Positions 1 through 53,534 of a stretch of DNA of 53,534 nt are shown piece by piece. Each line of letters opens with the position of its first letter. Within the stretch, counting starts at the first letter, position 1. The translations under genes and the position numbers were made by a program. The stretch covers positions 1-53,534 of the forward strand of contig JAFZSQ010000089.1 of assembly GCA_017619295.1 (NCBI GenBank), in the 5' to 3' direction. Origin of the DNA: Lachnospiraceae bacterium (GTDB lineage: Bacteria; Bacillota; Clostridia; Lachnospirales; Lachnospiraceae). The notes beneath the pieces were generated by a model. That model was not told the DNA's origin. It worked only from the letters and a program-made list of their open reading frames with translations, and did not search any database.

Positions 1-848
1 AGGAACTCAGGGAAAAAGGATATCAATTAAAGTATCTTCTTAAAGCCATGCGTATGGCTCGATCGACTTACTATTTTGAGATTGGCAAGGAAGACCTTGT
101 TGCTGAACGCAATCAAGAAATACTGGAAGAAATAAAAACTATTTTTGAGTCTAACAAGCACAGATATGGTGTCAGACGAGTCCATCATGAGCTGATAAAT
201 CGTGGATACAAGATAAATCATAAGCGTGTTCAGCGTCTTATGCATGAAGCTGGATTAGTAGGAAAACGTCCAAAGGAAAAATACCATTCCTATAAGGGCG
301 AAGTAGGTAAAATTGCAGATAACATAATAGATAGAAACTTCAGTACAACTGCGCCTTTACAAAAATGGACGACTGATGTATCCCATTTTAATTTTTCATG
401 GGGAAAGTGTTATCTCTCTCCGGTTTTAGATATGCATACTAATGAAATTATTTCATATGATTTATCTAGGAGTCCCAATCTTGAACAGACGGCTAGAATG
501 CTAAATAAGGCTTTTGATAAGTTTCCTTCAGTTGAAGGCATTATTTTCCATTCTGATCAAGGCTGGCAGTATCAACATACTCTTTATAGAAATACTTTAA
601 AAGAACATGGGATAATCCAATCCATGTCACGAAAAGGTAACTGCTATGATAATTGCATTATGGAAACATTCTTTGGAAGATTGAAAAATGAGATGTACTA
701 TGGTTATGAGAAAGAATACTCTTCTTTCGAAGAGTTCTCAAAGGCTGTTGCAGAATATATAGATTACTACAATAACAAAAGAATTCAGGCCAAAACAAAA
801 TGGATGCCACCTGTACAATACAGAATAGCATCCATGTGTTCAGCCTAG
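1..848 (+). CDS. IS3-family transposase, OrfB/DDE integrase part (5' end outside window)
   Basis: This is the catalytic transposase frame of an IS3-type element, which cuts and joins DNA ends by DDE chemistry. The frame is open to the window edge: codons from base 3 read ELREKGYQLKYLLKA before the first ATG at 48, and this is the usual start region of IS150-group OrfB. The ATG at 48 is therefore internal and the true start, or the frameshift joining OrfA to OrfB, is upstream. An HTH_21-like segment lies around residues 25-75 (counted from ATG 48). The rve core follows with D in WTTDVSHF, D in FHSDQGWQYQ and E in CIMETFFGRLKNE, so all three catalytic acids are present. The C-terminus is intact, so the copy may be active if its left part is whole. 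Confidence 0.93.
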   Translation, partial: ELREKGYQLKYLLKAMRMARSTYYFEIGKEDLVAERNQEILEEIKTIFESNKHRYGVRRVHHELINRGYKINHKRVQRLMHEAGLVGKRPKEKYHSYKGEVGKIADNIIDRNFSTTAPLQKWTTDVSHFNFSWGKCYLSPVLDMHTNEIISYDLSRSPNLEQTARMLNKAFDKFPSVEGIIFHSDQGWQYQHTLYRNTLKEHGIIQSMSRKGNCYDNCIMETFFGRLKNEMYYGYEKEYSSFEEFSKAVAEYIDYYNNKRIQAKTKWMPPVQYRIASMCSA

Positions 849-858
849 TTCATAAATA

Positions 859-880
859 TGTGTCCAGGATTCTGGGTACA
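859..880. repeat. right terminal inverted repeat of the IS3-family element
   Basis: The 22 bases following the transposase stop end in GGGTACA. The reverse complement starts TGTACCCAGAATCCTGGACA, an IS3/IS150-type end. The matching left end is not in the window, so the boundary at 880 is inferred from the TG/CA rule and the sequence type. Confidence 0.7.
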
Positions 881-920
881 TATCACGTTCGCAATCGGCT
901 TTTTCTTTTCATCAAAATCT
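881..920 (-). terminator. possible half terminator of the aro operon, split by the IS
   Basis: On the minus strand, aroF is followed by AAAAAGCCGATTGCG and then the IS boundary. A bidirectional Clostridial terminator would continue with the complementary arm CGCAATCGGCTTTTT. That arm is absent on this side, and the IS ends about eight bases into what would be the loop. The other arm is predicted on the far side of the element, outside the window. Confidence 0.4.
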
Positions 921-1949
921 TTACAGTAAATCTGCTATTTCGTATATAAGCTTTTCAGTTTTCTCGATTCCAAGGCAAGGGTCTGTAATAGACTTACCGT
1001 AAACATCTCCGCCAACTTCCTGGCATCCGTCCTCAATGTAGCTCTCTACCATGAAGCCTTTAACAAGTCCTGCAATGTCCTTGTTATTCTTCATTGAGTT
1101 AAGAACATCCTTGATGATTCTGGGCTGTTCAAAAGGATTCTTTCCGGAGTTTGCATGGTTTGTATCAACTATTACAGCAGGATTCTTTAAGTTCTTCTCC
1201 ATGTAAAGTTCATACAATCTTGCCAGCTCTTCGTAATGGTAGTTAGGCTGTGACTCACCGTGTTTGTTGGTGTAGCCTCTGATAATTGCATGAGCGTAAG
1301 GGTTACCTGATGAATGAACCTCCCAGCCTCTGTAGATAAATGTATGTGAATGCTGAGCCGCAAGAATACCGTTAAGCATTACGGAGTAATCGCCTGATGT
1401 GGGATTCTTCATCCCAACAGGAGTTGCTAGTCCGCTGGCTGTAAGACGATGCTGCTGGTTCTCAACGCTTCTTGCGCCCACTGCAACGTAAGCCAGCAAA
1501 TCATCAAGATACTGGTCATTCTCGGGATAAAGCATTTCATCCGCGCAGGCAAAACCCGTCTCCTCTATAGCCTTCATATGCATGTGCCTTGTGGCAATGA
1601 TTCCCTTGAAAAGATCGGGCTTCTCGTTGGGATTGGGCTGATGAAGAATTCCCTTGTATCCGTCACCGGTTGTACGGGGCTTGTTGGTATAAATTCTGGG
1701 GATAATGAAAATCTTATCCTGAACCTTCTCCTGTATGGGACAAAGTCTTGAAATATAGTCGATTACACTGTCCTCTCTGTCTGCGGAACAGGGTCCGATT
1801 ATAAGCAAAAGCTTGTCATCTCTCCCTGAAAGAATAGCCTCAAGTCCTGCTCTCTTTTCACTGACAACCTTATCCATCTGGCCCGTCACAGGGTAAATCT
1901 CTTTAACCTCTATGGGAAGTGCCAGCTTCTTCTCGAATTCTACGTTCAT
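921..1949 (-). CDS. aroF: 3-deoxy-7-phosphoheptulonate (DAHP) synthase, class I AroFGH type
   Basis: Condenses phosphoenolpyruvate with erythrose 4-phosphate, the first committed step of the shikimate pathway. The 342-residue length fits the AroF/G/H (type I alpha) family. Visible family motifs are IIGPCSADRE near residue 51, the PRTTGDGYKG segment near 91, GARSVENQQHR near 158, KNPTSGD near 181 and the metal-site region DTNHANSGKNP near 262. It is the last gene of pheA-aroB-aroC-tyrA-aroF, four bases after tyrA, so entry into the pathway is co-transcribed with its Phe and Tyr branches. Which amino acid inhibits the enzyme cannot be read reliably from sequence. The symbol aroF is used generically for the family. 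Confidence 0.95.
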   Translation of the reverse strand: MNVEFEKKLALPIEVKEIYPVTGQMDKVVSEKRAGLEAILSGRDDKLLLIIGPCSADREDSVIDYISRLCPIQEKVQDKIFIIPRIYTNKPRTTGDGYKGILHQPNPNEKPDLFKGIIATRHMHMKAIEETGFACADEMLYPENDQYLDDLLAYVAVGARSVENQQHRLTASGLATPVGMKNPTSGDYSVMLNGILAAQHSHTFIYRGWEVHSSGNPYAHAIIRGYTNKHGESQPNYHYEELARLYELYMEKNLKNPAVIVDTNHANSGKNPFEQPRIIKDVLNSMKNNKDIAGLVKGFMVESYIEDGCQEVGGDVYGKSITDPCLGIEKTEKLIYEIADLL

Positions 1950-1953
1950 TTCT

Positions 1954-2814
1954 CTACTCCTTATTGAACTGAGATCTTCTCTCTGTCGAGAGTCTCATCT
2001 TATCTTTAAGACCTTCTCGATCGTCCTTTTCAATCATGCTTCTTATTTCGCCCATCTCGCTCATAAACTTATCAATCTGACCAAGAAGTGCATCCTTGTT
2101 AAGCAAAAACAGCTCGCTCCACATTGTTCCGTTTATGTTGGCGATTCGGGTTAAATCCCTGAAGGAATCTCCCGTGTAATCCTTTGCCTTCACCGAATCC
2201 TCGCAGGTCATAAGCGACACTGCAATGCAGTGAGTAAGCTGGGATACATAGGCTATCATGTCATCGTGTTCCTCCGGGCTGAGAATTGATACCCGGTAAA
2301 AACCAAGTACTCTACCCAGGTTCTCACACCACATGATTCCCTCTTCTGTATTTTTATCAGTGGGTACAACGATGTAGTTGGCATCTCTGAAAATCTTATC
2401 GCTGGCGTTTTTGACGCCCCAGACTTCCCTGCCTGCCATGGGATGAGCTGAGATGTATTCAACATCCGTATCCGCAAGTTCCTCCTGAACCTTATAAAGG
2501 AAGGAGCTCTTTACACCCATTACATCGGTAATCTTTATTCCTTTTTTGAAAAAACCCTTGTTCTCCGAAATCCACTTAACCACTATGGAAGGATAAAGGG
2601 CGATGATAATGCAATCCGCTTTCTTGATAAGCTCAGGATCATCGTGGTCCGCTCCCTCATCAATTATTCCATTGGCAAGTCCGTATTCAATGGCTTCCTT
2701 ATCCTTATCGATTGCCAGAACATGATGACCTATTCTTTTAATGGCTTTGGCATAGCTTCCGCCCATAAGTCCAAGTCCCACAATAAGGACATTTGATTTG
2801 TTAACCCACTTCAT
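1954..2814 (-). CDS. tyrA: prephenate dehydrogenase
   Basis: NAD(P)-dependent oxidative decarboxylation of prephenate to 4-hydroxyphenylpyruvate, the Tyr branch after chorismate. The N-terminal Rossmann motif VGLGLMGGSYAKAIK (residues 12-26) and the segment YISAHPMAGRE (about 118-128, with the family's conserved His) identify it. The C-terminal half is all-helical as in the family. The 286 residues cover only the dehydrogenase: there is no chorismate mutase domain and no C-terminal ACT domain, both found in some homologues. Its ATG shares one base with the aroC stop (TAATG), indicating translational coupling. Feedback control is probably exerted elsewhere, for example by the upstream attenuator, because the usual regulatory domain is missing. 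Confidence 0.95.
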   Translation of the reverse strand: MKWVNKSNVLIVGLGLMGGSYAKAIKRIGHHVLAIDKDKEAIEYGLANGIIDEGADHDDPELIKKADCIIIALYPSIVVKWISENKGFFKKGIKITDVMGVKSSFLYKVQEELADTDVEYISAHPMAGREVWGVKNASDKIFRDANYIVVPTDKNTEEGIMWCENLGRVLGFYRVSILSPEEHDDMIAYVSQLTHCIAVSLMTCEDSVKAKDYTGDSFRDLTRIANINGTMWSELFLLNKDALLGQIDKFMSEMGEIRSMIEKDDREGLKDKMRLSTERRSQFNKE

Positions 2815-3839
2815 TATTGTTCCTCACAAAAATAATCAGTTCCAAATCGACCTGCTAACAAGTCGTACATCACAAGGCCGCTCATGGCTTCAACCACCAC
2901 TCTTGCCCTGTGTATAATAGCGGGATCATGACGACCCTCAATCTGAAGATCTCTGTTCTCTCCGCTTACCAAATCTATGCTTTCCTGTTTAACGTAAACA
3001 GAAGGTGTAGGCTTTATAGCCAGTGAAAAAACAATAGGCATCCCATTAGTGATTCCACCGTTTATTCCGCCGTTATTGTTGGTAGTTGTAACTACTTTCC
3101 CGCCCTCATTTCTGAAGGAGTCATTATACTCGCTTCCCTTAAGTGTCGTGCCCTCAAATCCTATGCCAAACTGCACTCCCTTTACTGCGGGAATTGAGTA
3201 CATGGCATGAGCAAGAACGCTCTCAACCGAGTCAAACCAGGGCTCTCCAACACCTGCGGGCATTCCCTTGATTTCAGCCTCAAGGACACCACCCACGCTG
3301 TTTCCTTCGGCTGCGGCTGCCTTAATAACATCTTCCATCTCTTCCCATGAACCTGTTACTCCTGCAACGGATTTAATCTCACATGAAACTTCCACGCCTT
3401 TTTTCTTAAGGGCAGGCAAAACAATTGCTCCGGCTGCAACCAAAGCTGCGGTTATTCTTCCGCTGAAGTGTCCGCCACCTCTGAAATCCTCATATCCATG
3501 GTATTTAACACTTGCAGTGTAATCTGCATGTCCGGGTCTTGCTATGCGCTCTGCCTTCTCATAATCAGAACTTCTCTTTGCCACATTTGGAATAAGAATG
3601 GTCAAAGGAGTTCCTGTGGTTTTTCCCTTAAAAGCACCGCTTACAATCTGAAATTCATCAGGCTCAACGCGGGCTGTGGAAATAACTCCGGCAGGTCTTC
3701 TCCTTGAAAGAAGTTCTCTTATATATTCTTCATCAATCTCTATGCCCGGAGCCAATCCGTCAAGAACCGCTCCGATGTAGGGACCGTGGCTTTCGCCAAA
3801 AAGTGTTATTTGTAAGCTGTTTCCAAAGGTATTTTTCAT
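2814..3839 (-). CDS. aroC: chorismate synthase
   Basis: Converts 5-enolpyruvylshikimate 3-phosphate to chorismate with reduced FMN, the last shared step of aromatic biosynthesis. The start FGNSLQITLFGESHGPYIG contains the first signature GESHG. The second signature region follows as RPGHADYTASVKYHGYEDFRGGGHFSGR (residues about 98-125), and the C-terminal RHDPAIIHRARVVVEA segment is present. The length of 341 is slightly below the common 350-390, as in many Firmicutes forms. It lies 11 bases after aroB and its stop overlaps the tyrA start. I see no truncation. Confidence 0.97.
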   Translation of the reverse strand: MKNTFGNSLQITLFGESHGPYIGAVLDGLAPGIEIDEEYIRELLSRRRPAGVISTARVEPDEFQIVSGAFKGKTTGTPLTILIPNVAKRSSDYEKAERIARPGHADYTASVKYHGYEDFRGGGHFSGRITAALVAAGAIVLPALKKKGVEVSCEIKSVAGVTGSWEEMEDVIKAAAAEGNSVGGVLEAEIKGMPAGVGEPWFDSVESVLAHAMYSIPAVKGVQFGIGFEGTTLKGSEYNDSFRNEGGKVVTTTNNNGGINGGITNGMPIVFSLAIKPTPSVYVKQESIDLVSGENRDLQIEGRHDPAIIHRARVVVEAMSGLVMYDLLAGRFGTDYFCEEQ

Positions 3840-3850
3840 GAGAATCCTCT

Positions 3851-4861
3851 CTATGCTTCCACCGCTTTAATTCTCTTTGAAAGTTCTGTGGCATCCATTT
3901 CTCTGATTTCAAATGTTCCGAGTCGCTTCACATAGACACATTTAATTGTATCACCGTTAGCCTTCTTGTCATGAAGAACCGCCTTCATGGCTTCCTCTTC
4001 GACAAACTTAGCCTTCACCGGAAGGTTAAGCTTTGTAAGAAGCTCCTCAATTCTTTCTCTTACTTCGCCGTCGCACATGCAAAGCATTCCAAGGCCTACG
4101 CACTCGCCGTGCAAAAGCTCTCCCATAAGGGAAGATTCAATGCCGTGGCCTAAAGTATGTCCGAAATTAAGCACTCTTCTTAATCCGCTCTCCTTCTCGT
4201 CTTCCTCCACCACGCGCTTCTTAATCTTTATTGCCTTATAAATGATATTTGAATAATCGTCAGTATCGTAATCCTCTTCAATATCGGAGAAGAATGTCTC
4301 GTCAAAGGTTGCGGCCATCTTCACCACTTCAGCCATTCCGTTTGAAATCTGGCGCCTTGAAAGAGTCTTAAGAGTATCCGTATCAATAATTACCTTCATG
4401 GGCGGATAAAACGCACCGATAATGTTCTTAACTCCCTCGAAATCAATGGCTGTCTTTCCTCCAATGGATGAATCCACCTGGGAAAGAAGGGTTGTGGGAA
4501 TATTGTAAAAATCAATGCCTCTCATATATATGGAAGCCGCAAAACCGGATAAATCTCCGATAACGCCACCGCCTACGGCAACAACACAATCTCCTCTTGT
4601 AAAGCCCGCTTCAAGCATGGCCTTCTCAAGTTTCATGAGATTATCGAGGTTTTTGCTCTCCTCACCCTGTTTAAGAACAACGGTTACCGGCTCTTTGGAA
4701 GCTCTTGCAACTGCTTCGGAATACTCCTTTGGTACTCCGTCATCGGTAACAATAAGAACCTTCCTGTTTAGCTTTAAAAGTTCTCCCACTTTAGGAAGGA
4801 GTCCGCTTCCAAGGTCAATATCATAGTTTCCTGTTTGAGTAATTACATTGATTACGTTCAT
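3851..4861 (-). CDS. aroB: 3-dehydroquinate synthase
   Basis: Cyclises DAHP to 3-dehydroquinate, using bound NAD and a divalent metal, the second shikimate step. Family motifs include GGGVIGDLSGFAASIYMRGI (residues about 97-116), TTLLSQVDSSIGGKTAIDF, and the metal-ligand regions NGMAEVVK and LNFGHTLGHGIE followed by LLHGECVGLGM. The 336-residue length is slightly shorter than typical (350-360), with a compact C-terminus. It is second in the operon, seven bases downstream of pheA and 11 upstream of aroC. Together with aroF at the operon end it supplies both early steps. The middle steps (dehydratase, aroE, aroK, aroA) are not in this window. Confidence 0.97.
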   Translation of the reverse strand: MNVINVITQTGNYDIDLGSGLLPKVGELLKLNRKVLIVTDDGVPKEYSEAVARASKEPVTVVLKQGEESKNLDNLMKLEKAMLEAGFTRGDCVVAVGGGVIGDLSGFAASIYMRGIDFYNIPTTLLSQVDSSIGGKTAIDFEGVKNIIGAFYPPMKVIIDTDTLKTLSRRQISNGMAEVVKMAATFDETFFSDIEEDYDTDDYSNIIYKAIKIKKRVVEEDEKESGLRRVLNFGHTLGHGIESSLMGELLHGECVGLGMLCMCDGEVRERIEELLTKLNLPVKAKFVEEEAMKAVLHDKKANGDTIKCVYVKRLGTFEIREMDATELSKRIKAVEA

Positions 4862-4868
4862 CTCTACC

Positions 4869-5696
4869 TCAAATCTTGATACCGGGTACGTATCTGCCTA
4901 CTATTTTAACAAACTGGCACTGTTTTTTTAAGTCCTCAAGCATTTCTTTGCCTTTGGCCGAATCCAGATCTCCTTCTACCTCAACGTAGAAATAGTATGT
5001 CCAGTTGACTTTCTTCTCAGGCCTGCTTCTTATGACTCTCATATTGAAGCCATGATCACCGATTTGGGAAATTGCCTTTGCAAGTCCGCCGGCCTCATTC
5101 TTAACAGTGAACATCATTGCCGATGTGCAATCAGGATCCTCTTTCTTAACGGGATTCTTTGAAAGCACTGCGAATCTTGTGACGTTGTTCGCGCTCTGAT
5201 TAACATCTGTTGCAAGAACTTTAAGACCATATAACTCTGCAGTCTCTTTGCTTGCAATTGCACCAACCTCAGGGTCTCCACCGAAAGAAACCTGTCTTGC
5301 TGCTCTTGCGGTATTCTCATAAGGAACTGTTCTTAATCCGCGCTCCTCAATGAATTCGTGGCACTGCTCAAGGGCCTGAGGATGACTTAACACTGTTCTG
5401 ATGTTTTCAAGCTTTGTGTTCTTGGTTCCCACAAGGCAATGGGAAATGGATAACTCATATACGTTGTCAAACTCTAATGAACCTGCGTAAATAAGGTCCA
5501 TAACCTGTCCAACTTCACCTGCGAAGCTGTTCTCAATGGGAAGAACCGCCACATCGCATTCACCGTTCTCAACCTTCGCATATGCCTCGTCGAAGGATTT
5601 GCAGCTGACGAACTCTTCGCCCTGATAAATCTTTCCTGCCGCAATACTTGCGAAGGAACCTTCAATTCCGCTGTAAGCCACTTTTAAATTACTCAT
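4869..5696 (-). CDS. pheA: prephenate dehydratase with ACT domain
   Basis: Dehydrates and decarboxylates prephenate to phenylpyruvate, the Phe branch. Residues 1-180 are the periplasmic-binding-protein-like catalytic lobe, starting VAYSGIEGSFA, with ENSFAGEVGQVMDL near 56 and the catalytic Thr in NVTRFAVL near 171. Residues about 190-270 form an ACT domain with GGLAKAISQI and IRSRPEKK, a Phe-binding type of regulatory module. There is no N-terminal chorismate mutase, unlike the bifunctional P-protein. It is the first full gene after the Phe/Tyr-rich leader peptide. Its Shine-Dalgarno AAGGAG (5704-5709) can pair with CTCCT just upstream, so the gene is probably controlled both at transcription and by its allosteric domain. 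Confidence 0.95.
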   Translation of the reverse strand: MSNLKVAYSGIEGSFASIAAGKIYQGEEFVSCKSFDEAYAKVENGECDVAVLPIENSFAGEVGQVMDLIYAGSLEFDNVYELSISHCLVGTKNTKLENIRTVLSHPQALEQCHEFIEERGLRTVPYENTARAARQVSFGGDPEVGAIASKETAELYGLKVLATDVNQSANNVTRFAVLSKNPVKKEDPDCTSAMMFTVKNEAGGLAKAISQIGDHGFNMRVIRSRPEKKVNWTYYFYVEVEGDLDSAKGKEMLEDLKKQCQFVKIVGRYVPGIKI

Positions 5697-5703
5697 AATT
5701 TTT

Positions 5704-5782
5704 CTCCTTTTCTTAGGAGCTATCCTTAAAGGCGCCTACACCTGACATAACAAAAGGCGCCAACCTTTTAGGATAGCGCCTT
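5704..5782 (-). promoter_or_regulatory. aro operon attenuator: competing hairpins before pheA
   Basis: Three related arms follow the leader peptide. AAGGCGC (5776-5782) can pair with GCGCCTT (5754-5760), followed by TTTTGTT, a terminator-like hairpin. The same middle GGCGCC can instead pair with GGCGCC at 5731-5736. In addition GCTATCCT (5770-5777) pairs perfectly with AGGATAGC (5719-5726) to close a long imperfect stem. Directly after it CTCCT (5715-5719) can pair with AGGAG (5704-5708) and hide the pheA ribosome binding site. The pairings exclude each other, as in classical attenuators. The U-tract is short, so which form terminates is uncertain. Confidence 0.6.
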
Positions 5783-5810
5783 AATTTATCTTGGTTATAT
5801 TCCTCAGCGT

Positions 5811-5942
5811 CTATTCCTTAACCCTTATTGAACGATTACGATAATAATAAAAGTAAAAGCCAAAAAAGCCTGCAAAAAAGCAAGCCTGGGTAAAGTAAAA
5901 GAATACGCTGTTAAGTTTTGAAAGTAAGGTTGCCAAATTCAT
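5811..5942 (-). CDS. Phe/Tyr-rich leader peptide of the aro operon (43 residues)
   Basis: A small reading frame begins at ATG 5942, eight bases after AAAGG, and ends with TAG at 5811-5813. Of its 43 residues nine are Phe and five are Tyr, all between residues 14 and 34, including FFYF, CFFAGFFGF and FYYY. This composition, its place between a strong promoter and the first gene of a Phe/Tyr pathway operon, and the alternative hairpins behind it match leader peptides of the pheL type. Those sense charged tRNA by ribosome stalling. The peptide itself is probably not functional. Mixed Phe and Tyr codons suggest both end products are sensed. The arrangement is seen directly; stalling is inferred. 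Confidence 0.85.
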   Translation of the reverse strand: MNLATLLSKLNSVFFYFTQACFFAGFFGFYFYYYRNRSIRVKE

Positions 5943-5974
5943 ATTATTTGCCTTTCATTCATAACTCTTTAATG

Positions 5975-6004
5975 ATTTTACACTTTAAACCGATAAACTG
6001 TCAA
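5975..6004 (-). promoter_or_regulatory. sigma-A-type promoter of the aro operon leader
   Basis: On the minus strand, a perfect -35 box TTGACA (5999-6004) and a -10 box TAAAAT (5975-5980) are separated by 18 bases. It lies between the uraA terminator and the leader peptide start, about 33 bases before that ATG. Confidence 0.8.
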
Positions 6005-6036
6005 GAACTTTGTTTATACTTTTTAAATTAAAGTGC

Positions 6037-6068
6037 AAAAAAGGGAGAGATGATTTCATCTCTCCCTT
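6037..6068 (-). terminator. intrinsic terminator of pyrR-uraA
   Basis: On the minus strand, a 12-base stem AAGGGAGAGATG/CATCTCTCCCTT with a four-base loop is followed by a run of T. It lies 20 bases behind the uraA stop. Confidence 0.93.
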
Positions 6069-6087
6069 CGTATGAAACCATTTTATA

Positions 6088-7476
6088 CTATGCAGTCTTC
6101 TTGTTAGCTTCGTCTGATGCCTTATCATCTTTCTTAGCTGAAAGAATCTTGTTAACGATGATACCAAGGATAAGTGCTGTAGCTACGGAAGTAATTGTTA
6201 CGTTTCCGAAGTGAAGAGCAAGTCCGCCGATACCTGAGATAAGGATTGAAGATACAACGAAGAGGTTCTTGTTGTCTCCAAGGTTAACGCCCTGAAGCAT
6301 CTTAAGTCCGCTTACTGCGATGAATCCGTAAAGAGTCATGCACACGCCGCCCATTACACATGAAGGAATGGAGCTTAAGAATGCGATGATGGGGCTAAGG
6401 AATGAAACAACGATTGCAAGGAATGCTGTTGTAACGATTGTAACTACTGATGCGTTTCTTGTGATAGCTACGCAAGCGATTGACTCGCCGTATGTGGTGT
6501 TGGGACATCCACCGAAGAATGCACCTACCATTGAACCAACGCCGTCACCAAGAAGTGTTCTGTTAAGGCCGGGCTCAGTTAAGAGGTCCTTCTCAATGAT
6601 TGAGGAGATGTTCTTGTGGTCTGCAACGTGCTCAGCAAATACTACGAATGCAACGGGAACATATGCTGCAAAGAGTGTTCCTAAGTATGCTCCGTCAATC
6701 TGTGAAAATCCGCTGATAGCTTCTACAAATGTGAACTTGGGAAGTGAAACGAATGTTGAGAATGTAACACCGCCATCTCCAAGAGCCTTAATGGGGCTGA
6801 AGTCAACAATCATAAGTGATGCATTTCCTGTAGCTGCACCGATTGCTGTGAAGATTGCTGCAAGAGCATAACCTGCAAGGATACCGATGATGAAGGGGAT
6901 TAACTTAGCCATCTTCTTACCAAAGGTTGAGCAGATTGTAACTACAAGGAGTGTAACAATACCGCAAAGGATAGCAAGAAGTGTGCTTCCGCCTTCTACG
7001 TTTGACTTCTGAAGGTCGCCTACTGCACTGCCTGCAAGTGAAAGACCGATGATTGCAACTGTGGGTCCGATAACTACTGCGGGCATGAGTTTGTTAATCC
7101 AAAGAACTCCTGCGAATTTAACAATAAGGGAAATAACTACATATACAAGACCTGCCATGATAGCACCAACGATAAGTCCTGCATAGCCTACTTCCATAGA
7201 AACAGCTCCGGCAAAAGCAGCTGCCATAGAGCCAAGAAATGCAAATGATGATCCTAAGAAAACAGGGCTTTTAGCTTTTGTGAAGAGAACATATACCAAT
7301 GTTCCTACACCTGCGCCAAAGAGTGCTGCGGCAATTGACATATTTGAGCCTGCAGCTGAGTTTGTGATTACGGGAACAGCGATTGTTGCTGCCATGATTG
7401 CAAGCAGCTGCTGGAACGCAAACACAAGGGTTTGGCTGAATTTCGGTTTGTCTTCGACATTAAAAATCATTTTCAT
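6088..7476 (-). CDS. uraA: uracil permease, NCS2 family
   Basis: Membrane symporter of the nucleobase-cation (NCS2/UraA) family, importing uracil for salvage. The start is taken at ATG 7476 because AGGAGG lies seven bases before it; a GTG ten codons earlier has no such site. The resulting 462 residues carry about 14 hydrophobic segments, including the NCS2-type stretches QQLLAIMAATIAVPVIT near the N-terminus and GDGVGSMVGAFFGGCPNTTYGES near residue 305, with the conserved polar residues of the substrate region. The C-terminus ends in a charged tail KDDKASDEANKKTA. It is co-transcribed after pyrR, which fits uracil rather than xanthine as substrate, since PyrR responds to UMP. Confidence 0.92.
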   Translation of the reverse strand: MKMIFNVEDKPKFSQTLVFAFQQLLAIMAATIAVPVITNSAAGSNMSIAAALFGAGVGTLVYVLFTKAKSPVFLGSSFAFLGSMAAAFAGAVSMEVGYAGLIVGAIMAGLVYVVISLIVKFAGVLWINKLMPAVVIGPTVAIIGLSLAGSAVGDLQKSNVEGGSTLLAILCGIVTLLVVTICSTFGKKMAKLIPFIIGILAGYALAAIFTAIGAATGNASLMIVDFSPIKALGDGGVTFSTFVSLPKFTFVEAISGFSQIDGAYLGTLFAAYVPVAFVVFAEHVADHKNISSIIEKDLLTEPGLNRTLLGDGVGSMVGAFFGGCPNTTYGESIACVAITRNASVVTIVTTAFLAIVVSFLSPIIAFLSSIPSCVMGGVCMTLYGFIAVSGLKMLQGVNLGDNKNLFVVSSILISGIGGLALHFGNVTITSVATALILGIIVNKILSAKKDDKASDEANKKTA

Positions 7477-7532
7477 ACACTTTCCTCCTGCATATTCTGC
7501 ACACACGGGTGCAAATTAATATATTTATTAAA

Positions 7533-7547
7533 AGGGCACCATGCCCT
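7533..7547 (-). promoter_or_regulatory. intercistronic hairpin between pyrR and uraA
   Basis: Immediately after the pyrR stop the minus strand reads AGGGCA-TGG-TGCCCT followed by TTTTAATAAAT. It is a short six-base stem with a weak U-tract, perhaps a partial terminator or an RNA-processing or stability element. No second PyrR hexaloop is visible here. Confidence 0.45.
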
Positions 7548-7548
7548 A

Positions 7549-8088
7549 TTAACCAAAAAGTTCTACCGCCGTAATGTCCTCGAATGGCGGAAGTTTTACA
7601 GATATATGTTCAGACTTGGCTGTGGGAACATTCTTACCCACATAGTCTCCTCTTATAGGAAGTTCCCTGTGACCTCTGTCTATAAGCACAGCAAGCTGAA
7701 TTGCTGCCGGACGACCATGTGCCATAATTCCTTCCATGGCAGCTCTTGCCGTTCTTCCTGTGTAAAGAACATCATCCACAAGAATTATTGTCTTATCGTT
7801 TATGTCAAAAGAAATCTGGGACTCATGAATCACGGGTTCTGCCGTATCATGCTGCATATCATCCCTGTAATAGGTAATGTCTATGCTTCCCACCGGAACA
7901 TCGTTGCCCTCAATTTCTTTTATGTTCTCGGCAATAATCTTTGAGATGGGAATTCCTCTTCTCTTGATTCCCACAAGACAAATATTATCGCTTCCGGCAT
8001 TCTTCTCCAGTATTTCATGGGCTATTCTCTTAAGTGCTCGTCCCACCGCTGCATCATCAAGCAGGGTTGCTTTATACTGTGCTGACAT
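7549..8088 (-). CDS. pyrR: bifunctional pyrimidine regulator / uracil phosphoribosyltransferase
   Basis: PyrR binds UMP and then a conserved RNA hairpin in pyr leaders, causing termination; it also has uracil phosphoribosyltransferase activity. The start is set at ATG 8088 (MSAQYKATLLDD), eight bases after GGAG and just past the leader terminator. The open frame to 8127 would run through the terminator T-tract and is not credible. This gives 179 residues, the usual size. The PRPP-binding motif ILVDDVLYTGRTARAAM sits around residues 90-106, with AVLIDRGHRELPI and VPTAKSEHI further on. It is first in pyrR-uraA with an autoregulatory leader upstream. Confidence 0.96.
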   Translation of the reverse strand: MSAQYKATLLDDAAVGRALKRIAHEILEKNAGSDNICLVGIKRRGIPISKIIAENIKEIEGNDVPVGSIDITYYRDDMQHDTAEPVIHESQISFDINDKTIILVDDVLYTGRTARAAMEGIMAHGRPAAIQLAVLIDRGHRELPIRGDYVGKNVPTAKSEHISVKLPPFEDITAVELFG

Positions 8089-8098
8089 CTGTTTCTCC

Positions 8099-8124
8099 AA
8101 AAAAAATACCGCGACTATGCGCGG
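8099..8124 (-). terminator. leader terminator of pyrR (PyrR-regulated attenuator)
   Basis: On the minus strand CCGCG-CATAGT-CGCGG is followed directly by eight T residues and then the pyrR ribosome binding site. A full terminator just before the gene it precedes is the hallmark of attenuation control. A CCCGG/CCGGG stem at 8142-8159 lies between it and the PyrR-binding hairpin and may belong to the alternative fold. Confidence 0.85.
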
Positions 8125-8181
8125 CAAATTAACATTCTAAGCCCGGACCAATCCCCGGGAATCCTATATGTTGAACCTTGC

Positions 8182-8197
8182 CGGCATCTCTGTACCG
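8182..8197 (-). promoter_or_regulatory. PyrR RNA-binding hairpin
   Basis: The transcript reads CGGTA-CAGAGA-TGCCG: a five-pair stem with the hexaloop CAGAGA. It matches the CNGNGA terminal loop known for PyrR binding sites. It is flanked by GAAC and GTTC arms able to form the lower stem, and lies between the promoter and the leader terminator of pyrR. Confidence 0.8.
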
Positions 8198-8225
8198 TTC
8201 TTAAAGGAACCTTTTATTTAAAAAA

Positions 8226-8254
8226 ATTATATACTATATCTTGTATAGTGTAAA
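8226..8254 (-). promoter_or_regulatory. promoter of pyrR-uraA
   Basis: On the minus strand TTTACA (8249-8254) and a perfect TATAAT (8226-8231) are 17 bases apart. The spacer contains the inverted repeat ACTATA-N5-TATAGT. The start would lie about 130 bases before pyrR, giving the leader described above. Confidence 0.85.
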
Positions 8255-8313
8255 GTTTTTTTTGTATAATCCGATATATATATTGTTACGGGTAAAATCA
8301 CACATTTTCTCAA

Positions 8314-8371
8314 CATGTGGTTTATAAAACTACATTCATGTGACTTATATGTGACCGGTAACGATTATTAT
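8314..8371 (+). promoter_or_regulatory. probable activated promoter with direct repeats for the 60-residue gene
   Basis: CATGTGGTTTAT (8314) and CATGTGACTTAT (8337) are direct repeats 23 bases apart, and ATGTGAC recurs at 8349. A -10-like TATTAT lies at 8366-8371. The region 17 bases upstream of it (ACTTAT) is not a consensus -35 box but is covered by the repeats. That is the layout expected for a promoter needing an activator bound to tandem sites. The gene start follows 27 bases after the -10 box. Confidence 0.5.
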
Positions 8372-8397
8372 GTAGTAGCAAATGGAGGAGATAAATA

Positions 8398-8580
8398 ATG
8401 ACTAACACAATTAAGGAAAATGACATCGGCAACAGTTTTGTCATCGAAGTCAAGAGTCGGGAAAACTATACTTGGCAAGGGACAATAACTTGGGTCGAAG
8501 GAAAACAGAAGGAAAACTTCAGAAGTGCATTGGAACTTATGAAGCTCATTGATTCAACACTGGAGAAAAAAGAAGACTGA
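8398..8580 (+). CDS. 60-residue small protein, TWQGT/FRS family (unknown function)
   Basis: No function is recognised. The gene has a strong ribosome binding site, GGAGGA eight bases before ATG, its own probable promoter and a terminator whose stem includes the end of the coding region. It is clearly related to the 60-residue gene at 12863-13045: from residue 13 on, 32 of 48 positions are identical by eye, including EVKS, TWQGT, TWVEG, FRS and the STL end. The pattern suggests a compact fold with a beta-rich first half (FVIEV, YTWQGTITWVE) and a C-terminal helix (FRSALELMKLIDSTL). There is no signal peptide, so it is likely cytoplasmic. The two copies flank the coiled-coil surface protein gene, suggesting a shared regulatory or accessory role. 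Confidence 0.85.
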   Translation: MTNTIKENDIGNSFVIEVKSRENYTWQGTITWVEGKQKENFRSALELMKLIDSTLEKKED

Positions 8581-8598
8581 TTTCAGTCTTCTTTTTTT
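8572..8598 (+). terminator. terminator of the 60-residue gene
   Basis: GAAGACTG pairs with CAGTCTTC and is followed by seven T. The stem begins within the last codons and overlaps the stop codon region. Confidence 0.9.
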
Positions 8599-8601
8599 GC
8601 A

Positions 8602-8630
8602 CAAAAATACCGGGCACTTTCGTGCCCGGT
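8602..8630 (-). terminator. terminator of the 1291-residue surface protein gene
   Basis: On the minus strand ACCGGGCAC-GAAA-GTGCCCGGT is followed by ATTTTTG, 21 bases behind the stop codon. The stable GAAA loop and GC-rich stem make it a strong intrinsic terminator, convergent with the plus-strand one beside it. Confidence 0.93.
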
Positions 8631-8651
8631 AAGTTTATTTAGAAGATTTAA

Positions 8652-11600
8652 TTACTTTGTAACCTTCTCCTCTTTCTTAGCCTGGAACTTTCTGTACATA
8701 GCGTATCCGGTACCACCGAGTACTGCTACTACAAGTAACCACCACCATGTGAGGTGCTCTGTATCAGCGATGTCAGCTGCAAGAGCGGGTCCCTGAGGAA
8801 GGATTGTTGCAAGTCCATCATCTGACTTATTGTCTTCAGGAACAGTTGCTGCAAGAGCTGTCTGAGGAGTAGCGAGCTCTGTTGTTGTATCTGCTGCTGC
8901 GGGAGCCACGTTAACTGCTACGCCTGCGCCACCAACTGCGGGTGCTGCGGGATTTCCGGGGATAACATCAGTAGTAACGCCTGCAAATACTGTAGGTGCA
9001 CCTGTTATATCGCTTTCTGTGCCGGACTCACTTGTTCCGCCTGAGCTCTGGAGAGTCTTGATTCTTGCAAGGATATTCTCATAAGCCTTCTTAGCTGCTG
9101 CTGCTTCTTCCTTCGCAAGATCAGCTGCTTTCTGTGCTTCCTGGTAAGCCTTCTCTGCTAATTCAAGTTCAGCATAAGCTGCCTCAAGTGCATCTGCTCC
9201 AAGGTTGGAAGCCTTAATATTCTTGATGGCATCTCTTGCCTTCTCAGCTGCCTTACGAGCCTTCTTAGCATCTGTTGCGAGTGTTTTAGCAACACGTGCC
9301 TTGTATGTGTACTCACCAACTTTAGCCTTAGCTTCCTGGAGTTTCTTGGTAACTTCCTTCTCAGCTGCCTTGTTGTAAGCTGTGGCGCCTGCATTGTATG
9401 CGAGCTTGCCTGTGACGTCATCGAGAGCTGCCTTAGCGCCTGCTGTCTTGAGATCCTGCCAGTAGAAGTTCCACTGAGCCTTAGCGAGATCATCTTCAGC
9501 TTTGTTCTTAGCTGCGATTGCTTCGTTAAGTTCTTTTTTAGCCTTCCAAAGCTCGATACCGATGAAAATTTCTCTCTTCTTAGCATCAACGAACTTCTTC
9601 CAAGCTGCATCCATTTCGCTCTTAGCATCATCGTATGCTTTCTTGGCTGTGTTGTAATCTACTACTGTTCCAAGTTCTTCGTTCTTGTCAGACTTATCTT
9701 TATTAAGACTAGACAAGCTATCGATACCTGCGAAATCACCAGTTGTATAAGTTGTAACAGGAGTGGGTGTAGGAACTGAATCTGTGCCCTTGTAGTAAAC
9801 AGTATATGTTGTGCTCTCAGGAACATCAATCACAGTCTCAACAACTCTGGTAACTTTTCCCTTGGCATTTTTAATCTTAGCTGCCTCTTCAACGCTCATG
9901 GTTGTGAAGTTCTTATACTCCTTAACCACATGAGAGCTCAAGTTATTGTCTGTCCACCAAGCAGTAATATTCTTCCATACATACTTTCCTTTTTTGGAGT
10001 CATATCTAAATACCTGCCAGCTATTGTTTTCCCATCTCAAATCTCCATTTGCCGTTGAATAAGTGTACTCTCCGTACTTTTCTCCAATAGTAAATGCGCA
10101 ATAATACTTAATGCTTCCATCCTCATTAAGTTCAGGCGCTTCTCTCCTTCCATTATAGAAGTGATTTGTACTGGCTCCGGTATAAACATCAACAACTGTC
10201 TCTTCTGTAACTGTGTGTGAAGCAGGTGTTGTGGTTTCTACAATCTTAAGAACCTTATCCTCACCAACCTCATCGATGATGGCCTGCTTATCCGAACCTG
10301 TCTTACTCTTAACATTGCTTACAAGCTTATAAACAGTTGTAGGAACCTCTGTATCAGCATAAATCGCTGTAGCAGAATAATTTGTTTTGTTTTGATACCA
10401 GTATAAGCTGCCCTCATATACATCATTAACAGTTACTTCAATATTGTTCAAATAGATGTGAGACAAAACATCGTTTGTATTTTTAGCATTCACAAGATTG
10501 GGGAACAGTACCGTCATATTATAATATGTTAACGGATACCAAGTGTTATAGTATTCATCCTCATCATAGTAGAACTGCCAGCCAACAACTCCTGTTGAAG
10601 GATTAGCCATGTATTTTACATTAAAGGTATGTGTTTCTGTATCAATGAACATGCCATATTTTACACGATTATAAACAACAACCTTACCCGCTTGTCCTAC
10701 CACATCATATGTGTCACTGTAGCCTCTCTTATACTCATTTTCAGTATAAGTTACATTATACTTACCTGTAGGTCTTGAATCGGTAATTACACCTGCCACT
10801 TCATCATAGTAATATGTTCCGTCAAGGAGACCTGCTGCGATAGCTGCTTCGAGTTCCTCTTTGGTGTTGTAATCAGTATAAGTAGGCTCAATTGTGCTAA
10901 TAATGTATTCAATTTTATTTTCGACTGTCTCAGTTACCTTAGCAACATAAATAACGCCATCTCTAATCTCATAGGTGTAGAACTGAGTCTTTCCATCAGC
11001 ATCAGTAACTTTGTATAAAACACCTTCAAAAAGAGTAGTTTCAAATCTTTCTGCGCTATCAAGACTGGTAATGTTATTTATAAGATTCTTAACTGCAGCT
11101 TCCTTAGCCTCTTCTGTTGACTCATCACTAAGGAGAGTTGCCTGAATGTCGCCAATGTTATCACCATACTTCTCTTTAAGGTCAGAAATCTTTCCATCGA
11201 TAACATTGATATCATTCTGTACGGCATCCTTAAGTTCCTGGTTCTCTTCAAGTTTGCCTTCATATGCCTCTTTAATAAGGTCATAAGCATCCTGTAATTC
11301 TTTCTTAATCTTTAAGGAGTCAGCCTTTGTTTTAGCGTCGTGGAAATCCTTTCCATCTGCCCATAATACCTTCTCAGCTGCTATAAGGGCTTTCTCTAAA
11401 GCCTGGACTTTCAATGTATCTCCAATGATTTCCCACTGTGAAGGAGCCTCTGCAAGAGCCTGACGTGCCTCAGATACTGCATCAAAAGCATCTCTCCAAG
11501 CCTCAGTCTCTTTATCATACATGTCATGAGCATACGCGTAATCCTTATCAAGCTGCTTCTTCTCGCTTGCAAGGTCTTTTAATCTCTTCTCAATTCTGAA

Positions 11601-12527
11601 AAGCTCACCCTGGTAGTAAACCTCAGTTCCTTTAGCTTTGAAAAGAGCTGCGTCCATCTCTTTCTTAAGAGCCTTAGCATCTTCTTCAGCCTGCTTAGCA
11701 AACTTAACTGCCTCTTCAGCGTCTTCAAGGCCCTCTGCTACTGCCTTATCAGCTGCTTCGTTAGCATTCTTTGCAATTGTTTCAGCTGCTTCGTATTTAT
11801 CTCTTGCTTCAACAAAATAGTTATAAGCGTTGGTTGCTTCGGTCTGAGCGTCCTCTGCATATGATGCTGCATTAGTTGCTGCTGTAGATGCTACTCCTGC
11901 CTGAGCCTGAACTGCGGGAATATCAGTTGTTGCATTAGCTTTTTTCTCAGCTTCTTCAGCATTCATAGCTTCAGCTGTTGCATGGCCCTGTGCATCATTA
12001 GCCTTACCTGTTGCTTCGTCTACAGCTTCAATCTTCTCTTCGAACTCACCGAGCTTCTCTGTTAAATCTTCCTCGCCCTTATCAAGAATATCGCTTGCAT
12101 CATCAAGATGATCGCCTGCGTTATCATCAAATTCGTTCGCGCTGTTGTCAGGATCTACAAATGAAACATAGGGGAATTCCGGCTGGAATTCAGGCTGTAT
12201 AAAATCATTTGACTCATCAAATGCTACATCGCCAAGTTTAGCATCCCAAGCGGGATCGAAAGGATTCATTGAAGAAACAGCTTCTCCAAATACCTTCTGC
12301 TCTGCCTTCTGTGCATCATCTGTTAACTTGGAAGCATCCTTAATAGCCTGCTCGTTCTCACTTGCAACTACAACGGGTTCTTTTACCTCAACAGTAACAT
12401 CAGTATTTTTGTCATCTGATGTGGGCATCTCGCCGGGTGCTGCTGCGAATGCTGTCATGGAAGGTGTAGCAAGAACTGTTGCTAATCCGATAGTCAATGC
12501 TTTAACTACTCTTTTGTTCTTTAACAT
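8652..12527 (-). CDS. large secreted Ala-rich coiled-coil surface protein with C-terminal membrane anchor
   Basis: Not assigned to a named family. The start is placed at ATG 12527, seven bases after GAGGG; an in-frame ATG six codons earlier has no ribosome site. The 1291-residue product begins with a signal peptide (KNKRVVKALTIGLATVLATPSMTAFAA). Residues about 50-430 are Ala/Glu/Lys-rich with strong coiled-coil character. Residues about 480-880 are Tyr/Thr/Val-rich and probably beta-structured. Residues about 900-1150 are coiled coil again, followed by a Ser/Gly/Pro/Ala linker and the end WWWLLVVAVLGGTGYAMYRKF with a Lys-rich tail. That looks like a stalk spanning the wall with a central beta module. 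No LPXTG motif precedes the anchor. It has its own upstream region and terminator and is flanked by two paralogous 60-residue genes. Confidence 0.85.
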   Translation of the reverse strand: MLKNKRVVKALTIGLATVLATPSMTAFAAAPGEMPTSDDKNTDVTVEVKEPVVVASENEQAIKDASKLTDDAQKAEQKVFGEAVSSMNPFDPAWDAKLGDVAFDESNDFIQPEFQPEFPYVSFVDPDNSANEFDDNAGDHLDDASDILDKGEEDLTEKLGEFEEKIEAVDEATGKANDAQGHATAEAMNAEEAEKKANATTDIPAVQAQAGVASTAATNAASYAEDAQTEATNAYNYFVEARDKYEAAETIAKNANEAADKAVAEGLEDAEEAVKFAKQAEEDAKALKKEMDAALFKAKGTEVYYQGELFRIEKRLKDLASEKKQLDKDYAYAHDMYDKETEAWRDAFDAVSEARQALAEAPSQWEIIGDTLKVQALEKALIAAEKVLWADGKDFHDAKTKADSLKIKKELQDAYDLIKEAYEGKLEENQELKDAVQNDINVIDGKISDLKEKYGDNIGDIQATLLSDESTEEAKEAAVKNLINNITSLDSAERFETTLFEGVLYKVTDADGKTQFYTYEIRDGVIYVAKVTETVENKIEYIISTIEPTYTDYNTKEELEAAIAAGLLDGTYYYDEVAGVITDSRPTGKYNVTYTENEYKRGYSDTYDVVGQAGKVVVYNRVKYGMFIDTETHTFNVKYMANPSTGVVGWQFYYDEDEYYNTWYPLTYYNMTVLFPNLVNAKNTNDVLSHIYLNNIEVTVNDVYEGSLYWYQNKTNYSATAIYADTEVPTTVYKLVSNVKSKTGSDKQAIIDEVGEDKVLKIVETTTPASHTVTEETVVDVYTGASTNHFYNGRREAPELNEDGSIKYYCAFTIGEKYGEYTYSTANGDLRWENNSWQVFRYDSKKGKYVWKNITAWWTDNNLSSHVVKEYKNFTTMSVEEAAKIKNAKGKVTRVVETVIDVPESTTYTVYYKGTDSVPTPTPVTTYTTGDFAGIDSLSSLNKDKSDKNEELGTVVDYNTAKKAYDDAKSEMDAAWKKFVDAKKREIFIGIELWKAKKELNEAIAAKNKAEDDLAKAQWNFYWQDLKTAGAKAALDDVTGKLAYNAGATAYNKAAEKEVTKKLQEAKAKVGEYTYKARVAKTLATDAKKARKAAEKARDAIKNIKASNLGADALEAAYAELELAEKAYQEAQKAADLAKEEAAAAKKAYENILARIKTLQSSGGTSESGTESDITGAPTVFAGVTTDVIPGNPAAPAVGGAGVAVNVAPAAADTTTELATPQTALAATVPEDNKSDDGLATILPQGPALAADIADTEHLTWWWLLVVAVLGGTGYAMYRKFQAKKEEKVTK

Positions 12528-12807
12528 GTGTTTTCCCTCTTTCATATTGATTAACTATTTTATTAACTGTGCCGTTTGATGTGAAATAACTTTTCGTTTT
12601 TTCATCATTCACCTTTAAAGACTTCCGCGCAACTAAAAGTGGCTCAAATTTTTTAAAAAAATCTTAAGATTTTTTGGGAAGCCTCCGATACATAGTGTTT
12701 CGTCCATGTTTTACTATAAAAAGTCCTCTATTGTATAAGTGTCATTCTGGGACAAAATTCCTAAGTAAATCACAAAAAAATTTCAAGTTTTTTTGCAAAA
12801 TAAGAAA
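12528..12807 (-). promoter_or_regulatory. upstream region of the coiled-coil surface protein gene
   Basis: No reading frame is supported here. It contains a perfect palindrome A6-TCTTAAGA-T6 (12656-12675), a small GGA-GGC-TTCC hairpin candidate beside it, and the motif AATTTTGTCCC on the minus strand (12749-12759). A similar motif recurs upstream of the giant operon near 38871. TACAAT downstream of that motif could be a -10 box, but no good -35 box is spaced correctly, so the promoter is not assigned with confidence. The leader would be about 200 bases, long for a simple gene. Confidence 0.35.
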
Positions 12808-12838
12808 GCCTGCTGTAGCGGCACAAACTACAACAGGC
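12808..12838 (-). terminator. terminator of the giant surface-protein/F-ATPase-like operon
   Basis: On the minus strand GCCTGTTGTAG pairs with CTACAGCAGGC (one T-G wobble) around a nine-base loop and is followed by TTTCTTATTTT. It lies 24 bases behind the stop of the last small gene. Confidence 0.85.
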
Positions 12839-12862
12839 TCTCTCGGAGAAAATATGAAAAAG

Positions 12863-13045
12863 TTAATCTTCGGCTACGTTCAGGGTAGAACGTATTAACC
12901 GCAGCATCTCTATTACGCTTCGGAAGTGTTCCTTCTTGTTCCCTTCAACCCAGGTTAAGGTCCCTTGCCAGGTGCTGTTCTCACAGCTCTTAACCTCCAG
13001 AACGAAACTGCTTCCTCCGCTGGTTACTGTCATCTTTCTTCTCAA
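12863..13045 (-). CDS. 60-residue small protein, paralogue of the gene at 8398
   Basis: Function unknown. The start is TTG at 13045, preceded by GGGGGTG six bases upstream. From this start the conserved SFVLEV segment begins at residue 13, as in the paralogue at 8398, which supports TTG over the ATG four codons later. Conserved blocks are EVKS, STWQGTLTWVEG, HFRS and LIRSTL. It is the last gene of the long operon, 22 bases behind the 3717-residue surface protein gene and followed by a terminator. It therefore belongs to the surface-protein/F-ATPase-like locus. There is no signal peptide or membrane segment. Confidence 0.85.
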   Translation of the reverse strand: MRRKMTVTSGGSSFVLEVKSCENSTWQGTLTWVEGNKKEHFRSVIEMLRLIRSTLNVAED

Positions 13046-13067
13046 TTATTTCACCCCCGTTACTTAA

Positions 13068-16000
13068 TTAAATCTTGACCTTATGCTTCTTTCGGTAGTA
13101 GATTGCACCGCCTATGCCCGCAAGGAGCGCTAAGGATGCCAATACATAAAGTTCTATTCCCTTCTTGTTTTCTTCATCCGTCGGCTTACTGTCATTTACA
13201 TAGCCTCCGTAAACACTGAAGTCTTTGACAGCGAGTCTTACGTTCTCGCTTTCATATCCGGAGTCTGACATGAACTTATCCATGTCGATGATTTCGTAGG
13301 TTCCGGTTGACTGGTTATAAACAGTCATAAGCTTCTTCTCCGTGGTGACACTGTCAGTGGGAGTTTCGCTTTCTGTCTCATCATCTTCCTTAACTTCCAG
13401 CAAGTCCTTCACGCTTGATGAATGTTTACCTACGTTGACTCCGTCGGTTTCAAGGCTTTCCGTGGCCACAGTTTCATTATTTGAAGCCTTTCCTTCCGTG
13501 GCGGGTGCCCTTCCTGTTCCGCCGCCTGTGGCTTCTCCTGTAGTCTCGTTGGTACCGTCCACAGTTTCTGAGCTTCCCTCAAGATCAGGTTCGTCAAGTT
13601 CATTAACTTCACCTGTTCCGGTGCCTCCGCCTTCGCCATTTGTATGGGCTTTCTTGGAGTTTTCTTCTCCTCCCATGCCTGCTGCCTTCGAACCTCCCAC
13701 AAGGGATTCTTCTCCGGTTTCTGATGCAGTGCCGCCCATGGCCAAAGCTTCGCCTCCGTTTCTTTCGCCTTCCGTGGATGCGCCGCCTAGGGTTCCGTTT
13801 CCTGCCGCTTCTCCTTCATCCATGTTGCCCGCAATAAGCATTCCGTCAGCGACATTACTCTTCTTGTTCTCGGAATCGCTTCCCTTAACTTCGTCGGTAT
13901 CAATTCCTATGTCAAAACCACTGTCCTCTTCAACGTTCCTTAAGGCCTTGTTATCTCCTGCCTTCTCGGTGTTATCTTCATCAAAGAGAACCTTTTCTGT
14001 AGACTTGTCAAAGGCTGTCTCACCGCCTTCATTATTGCCTTCAAGCAGTTCACCGTTATTATTGCCTACAACCATGGTTGCAAGTCTTTCGGGTGTTCCT
14101 GCAAGTTCTGCAACTCGTCCCGTTGCTCCGTATGAGGAAGCCGCAGGTTTTAACAAGGATTTATCTCCGCTAAAGTAAACCTTGATGTAGTCGATAAGGG
14201 ACATCTCATTCTTGATGGAATTGTCGAAGAGATACTCTCCCGTCATGTAGTTGTAACCGACTATACCTCCGTTAGCGTATTCCACGAGGATAAAGGGTGC
14301 AGATGTATTAAAGTTATTTGACATGTATACGATTCCGCTTCGCTTAAAGTCCTCGGGAGCATTTATGTTTTCACCCATGTAAAGGTCATACATAATTCCG
14401 TCGTTTCCGAGCACAGTCAGATACTCGTCTCCATCCTTCGTATACATGACTGCGGAATCCTTGATATTTTCAATGGAGGAATGAATGATATTCACATTAC
14501 CGTTCTTGCTCTTAAGTATCTGAGCCTCACGGTTAATGGCATCATCTGCACCGCCTATCATCGTGTACTTCCAATAAGTTGATACAGGCATTCCATTAAG
14601 GTTGAATTCTTCAAGGGCTTTAGAGCTCTTAGTAAGCTCTATTCCCTTAACCGGATCTCCTACTGCACTTCCGTCAGAAAGATTAATAACTGTTCCCGAT
14701 GAGGTAAGTCCAAGTCCTTCATAGATATTTACAAACCTACCGGAAATCAAAGTTGCCGTAGGATCTTTTCCGTCCTCGCCTCTCTCTTCAGCGCTGCTGC
14801 CGTAGCCTCTGACTACGCCGCCATCTGTCACATAGTAGTAAGCGGTATCGTAAGTCATTACGCGTCTCGCAAGTGCACGAGGCTTATAGATATATGGATT
14901 GCCGCCTTCGAGTGACTCACCCTCGTCGCTTTCTTCCTCGTCCAGGGAGTCTTCATCCTTATAGGCCATGGTGTAGTCATCAAGGAAACTGTAATCCTCC
15001 AAGATGTCTTCTATCTCATAGTCAACACCGAGAGTCTTTCCGTCTTCACTCATGGAGGCAATGTATGCGCCTACATCCGCATATCCATATTCAATTCTTA
15101 TCTTCTTGGCAAAATCATAACTTAGCGTCAGAACTCTTGAATTCTTCTCATCGTAATTAAGAAGTGTCTGAACTGCAGGTTCGGATTTGTTTCCGTAGTA
15201 TACCTTTACATATGTAGATTCTGCCTGCAAAGCATTCTCTGCAAACTCAATGTTTATTGTTGATGCCGAGCTTGCATATACCACAGGGTCTGATATGACA
15301 GGGCGCATTATCCTCATGGCTGCCCTTAACCTTATCTTACCCAGTGAGCTTGTAGGTGCGGGAAGATTGATATTCTTCCTTACCTGGTACTGTGTAAGAA
15401 GATCATTTGCCGCAGCGTTATTATTCACTCTTATATGAGGAAGATAACTCTTACCCGAAGCTGCGCCGTAATTTCCGTTGGCGTAAACACCTGTGTAAGT
15501 CTTTGTATCAGCTGTAAGAATTACGTAGTAGTATCGTCCTGTCCAACCTGGATTTGTATTTCCCGTGGTGGAGGATACATGGTACATAGTATAGTAAGGA
15601 CCGTGAGTCGCAAGGTCTGTTCCCGTAATAAGACGAACGTTTAAGGTATTGGTTGTATCCTTCTCCTTGGTGTCATATACACCTGTTCTGTCATTACTGT
15701 AGACTACATATCTTGCCACATCAGAGGTGCCTTCTATTACGTTATACTGAACGAACTTGGCACTTCCGTTCTTTGCCCAATCAGGGGCATCGGAGTTCTT
15801 AAGGAATGCCAGCTTCACAGTTCCTGCTGTGGTTTCCAGTTCAGTGCTGTCCCAGAAGAAGGTTATGTCGGCTTTATCAACAGTCGATCTGTCCTTGGCA
15901 TCACCGTAACTTCCGCTGGTCTGATTGCTTCTGTTAGCTCTTCCTTCAAAGCCGTCCACATTTCCTGCGAAAGCATAGGCATGGGTTCCGCCGGTGGCTG

Positions 16001-19000
16001 TAATCTTCGAAGCAAGACCAAGGTTTCTGTATGTATAAGTAATTTCGTTTGCCGAACCGGTCTTGGGAAGAGAATCTGTAGCATTGACTCGTCTTCCGCC
16101 ATCGGCTGCCGCACCGCTTCCGCCGTGAGAGCTTACTGCTTCGCTTGAGGCCATGGTAAGATCTCCCACCAAACCTCCGGCATAATCCTTTGCACTGACG
16201 GTTCCTGCAAAATAGTTTCCAAAAAGCGACGCAGTGGAGTAACCGTAGTTGTCCTTGCCGCTTACCTTGGTTACCGTGTATCCGTTTCTGTATGCACCGT
16301 CAATACCGCCCGCGTAGAAGTTGGCAGCTATTACATTTGCATTGGAGTAGCTGTACTGAACACTTCCTGTGAAGTGATATCCCGCTACACCTCCTACGTA
16401 GTTGTTACCTGAAACGAAGTATTTATCATCTGCCTTAGGCGATGCATCACTTTCAGGTTCTGCGTAGTAGAAGCATCTTGACAGTGAATTGTTAAGGTAA
16501 CCTGCCACGCCGCCGACATTATTGTGTTTAGGCGCATCTATGGTTGTATTTACAGCACTCGAATAGTAAACAGGATAATATGCATATCCGGTAACACCAC
16601 CGACGTTCTTTAATTCCGTCGTAAGGCTTCCCGCCTGGTTAAGTTCAATCTTAGAATCCTCAACCTTACAATAGTAGATTGAACCGTCAGATGACTTGTA
16701 GCCGTATCCCAGTCCTACGAAACCATGGTTGTTAATCTTAATCTTGGTTCCCTTAACCATGTCGTAGTAACTGATATAGGAAATCTGTCCTGCGATACCG
16801 CCTACATAGTTATAAACTGCGGTGGTATCCTTGACTGCGGTTACCAAAGTGTTGTAACAGTGGCTGTCGTAGTCATCAGTACAATAACCGAACATTCCGC
16901 CTATGTTATTTACGAATCCTTTGACCACAATGCCATCTACCATGTTGCTGACATTGGTTTCCGCTGTGTCATAAGGTGATGTTTTCACTACTCTTGTGTT
17001 GTAAGCCCCGGCAGCGTTAATCTTGCCAAGGAAGTACACATTGGTGTAGCCAATTAGTCCGCCAATGTAAGTACTGTTGGTGGTAGGATTCTTAAAGCTT
17101 ATGGTTGTAGTTGATGTATCTGTAAATCCGTCCGTATCCTTAGCTGCTGTTCCAGTAAGGGTTACGTCCGCGAAGAAGGAGCCGGTTTTACCGGATATTC
17201 TTCCGGGCTCAAAGCTTCCCACAATGCCGCCGACTCTCGCATTGGCATTTGAAGTAACGGTGAAATCTTTACCCTTAATCTTATAGAAGCTTGCCTTGCC
17301 TGCTCCTCCGGAGATTCCTCCTACGTATCCGTTTCCGAATACATTTACATTGGTAGCATCTATGTTTGTGAAAATCGTATTACTCTTCGCATAACCCGTA
17401 ATACCACCTGCATAGGGACTTGCAGTTGTAGCGTTTGTTCCTATGGTTACATTATTTAAAACAATCTTTCCGGCATCGGGATCTGCCTCATCATACTTAC
17501 CGATGCATCCACCGTTCTGGTATCCGATAATACCGATAAAGTTGTTGGCCGAGGTGCTGTTAATGGTGATGTTTTTAAACTCCATATCATAAACCGCACC
17601 CGATGAAGTTCCGATAAGACCGATACAGTCACGGTTCTTTGTGTTGACTGAGCAGTCACTGAATCTAAGGTTTGATATCTCTGAATTCAGTCTGAAGATA
17701 AGGTTCTCGTTAGCATTAGTGAGTCTGATGTTACTTAAAGTAAGCATTGAATCACCGGTCCCTACGGTTCTGAAACCTCTAAGACGACCTATCTTTGCAT
17801 TCTTTGTATAGTCTGCTCCCGATGAGAAATCGATATCATTTACGATTCTGAAGTTCTCATAGTCACCGTAATTGGTCTCCTCTTTAATGTACTTATTCCA
17901 GGTAGGAATATCTGCAATATCCGCAAAGAGCATAAGAGGAATTCGTACAGGGTTATTCTTGAAATTGGATTTGCCCACTACCTTGCCGTCAGCGCTTCTG
18001 TATCCTATTGAAATGAGCATGTAGCTGTCTAAGAAATGATCCTGCTTGGTGTCATACTCAATAGGCTGTCTTGCGGTACCGCTTGCATTAAAGGTTGCCT
18101 TGTAGTTGTTATAGAATCTGGTATTAAGTTTCTCTATTTCATAATCTGTGATGACATAGCCTTCAGGGCCTTCAAGGTCGAGGGCAATACGTCTCTCTGT
18201 CTCATTAACGAATACGCTTGTAACCGTAATAAGGTTGTTTGCCACCTTGGTAAGGCTTAAAGGTAAATCCTGCTCCTGGAAAGGCATGGGCACACTTGTG
18301 CCGTAGTAATAGAGCGTAGGCAGGTGTTCTGCTGCCGCCTTGCTGTAATCGTAAGCACCGGCATCCATGTCAAGGAGCGATGAATCCGTGTATGTGGCAG
18401 GGTCTGTGGCCTGATCATATGTGATAAGTCCGAATGTGTTCTTGTCACAATCCTTTACGGTTCCCTGATATGATTCATCTGTAATAAGTATTCCGTCCTC
18501 GTCAAATTTGGCTCCGGTAATACCGTTATAGAGCTGAACCTCACAGCCGTAGAAGGTACTTCTGGTTCCGGCCATGGAACCTGTTGTATATGAAACGTCG
18601 TCCGAATCTGTGTTGACGCACATTACATTTCCGAGAGCGATACCGGACATGTTGTTTCTCTCTGCGATGGTTCCCTCTGTGATGTTGATTTCACCGGCTA
18701 TACCACCTACGTTATCCTGGTAGCTCTTAACGTTTACTCTTGAAATGATGTTGGTCATCATGTTGGTGACGCAGCCTGCGGTATGGTAACCGACGATTCC
18801 GCCTACGTTGTTACCACGCACACTGATATCACCTGTAGCATACAGATTCTCCAAAGCTGAAGTTCCGCTGTAGCCCACAATTGCACCTGCACCCAGACAG
18901 GTTCTTAAATCGTTTGCTTCTATCTTTACGTTTCTTACAAAACAGTTGGTGACTCTGCAGCCGTCAGCTCTTGCGGCGATAGCTCCGATTTTACCTTCTG

Positions 19001-22000
19001 TATTTGAATTTGCAGGCTCGGCGTATGTAATCTCCGCGTCAGTTGAGCTGCAGTTTTCAATCAGAGTTCCGCCGTATGCATAGCAAACAAGGGTAGTCAG
19101 ATAAGTTCTTCCCGTAATATGAGATCTTACGGTGTGAACGTTGCTGACCTCTCCGTATAATGCTGTGATAAAACCGTTGTAATCTCTGTTGGCGACATTG
19201 GCGGTGAAATCCTCTATGCAAAGGTTCTTTATGGAACCGTCAACTCTTGAGAATACCACGGGGTTATATCCGCTTCCCGTTAAGGTAATATTCTTAAGGG
19301 AGAAGCCCTTTCTTGTGGCATTGCCATCCTTTTCGGCTCCGCCTTTTCCTTTACCACCGTCAAGTTTTCCCGTATAGTTTGCTGTTACGCAAATCTGCTC
19401 TCTTGGAACACCGGCAAAATCAATATCGTTTGCAAGTCTTGCGTTTTCATCAGGTTTCTTTACCACATAGTTGTACCAGTCATCCGCAGTCTCAATCATT
19501 CTGTAGAAATCTACTGCGAGAAGTGCATCGCTTTGTACAACCGATGTGGAGTTTCCAACGGACACGGTAAGGTTCTCTATCGCATACATTGACACAAACT
19601 TGGCGGGGTTTGAAACGTTAATATACATGGTAGTATATCCGTCAAGCATGGTTGTTTTGTAGGTGTCATCTTCGTAGAGGTCGGTGTCAAGGTTCTCGAT
19701 TGATACTGCTTTGATAACGGCGTTTCGGGGGTTATTTAGTCTAAGTTTAATGAGGGCAGAATCGCCGTTTTCACCGTATGAGATCACCTCCGTGGAAATA
19801 ACTTCCACCAACCTTGTGATGTTGCGATTGGGCAGAGGTAGCAGCTCCTGATCAGGGAGCTCGTTACTTAGGGTTACATGAGGGTAGAATCCTACCTCAA
19901 CGGGCTGCGCATCAAAGCCCGCGCCCAGAACCTCACCTTGCCAGTTGTAATCATATAGTGATTCCAAACCAATCATATGTTGCTTGGTAGATTTGGCATA
20001 AACATTATTACCTTCGTTCCAGTAATAAATTCCGGATTGTGTTGCACTGTTGACACCAAGGGCAGGTCCCACAATGTCAGCATCATACATCTTGCCGTTG
20101 TAAGGCGTGTTGTAGAATGACTGACCTACACTGTACATGTTTTCACAGTTTCCGACTGCGTAACCGATTATTGCGCCGTACTGTGTGTCACGTGCCTTTG
20201 AAGCATTCATGTCGGGGTTTGATACCACCACGTTTACAAGGGAGAAGACATGATCGGTCTTACCTCTTGAATTCTGGTAGCCTTCAATACCACCCACATT
20301 GATTCCCGAACCTGCAGAGGTGGTCTGGGTTACGGAGTTAATGTCAGAACCGTACGCGTAACCGTTTCTTATTACACCATCATTAAGGTACACAAGAAGA
20401 CCTGCGTTACTTCTTGCAGAGAAAGTACAACTGTCTCCCTGGGGATCATTGTTTATAACGAAGCGTTCAATAACACCGCTGGCTGCGTTTCGTCCCGCAA
20501 CAAGTCCGTAGTAGATGTTGTTGGTTCCGGAACCTCCAAGGTAATGAACGTAAATATCGTGAATATGTCCGTAGTTGTGTCTGCAGAAAATACCATGGTC
20601 ATACTCTCTTGTTGTGGTATGATCCGAGAACTCGAATACGGCATTTTTAATCTCAGCCTTGGGACCGATATTTGAGAAGATTGCTCCTTCGTTCCTGTGA
20701 TTATTCTTCTGAAGCTTATATCCCTGGAAGTCAAGTTCTCCTCTGAATGTCGATGTTACGGTTGCACTGGGAAGAGTTGCCTTTAACACACCATTGCTGT
20801 CATAGTCAACTTCATCCATGATGATGTCACCGGTAACAACGAATCTTGCGCCGGGATTCTTGCTGATTTTTTCTACAAATTCTTTAGCATTTGCAATCTC
20901 AAAAATGCAGTCTCTTGCATTAAATTCCAATGTGTCAAGAATCAGCTTGTTTTTATTTATAATTACGTACAGAGTCATTTTGTACGTATCATCCGCCTTG
21001 TTAACCTTCCACTCAGAGTTGGTTCTTATGGTATTTGTACCGTCATCATAAGCGTAGTTTTCTACCTTTGTAAGGCTTGTATCGAAGGAGGAAGTAATAT
21101 CAACCCCATTCTTCTCCACAGTGATGAAATAAGGCATCTGGCCGTTCATAATGCGGTCATCATCGTAAATGAGAACTCTGGTTTTTGCCGTAAGTCTCGT
21201 AGCAGAGAAGTTATCAAGACTTATTAATTTGATATTTCCCGAAAGGTTAATGGGATTATCAATAAAGTGCTGGTAAATCAGTTTGTTGGACTCAAAGGTC
21301 TCATTGGTATATCCTTCGTTGTACTCAACGGCAACAAAATTCATAAAGAAGGTTTCCGAAGGATCAAGTCCCGTAAACTCATAGGGAACAGGTGCGTCTG
21401 TATTCTTCGGTACACGTACGGCCCTTACCAGATTTCTGTGACTGTCATACAAATTGAGTACCACAACATGACCCGAGTTACCTGTGATGGCTCCGTCGGG
21501 GTCTTCAATTTTTACGTTAAATCTCAAGGTGCCGGCCGCCAAAAGATCGTCGGTAACCGTTACCTTTGCAGGCTCACGCATGGTCTTAAAGGCAGACCTT
21601 GTAAGAGATACGTTCATCTCATATCTCTTGCCGTTATAAAGGGCATAAACCACGGGAGTGATGGAATACTCCGTCATGCTTGTAAGGTAATAGGGAACCT
21701 CATCACCCACAACAGGATTATTCTTAATATCCCTGAAGTTCTTAAGAGCTTCCTTTTGTGCGTCTGAAAGGCCTTCGCCCTTCTCGAAATAATTGGCGTC
21801 CATCAATACACTTCCGGGAGTCAGATCCTTGTTTCCGGTGTCAGGATTGTAACCCGTGAAGTTATGCATTGCCTCATTATCAAAAACCATACCCGAATGA
21901 ACTCCGGGGTTGGCTCCCTCGGTAGTATTAATAAGAAATACCACGTCAGAAAGAAGGCCCTGAAGAGTTTCATTGGTCTTGGCATCGTTTATTGTGTAAG

Positions 22001-24221
22001 TTATGTTTGCACTGTGCGCTGTTACATGGGCTATGTTTACATCAATATATATATTTCCCAAAGAAGACAGCGTGGCAGCCTTAAAATCAATGCTTGCTAT
22101 CTCATCGTGTCTTAAGATTCCTCTCCTGTTGTCAAGGTCGTAGTCCGTAAGGAGGTAGACATAGTATCTCTGGTTAAGATCAAGACAGTTGGCTGTTATC
22201 TCAACGTCACTTGCCTCCAGTGCACCGTTATTTAAGGTATAATCGTTGGTATTAAACTTATAGACAAAGTGAACCGTACTCTCATTATCGGTATTGGCTC
22301 CGACTCTGGAGTTATTATTGTCTATGTATCCCTTTGCGGCATCCCACATGGTGGCGTCATCCGCATATCTTTCCTTCTTGATGGTGCTGATTACAAGATA
22401 AACGTCTCGCTCTGATGCAGGGCCGTTTTCAGGTGCTACGGATGCTGTGTCGGGGTCAATGATATTAACCTTAAACTTGGCCTCACCAATCTTGTTGGTA
22501 ACAAGTTCAATGGAACCCTGAGGTCTTGATTTACAGGTGTCAAATGTGCCTGTATTTCTGTATATCTGAAGGTCGTTACCAAAGTAATCCTTACCTGTGA
22601 TTACATAGCTGTAGGAGCTGTTTGAATCAAGAACGGGAAGGGATTTAAAATCAGCCAGTGCCCCTTTCTTGAAATCCGTTACTGCGGAAATATCAATGAC
22701 AGTAACAAACTTCTCCCCTGCTATTCCGTCCTTTGTAGCTGTGAGAATCAGATTCTTGGGATCAAGTCCGTAAACCGCCTCTTCATCCGTTACGGTCTTG
22801 TCGTAGGTTACATTGGTAATCTCTACATAATTGTCATAATAGAAAGGTATATCCTTGTAGGTAATTCCGTTTTCGGTACCTTCTTTGAAGTAGATACTTC
22901 CAACCTGTGAAAGGTCCCCGGTTCTTACGAAGATGTCCGAAGCCACAGACTCTACTATTCTCTCGTTGTGCTCATCATAATATGTGAAATATACGTTTAC
23001 TCTGTAATCGGTATTGGGCTTAATGTTTCCGCCGCCTGCAGTAACCGTTCCGGATGTAGCTGTATATGTTCTGTACGCAAGGGTCTCCTTGCCGTTACCC
23101 TGCTGCTCATAAAACTCAAACTGAACCTTTCTTGATTTGTCAATTCGAGATGCGGGGTCGCTTACGTTAACGCCTACTCTTACTCTGTAAACGCCGGGAG
23201 TTGTACCTGTTATGGTGACAACAGGTTTTATATAATCCTCCACAAGGGGTGCCTCGGTGTCCTTGGGAGTTTTGTCCGGTCTTAAGCTGTCCGGTCTGAC
23301 ACCTCCGGTACCCCCTTGTGGGGATTTGCGGGATTTGGCTCCGGAGGCTGCTGCAGTGGCTGCAGGAGAAAGAATGGCATCATATCTTTTAGGACGCTCT
23401 TTCTTCTCACGCTCCGGTTTCTTGACCTCTTCCTTTTCAGGTTTGGTCTCTTCTATTTCAGGTTCTTCAATAACCTCTTTTTCAGGTTCCTCGATTATCT
23501 CCTCTTCGAAGGGCTCCTCAGCCTCCTCAAAGGTCTTTTTGTCATAAGTGATACCAAGATTTATAAGGAGCTCTTTATAAGTAATTTCCTTATCGCCAAC
23601 TGTAAGAAGCGTGTCGGGAGTCATTCCGTTAAGAGCTCTGTAATGCATCTCCTCGTCGCTTAATTCGCAATAAGTAAAGTATTTTTCGGTAAAGAAAACA
23701 ACACTGTTCATGGGCACTTCTTTTGCCACGCCCTGATCAACCACAAAGTTATCCAGTGTTACAAAGAATCCGTTGGGAAGTCCCGCAAAAAGATACTCGT
23801 CATCTGCAGCACGGCTTCCGTCGGGGTTAAATGAAATACGTTCGCTTACGGAAAGTCCCTTATAAGTCGAGAACTTCTCGTATTCGTTGTTGAAAAGCTT
23901 TGCCCTGTCATCGAAAAACCAGATTCCGGCTCCTCCGTTAATAATCAGGGGAAAGTTAATGTCAATCTTTGTTTTCTTGTTCTCGCCCATGTAATATGAG
24001 CTGCCTCTGGTATATACGAAATCCAGAGCATCAAAAGGATAAAGGCCTGCATCGACCTCTTTCGGTTCCTCCTCAGGATCGTTCATGAGTAAAGCGGATA
24101 CGGACTTGTCCTCAATGGCCAGTCCGCCACGATCCATCTGCATGAATATGTTAAATCTTGTCTGTAAAAGGAGCAGGATTACAATAATTGCCGCTCCTAT
24201 TGCAAAGCATATCTTCTTCAT
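13068..24221 (-). CDS. giant (3717-residue) surface protein with Fn3-like and GLUG-type beta-helix regions
   Basis: No exact family name. An N-terminal hydrophobic segment (residues about 4-20) acts as signal or anchor. A novel-looking N-domain runs to about 230, then an EEP/KPE-rich linker (about 235-290). Fn3-like beta modules fill about 330-1100. Three long beta-helix-like blocks each open with a similar segment: near 1107 (AKEFVEKISKNPGARFVVTGDI), 1580 (DDWYNYVV...ANDIDFAG) and 2102 (TWNKYIKEE...VNDIDFSS). They are filled with GLUG-like turns such as VGGIAG, VGGIVGYH and YAGGITGYA. Residues about 3380-3600 are low-complexity Gly/Glu/Ser/Asn-rich. The end is a membrane helix (YVLASLALLAGIGGAIYYRKK) without LPXTG. 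It follows the F-ATPase-like genes by 21 bases, preceded by AAGGG. It is probably an adhesin or surface fibre, and the largest product of the operon. Confidence 0.88.
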   Translation of the reverse strand: MKKICFAIGAAIIVILLLLQTRFNIFMQMDRGGLAIEDKSVSALLMNDPEEEPKEVDAGLYPFDALDFVYTRGSSYYMGENKKTKIDINFPLIINGGAGIWFFDDRAKLFNNEYEKFSTYKGLSVSERISFNPDGSRAADDEYLFAGLPNGFFVTLDNFVVDQGVAKEVPMNSVVFFTEKYFTYCELSDEEMHYRALNGMTPDTLLTVGDKEITYKELLINLGITYDKKTFEEAEEPFEEEIIEEPEKEVIEEPEIEETKPEKEEVKKPEREKKERPKRYDAILSPAATAAASGAKSRKSPQGGTGGVRPDSLRPDKTPKDTEAPLVEDYIKPVVTITGTTPGVYRVRVGVNVSDPASRIDKSRKVQFEFYEQQGNGKETLAYRTYTATSGTVTAGGGNIKPNTDYRVNVYFTYYDEHNERIVESVASDIFVRTGDLSQVGSIYFKEGTENGITYKDIPFYYDNYVEITNVTYDKTVTDEEAVYGLDPKNLILTATKDGIAGEKFVTVIDISAVTDFKKGALADFKSLPVLDSNSSYSYVITGKDYFGNDLQIYRNTGTFDTCKSRPQGSIELVTNKIGEAKFKVNIIDPDTASVAPENGPASERDVYLVISTIKKERYADDATMWDAAKGYIDNNNSRVGANTDNESTVHFVYKFNTNDYTLNNGALEASDVEITANCLDLNQRYYVYLLTDYDLDNRRGILRHDEIASIDFKAATLSSLGNIYIDVNIAHVTAHSANITYTINDAKTNETLQGLLSDVVFLINTTEGANPGVHSGMVFDNEAMHNFTGYNPDTGNKDLTPGSVLMDANYFEKGEGLSDAQKEALKNFRDIKNNPVVGDEVPYYLTSMTEYSITPVVYALYNGKRYEMNVSLTRSAFKTMREPAKVTVTDDLLAAGTLRFNVKIEDPDGAITGNSGHVVVLNLYDSHRNLVRAVRVPKNTDAPVPYEFTGLDPSETFFMNFVAVEYNEGYTNETFESNKLIYQHFIDNPINLSGNIKLISLDNFSATRLTAKTRVLIYDDDRIMNGQMPYFITVEKNGVDITSSFDTSLTKVENYAYDDGTNTIRTNSEWKVNKADDTYKMTLYVIINKNKLILDTLEFNARDCIFEIANAKEFVEKISKNPGARFVVTGDIIMDEVDYDSNGVLKATLPSATVTSTFRGELDFQGYKLQKNNHRNEGAIFSNIGPKAEIKNAVFEFSDHTTTREYDHGIFCRHNYGHIHDIYVHYLGGSGTNNIYYGLVAGRNAASGVIERFVINNDPQGDSCTFSARSNAGLLVYLNDGVIRNGYAYGSDINSVTQTTSAGSGINVGGIEGYQNSRGKTDHVFSLVNVVVSNPDMNASKARDTQYGAIIGYAVGNCENMYSVGQSFYNTPYNGKMYDADIVGPALGVNSATQSGIYYWNEGNNVYAKSTKQHMIGLESLYDYNWQGEVLGAGFDAQPVEVGFYPHVTLSNELPDQELLPLPNRNITRLVEVISTEVISYGENGDSALIKLRLNNPRNAVIKAVSIENLDTDLYEDDTYKTTMLDGYTTMYINVSNPAKFVSMYAIENLTVSVGNSTSVVQSDALLAVDFYRMIETADDWYNYVVKKPDENARLANDIDFAGVPREQICVTANYTGKLDGGKGKGGAEKDGNATRKGFSLKNITLTGSGYNPVVFSRVDGSIKNLCIEDFTANVANRDYNGFITALYGEVSNVHTVRSHITGRTYLTTLVCYAYGGTLIENCSSTDAEITYAEPANSNTEGKIGAIAARADGCRVTNCFVRNVKIEANDLRTCLGAGAIVGYSGTSALENLYATGDISVRGNNVGGIVGYHTAGCVTNMMTNIISRVNVKSYQDNVGGIAGEINITEGTIAERNNMSGIALGNVMCVNTDSDDVSYTTGSMAGTRSTFYGCEVQLYNGITGAKFDEDGILITDESYQGTVKDCDKNTFGLITYDQATDPATYTDSSLLDMDAGAYDYSKAAAEHLPTLYYYGTSVPMPFQEQDLPLSLTKVANNLITVTSVFVNETERRIALDLEGPEGYVITDYEIEKLNTRFYNNYKATFNASGTARQPIEYDTKQDHFLDSYMLISIGYRSADGKVVGKSNFKNNPVRIPLMLFADIADIPTWNKYIKEETNYGDYENFRIVNDIDFSSGADYTKNAKIGRLRGFRTVGTGDSMLTLSNIRLTNANENLIFRLNSEISNLRFSDCSVNTKNRDCIGLIGTSSGAVYDMEFKNITINSTSANNFIGIIGYQNGGCIGKYDEADPDAGKIVLNNVTIGTNATTASPYAGGITGYAKSNTIFTNIDATNVNVFGNGYVGGISGGAGKASFYKIKGKDFTVTSNANARVGGIVGSFEPGRISGKTGSFFADVTLTGTAAKDTDGFTDTSTTTISFKNPTTNSTYIGGLIGYTNVYFLGKINAAGAYNTRVVKTSPYDTAETNVSNMVDGIVVKGFVNNIGGMFGYCTDDYDSHCYNTLVTAVKDTTAVYNYVGGIAGQISYISYYDMVKGTKIKINNHGFVGLGYGYKSSDGSIYYCKVEDSKIELNQAGSLTTELKNVGGVTGYAYYPVYYSSAVNTTIDAPKHNNVGGVAGYLNNSLSRCFYYAEPESDASPKADDKYFVSGNNYVGGVAGYHFTGSVQYSYSNANVIAANFYAGGIDGAYRNGYTVTKVSGKDNYGYSTASLFGNYFAGTVSAKDYAGGLVGDLTMASSEAVSSHGGSGAAADGGRRVNATDSLPKTGSANEITYTYRNLGLASKITATGGTHAYAFAGNVDGFEGRANRSNQTSGSYGDAKDRSTVDKADITFFWDSTELETTAGTVKLAFLKNSDAPDWAKNGSAKFVQYNVIEGTSDVARYVVYSNDRTGVYDTKEKDTTNTLNVRLITGTDLATHGPYYTMYHVSSTTGNTNPGWTGRYYYVILTADTKTYTGVYANGNYGAASGKSYLPHIRVNNNAAANDLLTQYQVRKNINLPAPTSSLGKIRLRAAMRIMRPVISDPVVYASSASTINIEFAENALQAESTYVKVYYGNKSEPAVQTLLNYDEKNSRVLTLSYDFAKKIRIEYGYADVGAYIASMSEDGKTLGVDYEIEDILEDYSFLDDYTMAYKDEDSLDEEESDEGESLEGGNPYIYKPRALARRVMTYDTAYYYVTDGGVVRGYGSSAEERGEDGKDPTATLISGRFVNIYEGLGLTSSGTVINLSDGSAVGDPVKGIELTKSSKALEEFNLNGMPVSTYWKYTMIGGADDAINREAQILKSKNGNVNIIHSSIENIKDSAVMYTKDGDEYLTVLGNDGIMYDLYMGENINAPEDFKRSGIVYMSNNFNTSAPFILVEYANGGIVGYNYMTGEYLFDNSIKNEMSLIDYIKVYFSGDKSLLKPAASSYGATGRVAELAGTPERLATMVVGNNNGELLEGNNEGGETAFDKSTEKVLFDEDNTEKAGDNKALRNVEEDSGFDIGIDTDEVKGSDSENKKSNVADGMLIAGNMDEGEAAGNGTLGGASTEGERNGGEALAMGGTASETGEESLVGGSKAAGMGGEENSKKAHTNGEGGGTGTGEVNELDEPDLEGSSETVDGTNETTGEATGGGTGRAPATEGKASNNETVATESLETDGVNVGKHSSSVKDLLEVKEDDETESETPTDSVTTEKKLMTVYNQSTGTYEIIDMDKFMSDSGYESENVRLAVKDFSVYGGYVNDSKPTDEENKKGIELYVLASLALLAGIGGAIYYRKKHKVKI

Positions 24222-24242
24222 GACATTCCCTTCTTCATGAAC

Positions 24243-24953
24243 CTAGTTCATATCTATTACCGCAACCTTATCCACTGCAGAGTAAAGCAGTGCCTCTCCG
24301 GTGTTGGTGTAAAGGACATCTAGGCCCAGATTGAGAAGGAATCCGGATTTTCCCTCGGCAGTAACCAAAACATCGTTGATTCCCACCACGTTGTCCTCGT
24401 CTGTTTCACTGTTGTGATATTCAACACTTCCCGCATATCTCACCTTCACATATGAAAGTGCGGGAAGATCCGTTGTAACGTTACCGATACGCAGTTTGAC
24501 AGGCTCAAGGAAGATGTACAAATCCGAGCCGTCGTAGAGAAAGCCGCCATAGCTCTGAGCCTTCTTCTCTCCCGAAGTAAAAGTAACCCTGCCGGTGTCC
24601 TCGGTAACAGTGGTAAAATAGTTGATTCTCTTAACGTCAGTTCCCTCGGAAGGAACCATGAGAAGCATGTTGCAGGGAAGAGATAGTTTGGTCTCCCCCT
24701 TGTACAAAAACGGAGTTTCCGCAACGGGCCTGCCTTCTGCGGTAACACTTCCCCCGTTTTCTCTGAATACCGTGTCTGCGGAGTAATTTAATTCGGTGCC
24801 TTCAAAAAACTGATGAAGCTCCGTATTAGGCCTGAATGCAGCCAAACCGTCAACATACCAGAACACAAAAAGGGTCAGCACAAGTAATAAAACTCCTGCC
24901 ACACCTATTTCTATCATGGTCACTGCTTTCATTGGTTTAGATCTGTTTATCAT
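24243..24953 (-). CDS. 236-residue protein with one N-terminal membrane helix and an outside beta domain
   Basis: Not recognised. A short basic N-terminus (MINRSKPMKAV) precedes a single hydrophobic helix (about residues 14-34, GVAGVLLLVLTLFVFWYV). The remaining 200 residues look beta-rich and extracytoplasmic. The start codon overlaps the stop of the preceding membrane-protein gene (ATGA), so the two are translationally coupled. Its topology (N-terminal anchor, outside domain) matches the 542- and 2122-residue proteins at the other end of the F-ATPase-like cassette. It may be a membrane-bound adaptor between the ATPase complex and the 3717-residue surface protein, though this rests on position only. 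Confidence 0.8.
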   Translation of the reverse strand: MINRSKPMKAVTMIEIGVAGVLLLVLTLFVFWYVDGLAAFRPNTELHQFFEGTELNYSADTVFRENGGSVTAEGRPVAETPFLYKGETKLSLPCNMLLMVPSEGTDVKRINYFTTVTEDTGRVTFTSGEKKAQSYGGFLYDGSDLYIFLEPVKLRIGNVTTDLPALSYVKVRYAGSVEYHNSETDEDNVVGINDVLVTAEGKSGFLLNLGLDVLYTNTGEALLYSAVDKVAVIDMN

Positions 24954-25491
24954 GCGTTAACCTTCCCTCCGTCATCACGGCTTTCAATAATGTTGTAGAC
25001 GCAACCCATAAGGTCATACAGCGCATAAAGCACCAGAAAGATTGCCAAAAATATAAGTGCAATCATAATCTTCACATCAAAGAGAACATTCTCCAGATAT
25101 GAAATAAGGAATCCCGATACATATAAAAGTCCCATAATAAGCGCAGCATTGAACACGCTCACAAGCATTTCCTTAAGCCTTCTTCTGCACAGTCCATAGA
25201 TGAGCACAAGGCTTCCGTACATAAAGATGTGGACGGGGTAAACCTGGCCCTTGGTAATCAGTAAAGAAATAACCAGGTAGAATTTAATCAGGCACATGGC
25301 AAGAAGCACCGAGTCCATCATCCTTGCTCCGTAGAAAAAACCGATTACTCTCAAATTTCCCTTTTGCCATGAAAACTTGCGGCAAAGGAACAAAAGCACA
25401 GCGAGCAAAACTACGGTACCCACGGCAGTAACAATCATCATGGTCTTAAGGAGAATTATCTGATTGATTATTTTCCCAACTAAAGTTTCTG

Positions 25492-25495
<4 letters not shown>
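24950..25495 (-). CDS. 181-residue membrane protein with about five helices, next to the F-ATPase-like genes
   Basis: Not recognised by sequence. Hydrophobic segments lie at about residues 17-38, 50-80, 84-103, 110-132 and 140-165, with Arg/Lys-rich loops (CRRRLKE near 104) and a charged C-terminal tail. It overlaps the epsilon-like gene before it and the anchored-protein gene after it by four bases each (ATGA), so it is a core member of the cassette. A normal F-ATPase needs subunit a, a multi-helix membrane protein with an essential Arg in a late helix. This protein has no recognisable subunit a signature (no LRLFGN-type stretch) but contains an Arg (GARMMD) in its second hydrophobic segment. 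It could take the stator place in a non-pumping complex or be unrelated. Confidence 0.8.
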
Positions 25496-27336
<1,841 letters not shown>

Positions 27337-27353
27337 TAATGACCCTCCCGTTT

Positions 27354-28151
27354 TTAATACGCCCTCGTCTTCGTATAGTTATCCAAAACCTTGGCAAACT
27401 GCTTGTCTTTGTTTCGGCGTCTCTCTTCCATAAGCCTTATTTCATCCCTCTCATCCAGCTTATTAAGAGACTCGGTTGTTACATTCTGTCTTGAAATATT
27501 CTCCGATGCATAGCTTGCCGCTGCTGCAATTTCCATGGAGTATTTCACGTACAGGACAACCATGTTCACAAGAAGATCATCCACATTCCCCTCAAACGAG
27601 AAGTCTTCTTTATAGTCATCCTCTTCATTGGCTTCACCCTTCGGAACCGGGTAAATCTGCTTATCAACAAGCGCCACCTGTGAGGAATTGTAGTAATGGT
27701 TATAGACTATTGAAATCTTTGAATACCGGCGTTCCCTAATGGCCTCCTCGAGAAGCCCCATTACCTTGCCGTTATCCTCGTCGTACTCTTCCCTTGTTTG
27801 AAAAAGCAGAAGCTTCTCCTTATCGGAAGGTTTGATTTTTCTTCCGATTACTATCTGCTTCACATCCCTCTCGGCATCTTCAGCCTGATCTCCCAATGTC
27901 TTTTTGACCAGAGCATTCAAGTTGCTGCAAAAGCCCATATCAGAACCGATATAGATGTTCAGTTCCGGCTTTGTGGGGTCAACCTTGTGCATCTTATAAT
28001 CCAGGGAAATGTTTCTGTTGTTGACTATGTTGTCAATCATCCTGGTAAGAATCTGCTCCATGGCTGTGTACTTCTTGGACTTGTTTCTTGACTTGTCCAC
28101 CCTTAAAAGGGAGTGGAAGTTCATAACCTTAACGACGCTTCTTATACTCAT
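27354..28151 (-). CDS. F1-ATPase gamma-like central stalk subunit
   Basis: Position between alpha and beta and several features mark it as gamma. There is a long N-terminal helix beginning IRSVVKVMNFHSLLRVDKSRNK. IGSDMGFCSNLNALVKK near residue 71 corresponds to the conserved SD[RK]GLCGGLN stretch, here with GFCSNLN. A Rossmann-like middle follows, and a long C-terminal helix region (VKYSMEIAAAASYASENISRQNV near 200) corresponds to the S-E-x-x-A-R-x-x-AM region. It is 265 residues, slightly shorter than usual (285-290). Its start overlaps the alpha-like stop (ATGA). The C-terminus continues with a very charged helix (ERDEIRLMEERRRNKDKQ) instead of the usual hydrophobic tip, a notable change for a shaft meant to turn inside the alpha-beta ring. 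Confidence 0.82.
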   Translation of the reverse strand: MSIRSVVKVMNFHSLLRVDKSRNKSKKYTAMEQILTRMIDNIVNNRNISLDYKMHKVDPTKPELNIYIGSDMGFCSNLNALVKKTLGDQAEDAERDVKQIVIGRKIKPSDKEKLLLFQTREEYDEDNGKVMGLLEEAIRERRYSKISIVYNHYYNSSQVALVDKQIYPVPKGEANEEDDYKEDFSFEGNVDDLLVNMVVLYVKYSMEIAAAASYASENISRQNVTTESLNKLDERDEIRLMEERRRNKDKQFAKVLDNYTKTRAY

Positions 28152-29473
28152 ACAAAGTCTCCGACTACTTCCATGAAATCTTCTTTAATTTCATCCGGTG
28201 TTCTGGGTGAAAACTTATATTGCAAAAGTCTCTCCTGAAGTCTCTCGCCCTCCTCGATGTTGGCCTGCATTTCAGGGCTCATTTCATCGATGTTTGCAAG
28301 CTGATAAACTTCCTTTGTTTCCAAATAGCTTAAGAACTTACGTCTTACCACCGCGCCAATCTTTTTCATGTTGGCTTCCTGTACGGCGCCGCCCAAACGT
28401 GATACTGAAAGGCCGTAGTTGATGGCGGGCTTTAAGCCCTTTTCAAAGTTCTTTCTTGAGAGAACCAACTGTCCGTCTGTAATGGATATGATGTTGGTTG
28501 AAATGTAATCCGTAATGTCTCCGCCTCTGGTTTCGACAATGGGAAGGATTGTGATGGAGCCTCCGTCCTTGTGCTGGCATCCCTTCTCAAGAAGTCTTGA
28601 ATGGGTGTAGAAAATATCAGGGGGATAAGCATCACGTCCCGGTATTTTACCTGCAAGAAGGGAAATCTCTCTGTGGATGTCTGCGTGGGATTTCAAATCG
28701 TCGATTACCACCAGAACGTCCTGACCTTCTCTCATGTACATTTCCGCAATGGAAAGTCCCGCATAGGGAGTAAAGAATGATACCGGTGGCTCGTCGTCGT
28801 TGAATGCCGCAAGAATCAATGTATACTCCATGGCGCCCTTCTTCATGAGATTGTCGTACAACTCACGGATATTCTTCTTCGTCTTATTAACTGCTACGTA
28901 GATACAGATGACGTTTCGGTCTTTCTGATTGACGATAGTATCGATGGCAATCTGAGTTTTGCCCGTCTTTTTGTCACCGATAATCAACTGTCTCTGGCCG
29001 TATCCTATGGGGTAGATAAGGTCGATACCTGCGATTCCGGTGTAAAAAGGTCTCGAAACCTCACCTCTTTCCATGATTGGGATTGCGGGGGTCTCAATCA
29101 TACAGGGGCGAAGGTTTTCGAACTTTTCGCCTACCAGTCTGTCCTCCCCGAAGATATCCACGATATGGCCGAGGGCGGCTTTGGAGTACATGGCACAGAA
29201 ATCATACCCCGTAGTCACTACCTCGTCTCCTACGTATATGGCGTCAATTCTCTGAAGAAGTGCAACCATAACAGAGTTTTTACCAATGGAGGTGACATAT
29301 CCCACTGAGTGGTTGGCAATTACCACTCTTTCGTAAAAACCAACCTGCTCAAGTCCGACTACCTCTAGAATGTAGTCCTTGACTTTTGAGACATAGCCAA
29401 CCTCATAGATGTTTTTCATGTCCTTCATGTTTCGTAATTTGGCATTAACAAGATTTTCAATATATGTGCTCAT
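28148..29473 (-). CDS. F1-ATPase alpha-like subunit of a divergent complex
   Basis: Alpha rather than beta, shown by the nucleotide-site signature GDKKTGKTQIAIDTI near residue 162 (GDRQTGKTAIAIDT in ordinary alpha), DVLVVIDDLKSHADIHREISLL near 250, GRDAYPPDIFYTHSRLLE near 278 and SVSRLGGAVQEANMKK near 357. The length of 441 is about 60 short of typical alpha. The shortening is mainly in the C-terminal helical domain, and the N-terminal delta-binding region (MSTYIENLVNAKLRNMKDM) is altered. Nucleotide binding is expected. The start overlaps the b-delta gene by 17 bases, with GAGGAAG upstream. It is part of the contiguous cassette c, b-delta, alpha, gamma, x, beta, epsilon. Confidence 0.92.
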   Translation of the reverse strand: MSTYIENLVNAKLRNMKDMKNIYEVGYVSKVKDYILEVVGLEQVGFYERVVIANHSVGYVTSIGKNSVMVALLQRIDAIYVGDEVVTTGYDFCAMYSKAALGHIVDIFGEDRLVGEKFENLRPCMIETPAIPIMERGEVSRPFYTGIAGIDLIYPIGYGQRQLIIGDKKTGKTQIAIDTIVNQKDRNVICIYVAVNKTKKNIRELYDNLMKKGAMEYTLILAAFNDDEPPVSFFTPYAGLSIAEMYMREGQDVLVVIDDLKSHADIHREISLLAGKIPGRDAYPPDIFYTHSRLLEKGCQHKDGGSITILPIVETRGGDITDYISTNIISITDGQLVLSRKNFEKGLKPAINYGLSVSRLGGAVQEANMKKIGAVVRRKFLSYLETKEVYQLANIDEMSPEMQANIEEGERLQERLLQYKFSPRTPDEIKEDFMEVVGDFV

Positions 29474-30272
29474 TCTTCTTCCTCGATTTGTAGATGCTGT
29501 AGTCGTACAATCTGCCCTGGTATACTATTCGAATACCCTCGCAGACATTCTTATCGAACATACAAACCACGTTGTCGGCAACGTTGTCGTAATTCTCGTC
29601 TTCCTCTCCAAGGTAAGCCGTCAGTATCGGTGTCTGGATGCTTACCGTCTGCTTAAGCCATGAAATAAAATCAAGAATATCGAACTCATCGATTTCATCC
29701 ATGGGCTCAATGAACTCACCAAGAAGAGCCTTTTCCTTTTTCTTCAAGGAATCATAGAGGACCTTTAACTGCTCCGTTTTTTCCAAAGTACAAAGGTCAT
29801 AGATTGCATTGAAGTTAAGAAGCTCCAGTATGGATTTGGCAGCGTTATATCGGTCCATATTCCCGTGATACGGGAACCTCTCCAACACAGTCTTAATAAT
29901 GGAGCCCTTATCCATTACAAGCAGGTTTTTGGCCGTTTTGTAATCGGCGAAGAACCCGTTGTCTATGTAATGAGATACAGGAATGTAAGCATCTCTTATT
30001 ACGGGACGAGGCTTGTAGAATCTTGATACCTGCATGGCATTGTAATCCTGCTTTAATATCTTGATCCTTTGTTCCACCTCTTCCTTGGACTCTTTCAGTT
30101 CTTCCAGCTCATTCATTTTCTCTTTGAAGTCGCTGTCAAATTCCTTAAGCTTTGAAAGGAAGTAGACATTGACCTTCTTACTGGCATTCTCCGTGACAAT
30201 CCTTAAGGAGGCCGTGACAAAGTAAATCATGACCGCCATAATCACGAAAATCGCTATAAATACAGCTATCAT
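29457..30272 (-). CDS. peripheral-stalk protein: b-like N-terminus fused to a delta-like C-terminus
   Basis: Residues about 2-24 form one membrane helix (IAVFIAIFVIMAVMIYFVTASL), followed by a charged coiled coil to about residue 80, the layout of subunit b. The middle is helical. The end, CEGIRIVYQGRLYDYSIYKSRKK (given as two motifs, GIRIVYQGR and YDYSI), matches the conserved end of subunit delta/OSCP, where GGxxxxxGxxxxDxS is typical. The gene sits exactly where atpF and atpH stand in a normal operon, so one protein of 271 residues seems to replace both. Such b-delta fusions are known in Actinobacteria, but this one is much shorter than those. The start follows CGGAG by eight bases. It would hold the alpha-beta head to the membrane. 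Confidence 0.72.
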   Translation of the reverse strand: MIAVFIAIFVIMAVMIYFVTASLRIVTENASKKVNVYFLSKLKEFDSDFKEKMNELEELKESKEEVEQRIKILKQDYNAMQVSRFYKPRPVIRDAYIPVSHYIDNGFFADYKTAKNLLVMDKGSIIKTVLERFPYHGNMDRYNAAKSILELLNFNAIYDLCTLEKTEQLKVLYDSLKKKEKALLGEFIEPMDEIDEFDILDFISWLKQTVSIQTPILTAYLGEEDENYDNVADNVVCMFDKNVCEGIRIVYQGRLYDYSIYKSRKKNEHIY

Positions 30273-30285
30273 GTGCTATCTCCGA

Positions 30286-30543
<258 letters not shown>

Positions 30544-30559
30544 TCAGAAATTAATCTAT

Positions 30560-32188
30560 TTAGTGTAATGTTCCCGTAGCTTCGGGAAGACCGCTCACAA
30601 CATTCACGTTCTGATACGTTGCAGACTCGAACTTCATTGTTAACTGTTTATTCTCTGTTGTTTCAGTAGCAGGTAATGTAAAGCTCATGCTCCTGCTGTC
30701 TCCTCCGGCAGCGGCTGCTGCTCCGTCAACCTGCAAGGATGATCCCTGTTTATTTCCGTTATAGTAAACGCCAACCGTCGCCCCCGAGAGCTCATATCCG
30801 TTGTAAGACTTCACGGTATAGTTGACGGTTACAAGAGTCTTTCCGTCAGTATCTTTGCTTGTTGAAATCTTATTAATCTCGATATATGCGATATCTGCCT
30901 TTGTAGTTACCTTAGCCACATCCTGATTAACCGTAACAAGTTCTGTACTGCCGGTTGAATCCTTCTTATAAGCCTGATAGCCCATCTCCAGCTTGTAGTT
31001 CTTGCCGGGTTCAAGGCCTGTTACCGTATATCTGGTATCGGTCTTACTAAGATGTACGGTTTCCTTCAAAGGATTGCTGGCTGCAAGATCATAGACATTC
31101 AAAAATACATCCACATAATCGTTTGTAAGGTCGTTTACGAAGTATTCAACATCAATGCTTGATACGGAAGCTGTTGCTTTCTTTAAGCTGATCCACTTGG
31201 TTGCAGAAATGGAAGCATCGCTTCCTTCGCCACCTTGTCCGCCATCTCCGCCATCGCCGCCGAGACCGCCGTTTCCACCCTGGCCTCCGACACCGCCGGT
31301 ACCGCCTGAACCTCCGGCACCACCGTTTCCGCCAAGACCACCGTCACCTCCGAATCCGCCTGAGCCTCCGGTGCCGCCTGCTCCGCCCGAGCCACCGGTA
31401 CCGCCTTGTCCGCCGGTACCGCCGGCTCCTCCGTTACCACCCATGATGGTGATAACTTCGGGATTGTTGGCCATCAGCTGTGCATCGGGTTCTTCCACAA
31501 TTCCCTCTGTGTACAAAAGAGGCCGTTTGGAATAGAGATTGGTGCTTCCGATAATGTTCTTTAAGCTGACTACGTTTCCGTCTTTGGCCATAAGCTCACT
31601 GCTTACGTCAAAGTAAAGTCCGTCGCTTTCAAGAACAATGGGTTCAATAACATTTACGTAGTAATCATCATTCATAATCATTGCCGTTCCGCTCTTATGA
31701 ATGTTGATGGTTACATAGCCGTCGGATGAAAGTGAACTGTCTGTGGAGTTTATATCTCGCCCCGTCATTACATAAAGCCTGTCTCGAAGCTTATAAAGTG
31801 ACGGTGTGTTCATGTCCTCCACAACGTTCACATCCTTTAATTTGTCTACGGTCCCGTCCCCGTTGATTTTGTATGAATCTCCGTAAATGGTCATGCTGGA
31901 TGCGGTGGGATCGTAGATTACTGTGTTTTTACCAAGGCAATACACATCATCGTCCGCGGTCTTCAGATAGTACTTGTTGTCCCATTTCTTTCTGACCGAA
32001 CCTTCATCCTTCATGTCCACATATTCGTTGTCCTCGGTGTATACCGTGGAGCCCGGAGCCACAGGGTATGCCTCGTTTCGGTTTTTGACCACAAAGACAA
32101 CCGCCGAAGAGAATACCACCAGGCCGGCCACAAGCATAATACCCAGCGCGTTAAAGGACATGGTGTTTTGCTTACTTAACTTTCTCAC
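30560..32188 (-). CDS. membrane-anchored surface protein with 24 GGX repeats
   Basis: The start is taken at GTG 32188, seven bases after GAGGA; the longer frame overlaps the previous gene and has no ribosome site. The 542-residue protein has one N-terminal membrane helix (about residues 13-34). A beta-rich module (about 40-240) shares its pattern (KNTV, a YKLxDxxY line, DGYV) with the start of the 2122-residue neighbour. Residues 250-321 are 24 uninterrupted Gly-Gly-X triplets, a sequence expected to form a polyglycine-II bundle. An Fn3-like pair of beta domains ends the protein, with no C-terminal anchor. It lies 19 bases after the 2122-residue gene and before the c-like gene. A structural surface component is likely. 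Confidence 0.88.
   Translation of the reverse strand: MRKLSKQNTMSFNALGIMLVAGLVVFSSAVVFVVKNRNEAYPVAPGSTVYTEDNEYVDMKDEGSVRKKWDNKYYLKTADDDVYCLGKNTVIYDPTASSMTIYGDSYKINGDGTVDKLKDVNVVEDMNTPSLYKLRDRLYVMTGRDINSTDSSLSSDGYVTINIHKSGTAMIMNDDYYVNVIEPIVLESDGLYFDVSSELMAKDGNVVSLKNIIGSTNLYSKRPLLYTEGIVEEPDAQLMANNPEVITIMGGNGGAGGTGGQGGTGGSGGAGGTGGSGGFGGDGGLGGNGGAGGSGGTGGVGGQGGNGGLGGDGGDGGQGGEGSDASISATKWISLKKATASVSSIDVEYFVNDLTNDYVDVFLNVYDLAASNPLKETVHLSKTDTRYTVTGLEPGKNYKLEMGYQAYKKDSTGSTELVTVNQDVAKVTTKADIAYIEINKISTSKDTDGKTLVTVNYTVKSYNGYELSGATVGVYYNGNKQGSSLQVDGAAAAAGGDSRSMSFTLPATETTENKQLTMKFESATYQNVNVVSGLPEATGTLH
31226..31441 (-). repeat. GGX coding repeat, 24 triplets
   Basis: 216 bases encode Gly-Gly-X 24 times without interruption. 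X is A, T, S, N, Q, D, V, L, F or E. Codon use for Gly varies between GGC, GGA and GGT, which argues for selection on the protein rather than recent DNA slippage. Confidence 0.95.
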
Positions 32189-32207
32189 GTTTATTTCCTC
32201 ACTATGT

Positions 32208-35200
32208 TTATTCACCTGTGGTCTGTACTGTTTCGGTCTTAACCCTGGTATCAAGGTCACCTAAAAGTTTACCCGTGCCGCTTCTGTACTGAATCTTTAC
32301 GTCATACCACTGGTCTGAATCAATGGAAGATGATGACCAGTCAAAGGTCTTCGTAAAGGATGAATCCTTCGCCTCATCCTCAGATATTTCAATACCGTTC
32401 TCGGTAGTGGTGTAAACCATGGTTCCATTTGAGTTATATGCCGTAAGGACAATCTTTCTGACGTTAGCGAAGTTACTGAGGTTGTAGAATTCAATCTCCA
32501 ATCTGTCCACTGTAGCGTCGGAACCAATCGATGCTGTGGCTGCCGAGCCTGTGCTTACGGTAGCCTCGCTGAATACCAGTACATCTCCTTCCGTCTCATC
32601 AAATCGTCCGTTGTTGTTAAGGTCCGCCTGACCCTCCACTCTTACGATGTAATCACCGGGATCCACATCGTTAAAGGTAACAGTTTCGTACTCTGCTCCA
32701 CCGGAGTTTGTAAGAACTACATCTTGTGAGTCCACAGCATTATCTGTATCTGTTCTCTTGTAGAGATTTACTGTGTACGTTCCGTCAAGGATTGCCTTTT
32801 GTGAATCCGTGCAAGTAACCGAAGCATTGATATTATTCTCCGAAGGAGTAGCTGTCAGTCTGAAGTCAGGAAGTGCAAGACTTGTGGGTGTCTGCACAGG
32901 AAGAATGGTGAAGCCCAATTCTTCGTCGGTATCACTGTCATCCACTGCCCAAACTCGAACGGTATATGTGCTTCCCAGATAGAATCTTCCTGTTCCGGGG
33001 TTCATTGTTGTGCTGAAGGGATTGTTCTGATCCGCTCTCTGGCTGTAGTACTGATATCCGGGATCACCAAGTTTATCAATAGTTCCTTCTGCCACAACGC
33101 TGCCGTTATCAATATCTGTTCCGCTTACAATCTTGTACTTGACTGTCATGCCGGTACCCTCATCACCGGGGATTCCAAAGCCGAAGGAAACGTTCTTGTT
33201 ATCGTAGGCTTCGTATGAATAGGTGGGTCCGGTTACTCCGATATTTATGTATTTAAGTGTTTTAAATGTGTACTGAGCATTAACTCTTTCTTTGTCAGGA
33301 TCTATGCTGTACAAAGGACGCTCGTTTCCGGCGCTGTCGTAAGTAAAGAACAAAACGCCGTAGTTGGTCTCCGTGGACAGCTTTCTGAGCCTCAAAGTAA
33401 AGTTATTGTTCGTAACCGTAATATATGTCTGATTCTTAAACTCCGTGGTGTCATAGTCAGGAGTTGAAGCATCTGTGCTTACCTCGAAGAATTCGCCTCT
33501 GTCATCGGAATTCTTCTTAAGTTTTACAACTGTGTCAGAGCCGCTCTTCTGAATCAGCTTCGCGTAGATTCTTTCGGTGCTTACTCCGTGAAGAGACATC
33601 TCAAGGGTTGCTGACTTCGCACCTGCGGTAATCCTCTCCTGCATGATTGCTGCAACTACAGTACCCATGGTAATGTTCAGGGTCTTGTTGCTTGTGTCGG
33701 TTCCGTCATAGATACCAAAGTCAAATGCGCTCTTTGCCAGTTTCTCTGCAACGTAATAGTTCTCTCCTATGTGCAAACCATTTTCATCGAAGGTAAATCC
33801 ACTAAGAGGTGCAGTTTCAAACTGAGGATTTGAAACAAGAGCGTTGTAGTAATATCTCTGGTCCATGGTGGCACTCGATCTGTTGCCGGGGTTAGATGTT
33901 ACATTAAGTCCGCCGCCTGCAACATTTCCGGGAACAACCATGGAACACAATGTTGATGCCCCAAGGCCGTTGGTTGTCGTCCAGTTACCATCCTCTCTCT
34001 GTATATATTTTGTTGTTCCGTCATTGACGTTCACTCTTCTTAATGCAAACAGGTTCTCACGCTCGGTACTCGACTCATAGAAGGTTCCCTTGTCGTAGTC
34101 ATCCATAAGACCTTCATAATCACTGAATCCCGAAGACCTTGTGGAATAATAGCCGTTTACGCTGACGCTTAAGTTAGTGCCGGGACTAAACTTGGCTGCG
34201 AGAGGACCCTGGTCAACATATGCGTATCCATAAGGCGTTCCGGTTCCTGAGAGTACTCCTCTCGAATCCGAATCCACGTAAACGGGATCGTAAATAACGC
34301 TGTCATTACCGTTACTGAAGACTACTCTGAATGCGGAGAACTTATCCAAATCTGTTCCCATTAGTGTCAGTCTGTATCTGTAGTTACCTTCGTTTACAAG
34401 AGGTGCCACAGTTCCGTCAGAAAGTTTATCCGCTGCGTTGTCATTGGTGGTCCAGGTAAGACCCTTAAGATAAATATTATTTGCGGATATGGTCTGGGTC
34501 TGGAAATGCTGAACCGGCTTGGATGTAATATATTTAGTTGCTTCCGAAGCAGCTGATAAGGTCTTGTAAGGAATTCCCACACTGTAGTAAATTCCGTCTG
34601 TACCAAGTCCGTCAATTGTCAGTGCCTTAAAGTCGTTGTTGTTTCTGTATCCGTCGGTATCATCCATTCCCGGCACATTTACAGTTGATTTGGTTGTTGA
34701 TGTAGCTACCCCAGCATATGTATTGGCCTTTGTAATTTCAAATGCCGCTTTGCCCGCATTGTCTGTAATGATTGCTTTATCCGGGTCAATAATTCTGTAA
34801 TTCCATATGTCTTTTCCGTTCTCTGAAGAGAGAGGATATCTCTCGGCTACAGGTGTCTGCATGTCAAGGGATATTACAGCGGATCTGTACAAAGGAACAG
34901 GTGCACTTCCGTATGCGCAATCAGGGTAAAAATGATCGTTATCGGGATCGATACAAGGTGTAATCGTATGGTCAGCCAATACCCTGTATGCGATGATATA
35001 TCTCTTACCTCTGGTCAAAATATCTTCATCATCAGCACTGCTTCCGTCAGGCTTCTTCCAGGTCATTACATATGAGCCAACACTCTTTGTACCCTTGAAG
35101 TAAAGCTCCGTGTCGCGAACACCGTACTCCATACCATCTCTAGTGTGTTCACCAACAAGAACCAGATTACACTTCACATCTGTTCCGTATGTGTAGGTTC

Positions 35201-38200
35201 CGTCAGGGTTTGCCGTAACAGTAGCTATACCTTCCGAGAAATCATCCGGTGCCTTGGGATAAATAAGCTGGTTGGATGCAATGTCATAATTATCATCAAG
35301 TTCATAGATGTAGTAATAAATCTTGTTTACATCCGCGTATCCGTAATCTGCTCTGAATCGGAGTCCAACCACTGTGCTGCCGTCAATTCCGTCTTCCGAA
35401 TAGCCTATAGCCGCTGCGGAATTGGGAAGAGCATCTACAACAACCTGTCTGTTGGGATTGTTTGCCTGTACGTGTTTCTTTGAGATTCCGAATCTGATAA
35501 CGTTCTCGCCTTCCTTGAAGGGAATTGTGTTACCACTTCCGCCGGTTCCGTCTGCAAGATTACGGGTGTAGTCGTATGCTCCGATGACCTTAATCTTGAA
35601 CTCTCCGCCTGAGAAAAGGGCGTTATCGTTGTTATCAATACCAAAGTCTGAAGGTGTGATTTCAAATACTGATGTGTCACTTGCAGCTTCCGAATCTTTG
35701 ATTGTAAGGCCCTTACTTTCTTCAGGCCCCGTAAGCTCTGCGTCAGGGTTGTGCTCTGTCTTGTCACGTCCAATGAAAGCTGCGTCTTTAAACTGAGAGT
35801 CATGGGATCTTGTATCTCCGTCCGCAAGAACCTTTGCATTACCAATGATTCTCTCAAGTCCCGAATCCTCCACGTGAATAAGCTGTAATTCCAATCTTTC
35901 AAGTACGGATGCAGAATATTGGGCCTGCGCTATTTCAGTCGCATCTTCTGAAAGAGATGTGACGTTAATGCTGTATCTGAAAGCAGATTGGGGATTGGCA
36001 AGTCTTCTTGCAGCCAAAGCTAAGGGCTTATGAGTCTTGGTATTAACTCTGGTGCCCGTAAAGTATGTGCTTGCTTCGGCACCAGTAATGTTTCCGTCCC
36101 CGTTTGTATCCTGAGGACCGCTTAATATCAATGTGTAAACGGAATCCTGATGAAGCCCCTCTTTCTTGAAGGGAATGAGCCAGTAGTTTCCGTTAGACTT
36201 GATGATATCTCCCCATTCTGTTGTATAGTTCGTTTCGTAATTATCCTTGTACTTAAGTGTGTATGTATCCGCATACTCACCGGAAATGGCAAGTACAAGG
36301 GGATTGGTGCCTCCTATATGCTGAAGGACCGATGTGTTGTTCCAGTTACTTGATATATCTCCTGTACCATCTGTGATTTTGATGAATCCGGAAATTGTAT
36401 CCGCACTCTGCTGATTCTCATCAATCAGAAGTTCAACCATAAGATCCGTGTTAACCGCGCTTAAGTCAGATACGTTGGAAAACAGTGTTGATATCTCCAT
36501 ATCCTTCTCGTTATCGTTGAACATTACGGTTACGCGTGCTCTGTAGACATCCAAATCTCCCGAAGGAATGGAGAATGTATGCCCTGAAAGCTGAGTCAAA
36601 TCCTTAGAGTATGTGGCAACAAGTTCATCCATTGACCCGGTCTGAAGAGCACTGGATATATCTGAATCCTTAAATAAATCGATTCGATAACTTGAAATTC
36701 CGCAATCAGGGTCCGCAATGGGATTAAGGTTTACCGTAATAGTGTGATTCTTGTCATTGGAAGTGATGGTAGGTGTCATAAGATCCACCGACTTCCTCTG
36801 TCCCTGGGTGGCGGTTGCGGTATAGGTCTCGTAATCGTAAGGTGTCTGCTTAAGAGTCTTTAACTCTACTTCGCTTCCGTCAGTGGGAATAAGTTCATTT
36901 CCCACCTTTACATTTCCAAGTTCCGCATAGTATATTGTATTGCTCTTAACATCATCAAAGCTTAGAGGTCTCCCTGAGGAGCCGGGAATGGGATTGGAAT
37001 CATTTACTACGAATTCAGCCCCTGTGCTGGTACCGCTAAATAAAGCTATGGTCTGCTTTTGACCGTTGTCGTCGTAGTAGAAGAATCTTACGTTGTAACT
37101 GTCAACCTGACCGGTTACTTTGGTTACGGCCGCTATCTCAGAGTCCGTTACATGAGCCTTTGTGATTCCTATTCCCAAAGGTTCCGTTCTGAAAATCTTC
37201 TGGAAAAGGATTCCTGTTTGGAGGCTTTCTCCCTTGCCGGGCAAGTATTCACCTTCAACAACAAGCACATACTCTCTGTCAGCATTTAATCCGTCGAAGG
37301 TCAATGCTCCACTGCCGCTTTCTATCTTGGCACCAAGCTCCTGCTGTTTGCTTTCCAGTTCTGTACCGCCCACCAATTGCATGGTTTCTCTGTCGTAAAC
37401 CTTTACCTTGGTGCTTCCGGCTGTAAGGGTATTGTCCGGATCTTCCATGTTGAAATTCATGGTTGCACTTCCGGGAGTTACTGAATAACTCCTGTTGTTT
37501 TCGCCTGAATTCACCCTGATTTCAGGTCTTGAATAAAGGTCCACTGACTGAAGCTGGCTAGCGCTTGCTGCAGTATCAGCATCCTTGCCGGCTACACCCT
37601 CAGCACCGTCATAACCCATGATTCCGGTGTCACCTTCGAGGCCGTCTTTGCCGAGTCCGCCTGTGGATCCCATGGCGCCTTCAGTGCCTGCTTCACCTTC
37701 TCCGCCCTGTTCGCCTTCTTTTCCTTCTTCACCGGCTTCACCCTGCTCACCGTCCGTGCCGTCGGTGCCGTTTACGCCGTCTTTACCGTTTATAACGTTG
37801 AAAGTAGGAATAGTAGGGCCGTCTTCTATGTTTTCATCTATGTCGATGTAGCTGTCGTCGTCAATTGTCATGTCGTCCAGAGAAAGGACTGCTTCTCCGT
37901 CCACCATGAAGTTCTTGCCCACAAGGTTAAGCTCTGCGCCTCCTCTTGTGACAAGTGTGCTGTCTGCAGCAACTGTCTGATATGTTCCTGACTGATGGGA
38001 AATACGAACGATACCGTTGTCAACGTAAGTAAGCTGAACATAATCAGAGAACTGAACATCATCACCTGCAGTCTTAAGTGTTACATCAGGGGACAAAAGC
38101 ATGTAGTCCTGATCTGAAATCTTCCAGATGAATTCTGTTATGTTCATGGCTTCACCACGGCTGCTCATTTCGTAAGCGCCGCCGTTTTTTACAAGAACGG

Positions 38201-38576
38201 TGTTCTTTGAAAGGCTGTAATAGCCATAATTAGATTCCGCAATTTCGGATACGTCCATAATAACACCCTTTTTGAAGGATCCAAGGGAACCGTCATTATA
38301 GTGAATGAAATGATCCGAATCAATTAATTCATTCGTTCCGGATGCGTCTTTGAAGGAAATCTGAGTACCATACTTCTCTTTATACTTGGTGCCCTGAGTG
38401 AAGTAATACTCCATATTAACGTTGTCGGTAACAAACTCTTCATCCGATGGATCGAGAATGAAACCGTCAGCAACAAAGGTTCTGGTGTTTCTGGCATTAT
38501 TGACCGCAGAAAGCACAGTAAGCCCTGCTCCCAAAGCCAATACTGCAGCCAAAATAAACATAATACCCTTCTTCAT
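32208..38576 (-). CDS. 2122-residue membrane-anchored surface protein with collagen-like stretch and Fn3-like repeats
   Basis: First gene of the long operon, with AAGGAG seven bases before ATG. The N-terminal hydrophobic segment (residues 4-25) is followed by a beta-rich module (about 40-255) similar in pattern to that of the 542-residue protein. Residues 264-332 are 23 uninterrupted Gly-X-Y triplets, rich in Glu and Asp and without Pro, a bacterial collagen-like type. The remaining 1780 residues are a chain of Fn3-like beta modules with many TYTVRVW- or YRIDLF-type strands, similar to those in the 3717-residue protein. No C-terminal anchor or LPXTG is present. The protein should project from the membrane as a long rod. 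It is co-transcribed with the F-ATPase-like cassette. Confidence 0.88.
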   Translation of the reverse strand: MKKGIMFILAAVLALGAGLTVLSAVNNARNTRTFVADGFILDPSDEEFVTDNVNMEYYFTQGTKYKEKYGTQISFKDASGTNELIDSDHFIHYNDGSLGSFKKGVIMDVSEIAESNYGYYSLSKNTVLVKNGGAYEMSSRGEAMNITEFIWKISDQDYMLLSPDVTLKTAGDDVQFSDYVQLTYVDNGIVRISHQSGTYQTVAADSTLVTRGGAELNLVGKNFMVDGEAVLSLDDMTIDDDSYIDIDENIEDGPTIPTFNVINGKDGVNGTDGTDGEQGEAGEEGKEGEQGGEGEAGTEGAMGSTGGLGKDGLEGDTGIMGYDGAEGVAGKDADTAASASQLQSVDLYSRPEIRVNSGENNRSYSVTPGSATMNFNMEDPDNTLTAGSTKVKVYDRETMQLVGGTELESKQQELGAKIESGSGALTFDGLNADREYVLVVEGEYLPGKGESLQTGILFQKIFRTEPLGIGITKAHVTDSEIAAVTKVTGQVDSYNVRFFYYDDNGQKQTIALFSGTSTGAEFVVNDSNPIPGSSGRPLSFDDVKSNTIYYAELGNVKVGNELIPTDGSEVELKTLKQTPYDYETYTATATQGQRKSVDLMTPTITSNDKNHTITVNLNPIADPDCGISSYRIDLFKDSDISSALQTGSMDELVATYSKDLTQLSGHTFSIPSGDLDVYRARVTVMFNDNEKDMEISTLFSNVSDLSAVNTDLMVELLIDENQQSADTISGFIKITDGTGDISSNWNNTSVLQHIGGTNPLVLAISGEYADTYTLKYKDNYETNYTTEWGDIIKSNGNYWLIPFKKEGLHQDSVYTLILSGPQDTNGDGNITGAEASTYFTGTRVNTKTHKPLALAARRLANPQSAFRYSINVTSLSEDATEIAQAQYSASVLERLELQLIHVEDSGLERIIGNAKVLADGDTRSHDSQFKDAAFIGRDKTEHNPDAELTGPEESKGLTIKDSEAASDTSVFEITPSDFGIDNNDNALFSGGEFKIKVIGAYDYTRNLADGTGGSGNTIPFKEGENVIRFGISKKHVQANNPNRQVVVDALPNSAAAIGYSEDGIDGSTVVGLRFRADYGYADVNKIYYYIYELDDNYDIASNQLIYPKAPDDFSEGIATVTANPDGTYTYGTDVKCNLVLVGEHTRDGMEYGVRDTELYFKGTKSVGSYVMTWKKPDGSSADDEDILTRGKRYIIAYRVLADHTITPCIDPDNDHFYPDCAYGSAPVPLYRSAVISLDMQTPVAERYPLSSENGKDIWNYRIIDPDKAIITDNAGKAAFEITKANTYAGVATSTTKSTVNVPGMDDTDGYRNNNDFKALTIDGLGTDGIYYSVGIPYKTLSAASEATKYITSKPVQHFQTQTISANNIYLKGLTWTTNDNAADKLSDGTVAPLVNEGNYRYRLTLMGTDLDKFSAFRVVFSNGNDSVIYDPVYVDSDSRGVLSGTGTPYGYAYVDQGPLAAKFSPGTNLSVSVNGYYSTRSSGFSDYEGLMDDYDKGTFYESSTERENLFALRRVNVNDGTTKYIQREDGNWTTTNGLGASTLCSMVVPGNVAGGGLNVTSNPGNRSSATMDQRYYYNALVSNPQFETAPLSGFTFDENGLHIGENYYVAEKLAKSAFDFGIYDGTDTSNKTLNITMGTVVAAIMQERITAGAKSATLEMSLHGVSTERIYAKLIQKSGSDTVVKLKKNSDDRGEFFEVSTDASTPDYDTTEFKNQTYITVTNNNFTLRLRKLSTETNYGVLFFTYDSAGNERPLYSIDPDKERVNAQYTFKTLKYINIGVTGPTYSYEAYDNKNVSFGFGIPGDEGTGMTVKYKIVSGTDIDNGSVVAEGTIDKLGDPGYQYYSQRADQNNPFSTTMNPGTGRFYLGSTYTVRVWAVDDSDTDEELGFTILPVQTPTSLALPDFRLTATPSENNINASVTCTDSQKAILDGTYTVNLYKRTDTDNAVDSQDVVLTNSGGAEYETVTFNDVDPGDYIVRVEGQADLNNNGRFDETEGDVLVFSEATVSTGSAATASIGSDATVDRLEIEFYNLSNFANVRKIVLTAYNSNGTMVYTTTENGIEISEDEAKDSSFTKTFDWSSSSIDSDQWYDVKIQYRSGTGKLLGDLDTRVKTETVQTTGE
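37581..37787 (-). repeat. collagen-like Gly-X-Y coding repeat, 23 triplets
   Basis: 207 bases encode 23 Gly-X-Y triplets, starting GKDGVNGTDG and ending GAEGVAGKD. Acidic residues dominate and Pro is absent, so any triple helix would be stabilised by charge rather than by proline. Confidence 0.93.
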
Positions 38577-38601
38577 AATAAAGCTCCTTTTGGTCTTCCT
38601 G

Positions 38602-38672
38602 TGCGGACATGGTTACGCAAAGGTACCAAAATTAGAGGGTCTAAAAAAGTCTAAGCCCATACTATGTCCGCA
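38602..38672 (-). ncRNA. structured 5' leader of the giant operon (three-way junction candidate)
   Basis: On the minus strand TGCGGACAT (38664-38672) and ATGTCCGCA (38602-38610) form a perfect nine-pair closing stem. Inside it, GGGCT can pair with AG-A-CCC and GGTAC with GT-A-ACC, each with a single bulged A. Together they make a compact three-way junction of 71 bases. It ends 25 bases before the start codon, close to the ribosome binding site. I do not recognise it as a known riboswitch; GEMM and purine-type signatures are absent. Confidence 0.5.
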
Positions 38673-38943
38673 TATTTGGTTTTGAAAATTTTAGGAAAAT
38701 GGTTCCCTTCTTAAACCGAAACGATTTGACTATTTAATGTCTAGTCAAAAAGACCGTAAAGAGATGAATTTGCAACTCCCCATAAAAAGTTATTAATTAT
38801 CTCTCAAAACTCCCACCTTATTTCATCAAATTTTTGCATCAAAATAAAGTGAATTTTTTTACATATTAGGGGGACAAATTTTACTTAATCGTTTAAGTTT
38901 CGTAATAATTTTGTAATATTTATTCAATCCGGGTAAATTTTTC
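38673..38943 (-). promoter_or_regulatory. A/T-rich upstream region of the giant operon
   Basis: No gene is visible here. The region holds an inverted repeat TTTGACTA-N9-TAGTCAAA at 38725-38749. The motif AAATTTGTCCCCC (minus strand, about 38869-38881) resembles one upstream of the coiled-coil surface gene. Poor promoter candidates such as TTTACG...TTAAAT overlap the inverted repeat. No consensus sigma-A promoter is evident, so control by an activator or an alternative sigma factor is possible. Confidence 0.4.
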
Positions 38944-38972
38944 AAAAAAAAGACAGGGACAATGTCCCTGTC
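38944..38972 (-). terminator. terminator behind the 219-residue gene
   Basis: On the minus strand GACAGGGAC-ATT-GTCCCTGTC is followed by eight T, 14 bases behind the stop of the 38987-39646 gene. It separates that transcript from the giant operon. Confidence 0.95.
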
Positions 38973-38986
38973 AAATAATTACTTTA

Positions 38987-39646
38987 TTATTTTCCGATAC
39001 CGAAAATGCAAATCATCTTTGATTTACCCTGGTTGATGCTTCCAAGCAGGACTTCAAAGGAAGGAAAAGGCCCCATTGGTGCGCCGTTTCCGTAAACATT
39101 GTGAGCCACAAGCCCTGACATCTCCCTGTTGATGTTAATGGTGTGAATTTGCCTTTTAATGTTGTTCCTGTCGTTATAGATCGTCACAATAAAGCTGTCA
39201 TACTTTGATTCAATCCGCCTTATTGCCGATTCCTCGTGGGCAAAATCACACTTATACCCATTCTTCAAAAAGAAATGTAAAATGGCCACCGGGGATGTTC
39301 CAAAGCGTCCGCCAAATACCATTCCATCCTTCTCGAATTCGGATATTAGCTTTGGCAATGAAAAGTTTGAAACTCCTCCAAGCTTTACCAGAGCGTTATA
39401 AGCCGCAATTATCTCGCATCCCGAAAATGCCAGATTCTTTTTCCCATATGAAACATCCTTCAAGTCATTCTGATTCTCAATGAACCCTTCTGTCCCGTTA
39501 CTTTGAAAAATTGCCTCGTTCTTCTTTAAATGGTCCCTTATTTTTCTCTTGCTGATATGGGCTATTCTTCTTAGGAATTCCATAAAGCCCAATATCGTCT
39601 TGTTACTGATGTGCTTCGGGATAAAAGCAAGAATCCTCTCCCTCAT
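38987..39646 (-). CDS. 219-residue protein, possible papain-like (C39-like) fold
   Basis: Family uncertain. The segment LAFSGCEIIAAYNALVKLGG near residue 73 resembles the start of C39/papain-like folds, where a Cys heads a helix (GC-x-x-x-A-x-x-N-x-L). GLVAHNVYGNG near 178 could supply the His. In between is an alternating segment typical of that fold (IVTIYNDRNNIKRQIHTINI). The N-terminal 50 residues are basic. No signal peptide is apparent, so it would act inside the cell. It is seven bases behind the diguanylate cyclase gene and ends at a terminator, so it belongs to that transcript. Enzymatic activity is a guess from the Cys/His pattern. Confidence 0.55.
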   Translation of the reverse strand: MRERILAFIPKHISNKTILGFMEFLRRIAHISKRKIRDHLKKNEAIFQSNGTEGFIENQNDLKDVSYGKKNLAFSGCEIIAAYNALVKLGGVSNFSLPKLISEFEKDGMVFGGRFGTSPVAILHFFLKNGYKCDFAHEESAIRRIESKYDSFIVTIYNDRNNIKRQIHTININREMSGLVAHNVYGNGAPMGPFPSFEVLLGSINQGKSKMICIFGIGK

Positions 39647-39653
39647 TTATTAA

Positions 39654-41717
39654 CTACTCCGTCTCATAGAATGAATACTTGTTGGTACCGCTTCCCTTAC
39701 AGGTATACATTGCGGTATCCGCAAGCTTATATATTTCCTCATAACTTCTGGCTTCTTCGCTGCTGCAAAGAATAGCTCCCACGCTGACGCTTACCTTGAG
39801 GTCATGTATACCGTCAATACTGATCTCATTAATGAACTCAAACAAACGCTCCAGACACTTAATGCCGACTTTCAAATCGGAGATATCTGCCCCGAAAACA
39901 GCAAACTCATCACCGCCGATGCGAGCCAGAATATCTTTCCTTCTGAAGGCTCTCTTAAGGCAACCGGCAATGCCTATAAGCACCTTATCTCCAACAGGAT
40001 GTCCGAAGGAATCATTGATATGTTTAAAGTCGTTTACATCAATGATACAGAACATTCCGTCAACATCCTTCTTGATAAACTGTTCAATTCTCTTCTGCCC
40101 GCTGTCTCTGTTGAGAAGTCCTGTAAGGCTGTCAGTCTCAGACAGAATAACAAGTTTCTGCTCCATTTCCTTGTTGGAGGTAATGTCCGCCAAAGAGGTG
40201 ATGATAACTGAGTTCCTGTTTGAAAGAACCGTCAGCTTGGAGTCGGCCTTTATGTAGGTTACTCTTCTGTCCAGATGATCAACCGGATACTCATACGAGA
40301 TCTCATCCCCCTGCTCTTTGAGACGCTTAATCTTATCTCTTATAAGCTTGGAGGAATCCTTTAAGCAGTCCTCAACAACATCCGGGAATATATCGTTCAT
40401 CATTATGTTCAGAGGCATATCAAAAATATCCGAAGCCGCCTCATTACAAATGATGATTCGGTTATCCATGTCTGTAACAATAACTCCGCCGGATTGCATA
40501 TGAAGCATCTCAGCGTAGATTTCGTTCTGATTCTCAAGAGCTTCCTGCAATGCTTTTCTGTATTCCAGCTCTTTTCTCTCGAGGTTTCTGATGTCCCTTT
40601 TTCTCTTAAGCTCCTGGCGCTCTCTGGCATCCACATTTTTAATGCCCACCATTACCGTACTTAATTTAGGTTCCTTCTGAGACTTAACAAACTTTGTCTC
40701 GTAGTACAGTATTGCTCCACCAAGAACTATTCGGTACACAATGGTAAACTTTCCGTTTGCCTCCAGCTCCCTTACAACATTTTCCCTGGTAAGGTTCTCT
40801 GTCATGTAGCTGATATCATCGCCGTAGATTGATTTCTTAATCATTTCGCCGCAATCCGCGAAGAAGTCATCTCCCTCGGTCTTTAACTGCATCATCTCAT
40901 AGAACTTGGTATTACTAAAGGATTTATACGTATTGTTTTCCATATTGACCCAGAAAATAATGTCATATTCATCAGACAGGGCATTGATAACCATGATTCG
41001 TGCTTCATTCTCTCTCTGATGTTCAAGGTATACTTCATTCTCAGTCTCTATGGAAATGTTGTAAATAACAACTGCGACACCGCATATCATAATTGCCACA
41101 GCGTAGAATGGGAGCATCGGCAAAACAAACTGGATAACAGCTCCCAACATCAAAAGAACCGTAGCGGCAATAACAACCAGGCTTCGCATTTTCTCAAAGG
41201 CCTTTGTCTCTTTTCTGTAGTGATTTATGGTATTAAGAATGACAAAGATATAATAAAATACATAAACCAGGACAAGACCTACGGTATAAAGGTTGTATTT
41301 CACCGAACCGTCGGGATTAAACTCAAAGAAGTAACTTGTGGATACGTTGATGGCTATTACCTGGTATCCGATGAGGGCCGGCACGCCATCAACAATGTAA
41401 AGCTTCCTGTCTCTGTTTTGCATTATCATAAACAGGTGGGCCGAGGCATATTCGTACCACATTAGCTCTACCAGTATTCCGAAGCAAAGACTAGCGTAGA
41501 ACACTGTCCTTTTGACGTCGTAGAGCAAATCGTTTATGGCGTAAACAGAAAAGCCCCACACACCGTCAAACAGTGTGTAGAGCAAAGAAACACATAAAAA
41601 TCCCGCAAAGAATCTAATGTTCAGATTCTTTCTTCTTATTCTGATAACCCTGAAGAGCACCGGAATAAGCGCAAGTATTACCATGGCTGAAGTGATGATG
41701 TAAGTACGGCTTGTCAT
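39654..41717 (-). CDS. membrane diguanylate cyclase with PAS-like and GGDEF domains
   Basis: Makes the second messenger cyclic di-GMP. Residues about 1-225 contain seven to eight hydrophobic helices, resembling the membrane sensor regions of histidine kinases. A helical linker follows, then a PAS-like domain (about 395-500, GGVIVTDMDNRIIICNEAASDIF). A GGDEF domain occupies about 530-687, with SLTGLLNRD, DVNDFKHINDSFGHPVGD and the active site RIGGDEFAVF near 600. The product-inhibition site RxxD is present just upstream (RRKD). The catalytic motif is intact, so activity is expected. Ribosome site GGAG precedes ATG 41717. The position next to a large surface-protein locus suggests, without proving, that cyclic di-GMP influences surface behaviour here. 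Confidence 0.93.
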   Translation of the reverse strand: MTSRTYIITSAMVILALIPVLFRVIRIRRKNLNIRFFAGFLCVSLLYTLFDGVWGFSVYAINDLLYDVKRTVFYASLCFGILVELMWYEYASAHLFMIMQNRDRKLYIVDGVPALIGYQVIAINVSTSYFFEFNPDGSVKYNLYTVGLVLVYVFYYIFVILNTINHYRKETKAFEKMRSLVVIAATVLLMLGAVIQFVLPMLPFYAVAIMICGVAVVIYNISIETENEVYLEHQRENEARIMVINALSDEYDIIFWVNMENNTYKSFSNTKFYEMMQLKTEGDDFFADCGEMIKKSIYGDDISYMTENLTRENVVRELEANGKFTIVYRIVLGGAILYYETKFVKSQKEPKLSTVMVGIKNVDARERQELKRKRDIRNLERKELEYRKALQEALENQNEIYAEMLHMQSGGVIVTDMDNRIIICNEAASDIFDMPLNIMMNDIFPDVVEDCLKDSSKLIRDKIKRLKEQGDEISYEYPVDHLDRRVTYIKADSKLTVLSNRNSVIITSLADITSNKEMEQKLVILSETDSLTGLLNRDSGQKRIEQFIKKDVDGMFCIIDVNDFKHINDSFGHPVGDKVLIGIAGCLKRAFRRKDILARIGGDEFAVFGADISDLKVGIKCLERLFEFINEISIDGIHDLKVSVSVGAILCSSEEARSYEEIYKLADTAMYTCKGSGTNKYSFYETE

Positions 41718-41742
41718 AAATAACGGGCTCCTTTCAAGTCAA

Positions 41743-42837
41743 TTATTTAAGAACGAACTCCATAACTACGGGATTGTGGTCCGAATACTCAAAGCCGGCA
41801 TCAATATTTCTGACGCTTACCACTTCGATATTATCAGAAGCAACAAACCCGTCCACTATCACCGTAAAATTGCCTTCCTCATAAGGAACGTCACAATTTC
41901 GTGCAGTGGGTACTACCTTCCCTTCATCATATTCTATACATCTATTAAGACCCTTTGGAAGAACCTCCGTCGGAAATGGCATTGTCCATCCGAAAGGCGA
42001 TTCGTCCAGATTATCCAATAACTTCAATGAATTGTCGGTAAAATCATCGTTAAAATCTCCACCGACCAAAACATAATTTCCGGCCTTATACTCCTTCTCC
42101 ATATCCTCAAAGAGCATTTGAAGCTGTCTGGAATGGATGGAATCGCTTCCGCCGTATGCCGACAGATGGGAATTGTAAATCACCAGCTCTTTTCCGTTAT
42201 CTGTAGGTATTCTGGAAATCGAAAAGCATCTGTCCAGATCAATGATCTTCGTAATGCTTTCAGATATGGGATAACTTCTTCTTAACCCACCGGTAATATT
42301 GTACTTTGAAAGTGTCAATATTCCTGACTCGTTCTTACCATGTGGTTCGGTAAATGGATACATCAGAAAAGCCGAGTCAAAATTCTGTGCAAACACACTG
42401 GAGTATCCGGGGAACTTTTCTTTCAGCTTTTCGACCTCGTTTACGTGATAGGATCTTGTACCGTTAAGGTCCACCTCCTGGAAGACCACAAAATCCGGAT
42501 TGAAGGAAAAAGCCATGTCTCCAACTTTATCGACGCAGTTCTCCACACTCTCCTTGCTGTTACCCCAGGATTGTTTGCCTCCATCCATGAAGAAGGTATA
42601 GTCTCTCGTATAAGCGCCAAAACCTATGTTGTGAGTCACTATAGTGAGATTCTCTCCCACCCTTACCTCATTAAGGTCGGAAACATTCTGTGGCTCAAGC
42701 TTTTGATTGTCATCAATTCTTTTATAGCTTCCGAAGAGATATACGGCATAGCCTATGACAACCAAAAGGAAAATACCGATTATCCAAAGAATAATCTTCA
42801 AAAGTTTAGGTAACTTTCTCTTATTTTCTTTGCTCAT
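41743..42837 (-). CDS. membrane-anchored endonuclease/exonuclease/phosphatase-family hydrolase
   Basis: One N-terminal membrane helix (about residues 12-34) is followed by an EEP-fold domain facing outside. The fold's catalytic series is visible: THNIGFGAY near 67, the metal-binding Glu in VVFQEVDLNG near 118, YNSHLSAYGG near 222, GGDFNDDF near 258 and the final SDHNPVVMEF. This superfamily includes nucleases, sphingomyelinases and phosphoinositide phosphatases, and the substrate cannot be read from sequence. With 364 residues it is complete. It lies 16 bases behind the Na/Pi cotransporter gene and 25 before the diguanylate cyclase gene. It may cleave phosphate esters outside the cell, which would suit the phosphate-transporter neighbour. 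Confidence 0.88.
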   Translation of the reverse strand: MSKENKRKLPKLLKIILWIIGIFLLVVIGYAVYLFGSYKRIDDNQKLEPQNVSDLNEVRVGENLTIVTHNIGFGAYTRDYTFFMDGGKQSWGNSKESVENCVDKVGDMAFSFNPDFVVFQEVDLNGTRSYHVNEVEKLKEKFPGYSSVFAQNFDSAFLMYPFTEPHGKNESGILTLSKYNITGGLRRSYPISESITKIIDLDRCFSISRIPTDNGKELVIYNSHLSAYGGSDSIHSRQLQMLFEDMEKEYKAGNYVLVGGDFNDDFTDNSLKLLDNLDESPFGWTMPFPTEVLPKGLNRCIEYDEGKVVPTARNCDVPYEEGNFTVIVDGFVASDNIEVVSVRNIDAGFEYSDHNPVVMEFVLK

Positions 42838-42853
42838 ATTTCTCCCTTATATC

Positions 42854-44662
42854 TTATGCGTTGGCAGCTGAATCAACCTCTTCAAGGAGTCTGTAGTACT
42901 GTTTGTGAGCCTGATCGAACTCCTTGTTGAATCTGCTGTTCTGGCCCGCATGCAGACCCGTTACATATGAATGTGCAAGATGCTCATTCTCATTAGCTCT
43001 GGTTATGGTAGCAATGCCGATGTTGGAACAGGTATCGGCAATACTTCCGATGTTTGAGAGGATGTTCATGAAGATTACACCTGCAGGTATTGAACACTTA
43101 CCCTCTCTAAGCCTTGCCAGATGGTTATCATGAACTGTATCTATCATCTCATCGATAACCTCTTCCAGGGGCTCAATATGGTAGGCAGCATTTACATCCC
43201 TCTTTATAAAAGCAGGACGGGTGTATTCAAGAATCTCTTTAAGAAGTTTCTCTACAACCTCCATTTCCTTAAGGGCAACTCCGGAGAAGACGATTCCATC
43301 CTTCCTCATTGATGTTGCTGCATCTGCTATGTGAACGGCATGATCGCCCAAATGTTCAAATTCGGATACCACTCTGTGGTACTGGTTCAAAATCTTGATG
43401 TGCAGATCTTCGCTTACATGAGGAGAAAGCTTAACCAGATAGTTGTCTACACAGTCTGTCATGTAGTCAATATTCTCTTCCTCAGCGTAAATCTCTTTGA
43501 CAACCGCTTCATCATACTTCTCTACAAGTCCCAATGCCTTCTCAATGTTAACGTATGATACCTCAAGCATTGTAATAAGCACATTGTAGCAGCTTCTGAA
43601 TGCAAGAGCAGGGGTTGAGAAGAATACAGGGTTTAATGCTGAAATCTGCTCAGCATATTTATTGGCAGCCACGGCCTCATCCTTGACTATTCTCTTACTG
43701 AGTTTCTCGAATGTTCCTGTTACCGGAAGAAGGGCAACTGCACAGATAAGGTTAAATGCCGAGTTGGTATTTGCAATACCTCCGGAGGTTAACTCCCTGT
43801 CCCAAAGGCTTCCCCAAAGGCCAAATTTATGAAGTATGAATACAACAACCACTACGGCTAGAGTCTTGCTTAAGTTATACAGAATGTTGATGATACCTAC
43901 TCGTCTCGCATCAGGTTTAGCACCGATGGAACAAACAATTGCGGTTGTAACGCAATCTCCAAGGTATACACCGACAATAATTACATATATGGTTCTGAAG
44001 GGAATTCCTCTGGCCATTGAAAAAGCCTGCAGGATACCGATTGTTGCCGATGAGCTTTGAAGAACAAAGGCCACACCTGCGCCGGCAAGATATCCAAGCC
44101 AGGGGTTATCACCAAGGCTATAGAACACTTTACCAAGCATGCCGTTATCGGAGAATTCCGAAACTGCCGCTGTCATATTTAAAAGTCCGGTAAACAAAAC
44201 ACCGAATCCGATGGCGATGTTACCAAGGTTATCGGACTTATTAAACTTAAAGAACATTATTAACGAAATTCCGACAATCAATGCAAGAGGTGCCAAAGTC
44301 ACCGGCTGAAAGAATCTCAGCCAGAAATTCCCGTCGGCATTGACATCGAGAAGTCTGATAATCTGACCCGTAACAGTGGTACCTACGTTGGCACCGATAA
44401 TTATTCCCAAAGACTGTCTAAGTGAAATGATTCCGGCTGCAACCAAACCGGATGTGATAACAATGGTTGCTGTGGACGACTGGATAATCGCTGTAACCGC
44501 TACTCCAAGAATAAAAGCTTTAAGAGGATTGTTAGTAACCTTCTCCATTACGACCTTCAGCGTTCCGGATGAGCCTTCCTTCAAATTGCTGCTCATCAGC
44601 CTCATTCCGTAAAGGAAAAGAGCCAAACCTCCAAGTAGCGATATGGCGTTAAAAATGTACAT
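42854..44662 (-). CDS. Na+/phosphate cotransporter family protein with C-terminal PhoU-like domain
   Basis: The first 320 residues form the NptA/YjbB-type transporter with two inverted repeats, each carrying the family motif: QSSTATIVITSGLV near 61 and QSSSATIGILQAF near 202. The helical C-terminal 230 residues resemble a PhoU domain (YHRVVSEFEHLGDHAVHIADAA near 425). The family moves phosphate with sodium; bacterial members can act in export or import. At 602 residues it is slightly longer than the common 540-560. GGAG precedes ATG 44662, and a promoter is visible upstream. It probably heads a transcript that includes the EEP-family gene and possibly the diguanylate cyclase. Confidence 0.92.
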   Translation of the reverse strand: MYIFNAISLLGGLALFLYGMRLMSSNLKEGSSGTLKVVMEKVTNNPLKAFILGVAVTAIIQSSTATIVITSGLVAAGIISLRQSLGIIIGANVGTTVTGQIIRLLDVNADGNFWLRFFQPVTLAPLALIVGISLIMFFKFNKSDNLGNIAIGFGVLFTGLLNMTAAVSEFSDNGMLGKVFYSLGDNPWLGYLAGAGVAFVLQSSSATIGILQAFSMARGIPFRTIYVIIVGVYLGDCVTTAIVCSIGAKPDARRVGIINILYNLSKTLAVVVVVFILHKFGLWGSLWDRELTSGGIANTNSAFNLICAVALLPVTGTFEKLSKRIVKDEAVAANKYAEQISALNPVFFSTPALAFRSCYNVLITMLEVSYVNIEKALGLVEKYDEAVVKEIYAEEENIDYMTDCVDNYLVKLSPHVSEDLHIKILNQYHRVVSEFEHLGDHAVHIADAATSMRKDGIVFSGVALKEMEVVEKLLKEILEYTRPAFIKRDVNAAYHIEPLEEVIDEMIDTVHDNHLARLREGKCSIPAGVIFMNILSNIGSIADTCSNIGIATITRANENEHLAHSYVTGLHAGQNSRFNKEFDQAHKQYYRLLEEVDSAANA

Positions 44663-44718
44663 GATACTCTCCTGTGATATTCCTATTATTTACTTTTCCG
44701 CCCATACCCCTACATAAC

Positions 44719-44747
44719 ATTTTATCAACAACTTTTGGAAAATTCAA
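44719..44747 (-). promoter_or_regulatory. promoter of the Na/Pi cotransporter transcript
   Basis: On the minus strand TTGAAT (44742-44747) and TAAAAT (44719-44724) are 17 bases apart, directly after the rny terminator and about 56 bases before the start codon. Confidence 0.65.
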
Positions 44748-44748
44748 T

Positions 44749-44777
44749 GAAAAAAGAGGACGGAAAACCGTCCTCTT
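44749..44777 (-). terminator. terminator of rny
   Basis: On the minus strand AAGAGGACGG-TTTT-CCGTCCTCTT is followed by TTTTTC, 25 bases behind the rny stop. Confidence 0.93.
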
Positions 44778-44802
44778 AAATTCCTTTCATTTCCGAAAAG
44801 AC

Positions 44803-46350
44803 TTACTTTGCGTAATCTGTTACTCTGGATTCTCTGATGACATTTACCTTGATCTGTCCGGGATATTCCATCTCGTCCTCAATCTTCTTTGAAATGTCTC
44901 TTGCCAGGATAACCATATCTGCATCAGTAACCTGTTCAGGAATTACCATTACACGAATCTCTCTACCCGCCTGAATGGCAAAAGATTTGTCTACGCCTTT
45001 GAAATTGTTGGATATGTCTTCTAACTGTTTAAGTCTGGTTGTATAGGTCTCTAAAGTCTCACGTCTTGCACCGGGTCTGGCAGCAGAAATATCATCTGCA
45101 GCCTGAACAATGCATGCAATCAGAGACTGGGGTTCTACATCACCGTGGTGAGCTTCAACCGCATTAACCACAATTGCATTCTCTTTGTACTTCTTACAAA
45201 GTTCGGTACCAAGCTGTACATGTGAACCTTCCATCTCGTGGTCCACTGCTTTACCGATATCATGGAGTAAGCCTGCTCTCTTTGCAAGTCTTACATCAAG
45301 TCCCATCTCGGCAGCGAGAATACCTGATAACTGTGCAACTTCAACGCTGTGTCTTAAAACATTCTGACCATAACTTGTTCTGAACTTCATCTTACCAAGT
45401 AATCTGATAAGTTCAGGGTGGATTCCGTGAACGCCAACCTCTAATGCGGCTGCTTCACCCTCCTCCTTAATCATGGTCTCAACTTCTTTCTGAGCCTTCT
45501 CTACTGTTTCCTCAATTCTTGCCGGATGAATACGTCCGTCAACAATTAATTTCTCCAGTGCGATTCTTGCGACCTCTCTACGGATAGGATCAAAGCCTGA
45601 CAGGATAACAGCTTCGGGAGTATCGTCTATAATAAGGTCAACACCCGTCATGGTCTCAAGGGTTCTGATGTTACGTCCCTCTCGTCCGATGATACGGCCT
45701 TTCATCTCGTCATTGGGGAGCTGTACAACTGAGATTGTAGCTTCGGATACATGATCTGCAGCACACTTCTGAATGGCTGTAATAACAACTTCCTTAGCCT
45801 TCTTGTCAGCTTCCTCTTTCGCTCTTGCTTCCATCTCCTTGATGAGCTTCGCGGTTTCAAGTTTTACATCATCTTCAACAATTTTAAGTAAATAATCCTT
45901 TGCCTGGTCGGAGGTTAAACCAGAGATTCGCTCCAATTCCTGTACCCTTTGTTCATTCAATCTGGAAACTTCCTCTTTCATCTTGTTGAGGGAGTCTTCC
46001 TTCTGTGACAAACTTGCTTCCTTCTTCTCGATTGCATCGGACTTCTTGTCGATGTTTTCCTCTTTCTGCTGGATACGTCTCTCGGAACGCTGAATTTCAG
46101 CTCTGCGCTCTTTGATTTCTCTCTCCAATTCATTCTTGTTACGAATGTTTTCTTCCTTTGCTTCAAGGAGAGCTTCACGTTTCTTGCTTTCAGCAGTCTT
46201 GAGGGCTTCATCGATGATTTCACGAGCCTTATCCTCAGCAGAGCCTATCTTAGCATCAACAACTTTCTTACGGTAGCCGTTGGTGATAATCGCTGTAAGA
46301 GGAATTGCAATCACGAGGCAGATTGCCGCAGTGATAACAATAGTGGTCAT
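44803..46350 (-). CDS. rny: ribonuclease Y
   Basis: Membrane-bound endoribonuclease that starts mRNA decay in Firmicutes. Layout is canonical for 515 residues: one N-terminal membrane helix (about 3-24), a long charged coiled coil (about 30-190), a KH domain (about 200-265, [16 protein letters not shown]) and an HD metal domain (about 330-425, [22 protein letters not shown]) followed by a conserved C-terminal domain. The only evident ribosome site GGAGGTG lies about 14 bases before ATG and is half of a perfect palindrome GGAG-CAC-CTCC (46357-46367). The site could be hidden in a small hairpin, perhaps giving autoregulation. It has its own promoter and terminator. Confidence 0.97.
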
Positions 46351-46356
46351 CTTTCA

Positions 46357-46367
46357 GGAGCACCTCC
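46357..46367 (-). promoter_or_regulatory. self-complementary ribosome binding site of rny
   Basis: The Shine-Dalgarno sequence GGAGGTG is followed at once by CTCC, giving GGAG-GTG-CTCC, a four-pair hairpin with a three-base loop. No other Shine-Dalgarno sequence is seen nearer the ATG. Confidence 0.5.
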
Positions 46368-46464
46368 TTATTTAATTTTCATTGTACATGCGGTGCGAAA
46401 ACCGCCAAATCTATTATAGAGCGCCTACACTTTAGGCATTCTAAATGCATCTACAACATATAAA

Positions 46465-46493
46465 ATTTTATACTGTAGACTATGTTATGTCAA
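46465..46493 (-). promoter_or_regulatory. promoter of rny
   Basis: On the minus strand a perfect TTGACA (46488-46493) and TAAAAT (46465-46470) are 17 bases apart, giving a leader of roughly 110 bases before the rny start. Confidence 0.85.
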
Positions 46494-46513
46494 GTAGGTG
46501 CCACTTTCTTTTT

Positions 46514-47134
46514 CTAAAAGTCAGAATTTCTGATGCAATTTGAAATGGCGTCATATGAGTAACCTTTACGCATCAGAGAGGCTATCATTTTCTGCCTTTC
46601 GGTATAGTCGGCCTCATCAGGATTAAACCTCTTTTTAGTCAGAATTCTCCTTATTTGTGACTCCTCATCTATACCTGAATCCTCACTCTCTTCGAAGGAT
46701 CTGTAAGCTTTCTCAATGTCCTTTCCGGACACTCCCTTGCCCCTCAAATCATTCTTCATTCTTGCAAGACTTCTTGTTTCCTTGTAAGTTTCAAAGAATT
46801 CAAGACAATATTTGACATCGTCAATATATCCGAAGCCCTTAAGATATTCTATGGCCTCGTCGATTACACTGTCAGGGTATTCACCTTCGTCATATTTATC
46901 TCTGAGTTGTTTCTCCGTATAGGGTTTCTTGGTAAGAAGAGCAAGGCCTCTAAGCTTCGCTCTCTTTGGAAGAAGTTTGGTTAATATAGCCTCGTATGAG
47001 GCCCTTGAAATTTCAGAATTTAAAGAAATGTTATATTCCTTAAATTCGCCTTTGTATAATACAAAGGCGAATTTAAAGTCAATATATATGCGGCTTCTTT
47101 TCTTGTCCAAAGGAACAATATCTGTAATAATCAT
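46514..47134 (-). CDS. recX: RecX-family regulatory protein
   Basis: RecX binds RecA filaments and limits their growth. The 206-residue product shows the family's repeated three-helix units: LTKKPYTEKQLRDKY near 86, VIDEAIEYLKGFGYIDDVKYC near 105, RMKNDLRGKGVSGKDIEKAY near 133 and MIASLMRKGYSYDAISNCI near 182. The gene starts immediately after recA (TAA then ATG), with GAGGA placed inside the recA end, so RecX production is coupled to RecA. This recA-recX order is common in bacteria. An N-terminal extension of about 75 residues before the first repeat is typical of Firmicutes forms. Confidence 0.92.
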   Translation of the reverse strand: MIITDIVPLDKKRSRIYIDFKFAFVLYKGEFKEYNISLNSEISRASYEAILTKLLPKRAKLRGLALLTKKPYTEKQLRDKYDEGEYPDSVIDEAIEYLKGFGYIDDVKYCLEFFETYKETRSLARMKNDLRGKGVSGKDIEKAYRSFEESEDSGIDEESQIRRILTKKRFNPDEADYTERQKMIASLMRKGYSYDAISNCIRNSDF

Positions 47135-48142
47135 TTATTCCTCATTGTTCTGGAGTCCGTAGTGCTCTCTTACTTTATTCTCAATCTCCTTAAGAACTTC
47201 AGGGTTATTCTCTAGATAAATCTTGGCATTCTCTCTTCCCTGTCCAATCTTCTCGCCGTTATATGCATACCATGCACCGGACTTGTTTACAACATCAATG
47301 TCTGCTGCAAGATCGAGAATATCACCTGATGCGGAAATTCCCTTTCCGAACATGATATCAAATTCTGCTTCCTTGAAAGGAGGTGCAATCTTATTCTTAA
47401 CAACCTTAACTCTGGTTCTGTTTCCGATTACCTCACCGCCCTGCTTTAAGGACTCGATTCGTCTTACGTCCATACGAACTGAAGAATAGAACTTAAGAGC
47501 ACGACCACCTGTTGTGGTTTCGGGATTACCGAACATTACTCCAACCTTCTCACGAAGCTGGTTAATAAATACAACCGCGCAATTGGATTTGCTGATAACA
47601 CCGGTAAGCTTTCTTAAAGCCTGAGACATAAGTCTTGCCTGAAGACCTACGTGGGAATCTCCCATCTCGCCGTCAATTTCAGCCTTGGGAACAAGAGCTG
47701 CAACAGAGTCAACAACAACGATGTCGATGGCTCCTGAACGAACCATTGTCTCAGCAATCTCAAGTGCCTGCTCGCCGTTATCGGGCTGTGAAATGTAAAG
47801 GTTATCAATATCTACGCCGATATTCTTGGCATATACGGGGTCAAGAGCATGCTCTGCATCGATGAATCCTGCAATTCCGCCTCTCTTCTGAACCTCCGCA
47901 ATCATGTGCAAAGTAACTGTGGTCTTACCACTGGATTCGGGACCATATATCTCTACGATTCGTCCCTTGGGAATACCACCAAGACCAAGTGCAATGTCCA
48001 AACTAAGGGAACCTGTGGGGATGGTCTCCACATTCATCTGTGCGGAAGGGTCACCCAGTTTCATAACTGCGCCCTTACCATACTGTTTCTCAATCTGCAG
48101 CAATGCCGCGTCAAGTGCTTTTAACTTTTCGTCTCTTTCCAT
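47135..48142 (-). CDS. recA: RecA recombinase
   Basis: ATP-dependent strand exchange and SOS coprotease. The start is set at ATG 48142 ([14 protein letters not shown]), preceded by GGAG; the longer frame to 48208 would run across the LexA box. This gives 335 residues. Motifs present are [20 protein letters not shown] (Walker A, near 65), [21 protein letters not shown] (near 139) and [21 protein letters not shown] (loop 2 region). The acidic C-terminal tail is short ([11 protein letters not shown]). Two LexA boxes overlie its promoter, so the gene is SOS-induced, and recX is co-transcribed. Confidence 0.98.
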
Positions 48143-48159
48143 TACCTTCTCCTTTTGTC

Positions 48160-48208
48160 CGAACATTAGTTCTAAGATAAGAATAAACAAATGTTCGACT
48201 TCTGTCAA
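48160..48208 (-). promoter_or_regulatory. recA promoter with two LexA (Cheo) boxes
   Basis: On the minus strand TTGACA (48203-48208) and TATTCT (48180-48185) are 17 bases apart. CGAACATTTGTTTA (48184-48197) lies in the spacer and, on the plus strand, CGAACATTAGTTCT (48160-48173) lies just past the start of transcription. Both fit the Gram-positive LexA consensus CGAACRNRYGTTYC closely. A dimer on each would block initiation. Confidence 0.9.
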
Positions 48209-48344
48209 TAGTTTTTTTGTAATTTGTAACTCTCCGGGAAATTATCGGCGAAAAGCCTAAGAAATCAATGTTTCGAAAATGGATACTCTTATCTTACATC
48301 GACTCCTTTTGATTTACAAATTAAATTTTTATAAACTTTTTGTT

Positions 48345-49628
48345 CTAGAAAGATATGGGGCTTCCCTTATCGGAAAAAGTGACCTTGCTGTAATATTCGA
48401 GAACGCTCTTTCTCAAAACCGTAAGAGCCGCTGAAGTAGCCTGCTCTCTTATTCTTTGTCTGTTTCCGGAGAAAATGTATTTGTATGCTTTGGATTCGCC
48501 CTTAATGCTGCAGCCGATAAATACTGTTCCGACAGGGATTTCATCAGTTCCGCCTCCCGGTCCCGCAAGCCCCGTTACACTTATGGCAACGTCAGCCTTG
48601 GATTCTGCAGCAGCTCCTTTTGCCATTTCGTTGGCAACCTGTTCGCTTACGGCTGTATATTTCTCAAGGGTGGATTTCTTAACTCCCACAAGCTTTCTCT
48701 TTGCCTTATTTGAGTACGTGATGAATCCGTACTTGAACACGTCAGATGCTCCGGGTACATTGATAATTCTTGATGATACCATTCCTCCGGTACAGGATTC
48801 TGCGGTAGAAATCGTCAGGTTATTGGCTGTAAGAAGTTCAACCACATCCTGCTCCAAAGTAACATCTTCCCTGGTTGTATATATGGTTGCCCCAAGGCGA
48901 TTCTTAATTTCTTTAACCACGGGTTTAACCAACCTCTTGGCCTCCTCTTCATCAGCGGCCTTGGCGGTTACTCTTAAGTGAACCTCTCCTGGTTTTGCAT
49001 ATGTGGCAATGGTTGGATTGGTCTGTTTCGAAATAATATCAGACAGAATCGAAGCCACCTTGCTCTCCCCGATTCCGCAAACTTTAATGGTCTTGGAATA
49101 GAGGCAGTCAGGTACGACTTCCTTAAGATACGGGATAACCTGGTCCTCAAACATAGGCTTCATCTCTGAAGGAGGGCCGGGCAAAAGAATCAAATGAACA
49201 TTCCCCTCGGAAATAATTATTCCGGGGGCCGTTCCGTTGGGGTTATATAAAACCTTCGAGCCTTCAGGAACCATAGCCTGCTTCCAGTTGCTCTCGGGAA
49301 TATCTCTTCCGAGTTTGGCAAAATAATCACTTATATCCTGCCTTTGTTTGGCATCGCTTACAAGGTTCTTCCCCATAACCTTTGCAGCGGTTTCTTTGGT
49401 TAAATCATCCTCTGTGGGTCCAAGTCCTCCCGAGAGGATAACCACATCGGATCTTCCCACAGCGGTTTTAATCTCCGCCGTAAGTCTTTCCTCATTATCT
49501 CCCACAACACTTTGATAATAGCAAACAAGGCCAAGCTTAGCGCATTCCCCCGCAAGATAGGCCGCGTTTGTATTAACTATATTCCCCATCAGAATTTCGG
49601 TTCCCACCGAAATGATTTCAACCTTCAT
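48345..49628 (-). CDS. cinA: CinA-family protein (NMN deamidase / competence-damage inducible)
   Basis: Two domains are visible. The N-terminal molybdopterin-binding-like COG1058 domain covers about residues 1-170, with IISVGTEILMGNIVNTNAAYLA and LSGGLGPTEDDLTKE. The C-terminal CinA domain covers about 265-415, with STAESCTGGMVSSRIINVPGAS and VAISVTGLAGPGGGTDEIPVGTVFIG, the NMN deamidase core. At 427 residues it is slightly longer than average. Location just upstream of recA in the direction of transcription matches many Firmicutes and Actinobacteria, where the pair links nucleotide repair and recombination. The recA promoter follows it, so recA can be expressed separately. It starts one base after the pgsA stop. 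Confidence 0.95.
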   Translation of the reverse strand: MKVEIISVGTEILMGNIVNTNAAYLAGECAKLGLVCYYQSVVGDNEERLTAEIKTAVGRSDVVILSGGLGPTEDDLTKETAAKVMGKNLVSDAKQRQDISDYFAKLGRDIPESNWKQAMVPEGSKVLYNPNGTAPGIIISEGNVHLILLPGPPSEMKPMFEDQVIPYLKEVVPDCLYSKTIKVCGIGESKVASILSDIISKQTNPTIATYAKPGEVHLRVTAKAADEEEAKRLVKPVVKEIKNRLGATIYTTREDVTLEQDVVELLTANNLTISTAESCTGGMVSSRIINVPGASDVFKYGFITYSNKAKRKLVGVKKSTLEKYTAVSEQVANEMAKGAAAESKADVAISVTGLAGPGGGTDEIPVGTVFIGCSIKGESKAYKYIFSGNRQRIREQATSAALTVLRKSVLEYYSKVTFSDKGSPISF

Positions 49629-49629
49629 T

Positions 49630-50190
49630 TTAGTCTTCCTTCATCACATCCCAGTTTTTGATAAGGTAATCCAATAAGCTGATAATTGTAAGGGCCAAAG
49701 CCACATACATAACTATGGTTGTAAGAATCTGAAGTGCAGATATGTTTGCAAGCATAAGACAAACCATAATCATCTGAGAAACGGTCTTTGATTTGCCCCA
49801 CATACTGGCTGCCAGTACTCTTCCTCTGTCGGAAGCAACAAGTCTGAAACCGCTTATGGTAAACTCTCTTGCAATTATGATAACCACAATCCATGAAGGA
49901 ATTCTTCCAAGTTCAATAAGACAAATCATGGCTGAGCAAACAAGAAGCTTGTCCGCAATGGGATCCATAAATTTGCCGAAGTTTGTAATGAGATTGTGCT
50001 TTCTCGCAATCTTTCCGTCTGCAAGATCTGTAAGGCTTGCAATAATAAAGATTGCAAGGCTGATGAAGTCCGCATACTCAGTTACGAAGCCCCAGTCATA
50101 GCCTGCGTGAGCACCTAAAAGGATAACCACGAAGGGAACAATAAGAATAACCCTCGCAATGGTAAGTTTATTAGGTAATGTCCATTTCAT
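49630..50190 (-). CDS. pgsA: CDP-diacylglycerol-glycerol-3-phosphate 3-phosphatidyltransferase
   Basis: Makes phosphatidylglycerol phosphate, an early step of acidic phospholipid synthesis. The CDP-alcohol phosphotransferase motif DG-x2-AR-x8-G-x3-D-x3-D is complete in DLADGKIARKHNL followed by NFGKFMDPIADK (residues about 55-82). Five to six hydrophobic helices span the 186 residues. The start PNKLTIARVILIVPFVV is typical of PgsA. It lies between rimO and cinA with very short gaps, an order also known from other Firmicutes. Confidence 0.96.
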   Translation of the reverse strand: MKWTLPNKLTIARVILIVPFVVILLGAHAGYDWGFVTEYADFISLAIFIIASLTDLADGKIARKHNLITNFGKFMDPIADKLLVCSAMICLIELGRIPSWIVVIIIAREFTISGFRLVASDRGRVLAASMWGKSKTVSQMIMVCLMLANISALQILTTIVMYVALALTIISLLDYLIKNWDVMKED

Positions 50191-50202
50191 AAATAGCTCC
50201 TC

Positions 50203-51588
50203 CTATACATTAACCGGTTCGCCGATCAAATCGTATTCATTGAAATCAGTAATCAAAACATCTATAAAATCACCGCTCATCAAATTCATATCCGTCTTGA
50301 TAAAAACGTATCCATCTACACCCGGTGCATCCATGTAGGTTCTTCCCACATAGACATCCTCCTTGGTGTCTCTTCCCTCTATAAATGTGCGATAAACCTT
50401 TCCCACTCTCTTTTCGGACAAGTCATATGAAACTGCCTGCTGCAACTCCATAATCTCGTCTCTTCTGGAATCCTTTACCTCATCAGGTACCTGATTCTCC
50501 ATGGTAGCTGCGGGAGTATTTTCCTCTGCCGAGTATGAGAAAACTCCGAGTCTGTCAAACTCTGTCTCATTGACAAAGCGATAAAGTTCCTCGAAATCCT
50601 CTTCCGTCTCTCCCGGGAATCCCGTAATAAGTGTGGTTCTCAGACAGATATCGGGGATTTCCTTTCGAAGCTTGGCCACAATTCTTTCAATATCTGCCTT
50701 GTCCGTTCGTCTGCCCATCTTCTTTAAGATGGAATCGCTGCAGTGCTGAATGGGCAAATCAAGGTAATTGCAAACCTTTGCCTCTTCCTTGATGGTAGCA
50801 ATAAGCTCATCGTCAATCTCTTCAGGATAACAATACTGAATTCGAATCCACTCCAGCCCGTCTATCTTACATAACTCCTTTAGGAGTTTGGAAAGGCTCT
50901 TTTTGCCGTATAAATCTGTTCCGTAAAGGGTGGTTTCCTGGGCCACAAGAATTAATTCCTTAACTCCCTGACTCACCAGTTCTTCGGCTTCCTTTATGAG
51001 GCTTTCCATGGGAACGGATCTGTACTTTCCTCTGATTTTGGGGATTATGCAATAAGTACAATTCTTACCGCAGCCCTCCGCAATCTTAAGGTGAGCATAG
51101 TGCCCGCCTGTGGACACAAGTCTCTTCTTCCCCGTAATGCAGGGAGCGCTTATATCCTTGTAAAAACTGTTTCTTCCACTCTTCTCCAAACAGTACCTGG
51201 TGGCTTCCACAATATCATCAAAAGAAGATGTCCCTACAATTGCATCTACCTCGGGTATCTCCTTTATAATTTCATCTTTATATCTCTCGGAAAGGCATCC
51301 GCAGACAACTATGCCCTTAAGGTGCCCAGACTTTTTAAGATCGGCAATCTCAAGTATTGTGTTGATGCTTTCCTCCTTGGCATCACCGATAAAGCAGCAT
51401 GTGTTAACAATGATTACATCTGCTTCCTCTTCAATGTCGGTTATGCGATATCCTGCCTCGGAAAGCATGCCAAGCATCATCTCCGAATCCACAAGATTCT
51501 TATCGCAGCCAAGGGATATTAACATAATTAAAGGCGAGTTTGAATCCTCAAACGTCGCCTTCATCGCATTATTATTCTGCTTCATCAT
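50203..51588 (-). CDS. rimO: ribosomal protein S12 (Asp) methylthiotransferase
   Basis: Radical-SAM enzyme that adds a methylthio group to a conserved Asp of ribosomal protein S12. Three domains are visible. UPF0004 covers about residues 18-135, with SLGCDKNLVDSEMM, VNTCCFIGDAKEESI and VVCGCLSERY supplying three cluster Cys. The radical-SAM domain carries CGKNCTYCIIP (CxxxCxxC, near 173), and a C-terminal TRAM domain follows (about 395-455). The NxVDSE and GCDKN wording favours RimO over MiaB. The ATG at 51588 overlaps rpoZ by 17 bases; a second ATG eight codons later (51564) is an equally possible start because neither has a clear Shine-Dalgarno site. Confidence 0.95.
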   Translation of the reverse strand: MMKQNNNAMKATFEDSNSPLIMLISLGCDKNLVDSEMMLGMLSEAGYRITDIEEEADVIIVNTCCFIGDAKEESINTILEIADLKKSGHLKGIVVCGCLSERYKDEIIKEIPEVDAIVGTSSFDDIVEATRYCLEKSGRNSFYKDISAPCITGKKRLVSTGGHYAHLKIAEGCGKNCTYCIIPKIRGKYRSVPMESLIKEAEELVSQGVKELILVAQETTLYGTDLYGKKSLSKLLKELCKIDGLEWIRIQYCYPEEIDDELIATIKEEAKVCNYLDLPIQHCSDSILKKMGRRTDKADIERIVAKLRKEIPDICLRTTLITGFPGETEEDFEELYRFVNETEFDRLGVFSYSAEENTPAATMENQVPDEVKDSRRDEIMELQQAVSYDLSEKRVGKVYRTFIEGRDTKEDVYVGRTYMDAPGVDGYVFIKTDMNLMSGDFIDVLITDFNEYDLIGEPVNV

Positions 51589-51814
51589 CGCTAAGGATTT
51601 TGATCTTACCTTCGTTTAACTCGTCAACTGCAATTGATAAAGGCTTTGTTGTAGCAGGTCTCTCAACCAAGGGATCTGCTCCTGCAATGAGCTGTCTTGC
51701 TCTTTTTGATGTTGCCATTACGATTGAGTAACGGCTGTTAACTACGGGTGCCTCACCGGGCTCAACCTCGCTGTTTACTACTTTCATAAGATCTGAATAT
51801 GAGGGATGTAACAT
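51572..51814 (-). CDS. rpoZ: RNA polymerase omega subunit
   Basis: Small assembly subunit of RNA polymerase. The 80-residue product has the omega core NSRYSIVMATSKRARQLIAGAD (residues 27-48), followed by the segment KPLSIAVDELNEGKI typical of Clostridial omega. It stands directly behind gmk, the common Firmicutes order gmk-rpoZ, and overlaps the start of rimO. The N-terminal 20 residues (MLHPSYSDLMKVVNSE) are the usual form in Lachnospiraceae. Confidence 0.93.
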   Translation of the reverse strand: MLHPSYSDLMKVVNSEVEPGEAPVVNSRYSIVMATSKRARQLIAGADPLVERPATTKPLSIAVDELNEGKIKILSDDEAE

Positions 51815-51821
51815 AAAATTT

Positions 51822-52457
51822 CTATTCTCCTTTCAAACATGTGCCAAGTTCTGCTCTCAGCTCATCAATAAATTGTCTGTTACGTTTCGGCGCCGTCTTG
51901 GCGGCAGCCACAACATTCTTTATATTAGATACGCATTCATCAAGCTTATCATTGATAATAAGGTAATCGTAACTTTCGATTCCCTTGGCTTCCTCAGCCG
52001 CCCTCTCAATACGTTTCTTTATCACTTCTTCTGTCTCGGTGCCTCTGGATCTTAACCTTCTCTCAAGCTCCGCAATGCTGGGGGGTGTGATGAAGAAAAG
52101 CACCGCATCTTCAAACTGGTCCTTAATCTTAAGAGCACCCTGAATCTCTATTTCAAGAATTACGTTCTTACCCGCTGCCAACTGGCTTTCCACATAGGCC
52201 TTGGGTGTTCCGTAATAATTATCACAATACTGAGCATACTCTAAAAGTCCGCCCGCTTCAATGGTTTCTTCGAATTTCTCTCTTGAAACGAAAAAATAAG
52301 TTACCCCTTCTGCATCACCGGGTCTGGGTGCTCTGGTTGTCATGGAAATGGACAAAGCATACGCATCCTTATCCTTAACCAGTTCATTAACAACCGTTCC
52401 TTTGCCTGCCCCCGAAAAACCTGAAATGACTATTAATATTCCCCTGGGTTTACTCAT
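51822..52457 (-). CDS. gmk: guanylate kinase
   Basis: Phosphorylates GMP to GDP. The start is ATG 52457 ([16 protein letters not shown]), seven bases after GGAGG located in the end of remA; the open frame six codons longer has no ribosome site. This gives 211 residues. Visible are the P-loop [11 protein letters not shown], the GMP-binding stretch [28 protein letters not shown], and [20 protein letters not shown]. The lid and adenine regions [20 protein letters not shown] follow. The start overlaps the remA stop by eight bases, indicating coupling. Confidence 0.97.
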
Positions 52458-52707
52458 TCGCGCCTCCGTTTTCAATCTGTGCTCTGCTTGCTATTGTGTC
52501 GGGAAGGAGAGCAGAAAGAATCACGTTCCCGTTCTCGGCAATAAGCACTGCCTTGGTCTTACGACCCTGTGTAGCATCAATAATGTTGCCCTCTTCTCTG
52601 GCTGTCTGAATAAGTCGCTTCATAGGAGCCGAGTCAGGGCTTACTATCGCTACTATCTTGTCTGTATTGACTATGTTGCCGAAACCTATATGTGTAAATT
52701 TAGCCAT
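52450..52707 (-). CDS. remA: RemA-family regulatory protein (DUF370)
   Basis: RemA is a small DNA-binding protein that in Bacillus subtilis activates genes of the extracellular matrix and osmoprotection. The 85 residues show the family line [44 protein letters not shown] (given here as the key parts [14 protein letters not shown] and DATQGRKTK). Its place between yicC and gmk is conserved across Firmicutes. The target genes in this organism are unknown. The surface-protein loci of the window are possible but untested candidates. Confidence 0.95.
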
Positions 52708-52711
52708 GTCG

Positions 52712-53534
52712 TTATTCTATATTCTGAATCTGTTCTCTGACTTTCTCGATGTCGGTCTTTAATTCTATCGCAACATTGGAAATTGTCAAATCGTTGCACT
52801 TGGAAAGAATGGTGTTGGCTTCACGGTTCATCTCCTGAGCTATAAAGTCAAGCTTTCTTCCTACGCTTCCGCCCTCTGTGAGAGCTTCCTTTGTGGCTTC
52901 GATGTGGCTGTGAAGTCTTACAAGCTCTTCATCCACACAAACCTTATCTGCAAAAAGAGTTACCTCGGTGAGGATTCTGTTCTCATCATACTGGGCATTA
53001 CCAAGCATCTCCTCAACCTTCTCGGTAAGTTTCTTCTTATATTCACTGATAATAACAGGGGCTCTGTCCTCAATAATTGAAACATTCTTAAGCATGCCGT
53101 CAAGCTTGCCAAGAAGGTCGTTCTTAAGGTTCTCTCCCTCATTCTTTCTGGTCTCTACAAAGCCTTCGCAAGCCTTGTCGATACAGCCCTTAAGCTCCTT
53201 CCAGATTTCCTCCTCATCCTGAGTGGACTCTTCCATGGAGAAAACTTCAGGGTATCTTGATAAGGTGGACACACGAATATCATCCTCAAGAGAGAATTCT
53301 GCAGCCATCTCCTTAAGATATTTAAGGTATTCTCCTGCAATATCCTTGTTGTACTTAATAGTTACATTCTCTTCACTGAGGTCCTCAAAAGTGATAAAGA
53401 TATCTACTTTACCTCTCTGAATATATGACTTAAGTTCATTTCGGATTGCCGCCTCGAAAAAGTTGAGCTTTTTAGGCATTTTGATGGAAACATCAAGATA
53501 TCTGTGATTTACGGACTTCATCTCAACGGTGAAT
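52712..53534 (-). CDS. yicC: YicC-family endoribonuclease (5' end outside window)
   Basis: The frame is open to the window edge: before the apparent ATG at 53521 the codons read FTVE, giving [20 protein letters not shown]. In YicC proteins this segment lies about 20 residues after the true start (MTGFGR...), so the first part is missing here. The visible 273 codons contain the YicC N-domain ([19 protein letters not shown]) and the DUF1732 C-domain with [21 protein letters not shown], the most conserved stretch. YicC proteins are linked to RNA turnover. It heads the yicC-remA-gmk-rpoZ run. Confidence 0.95.

Follow-up and report, generated by a model that had tools for sequence, protein, structure and literature searches.

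The window, by which we mean the whole 53,534-nucleotide stretch of DNA that was analysed, comes from a 2.75-Mb draft genome (99 contigs, 95.8% complete) and carries a 25.7-kb run of 13 open reading frames (ORFs) on the minus strand, in which neighbours are no more than 28 bases apart. These ORFs, with their lengths and close packing, are as a preliminary description of the stretch had claimed. Counted from the gene for the 2122-residue protein to the ORF of 60 residues, and taking the conserved starts, the gaps are 19, 28, 13, -17, -4, 17, -4, -26, -4, -4, 21 and 22 bases. Between the genes for giant surface proteins lie those for the c, b-delta, alpha, gamma, beta and epsilon subunits of an F-type ATPase (Table 1), for which we use the term cassette. 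The same subunit order had been read in the preliminary description; Pfam matches for c, alpha, gamma and beta and an AlphaFold model with Foldseek matches for b-delta bear it out, and epsilon is the least firmly assigned member.

Table 1. Features of the minus-strand run, with positions in the window
Feature	Position	Strand	Characteristics
Terminator-like site	38952..38972	-	Strong; immediately upstream, at the edge of the run
2122-aa surface protein	32208..38576	-	N-terminal hydrophobic segment, short GXY (collagen-like) tract, Ig-like match
GGX head protein, 542 aa	30560..32188	-	GTG start at 32188; one N-terminal transmembrane (TM) helix, head domain, 24 GGX triplets, weak C-terminal FN3 match
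c subunit, 81 aa	30286..30531	-	ATG start at 30531; Pfam; GRNPETK rotor loop, helix 2 without carboxylate
b-delta fusion, 271 aa	29457..30272	-	Predicted peripheral stalk; AlphaFold model and Foldseek
alpha subunit, 441 aa	28148..29473	-	Pfam; Walker A lysine and arginine finger retained
gamma subunit, 265 aa	27354..28151	-	Pfam; signature VKVMNFHxLxRVD
beta subunit, 459 aa	25757..27136	-	Pfam; Walker A lysine and catalytic glutamate retained
epsilon-like subunit, 96 aa	25492..25782	-	N-terminal sandwich only; homologue in 75/80 loci
Five-helix membrane protein, 181 aa	24950..25495	-	Five predicted helices
236-aa protein	24243..24953	-	One TM helix; domain predicted all-beta in a fused relative
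3717-aa surface protein	13068..24221	-	Hydrophobic segment at either end

Terminator-like sites are about as frequent as in shuffled sequence in the two scanned stretches that hold the run (16 against 11.7 ± 3.5 and 15 against 13.2 ± 3.5), and co-transcription of the whole run is therefore likely. A 67-residue ORF between gamma and beta, which the preliminary description had included as a member, is real and is kept in a genome of the same genus; it is probably not part of the functional unit, since gamma and beta are separated by 13 bases in another genome with the cassette (G020) and by a median of 9 bases over 80 related loci. The 60-residue ORF has a 68% match elsewhere in the same-genus genome (L015:1744-1926, plus strand), where an opposite-strand ORF directly after the giant gene (L015:7319-7507) may mask a copy that the ORF filter dropped.

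Relatives and synteny

Among genomes sampled in the family, 6 of 397 have a match to b-delta (E 0.001); the gamma profile matches 3 of 392 genomes sampled across the order and 3 of 348 across the phylum (E 1e-20), the window's own genome being counted in each. A contig scan of 84,980 species genomes returned 133 stretches encoding a gamma relative, a lower bound biased to close relatives, since the two peptide patterns behind the scan were derived from five members. The best 80 of these loci were studied, near-copies such as L056 and L059 included. By NCBI rank they comprise 62 Clostridia (29 of them Lachnospiraceae), 8 Bacilli, 2 Erysipelotrichia, 3 Bacillota without class, 1 Mycoplasmatota, 3 Coriobacteriales and 1 Bifidobacterium. 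A phage or plasmid origin of the cassette has no support from searches at E 0.01 with gamma (no match in 50,697 phage records) and with b-delta (no match in 72,556 plasmid records).

Homologues of gamma and beta were counted in all 80 loci, of alpha in 77, of b-delta and epsilon in 75, of c and the 236-aa protein in 71 and of the GGX protein in 68; it should be noted that the 'beta' counted in L049, L092 and L096 is the alpha gene, at which the contig ends. The genes in view keep the window's order in 75 of the 80 loci, and three of the five exceptions are these same contig ends. L072 and L081 show true rearrangements: the GGX gene lies downstream of the cassette in both, and L072 has a 2222-aa giant there also. 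L073 is built along similar lines and was scored as having the same order, c, GGX and the 236-aa homologue not having been found in it. From GGX to epsilon the median gaps are -1 to 23 bases.

The surface-type genes accompany the cassette. Homologues of the 2122-aa protein were found in syntenic loci, and in all 59 loci with enough sequence the neighbour of the GGX gene is an ORF at least 300 codons long (at least 1404 codons in 58 of them). On the other side, 57 of 61 loci have an ORF of at least 600 codons that starts no more than 3 kb beyond the 236-aa gene; no giant gene follows the 236-aa homologue in L080 and L085, with more than 7 kb in view, or in L077 and L078, within the 2.2-2.4 kb in view. 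A carboxylate-free c subunit, b-delta, F1 and adjoining surface genes define a family, and the window belongs to it.

F1 head and stalk subunits

Alpha and beta score 241 and 215 bits against a Pfam cut-off of 29.5, gamma 84.9 against 39.9 and c 36.2 against 24. Against the curated models for the ordinary enzyme the two large subunits stay below the cut-offs (atpA, 381.6 of 484.45; atpD, 443.7 of 462.85). The residues of catalysis are conserved throughout: with truncated or missing alpha and beta genes excluded, the Walker lysine and catalytic glutamate of beta are intact in 79 of 79 sequences (77 loci, the window and a Listeria cluster described below), and the Walker lysine and arginine finger of alpha in 78 of 78 (76 loci, the window and Listeria).

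Taken singly, the window's b-delta and epsilon sequences have no usable match in Pfam. The assignment of epsilon follows from position, length and a pairwise hhalign match to housekeeping epsilon (E 0.0067); PF02823 is matched by 1 of 24 epsilon relatives. For b-delta, sequence comparison yields weak matches, to OSCP in 1 of 56 members (E 0.0035) and to housekeeping delta by hhalign (E 0.0012 over 30 columns), and a PDB sequence search returned ATP-synthase b-delta (best E 0.017) mixed with coiled-coil noise. The AlphaFold model (pLDDT 89.6, pTM 0.56) has a helix of residues 2-80, a helical bundle and then a beta C terminus. Foldseek finds 80 matches to it at E ≤ 10 and none at E ≤ 0.001; among the best 50 of these 80, ranks 1-35 are all ATP-synthase chains, with probabilities that reach 0.97 and TM-scores, taken by query length, that are low (0.17-0.28). 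These chains are taken to be delta/OSCP or b-delta. The model thus points to a b/delta peripheral stalk, the part that would be expected of an F1Fo-type enzyme.

A c ring without a carboxylate

All 71 c sequences from the 80 loci retain the GRNPETK rotor loop, which in F1Fo enzymes contacts gamma and epsilon. None of the 71 has the ion-binding carboxylate at the place of the housekeeping glutamate, which is taken by threonine (35), alanine (29), serine (3), methionine (2) or valine (2); a charged residue in helix 2 occurs in one sequence only, L080, as an aspartate one place before the usual glutamate. Because the carboxylate is missing from every c gene, the ring of the cassette has no site of the known kind for binding protons or sodium. 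This is the main point, and the preliminary description missed it: a c ring is encoded, yet one without its ion-binding carboxylate, so that ATPase sites of the active type would sit on a ring that appears unable to carry ions.

The ordinary ATP synthase

The preliminary description had proposed looking for a normal atp operon in the same genome, and there is one. On contig C28, genes for a, c, b, delta, alpha, gamma and the start of beta (assigned by order and size) run off the contig end, and the end of contig C51 holds the remainder of a beta, followed by epsilon. The c subunit of this operon carries the usual glutamate, and its subunit a is the sole match to PF00119 in the genome; by this model the cassette encodes no subunit a. 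Seven genomes with the cassette were searched for alpha and beta folds. Five have a housekeeping F-type pair (G000, G001, G020, G159 and G673); in the other two, G335 and G348 (85 and 87% complete), no housekeeping F-type alpha or beta was found and V-type A and B are present instead. FliI occurs in the window's genome, on contig C89, and in G335. The C89 gene was considered as V/A-type and rejected as such; it is FliI, and the V-type genes examined belong to G335 and G348. That the cassette is an ordinary duplicated ATP synthase is ruled out by the missing carboxylate and subunit a and by the separate clade described below.

Surface and accessory membrane proteins

At least eight consecutive GGX triplets are present in 40 of the 68 relatives of the GGX protein. 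In pairwise hhalign comparisons, whose E-values have no database behind them, the profile of its head matches the 236-aa family (92.6%, E 4.7e-7) and has no clear match to the heads of the two giants (7.5 and 0.8%). The 236-aa homologue is longer than 340 aa in 15 of 71 loci, and in those whose full sequence was read the membrane helices are part of the same protein; in some loci it is fused to the five-helix protein. An AlphaFold model of one such fusion (L050:12486-13685; pLDDT 92.2, pTM 0.82) consists of a helical part and an all-beta domain. The five-helix profile does not match subunit a; the protein might itself be a stator that escaped recognition. Nothing firm came from searching PDB sequences with profiles of the head and of the five-helix/236-aa pair, and six proteins had no match to defence families at E 0.001.

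Phylogeny

Alpha and beta were concatenated, every second of the 73 loci with both genes being used, and all 41 cassette rows fall together (SH-aLRT 100). Under a mixture model with 26 rows, 13 of them from the cassette, the cassette clade has support of 100/100, apart from the housekeeping enzymes. In the same tree, the cassette, a second cluster of Listeria and the type-3 F1-like enzyme of Mycoplasma cynos group at 100/99, and the cassette joins type 3 at 98/97; with type 3 left out, the Listeria cluster still joins the cassette (99/98). The ordinary M. cynos copy also adjoins the group (99/97) and the type-3 branch is very long, and long-branch pull in the placement of type 3 is possible.

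Constrained topologies were rejected that united the cassette with the Lachnospiraceae housekeeping copies (p-AU 0.0002), the second Listeria copy with its own housekeeping copy (p-AU 0.0008) and the type-3 copy with the mycoplasma housekeeping copy (p-AU 0.007). The groups were named after the tree had been seen and the mycoplasma branch is long, so a recent duplication of any of these housekeeping genes is rejected with some caution. The preliminary description had inferred an ATP-driven machine that moves, assembles or displays giant surface fibres, and had named as support a separate clade, always beside giant surface genes, in genomes that also have a normal atp operon. The clade, the synteny and the second F1Fo enzyme argue for such a machine, which may move, assemble or display the fibres.

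The second cluster of Listeria

A chromosome of L. monocytogenes that is filed among plasmids has a second cluster encoding a 1959-aa giant, a 769-aa head protein, c, a 348-aa b-delta, alpha, gamma, beta, epsilon and a 186-aa membrane protein; assigned by order, the gene names are lmo0086-lmo0094. It resembles the cassette in layout, in its carboxylate-free c (valine at the glutamate place in a hand alignment) and in a related surface head: the GGX-head profile matches the 769-aa protein (pairwise hhalign 93.5%, E 2.3e-7) and, weakly, the 1959-aa giant (56%). Its b-delta is recognised as OSCP (37.5 bits, cut-off 22.3). Unlike the cassette, it forms a separate deep branch and has no 236-aa homologue or second giant after epsilon (L141), and its 186-aa membrane protein does not match the five-helix profile.

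Parts of the cluster have appeared in the literature. Passages on these genes list lmo0088-lmo0093 as ATP synthase subunits within a natural deletion of one strain (PMC13082608), place lmo0091 among genes affecting invasion or intracellular replication (PMC3091722) and describe lmo0090, lmo0091 and lmo0093 as unique to Listeria sensu stricto (PMC5736727). In those passages the cluster is named ATP synthase and the missing carboxylate of c is not mentioned.

A proposed mechanism and its alternatives

We consider it fairly probable (about 70%) that the cassette encodes a rotary F-type ATPase uncoupled from ions, which passes ATP-driven motion via a passive ring to the surface proteins. On the basis of the intact active sites, alpha3-beta3 would hydrolyse ATP and turn gamma-epsilon, which would grip the conserved loop of the c ring; the ring would be a passive mechanical part, presumably turning in the membrane. 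The membrane-anchored b-delta stalk, if its predicted fold is correct, would keep alpha3-beta3 still. Motion or conformational work might then be transmitted to the run's membrane-anchored heads and giant surface proteins, TM helices that touch or fill the ring being one possible route. The outcome would be ATP-driven movement or cycling of surface fibres, as has been proposed for mycoplasma gliding and the MIB-MIP enzymes. For a stator and a shaft combined with an uncoupled ring, mechanical work on something beyond the membrane would be the most economical use.

Alternatively, the energy of F1 might fold, release or push surface proteins in an ATP-driven device for assembly or export, with the ring as anchor or conduit. 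The surface genes are indeed encoded with the cassette, and profile similarity relates F1 to FliI and SctN, both of which serve protein export. However, gamma, the b-delta stalk and the rotor loop are all retained, which fits rotation against a stator, and the giants start with hydrophobic, signal-like segments, so that ordinary Sec export is available to them; we regard this alternative as unlikely. Somewhat less likely again is a static ring, on which F1 and gamma would act as an ATP-dependent switch that reshapes membrane proteins, for example in sensing or releasing targets. A similar model is offered by the authors of work on MIB-MIP in the relevant passages of PMC12994834, and we treat it as a variant of the rotary reading. 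That the cassette is still an ion pump, with subunit a, or some of its c subunits, borrowed from the housekeeping enzyme, is very improbable, for although the genome does encode an ordinary F1Fo, the carboxylate is absent from all 71 c genes and from Listeria, and two of the seven genomes (G335 and G348) lack any detected housekeeping F-type alpha and beta to accompany the V-type.

If the rotary reading with a passive ring is correct, the parts concerned would have a wider meaning. To our knowledge, the well-studied rotary ATPases that have a c ring couple its rotation to ions. Here a ring without the coupling residue goes together with a stator and an intact F1, and almost every locus with sufficient sequence also has long surface-type genes, which suggests that rotation might serve directly as work at the surface. 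The unexplained F1-like enzymes of mycoplasmas would gain a possible origin with clearer parts. Tentatively, and with rather less than even confidence, we suggest a new class of rotary ATPase in walled Gram-positives, in which the c ring, formerly an ion turbine, would be a purely mechanical part that transmits ATP-driven rotation through the membrane to giant collagen-like and glycine-rich fibres; the class would include the second Listeria operon, would be the source of the gliding and antibody-cleaving motors of mycoplasmas, and would have its ring in fused form in a mycoplasma protein with 12 TM helices. The Listeria member makes the idea testable soon, gene removals and surface assays being routine there. 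Among the matches listed in a search of the open-access literature, neither a carboxylate-free c ring nor this operon as a non-pumping machine was found; new here are the loss of the carboxylate beside intact F1 sites, the synteny across loci, the separate clade and the Listeria counterpart.

Comparison with known systems

The cassette shares with the housekeeping F1Fo-ATP synthase its subunits and the gene order c-b/delta-alpha-gamma-beta-epsilon. It differs in that subunit a and the ring carboxylate are missing, surface genes share the run, and alpha and beta fall under the curated cut-offs. The N-ATPase is also an extra F-type operon that accompanies the ordinary one; in contrast to the cassette, the Burkholderia and Acaryochloris examples start with beta-epsilon and carry a before c, and the curated models for the alternate F1F0 alpha and beta leave the cassette far below threshold (355.2 of 750.5 and 397.3 of 752).

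The type-2 G1-ATPase of Mycoplasma mobile gliding is comparable as a motor derived from F1 that is proposed to drive surface proteins across the membrane; it differs as a twin motor whose beta has an N-terminal extension, according to the relevant passages of PMC11864180. The curated gliding models place the cassette's alpha at 379.5 of 600 and its beta at 369.4 of 850.

The type-3 F1-like X0 enzyme is likewise an extra F1 beside an ordinary F1Fo (in M. cynos) with an adjoining surface system, falls on the cassette side of the alpha and beta tree, and has no subunit a recognised by the authors in the passages of PMC12994834 and PMC3369863 that describe it. In those same passages b, delta and a separate c are not reported, and the 12-TM protein is found instead; hydropathy reveals no gene for such a protein in the window's run. 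The type-3 sequences are also much more divergent than those of the cassette, which scores 380 of 570 and 296.8 of 520 with the curated models MSC_0618 and MSC_0619.

The preliminary description had cited the mycoplasma enzymes as precedents for a non-energy role, which we keep as a parallel, and had held that they lack a c ring, which may be too strong for type 3. When the complete M. cynos record is searched with the cassette c profile, the top match is the housekeeping c (36.2 bits) and the next lies within the 12-TM protein of the type-3 cluster (18.2 bits, E 0.0023), a weak match with a small margin over comparison scores of 15.5 (E 0.04) for a stretch of unknown kind in G159 and 16.0 for one resembling housekeeping c in G673. 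With the 71-row c profile, the 12-TM protein (15.3 bits) stands at the top of 2,819 segments after the two that hold cassette c genes, followed by 12.7 for a Burkholderia c gene, identified by position, and then 10.1. One hairpin of six is matched, and its helix 2 is without carboxylate; a fused ring is thus a lead. Passages of PMC12994834 report that the type-3 enzyme is necessary for MIB-MIP function and co-purifies with MIB and MIP under cross-linking. By analogy, it would be the best working parallel for the cassette.

Variation in and around the cassette

The alpha subunit carries a long C-terminal extension at several loci, amongst them L080 (890 aa) and L087 (562 aa), where its end is acidic; alpha frames exceed 550 aa at eight of the 80 cassette loci studied (the best 80 of 133 found), the longest being 1090 aa. 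The space between gamma and beta also varies. The 67-aa ORF that it holds in the window is present in the same-genus genome, and in most relatives the space is too small; at locus L103 it is occupied by an ATPase gene, the product of which we take from its motif to be ParA-like. The 1297-aa protein has a 36%-identical counterpart at the equivalent position in the same-genus genome. Some genomes may hold two cassettes, because the paired loci L044/L055, L053/L064 and L046/L106 each occupy separate contigs of a single assembly.

Features of the window (bare coordinates) and of related loci
Feature	Coordinates	Character
1297-aa protein	8652-12545	long coiled-coil-like stretches; C-terminal hydrophobic segment
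67-aa ORF	27133-27336	between gamma and beta
L080 c	L080:6327-6569	Asp in helix 2, one position ahead of usual Glu
L103 ATPase gene	L103:10776-11546
M. cynos hairpin (L159/L160)	W01:C1:707996-708172	c-like; carboxylate-free
Listeria monocytogenes second operon	L158:7338-19001 (also L141)	ATP-synthase-like

The c subunit and its counterparts

Amongst 71 c sequences, that of L080 is the only one with a charged residue in helix 2; nor was a giant gene seen at this locus after the homologue of the 236-aa single-TM protein. In the M. cynos record, the hairpin lies inside the 12-TM protein of the type-3 cluster and is the second-best match to the cassette c profile (18.2 bits); it is a possible origin of the mycoplasma X0 membrane protein. 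The Listeria operon combines giant surface-type proteins with a carboxylate-free c and is named an ATP synthase in published papers.
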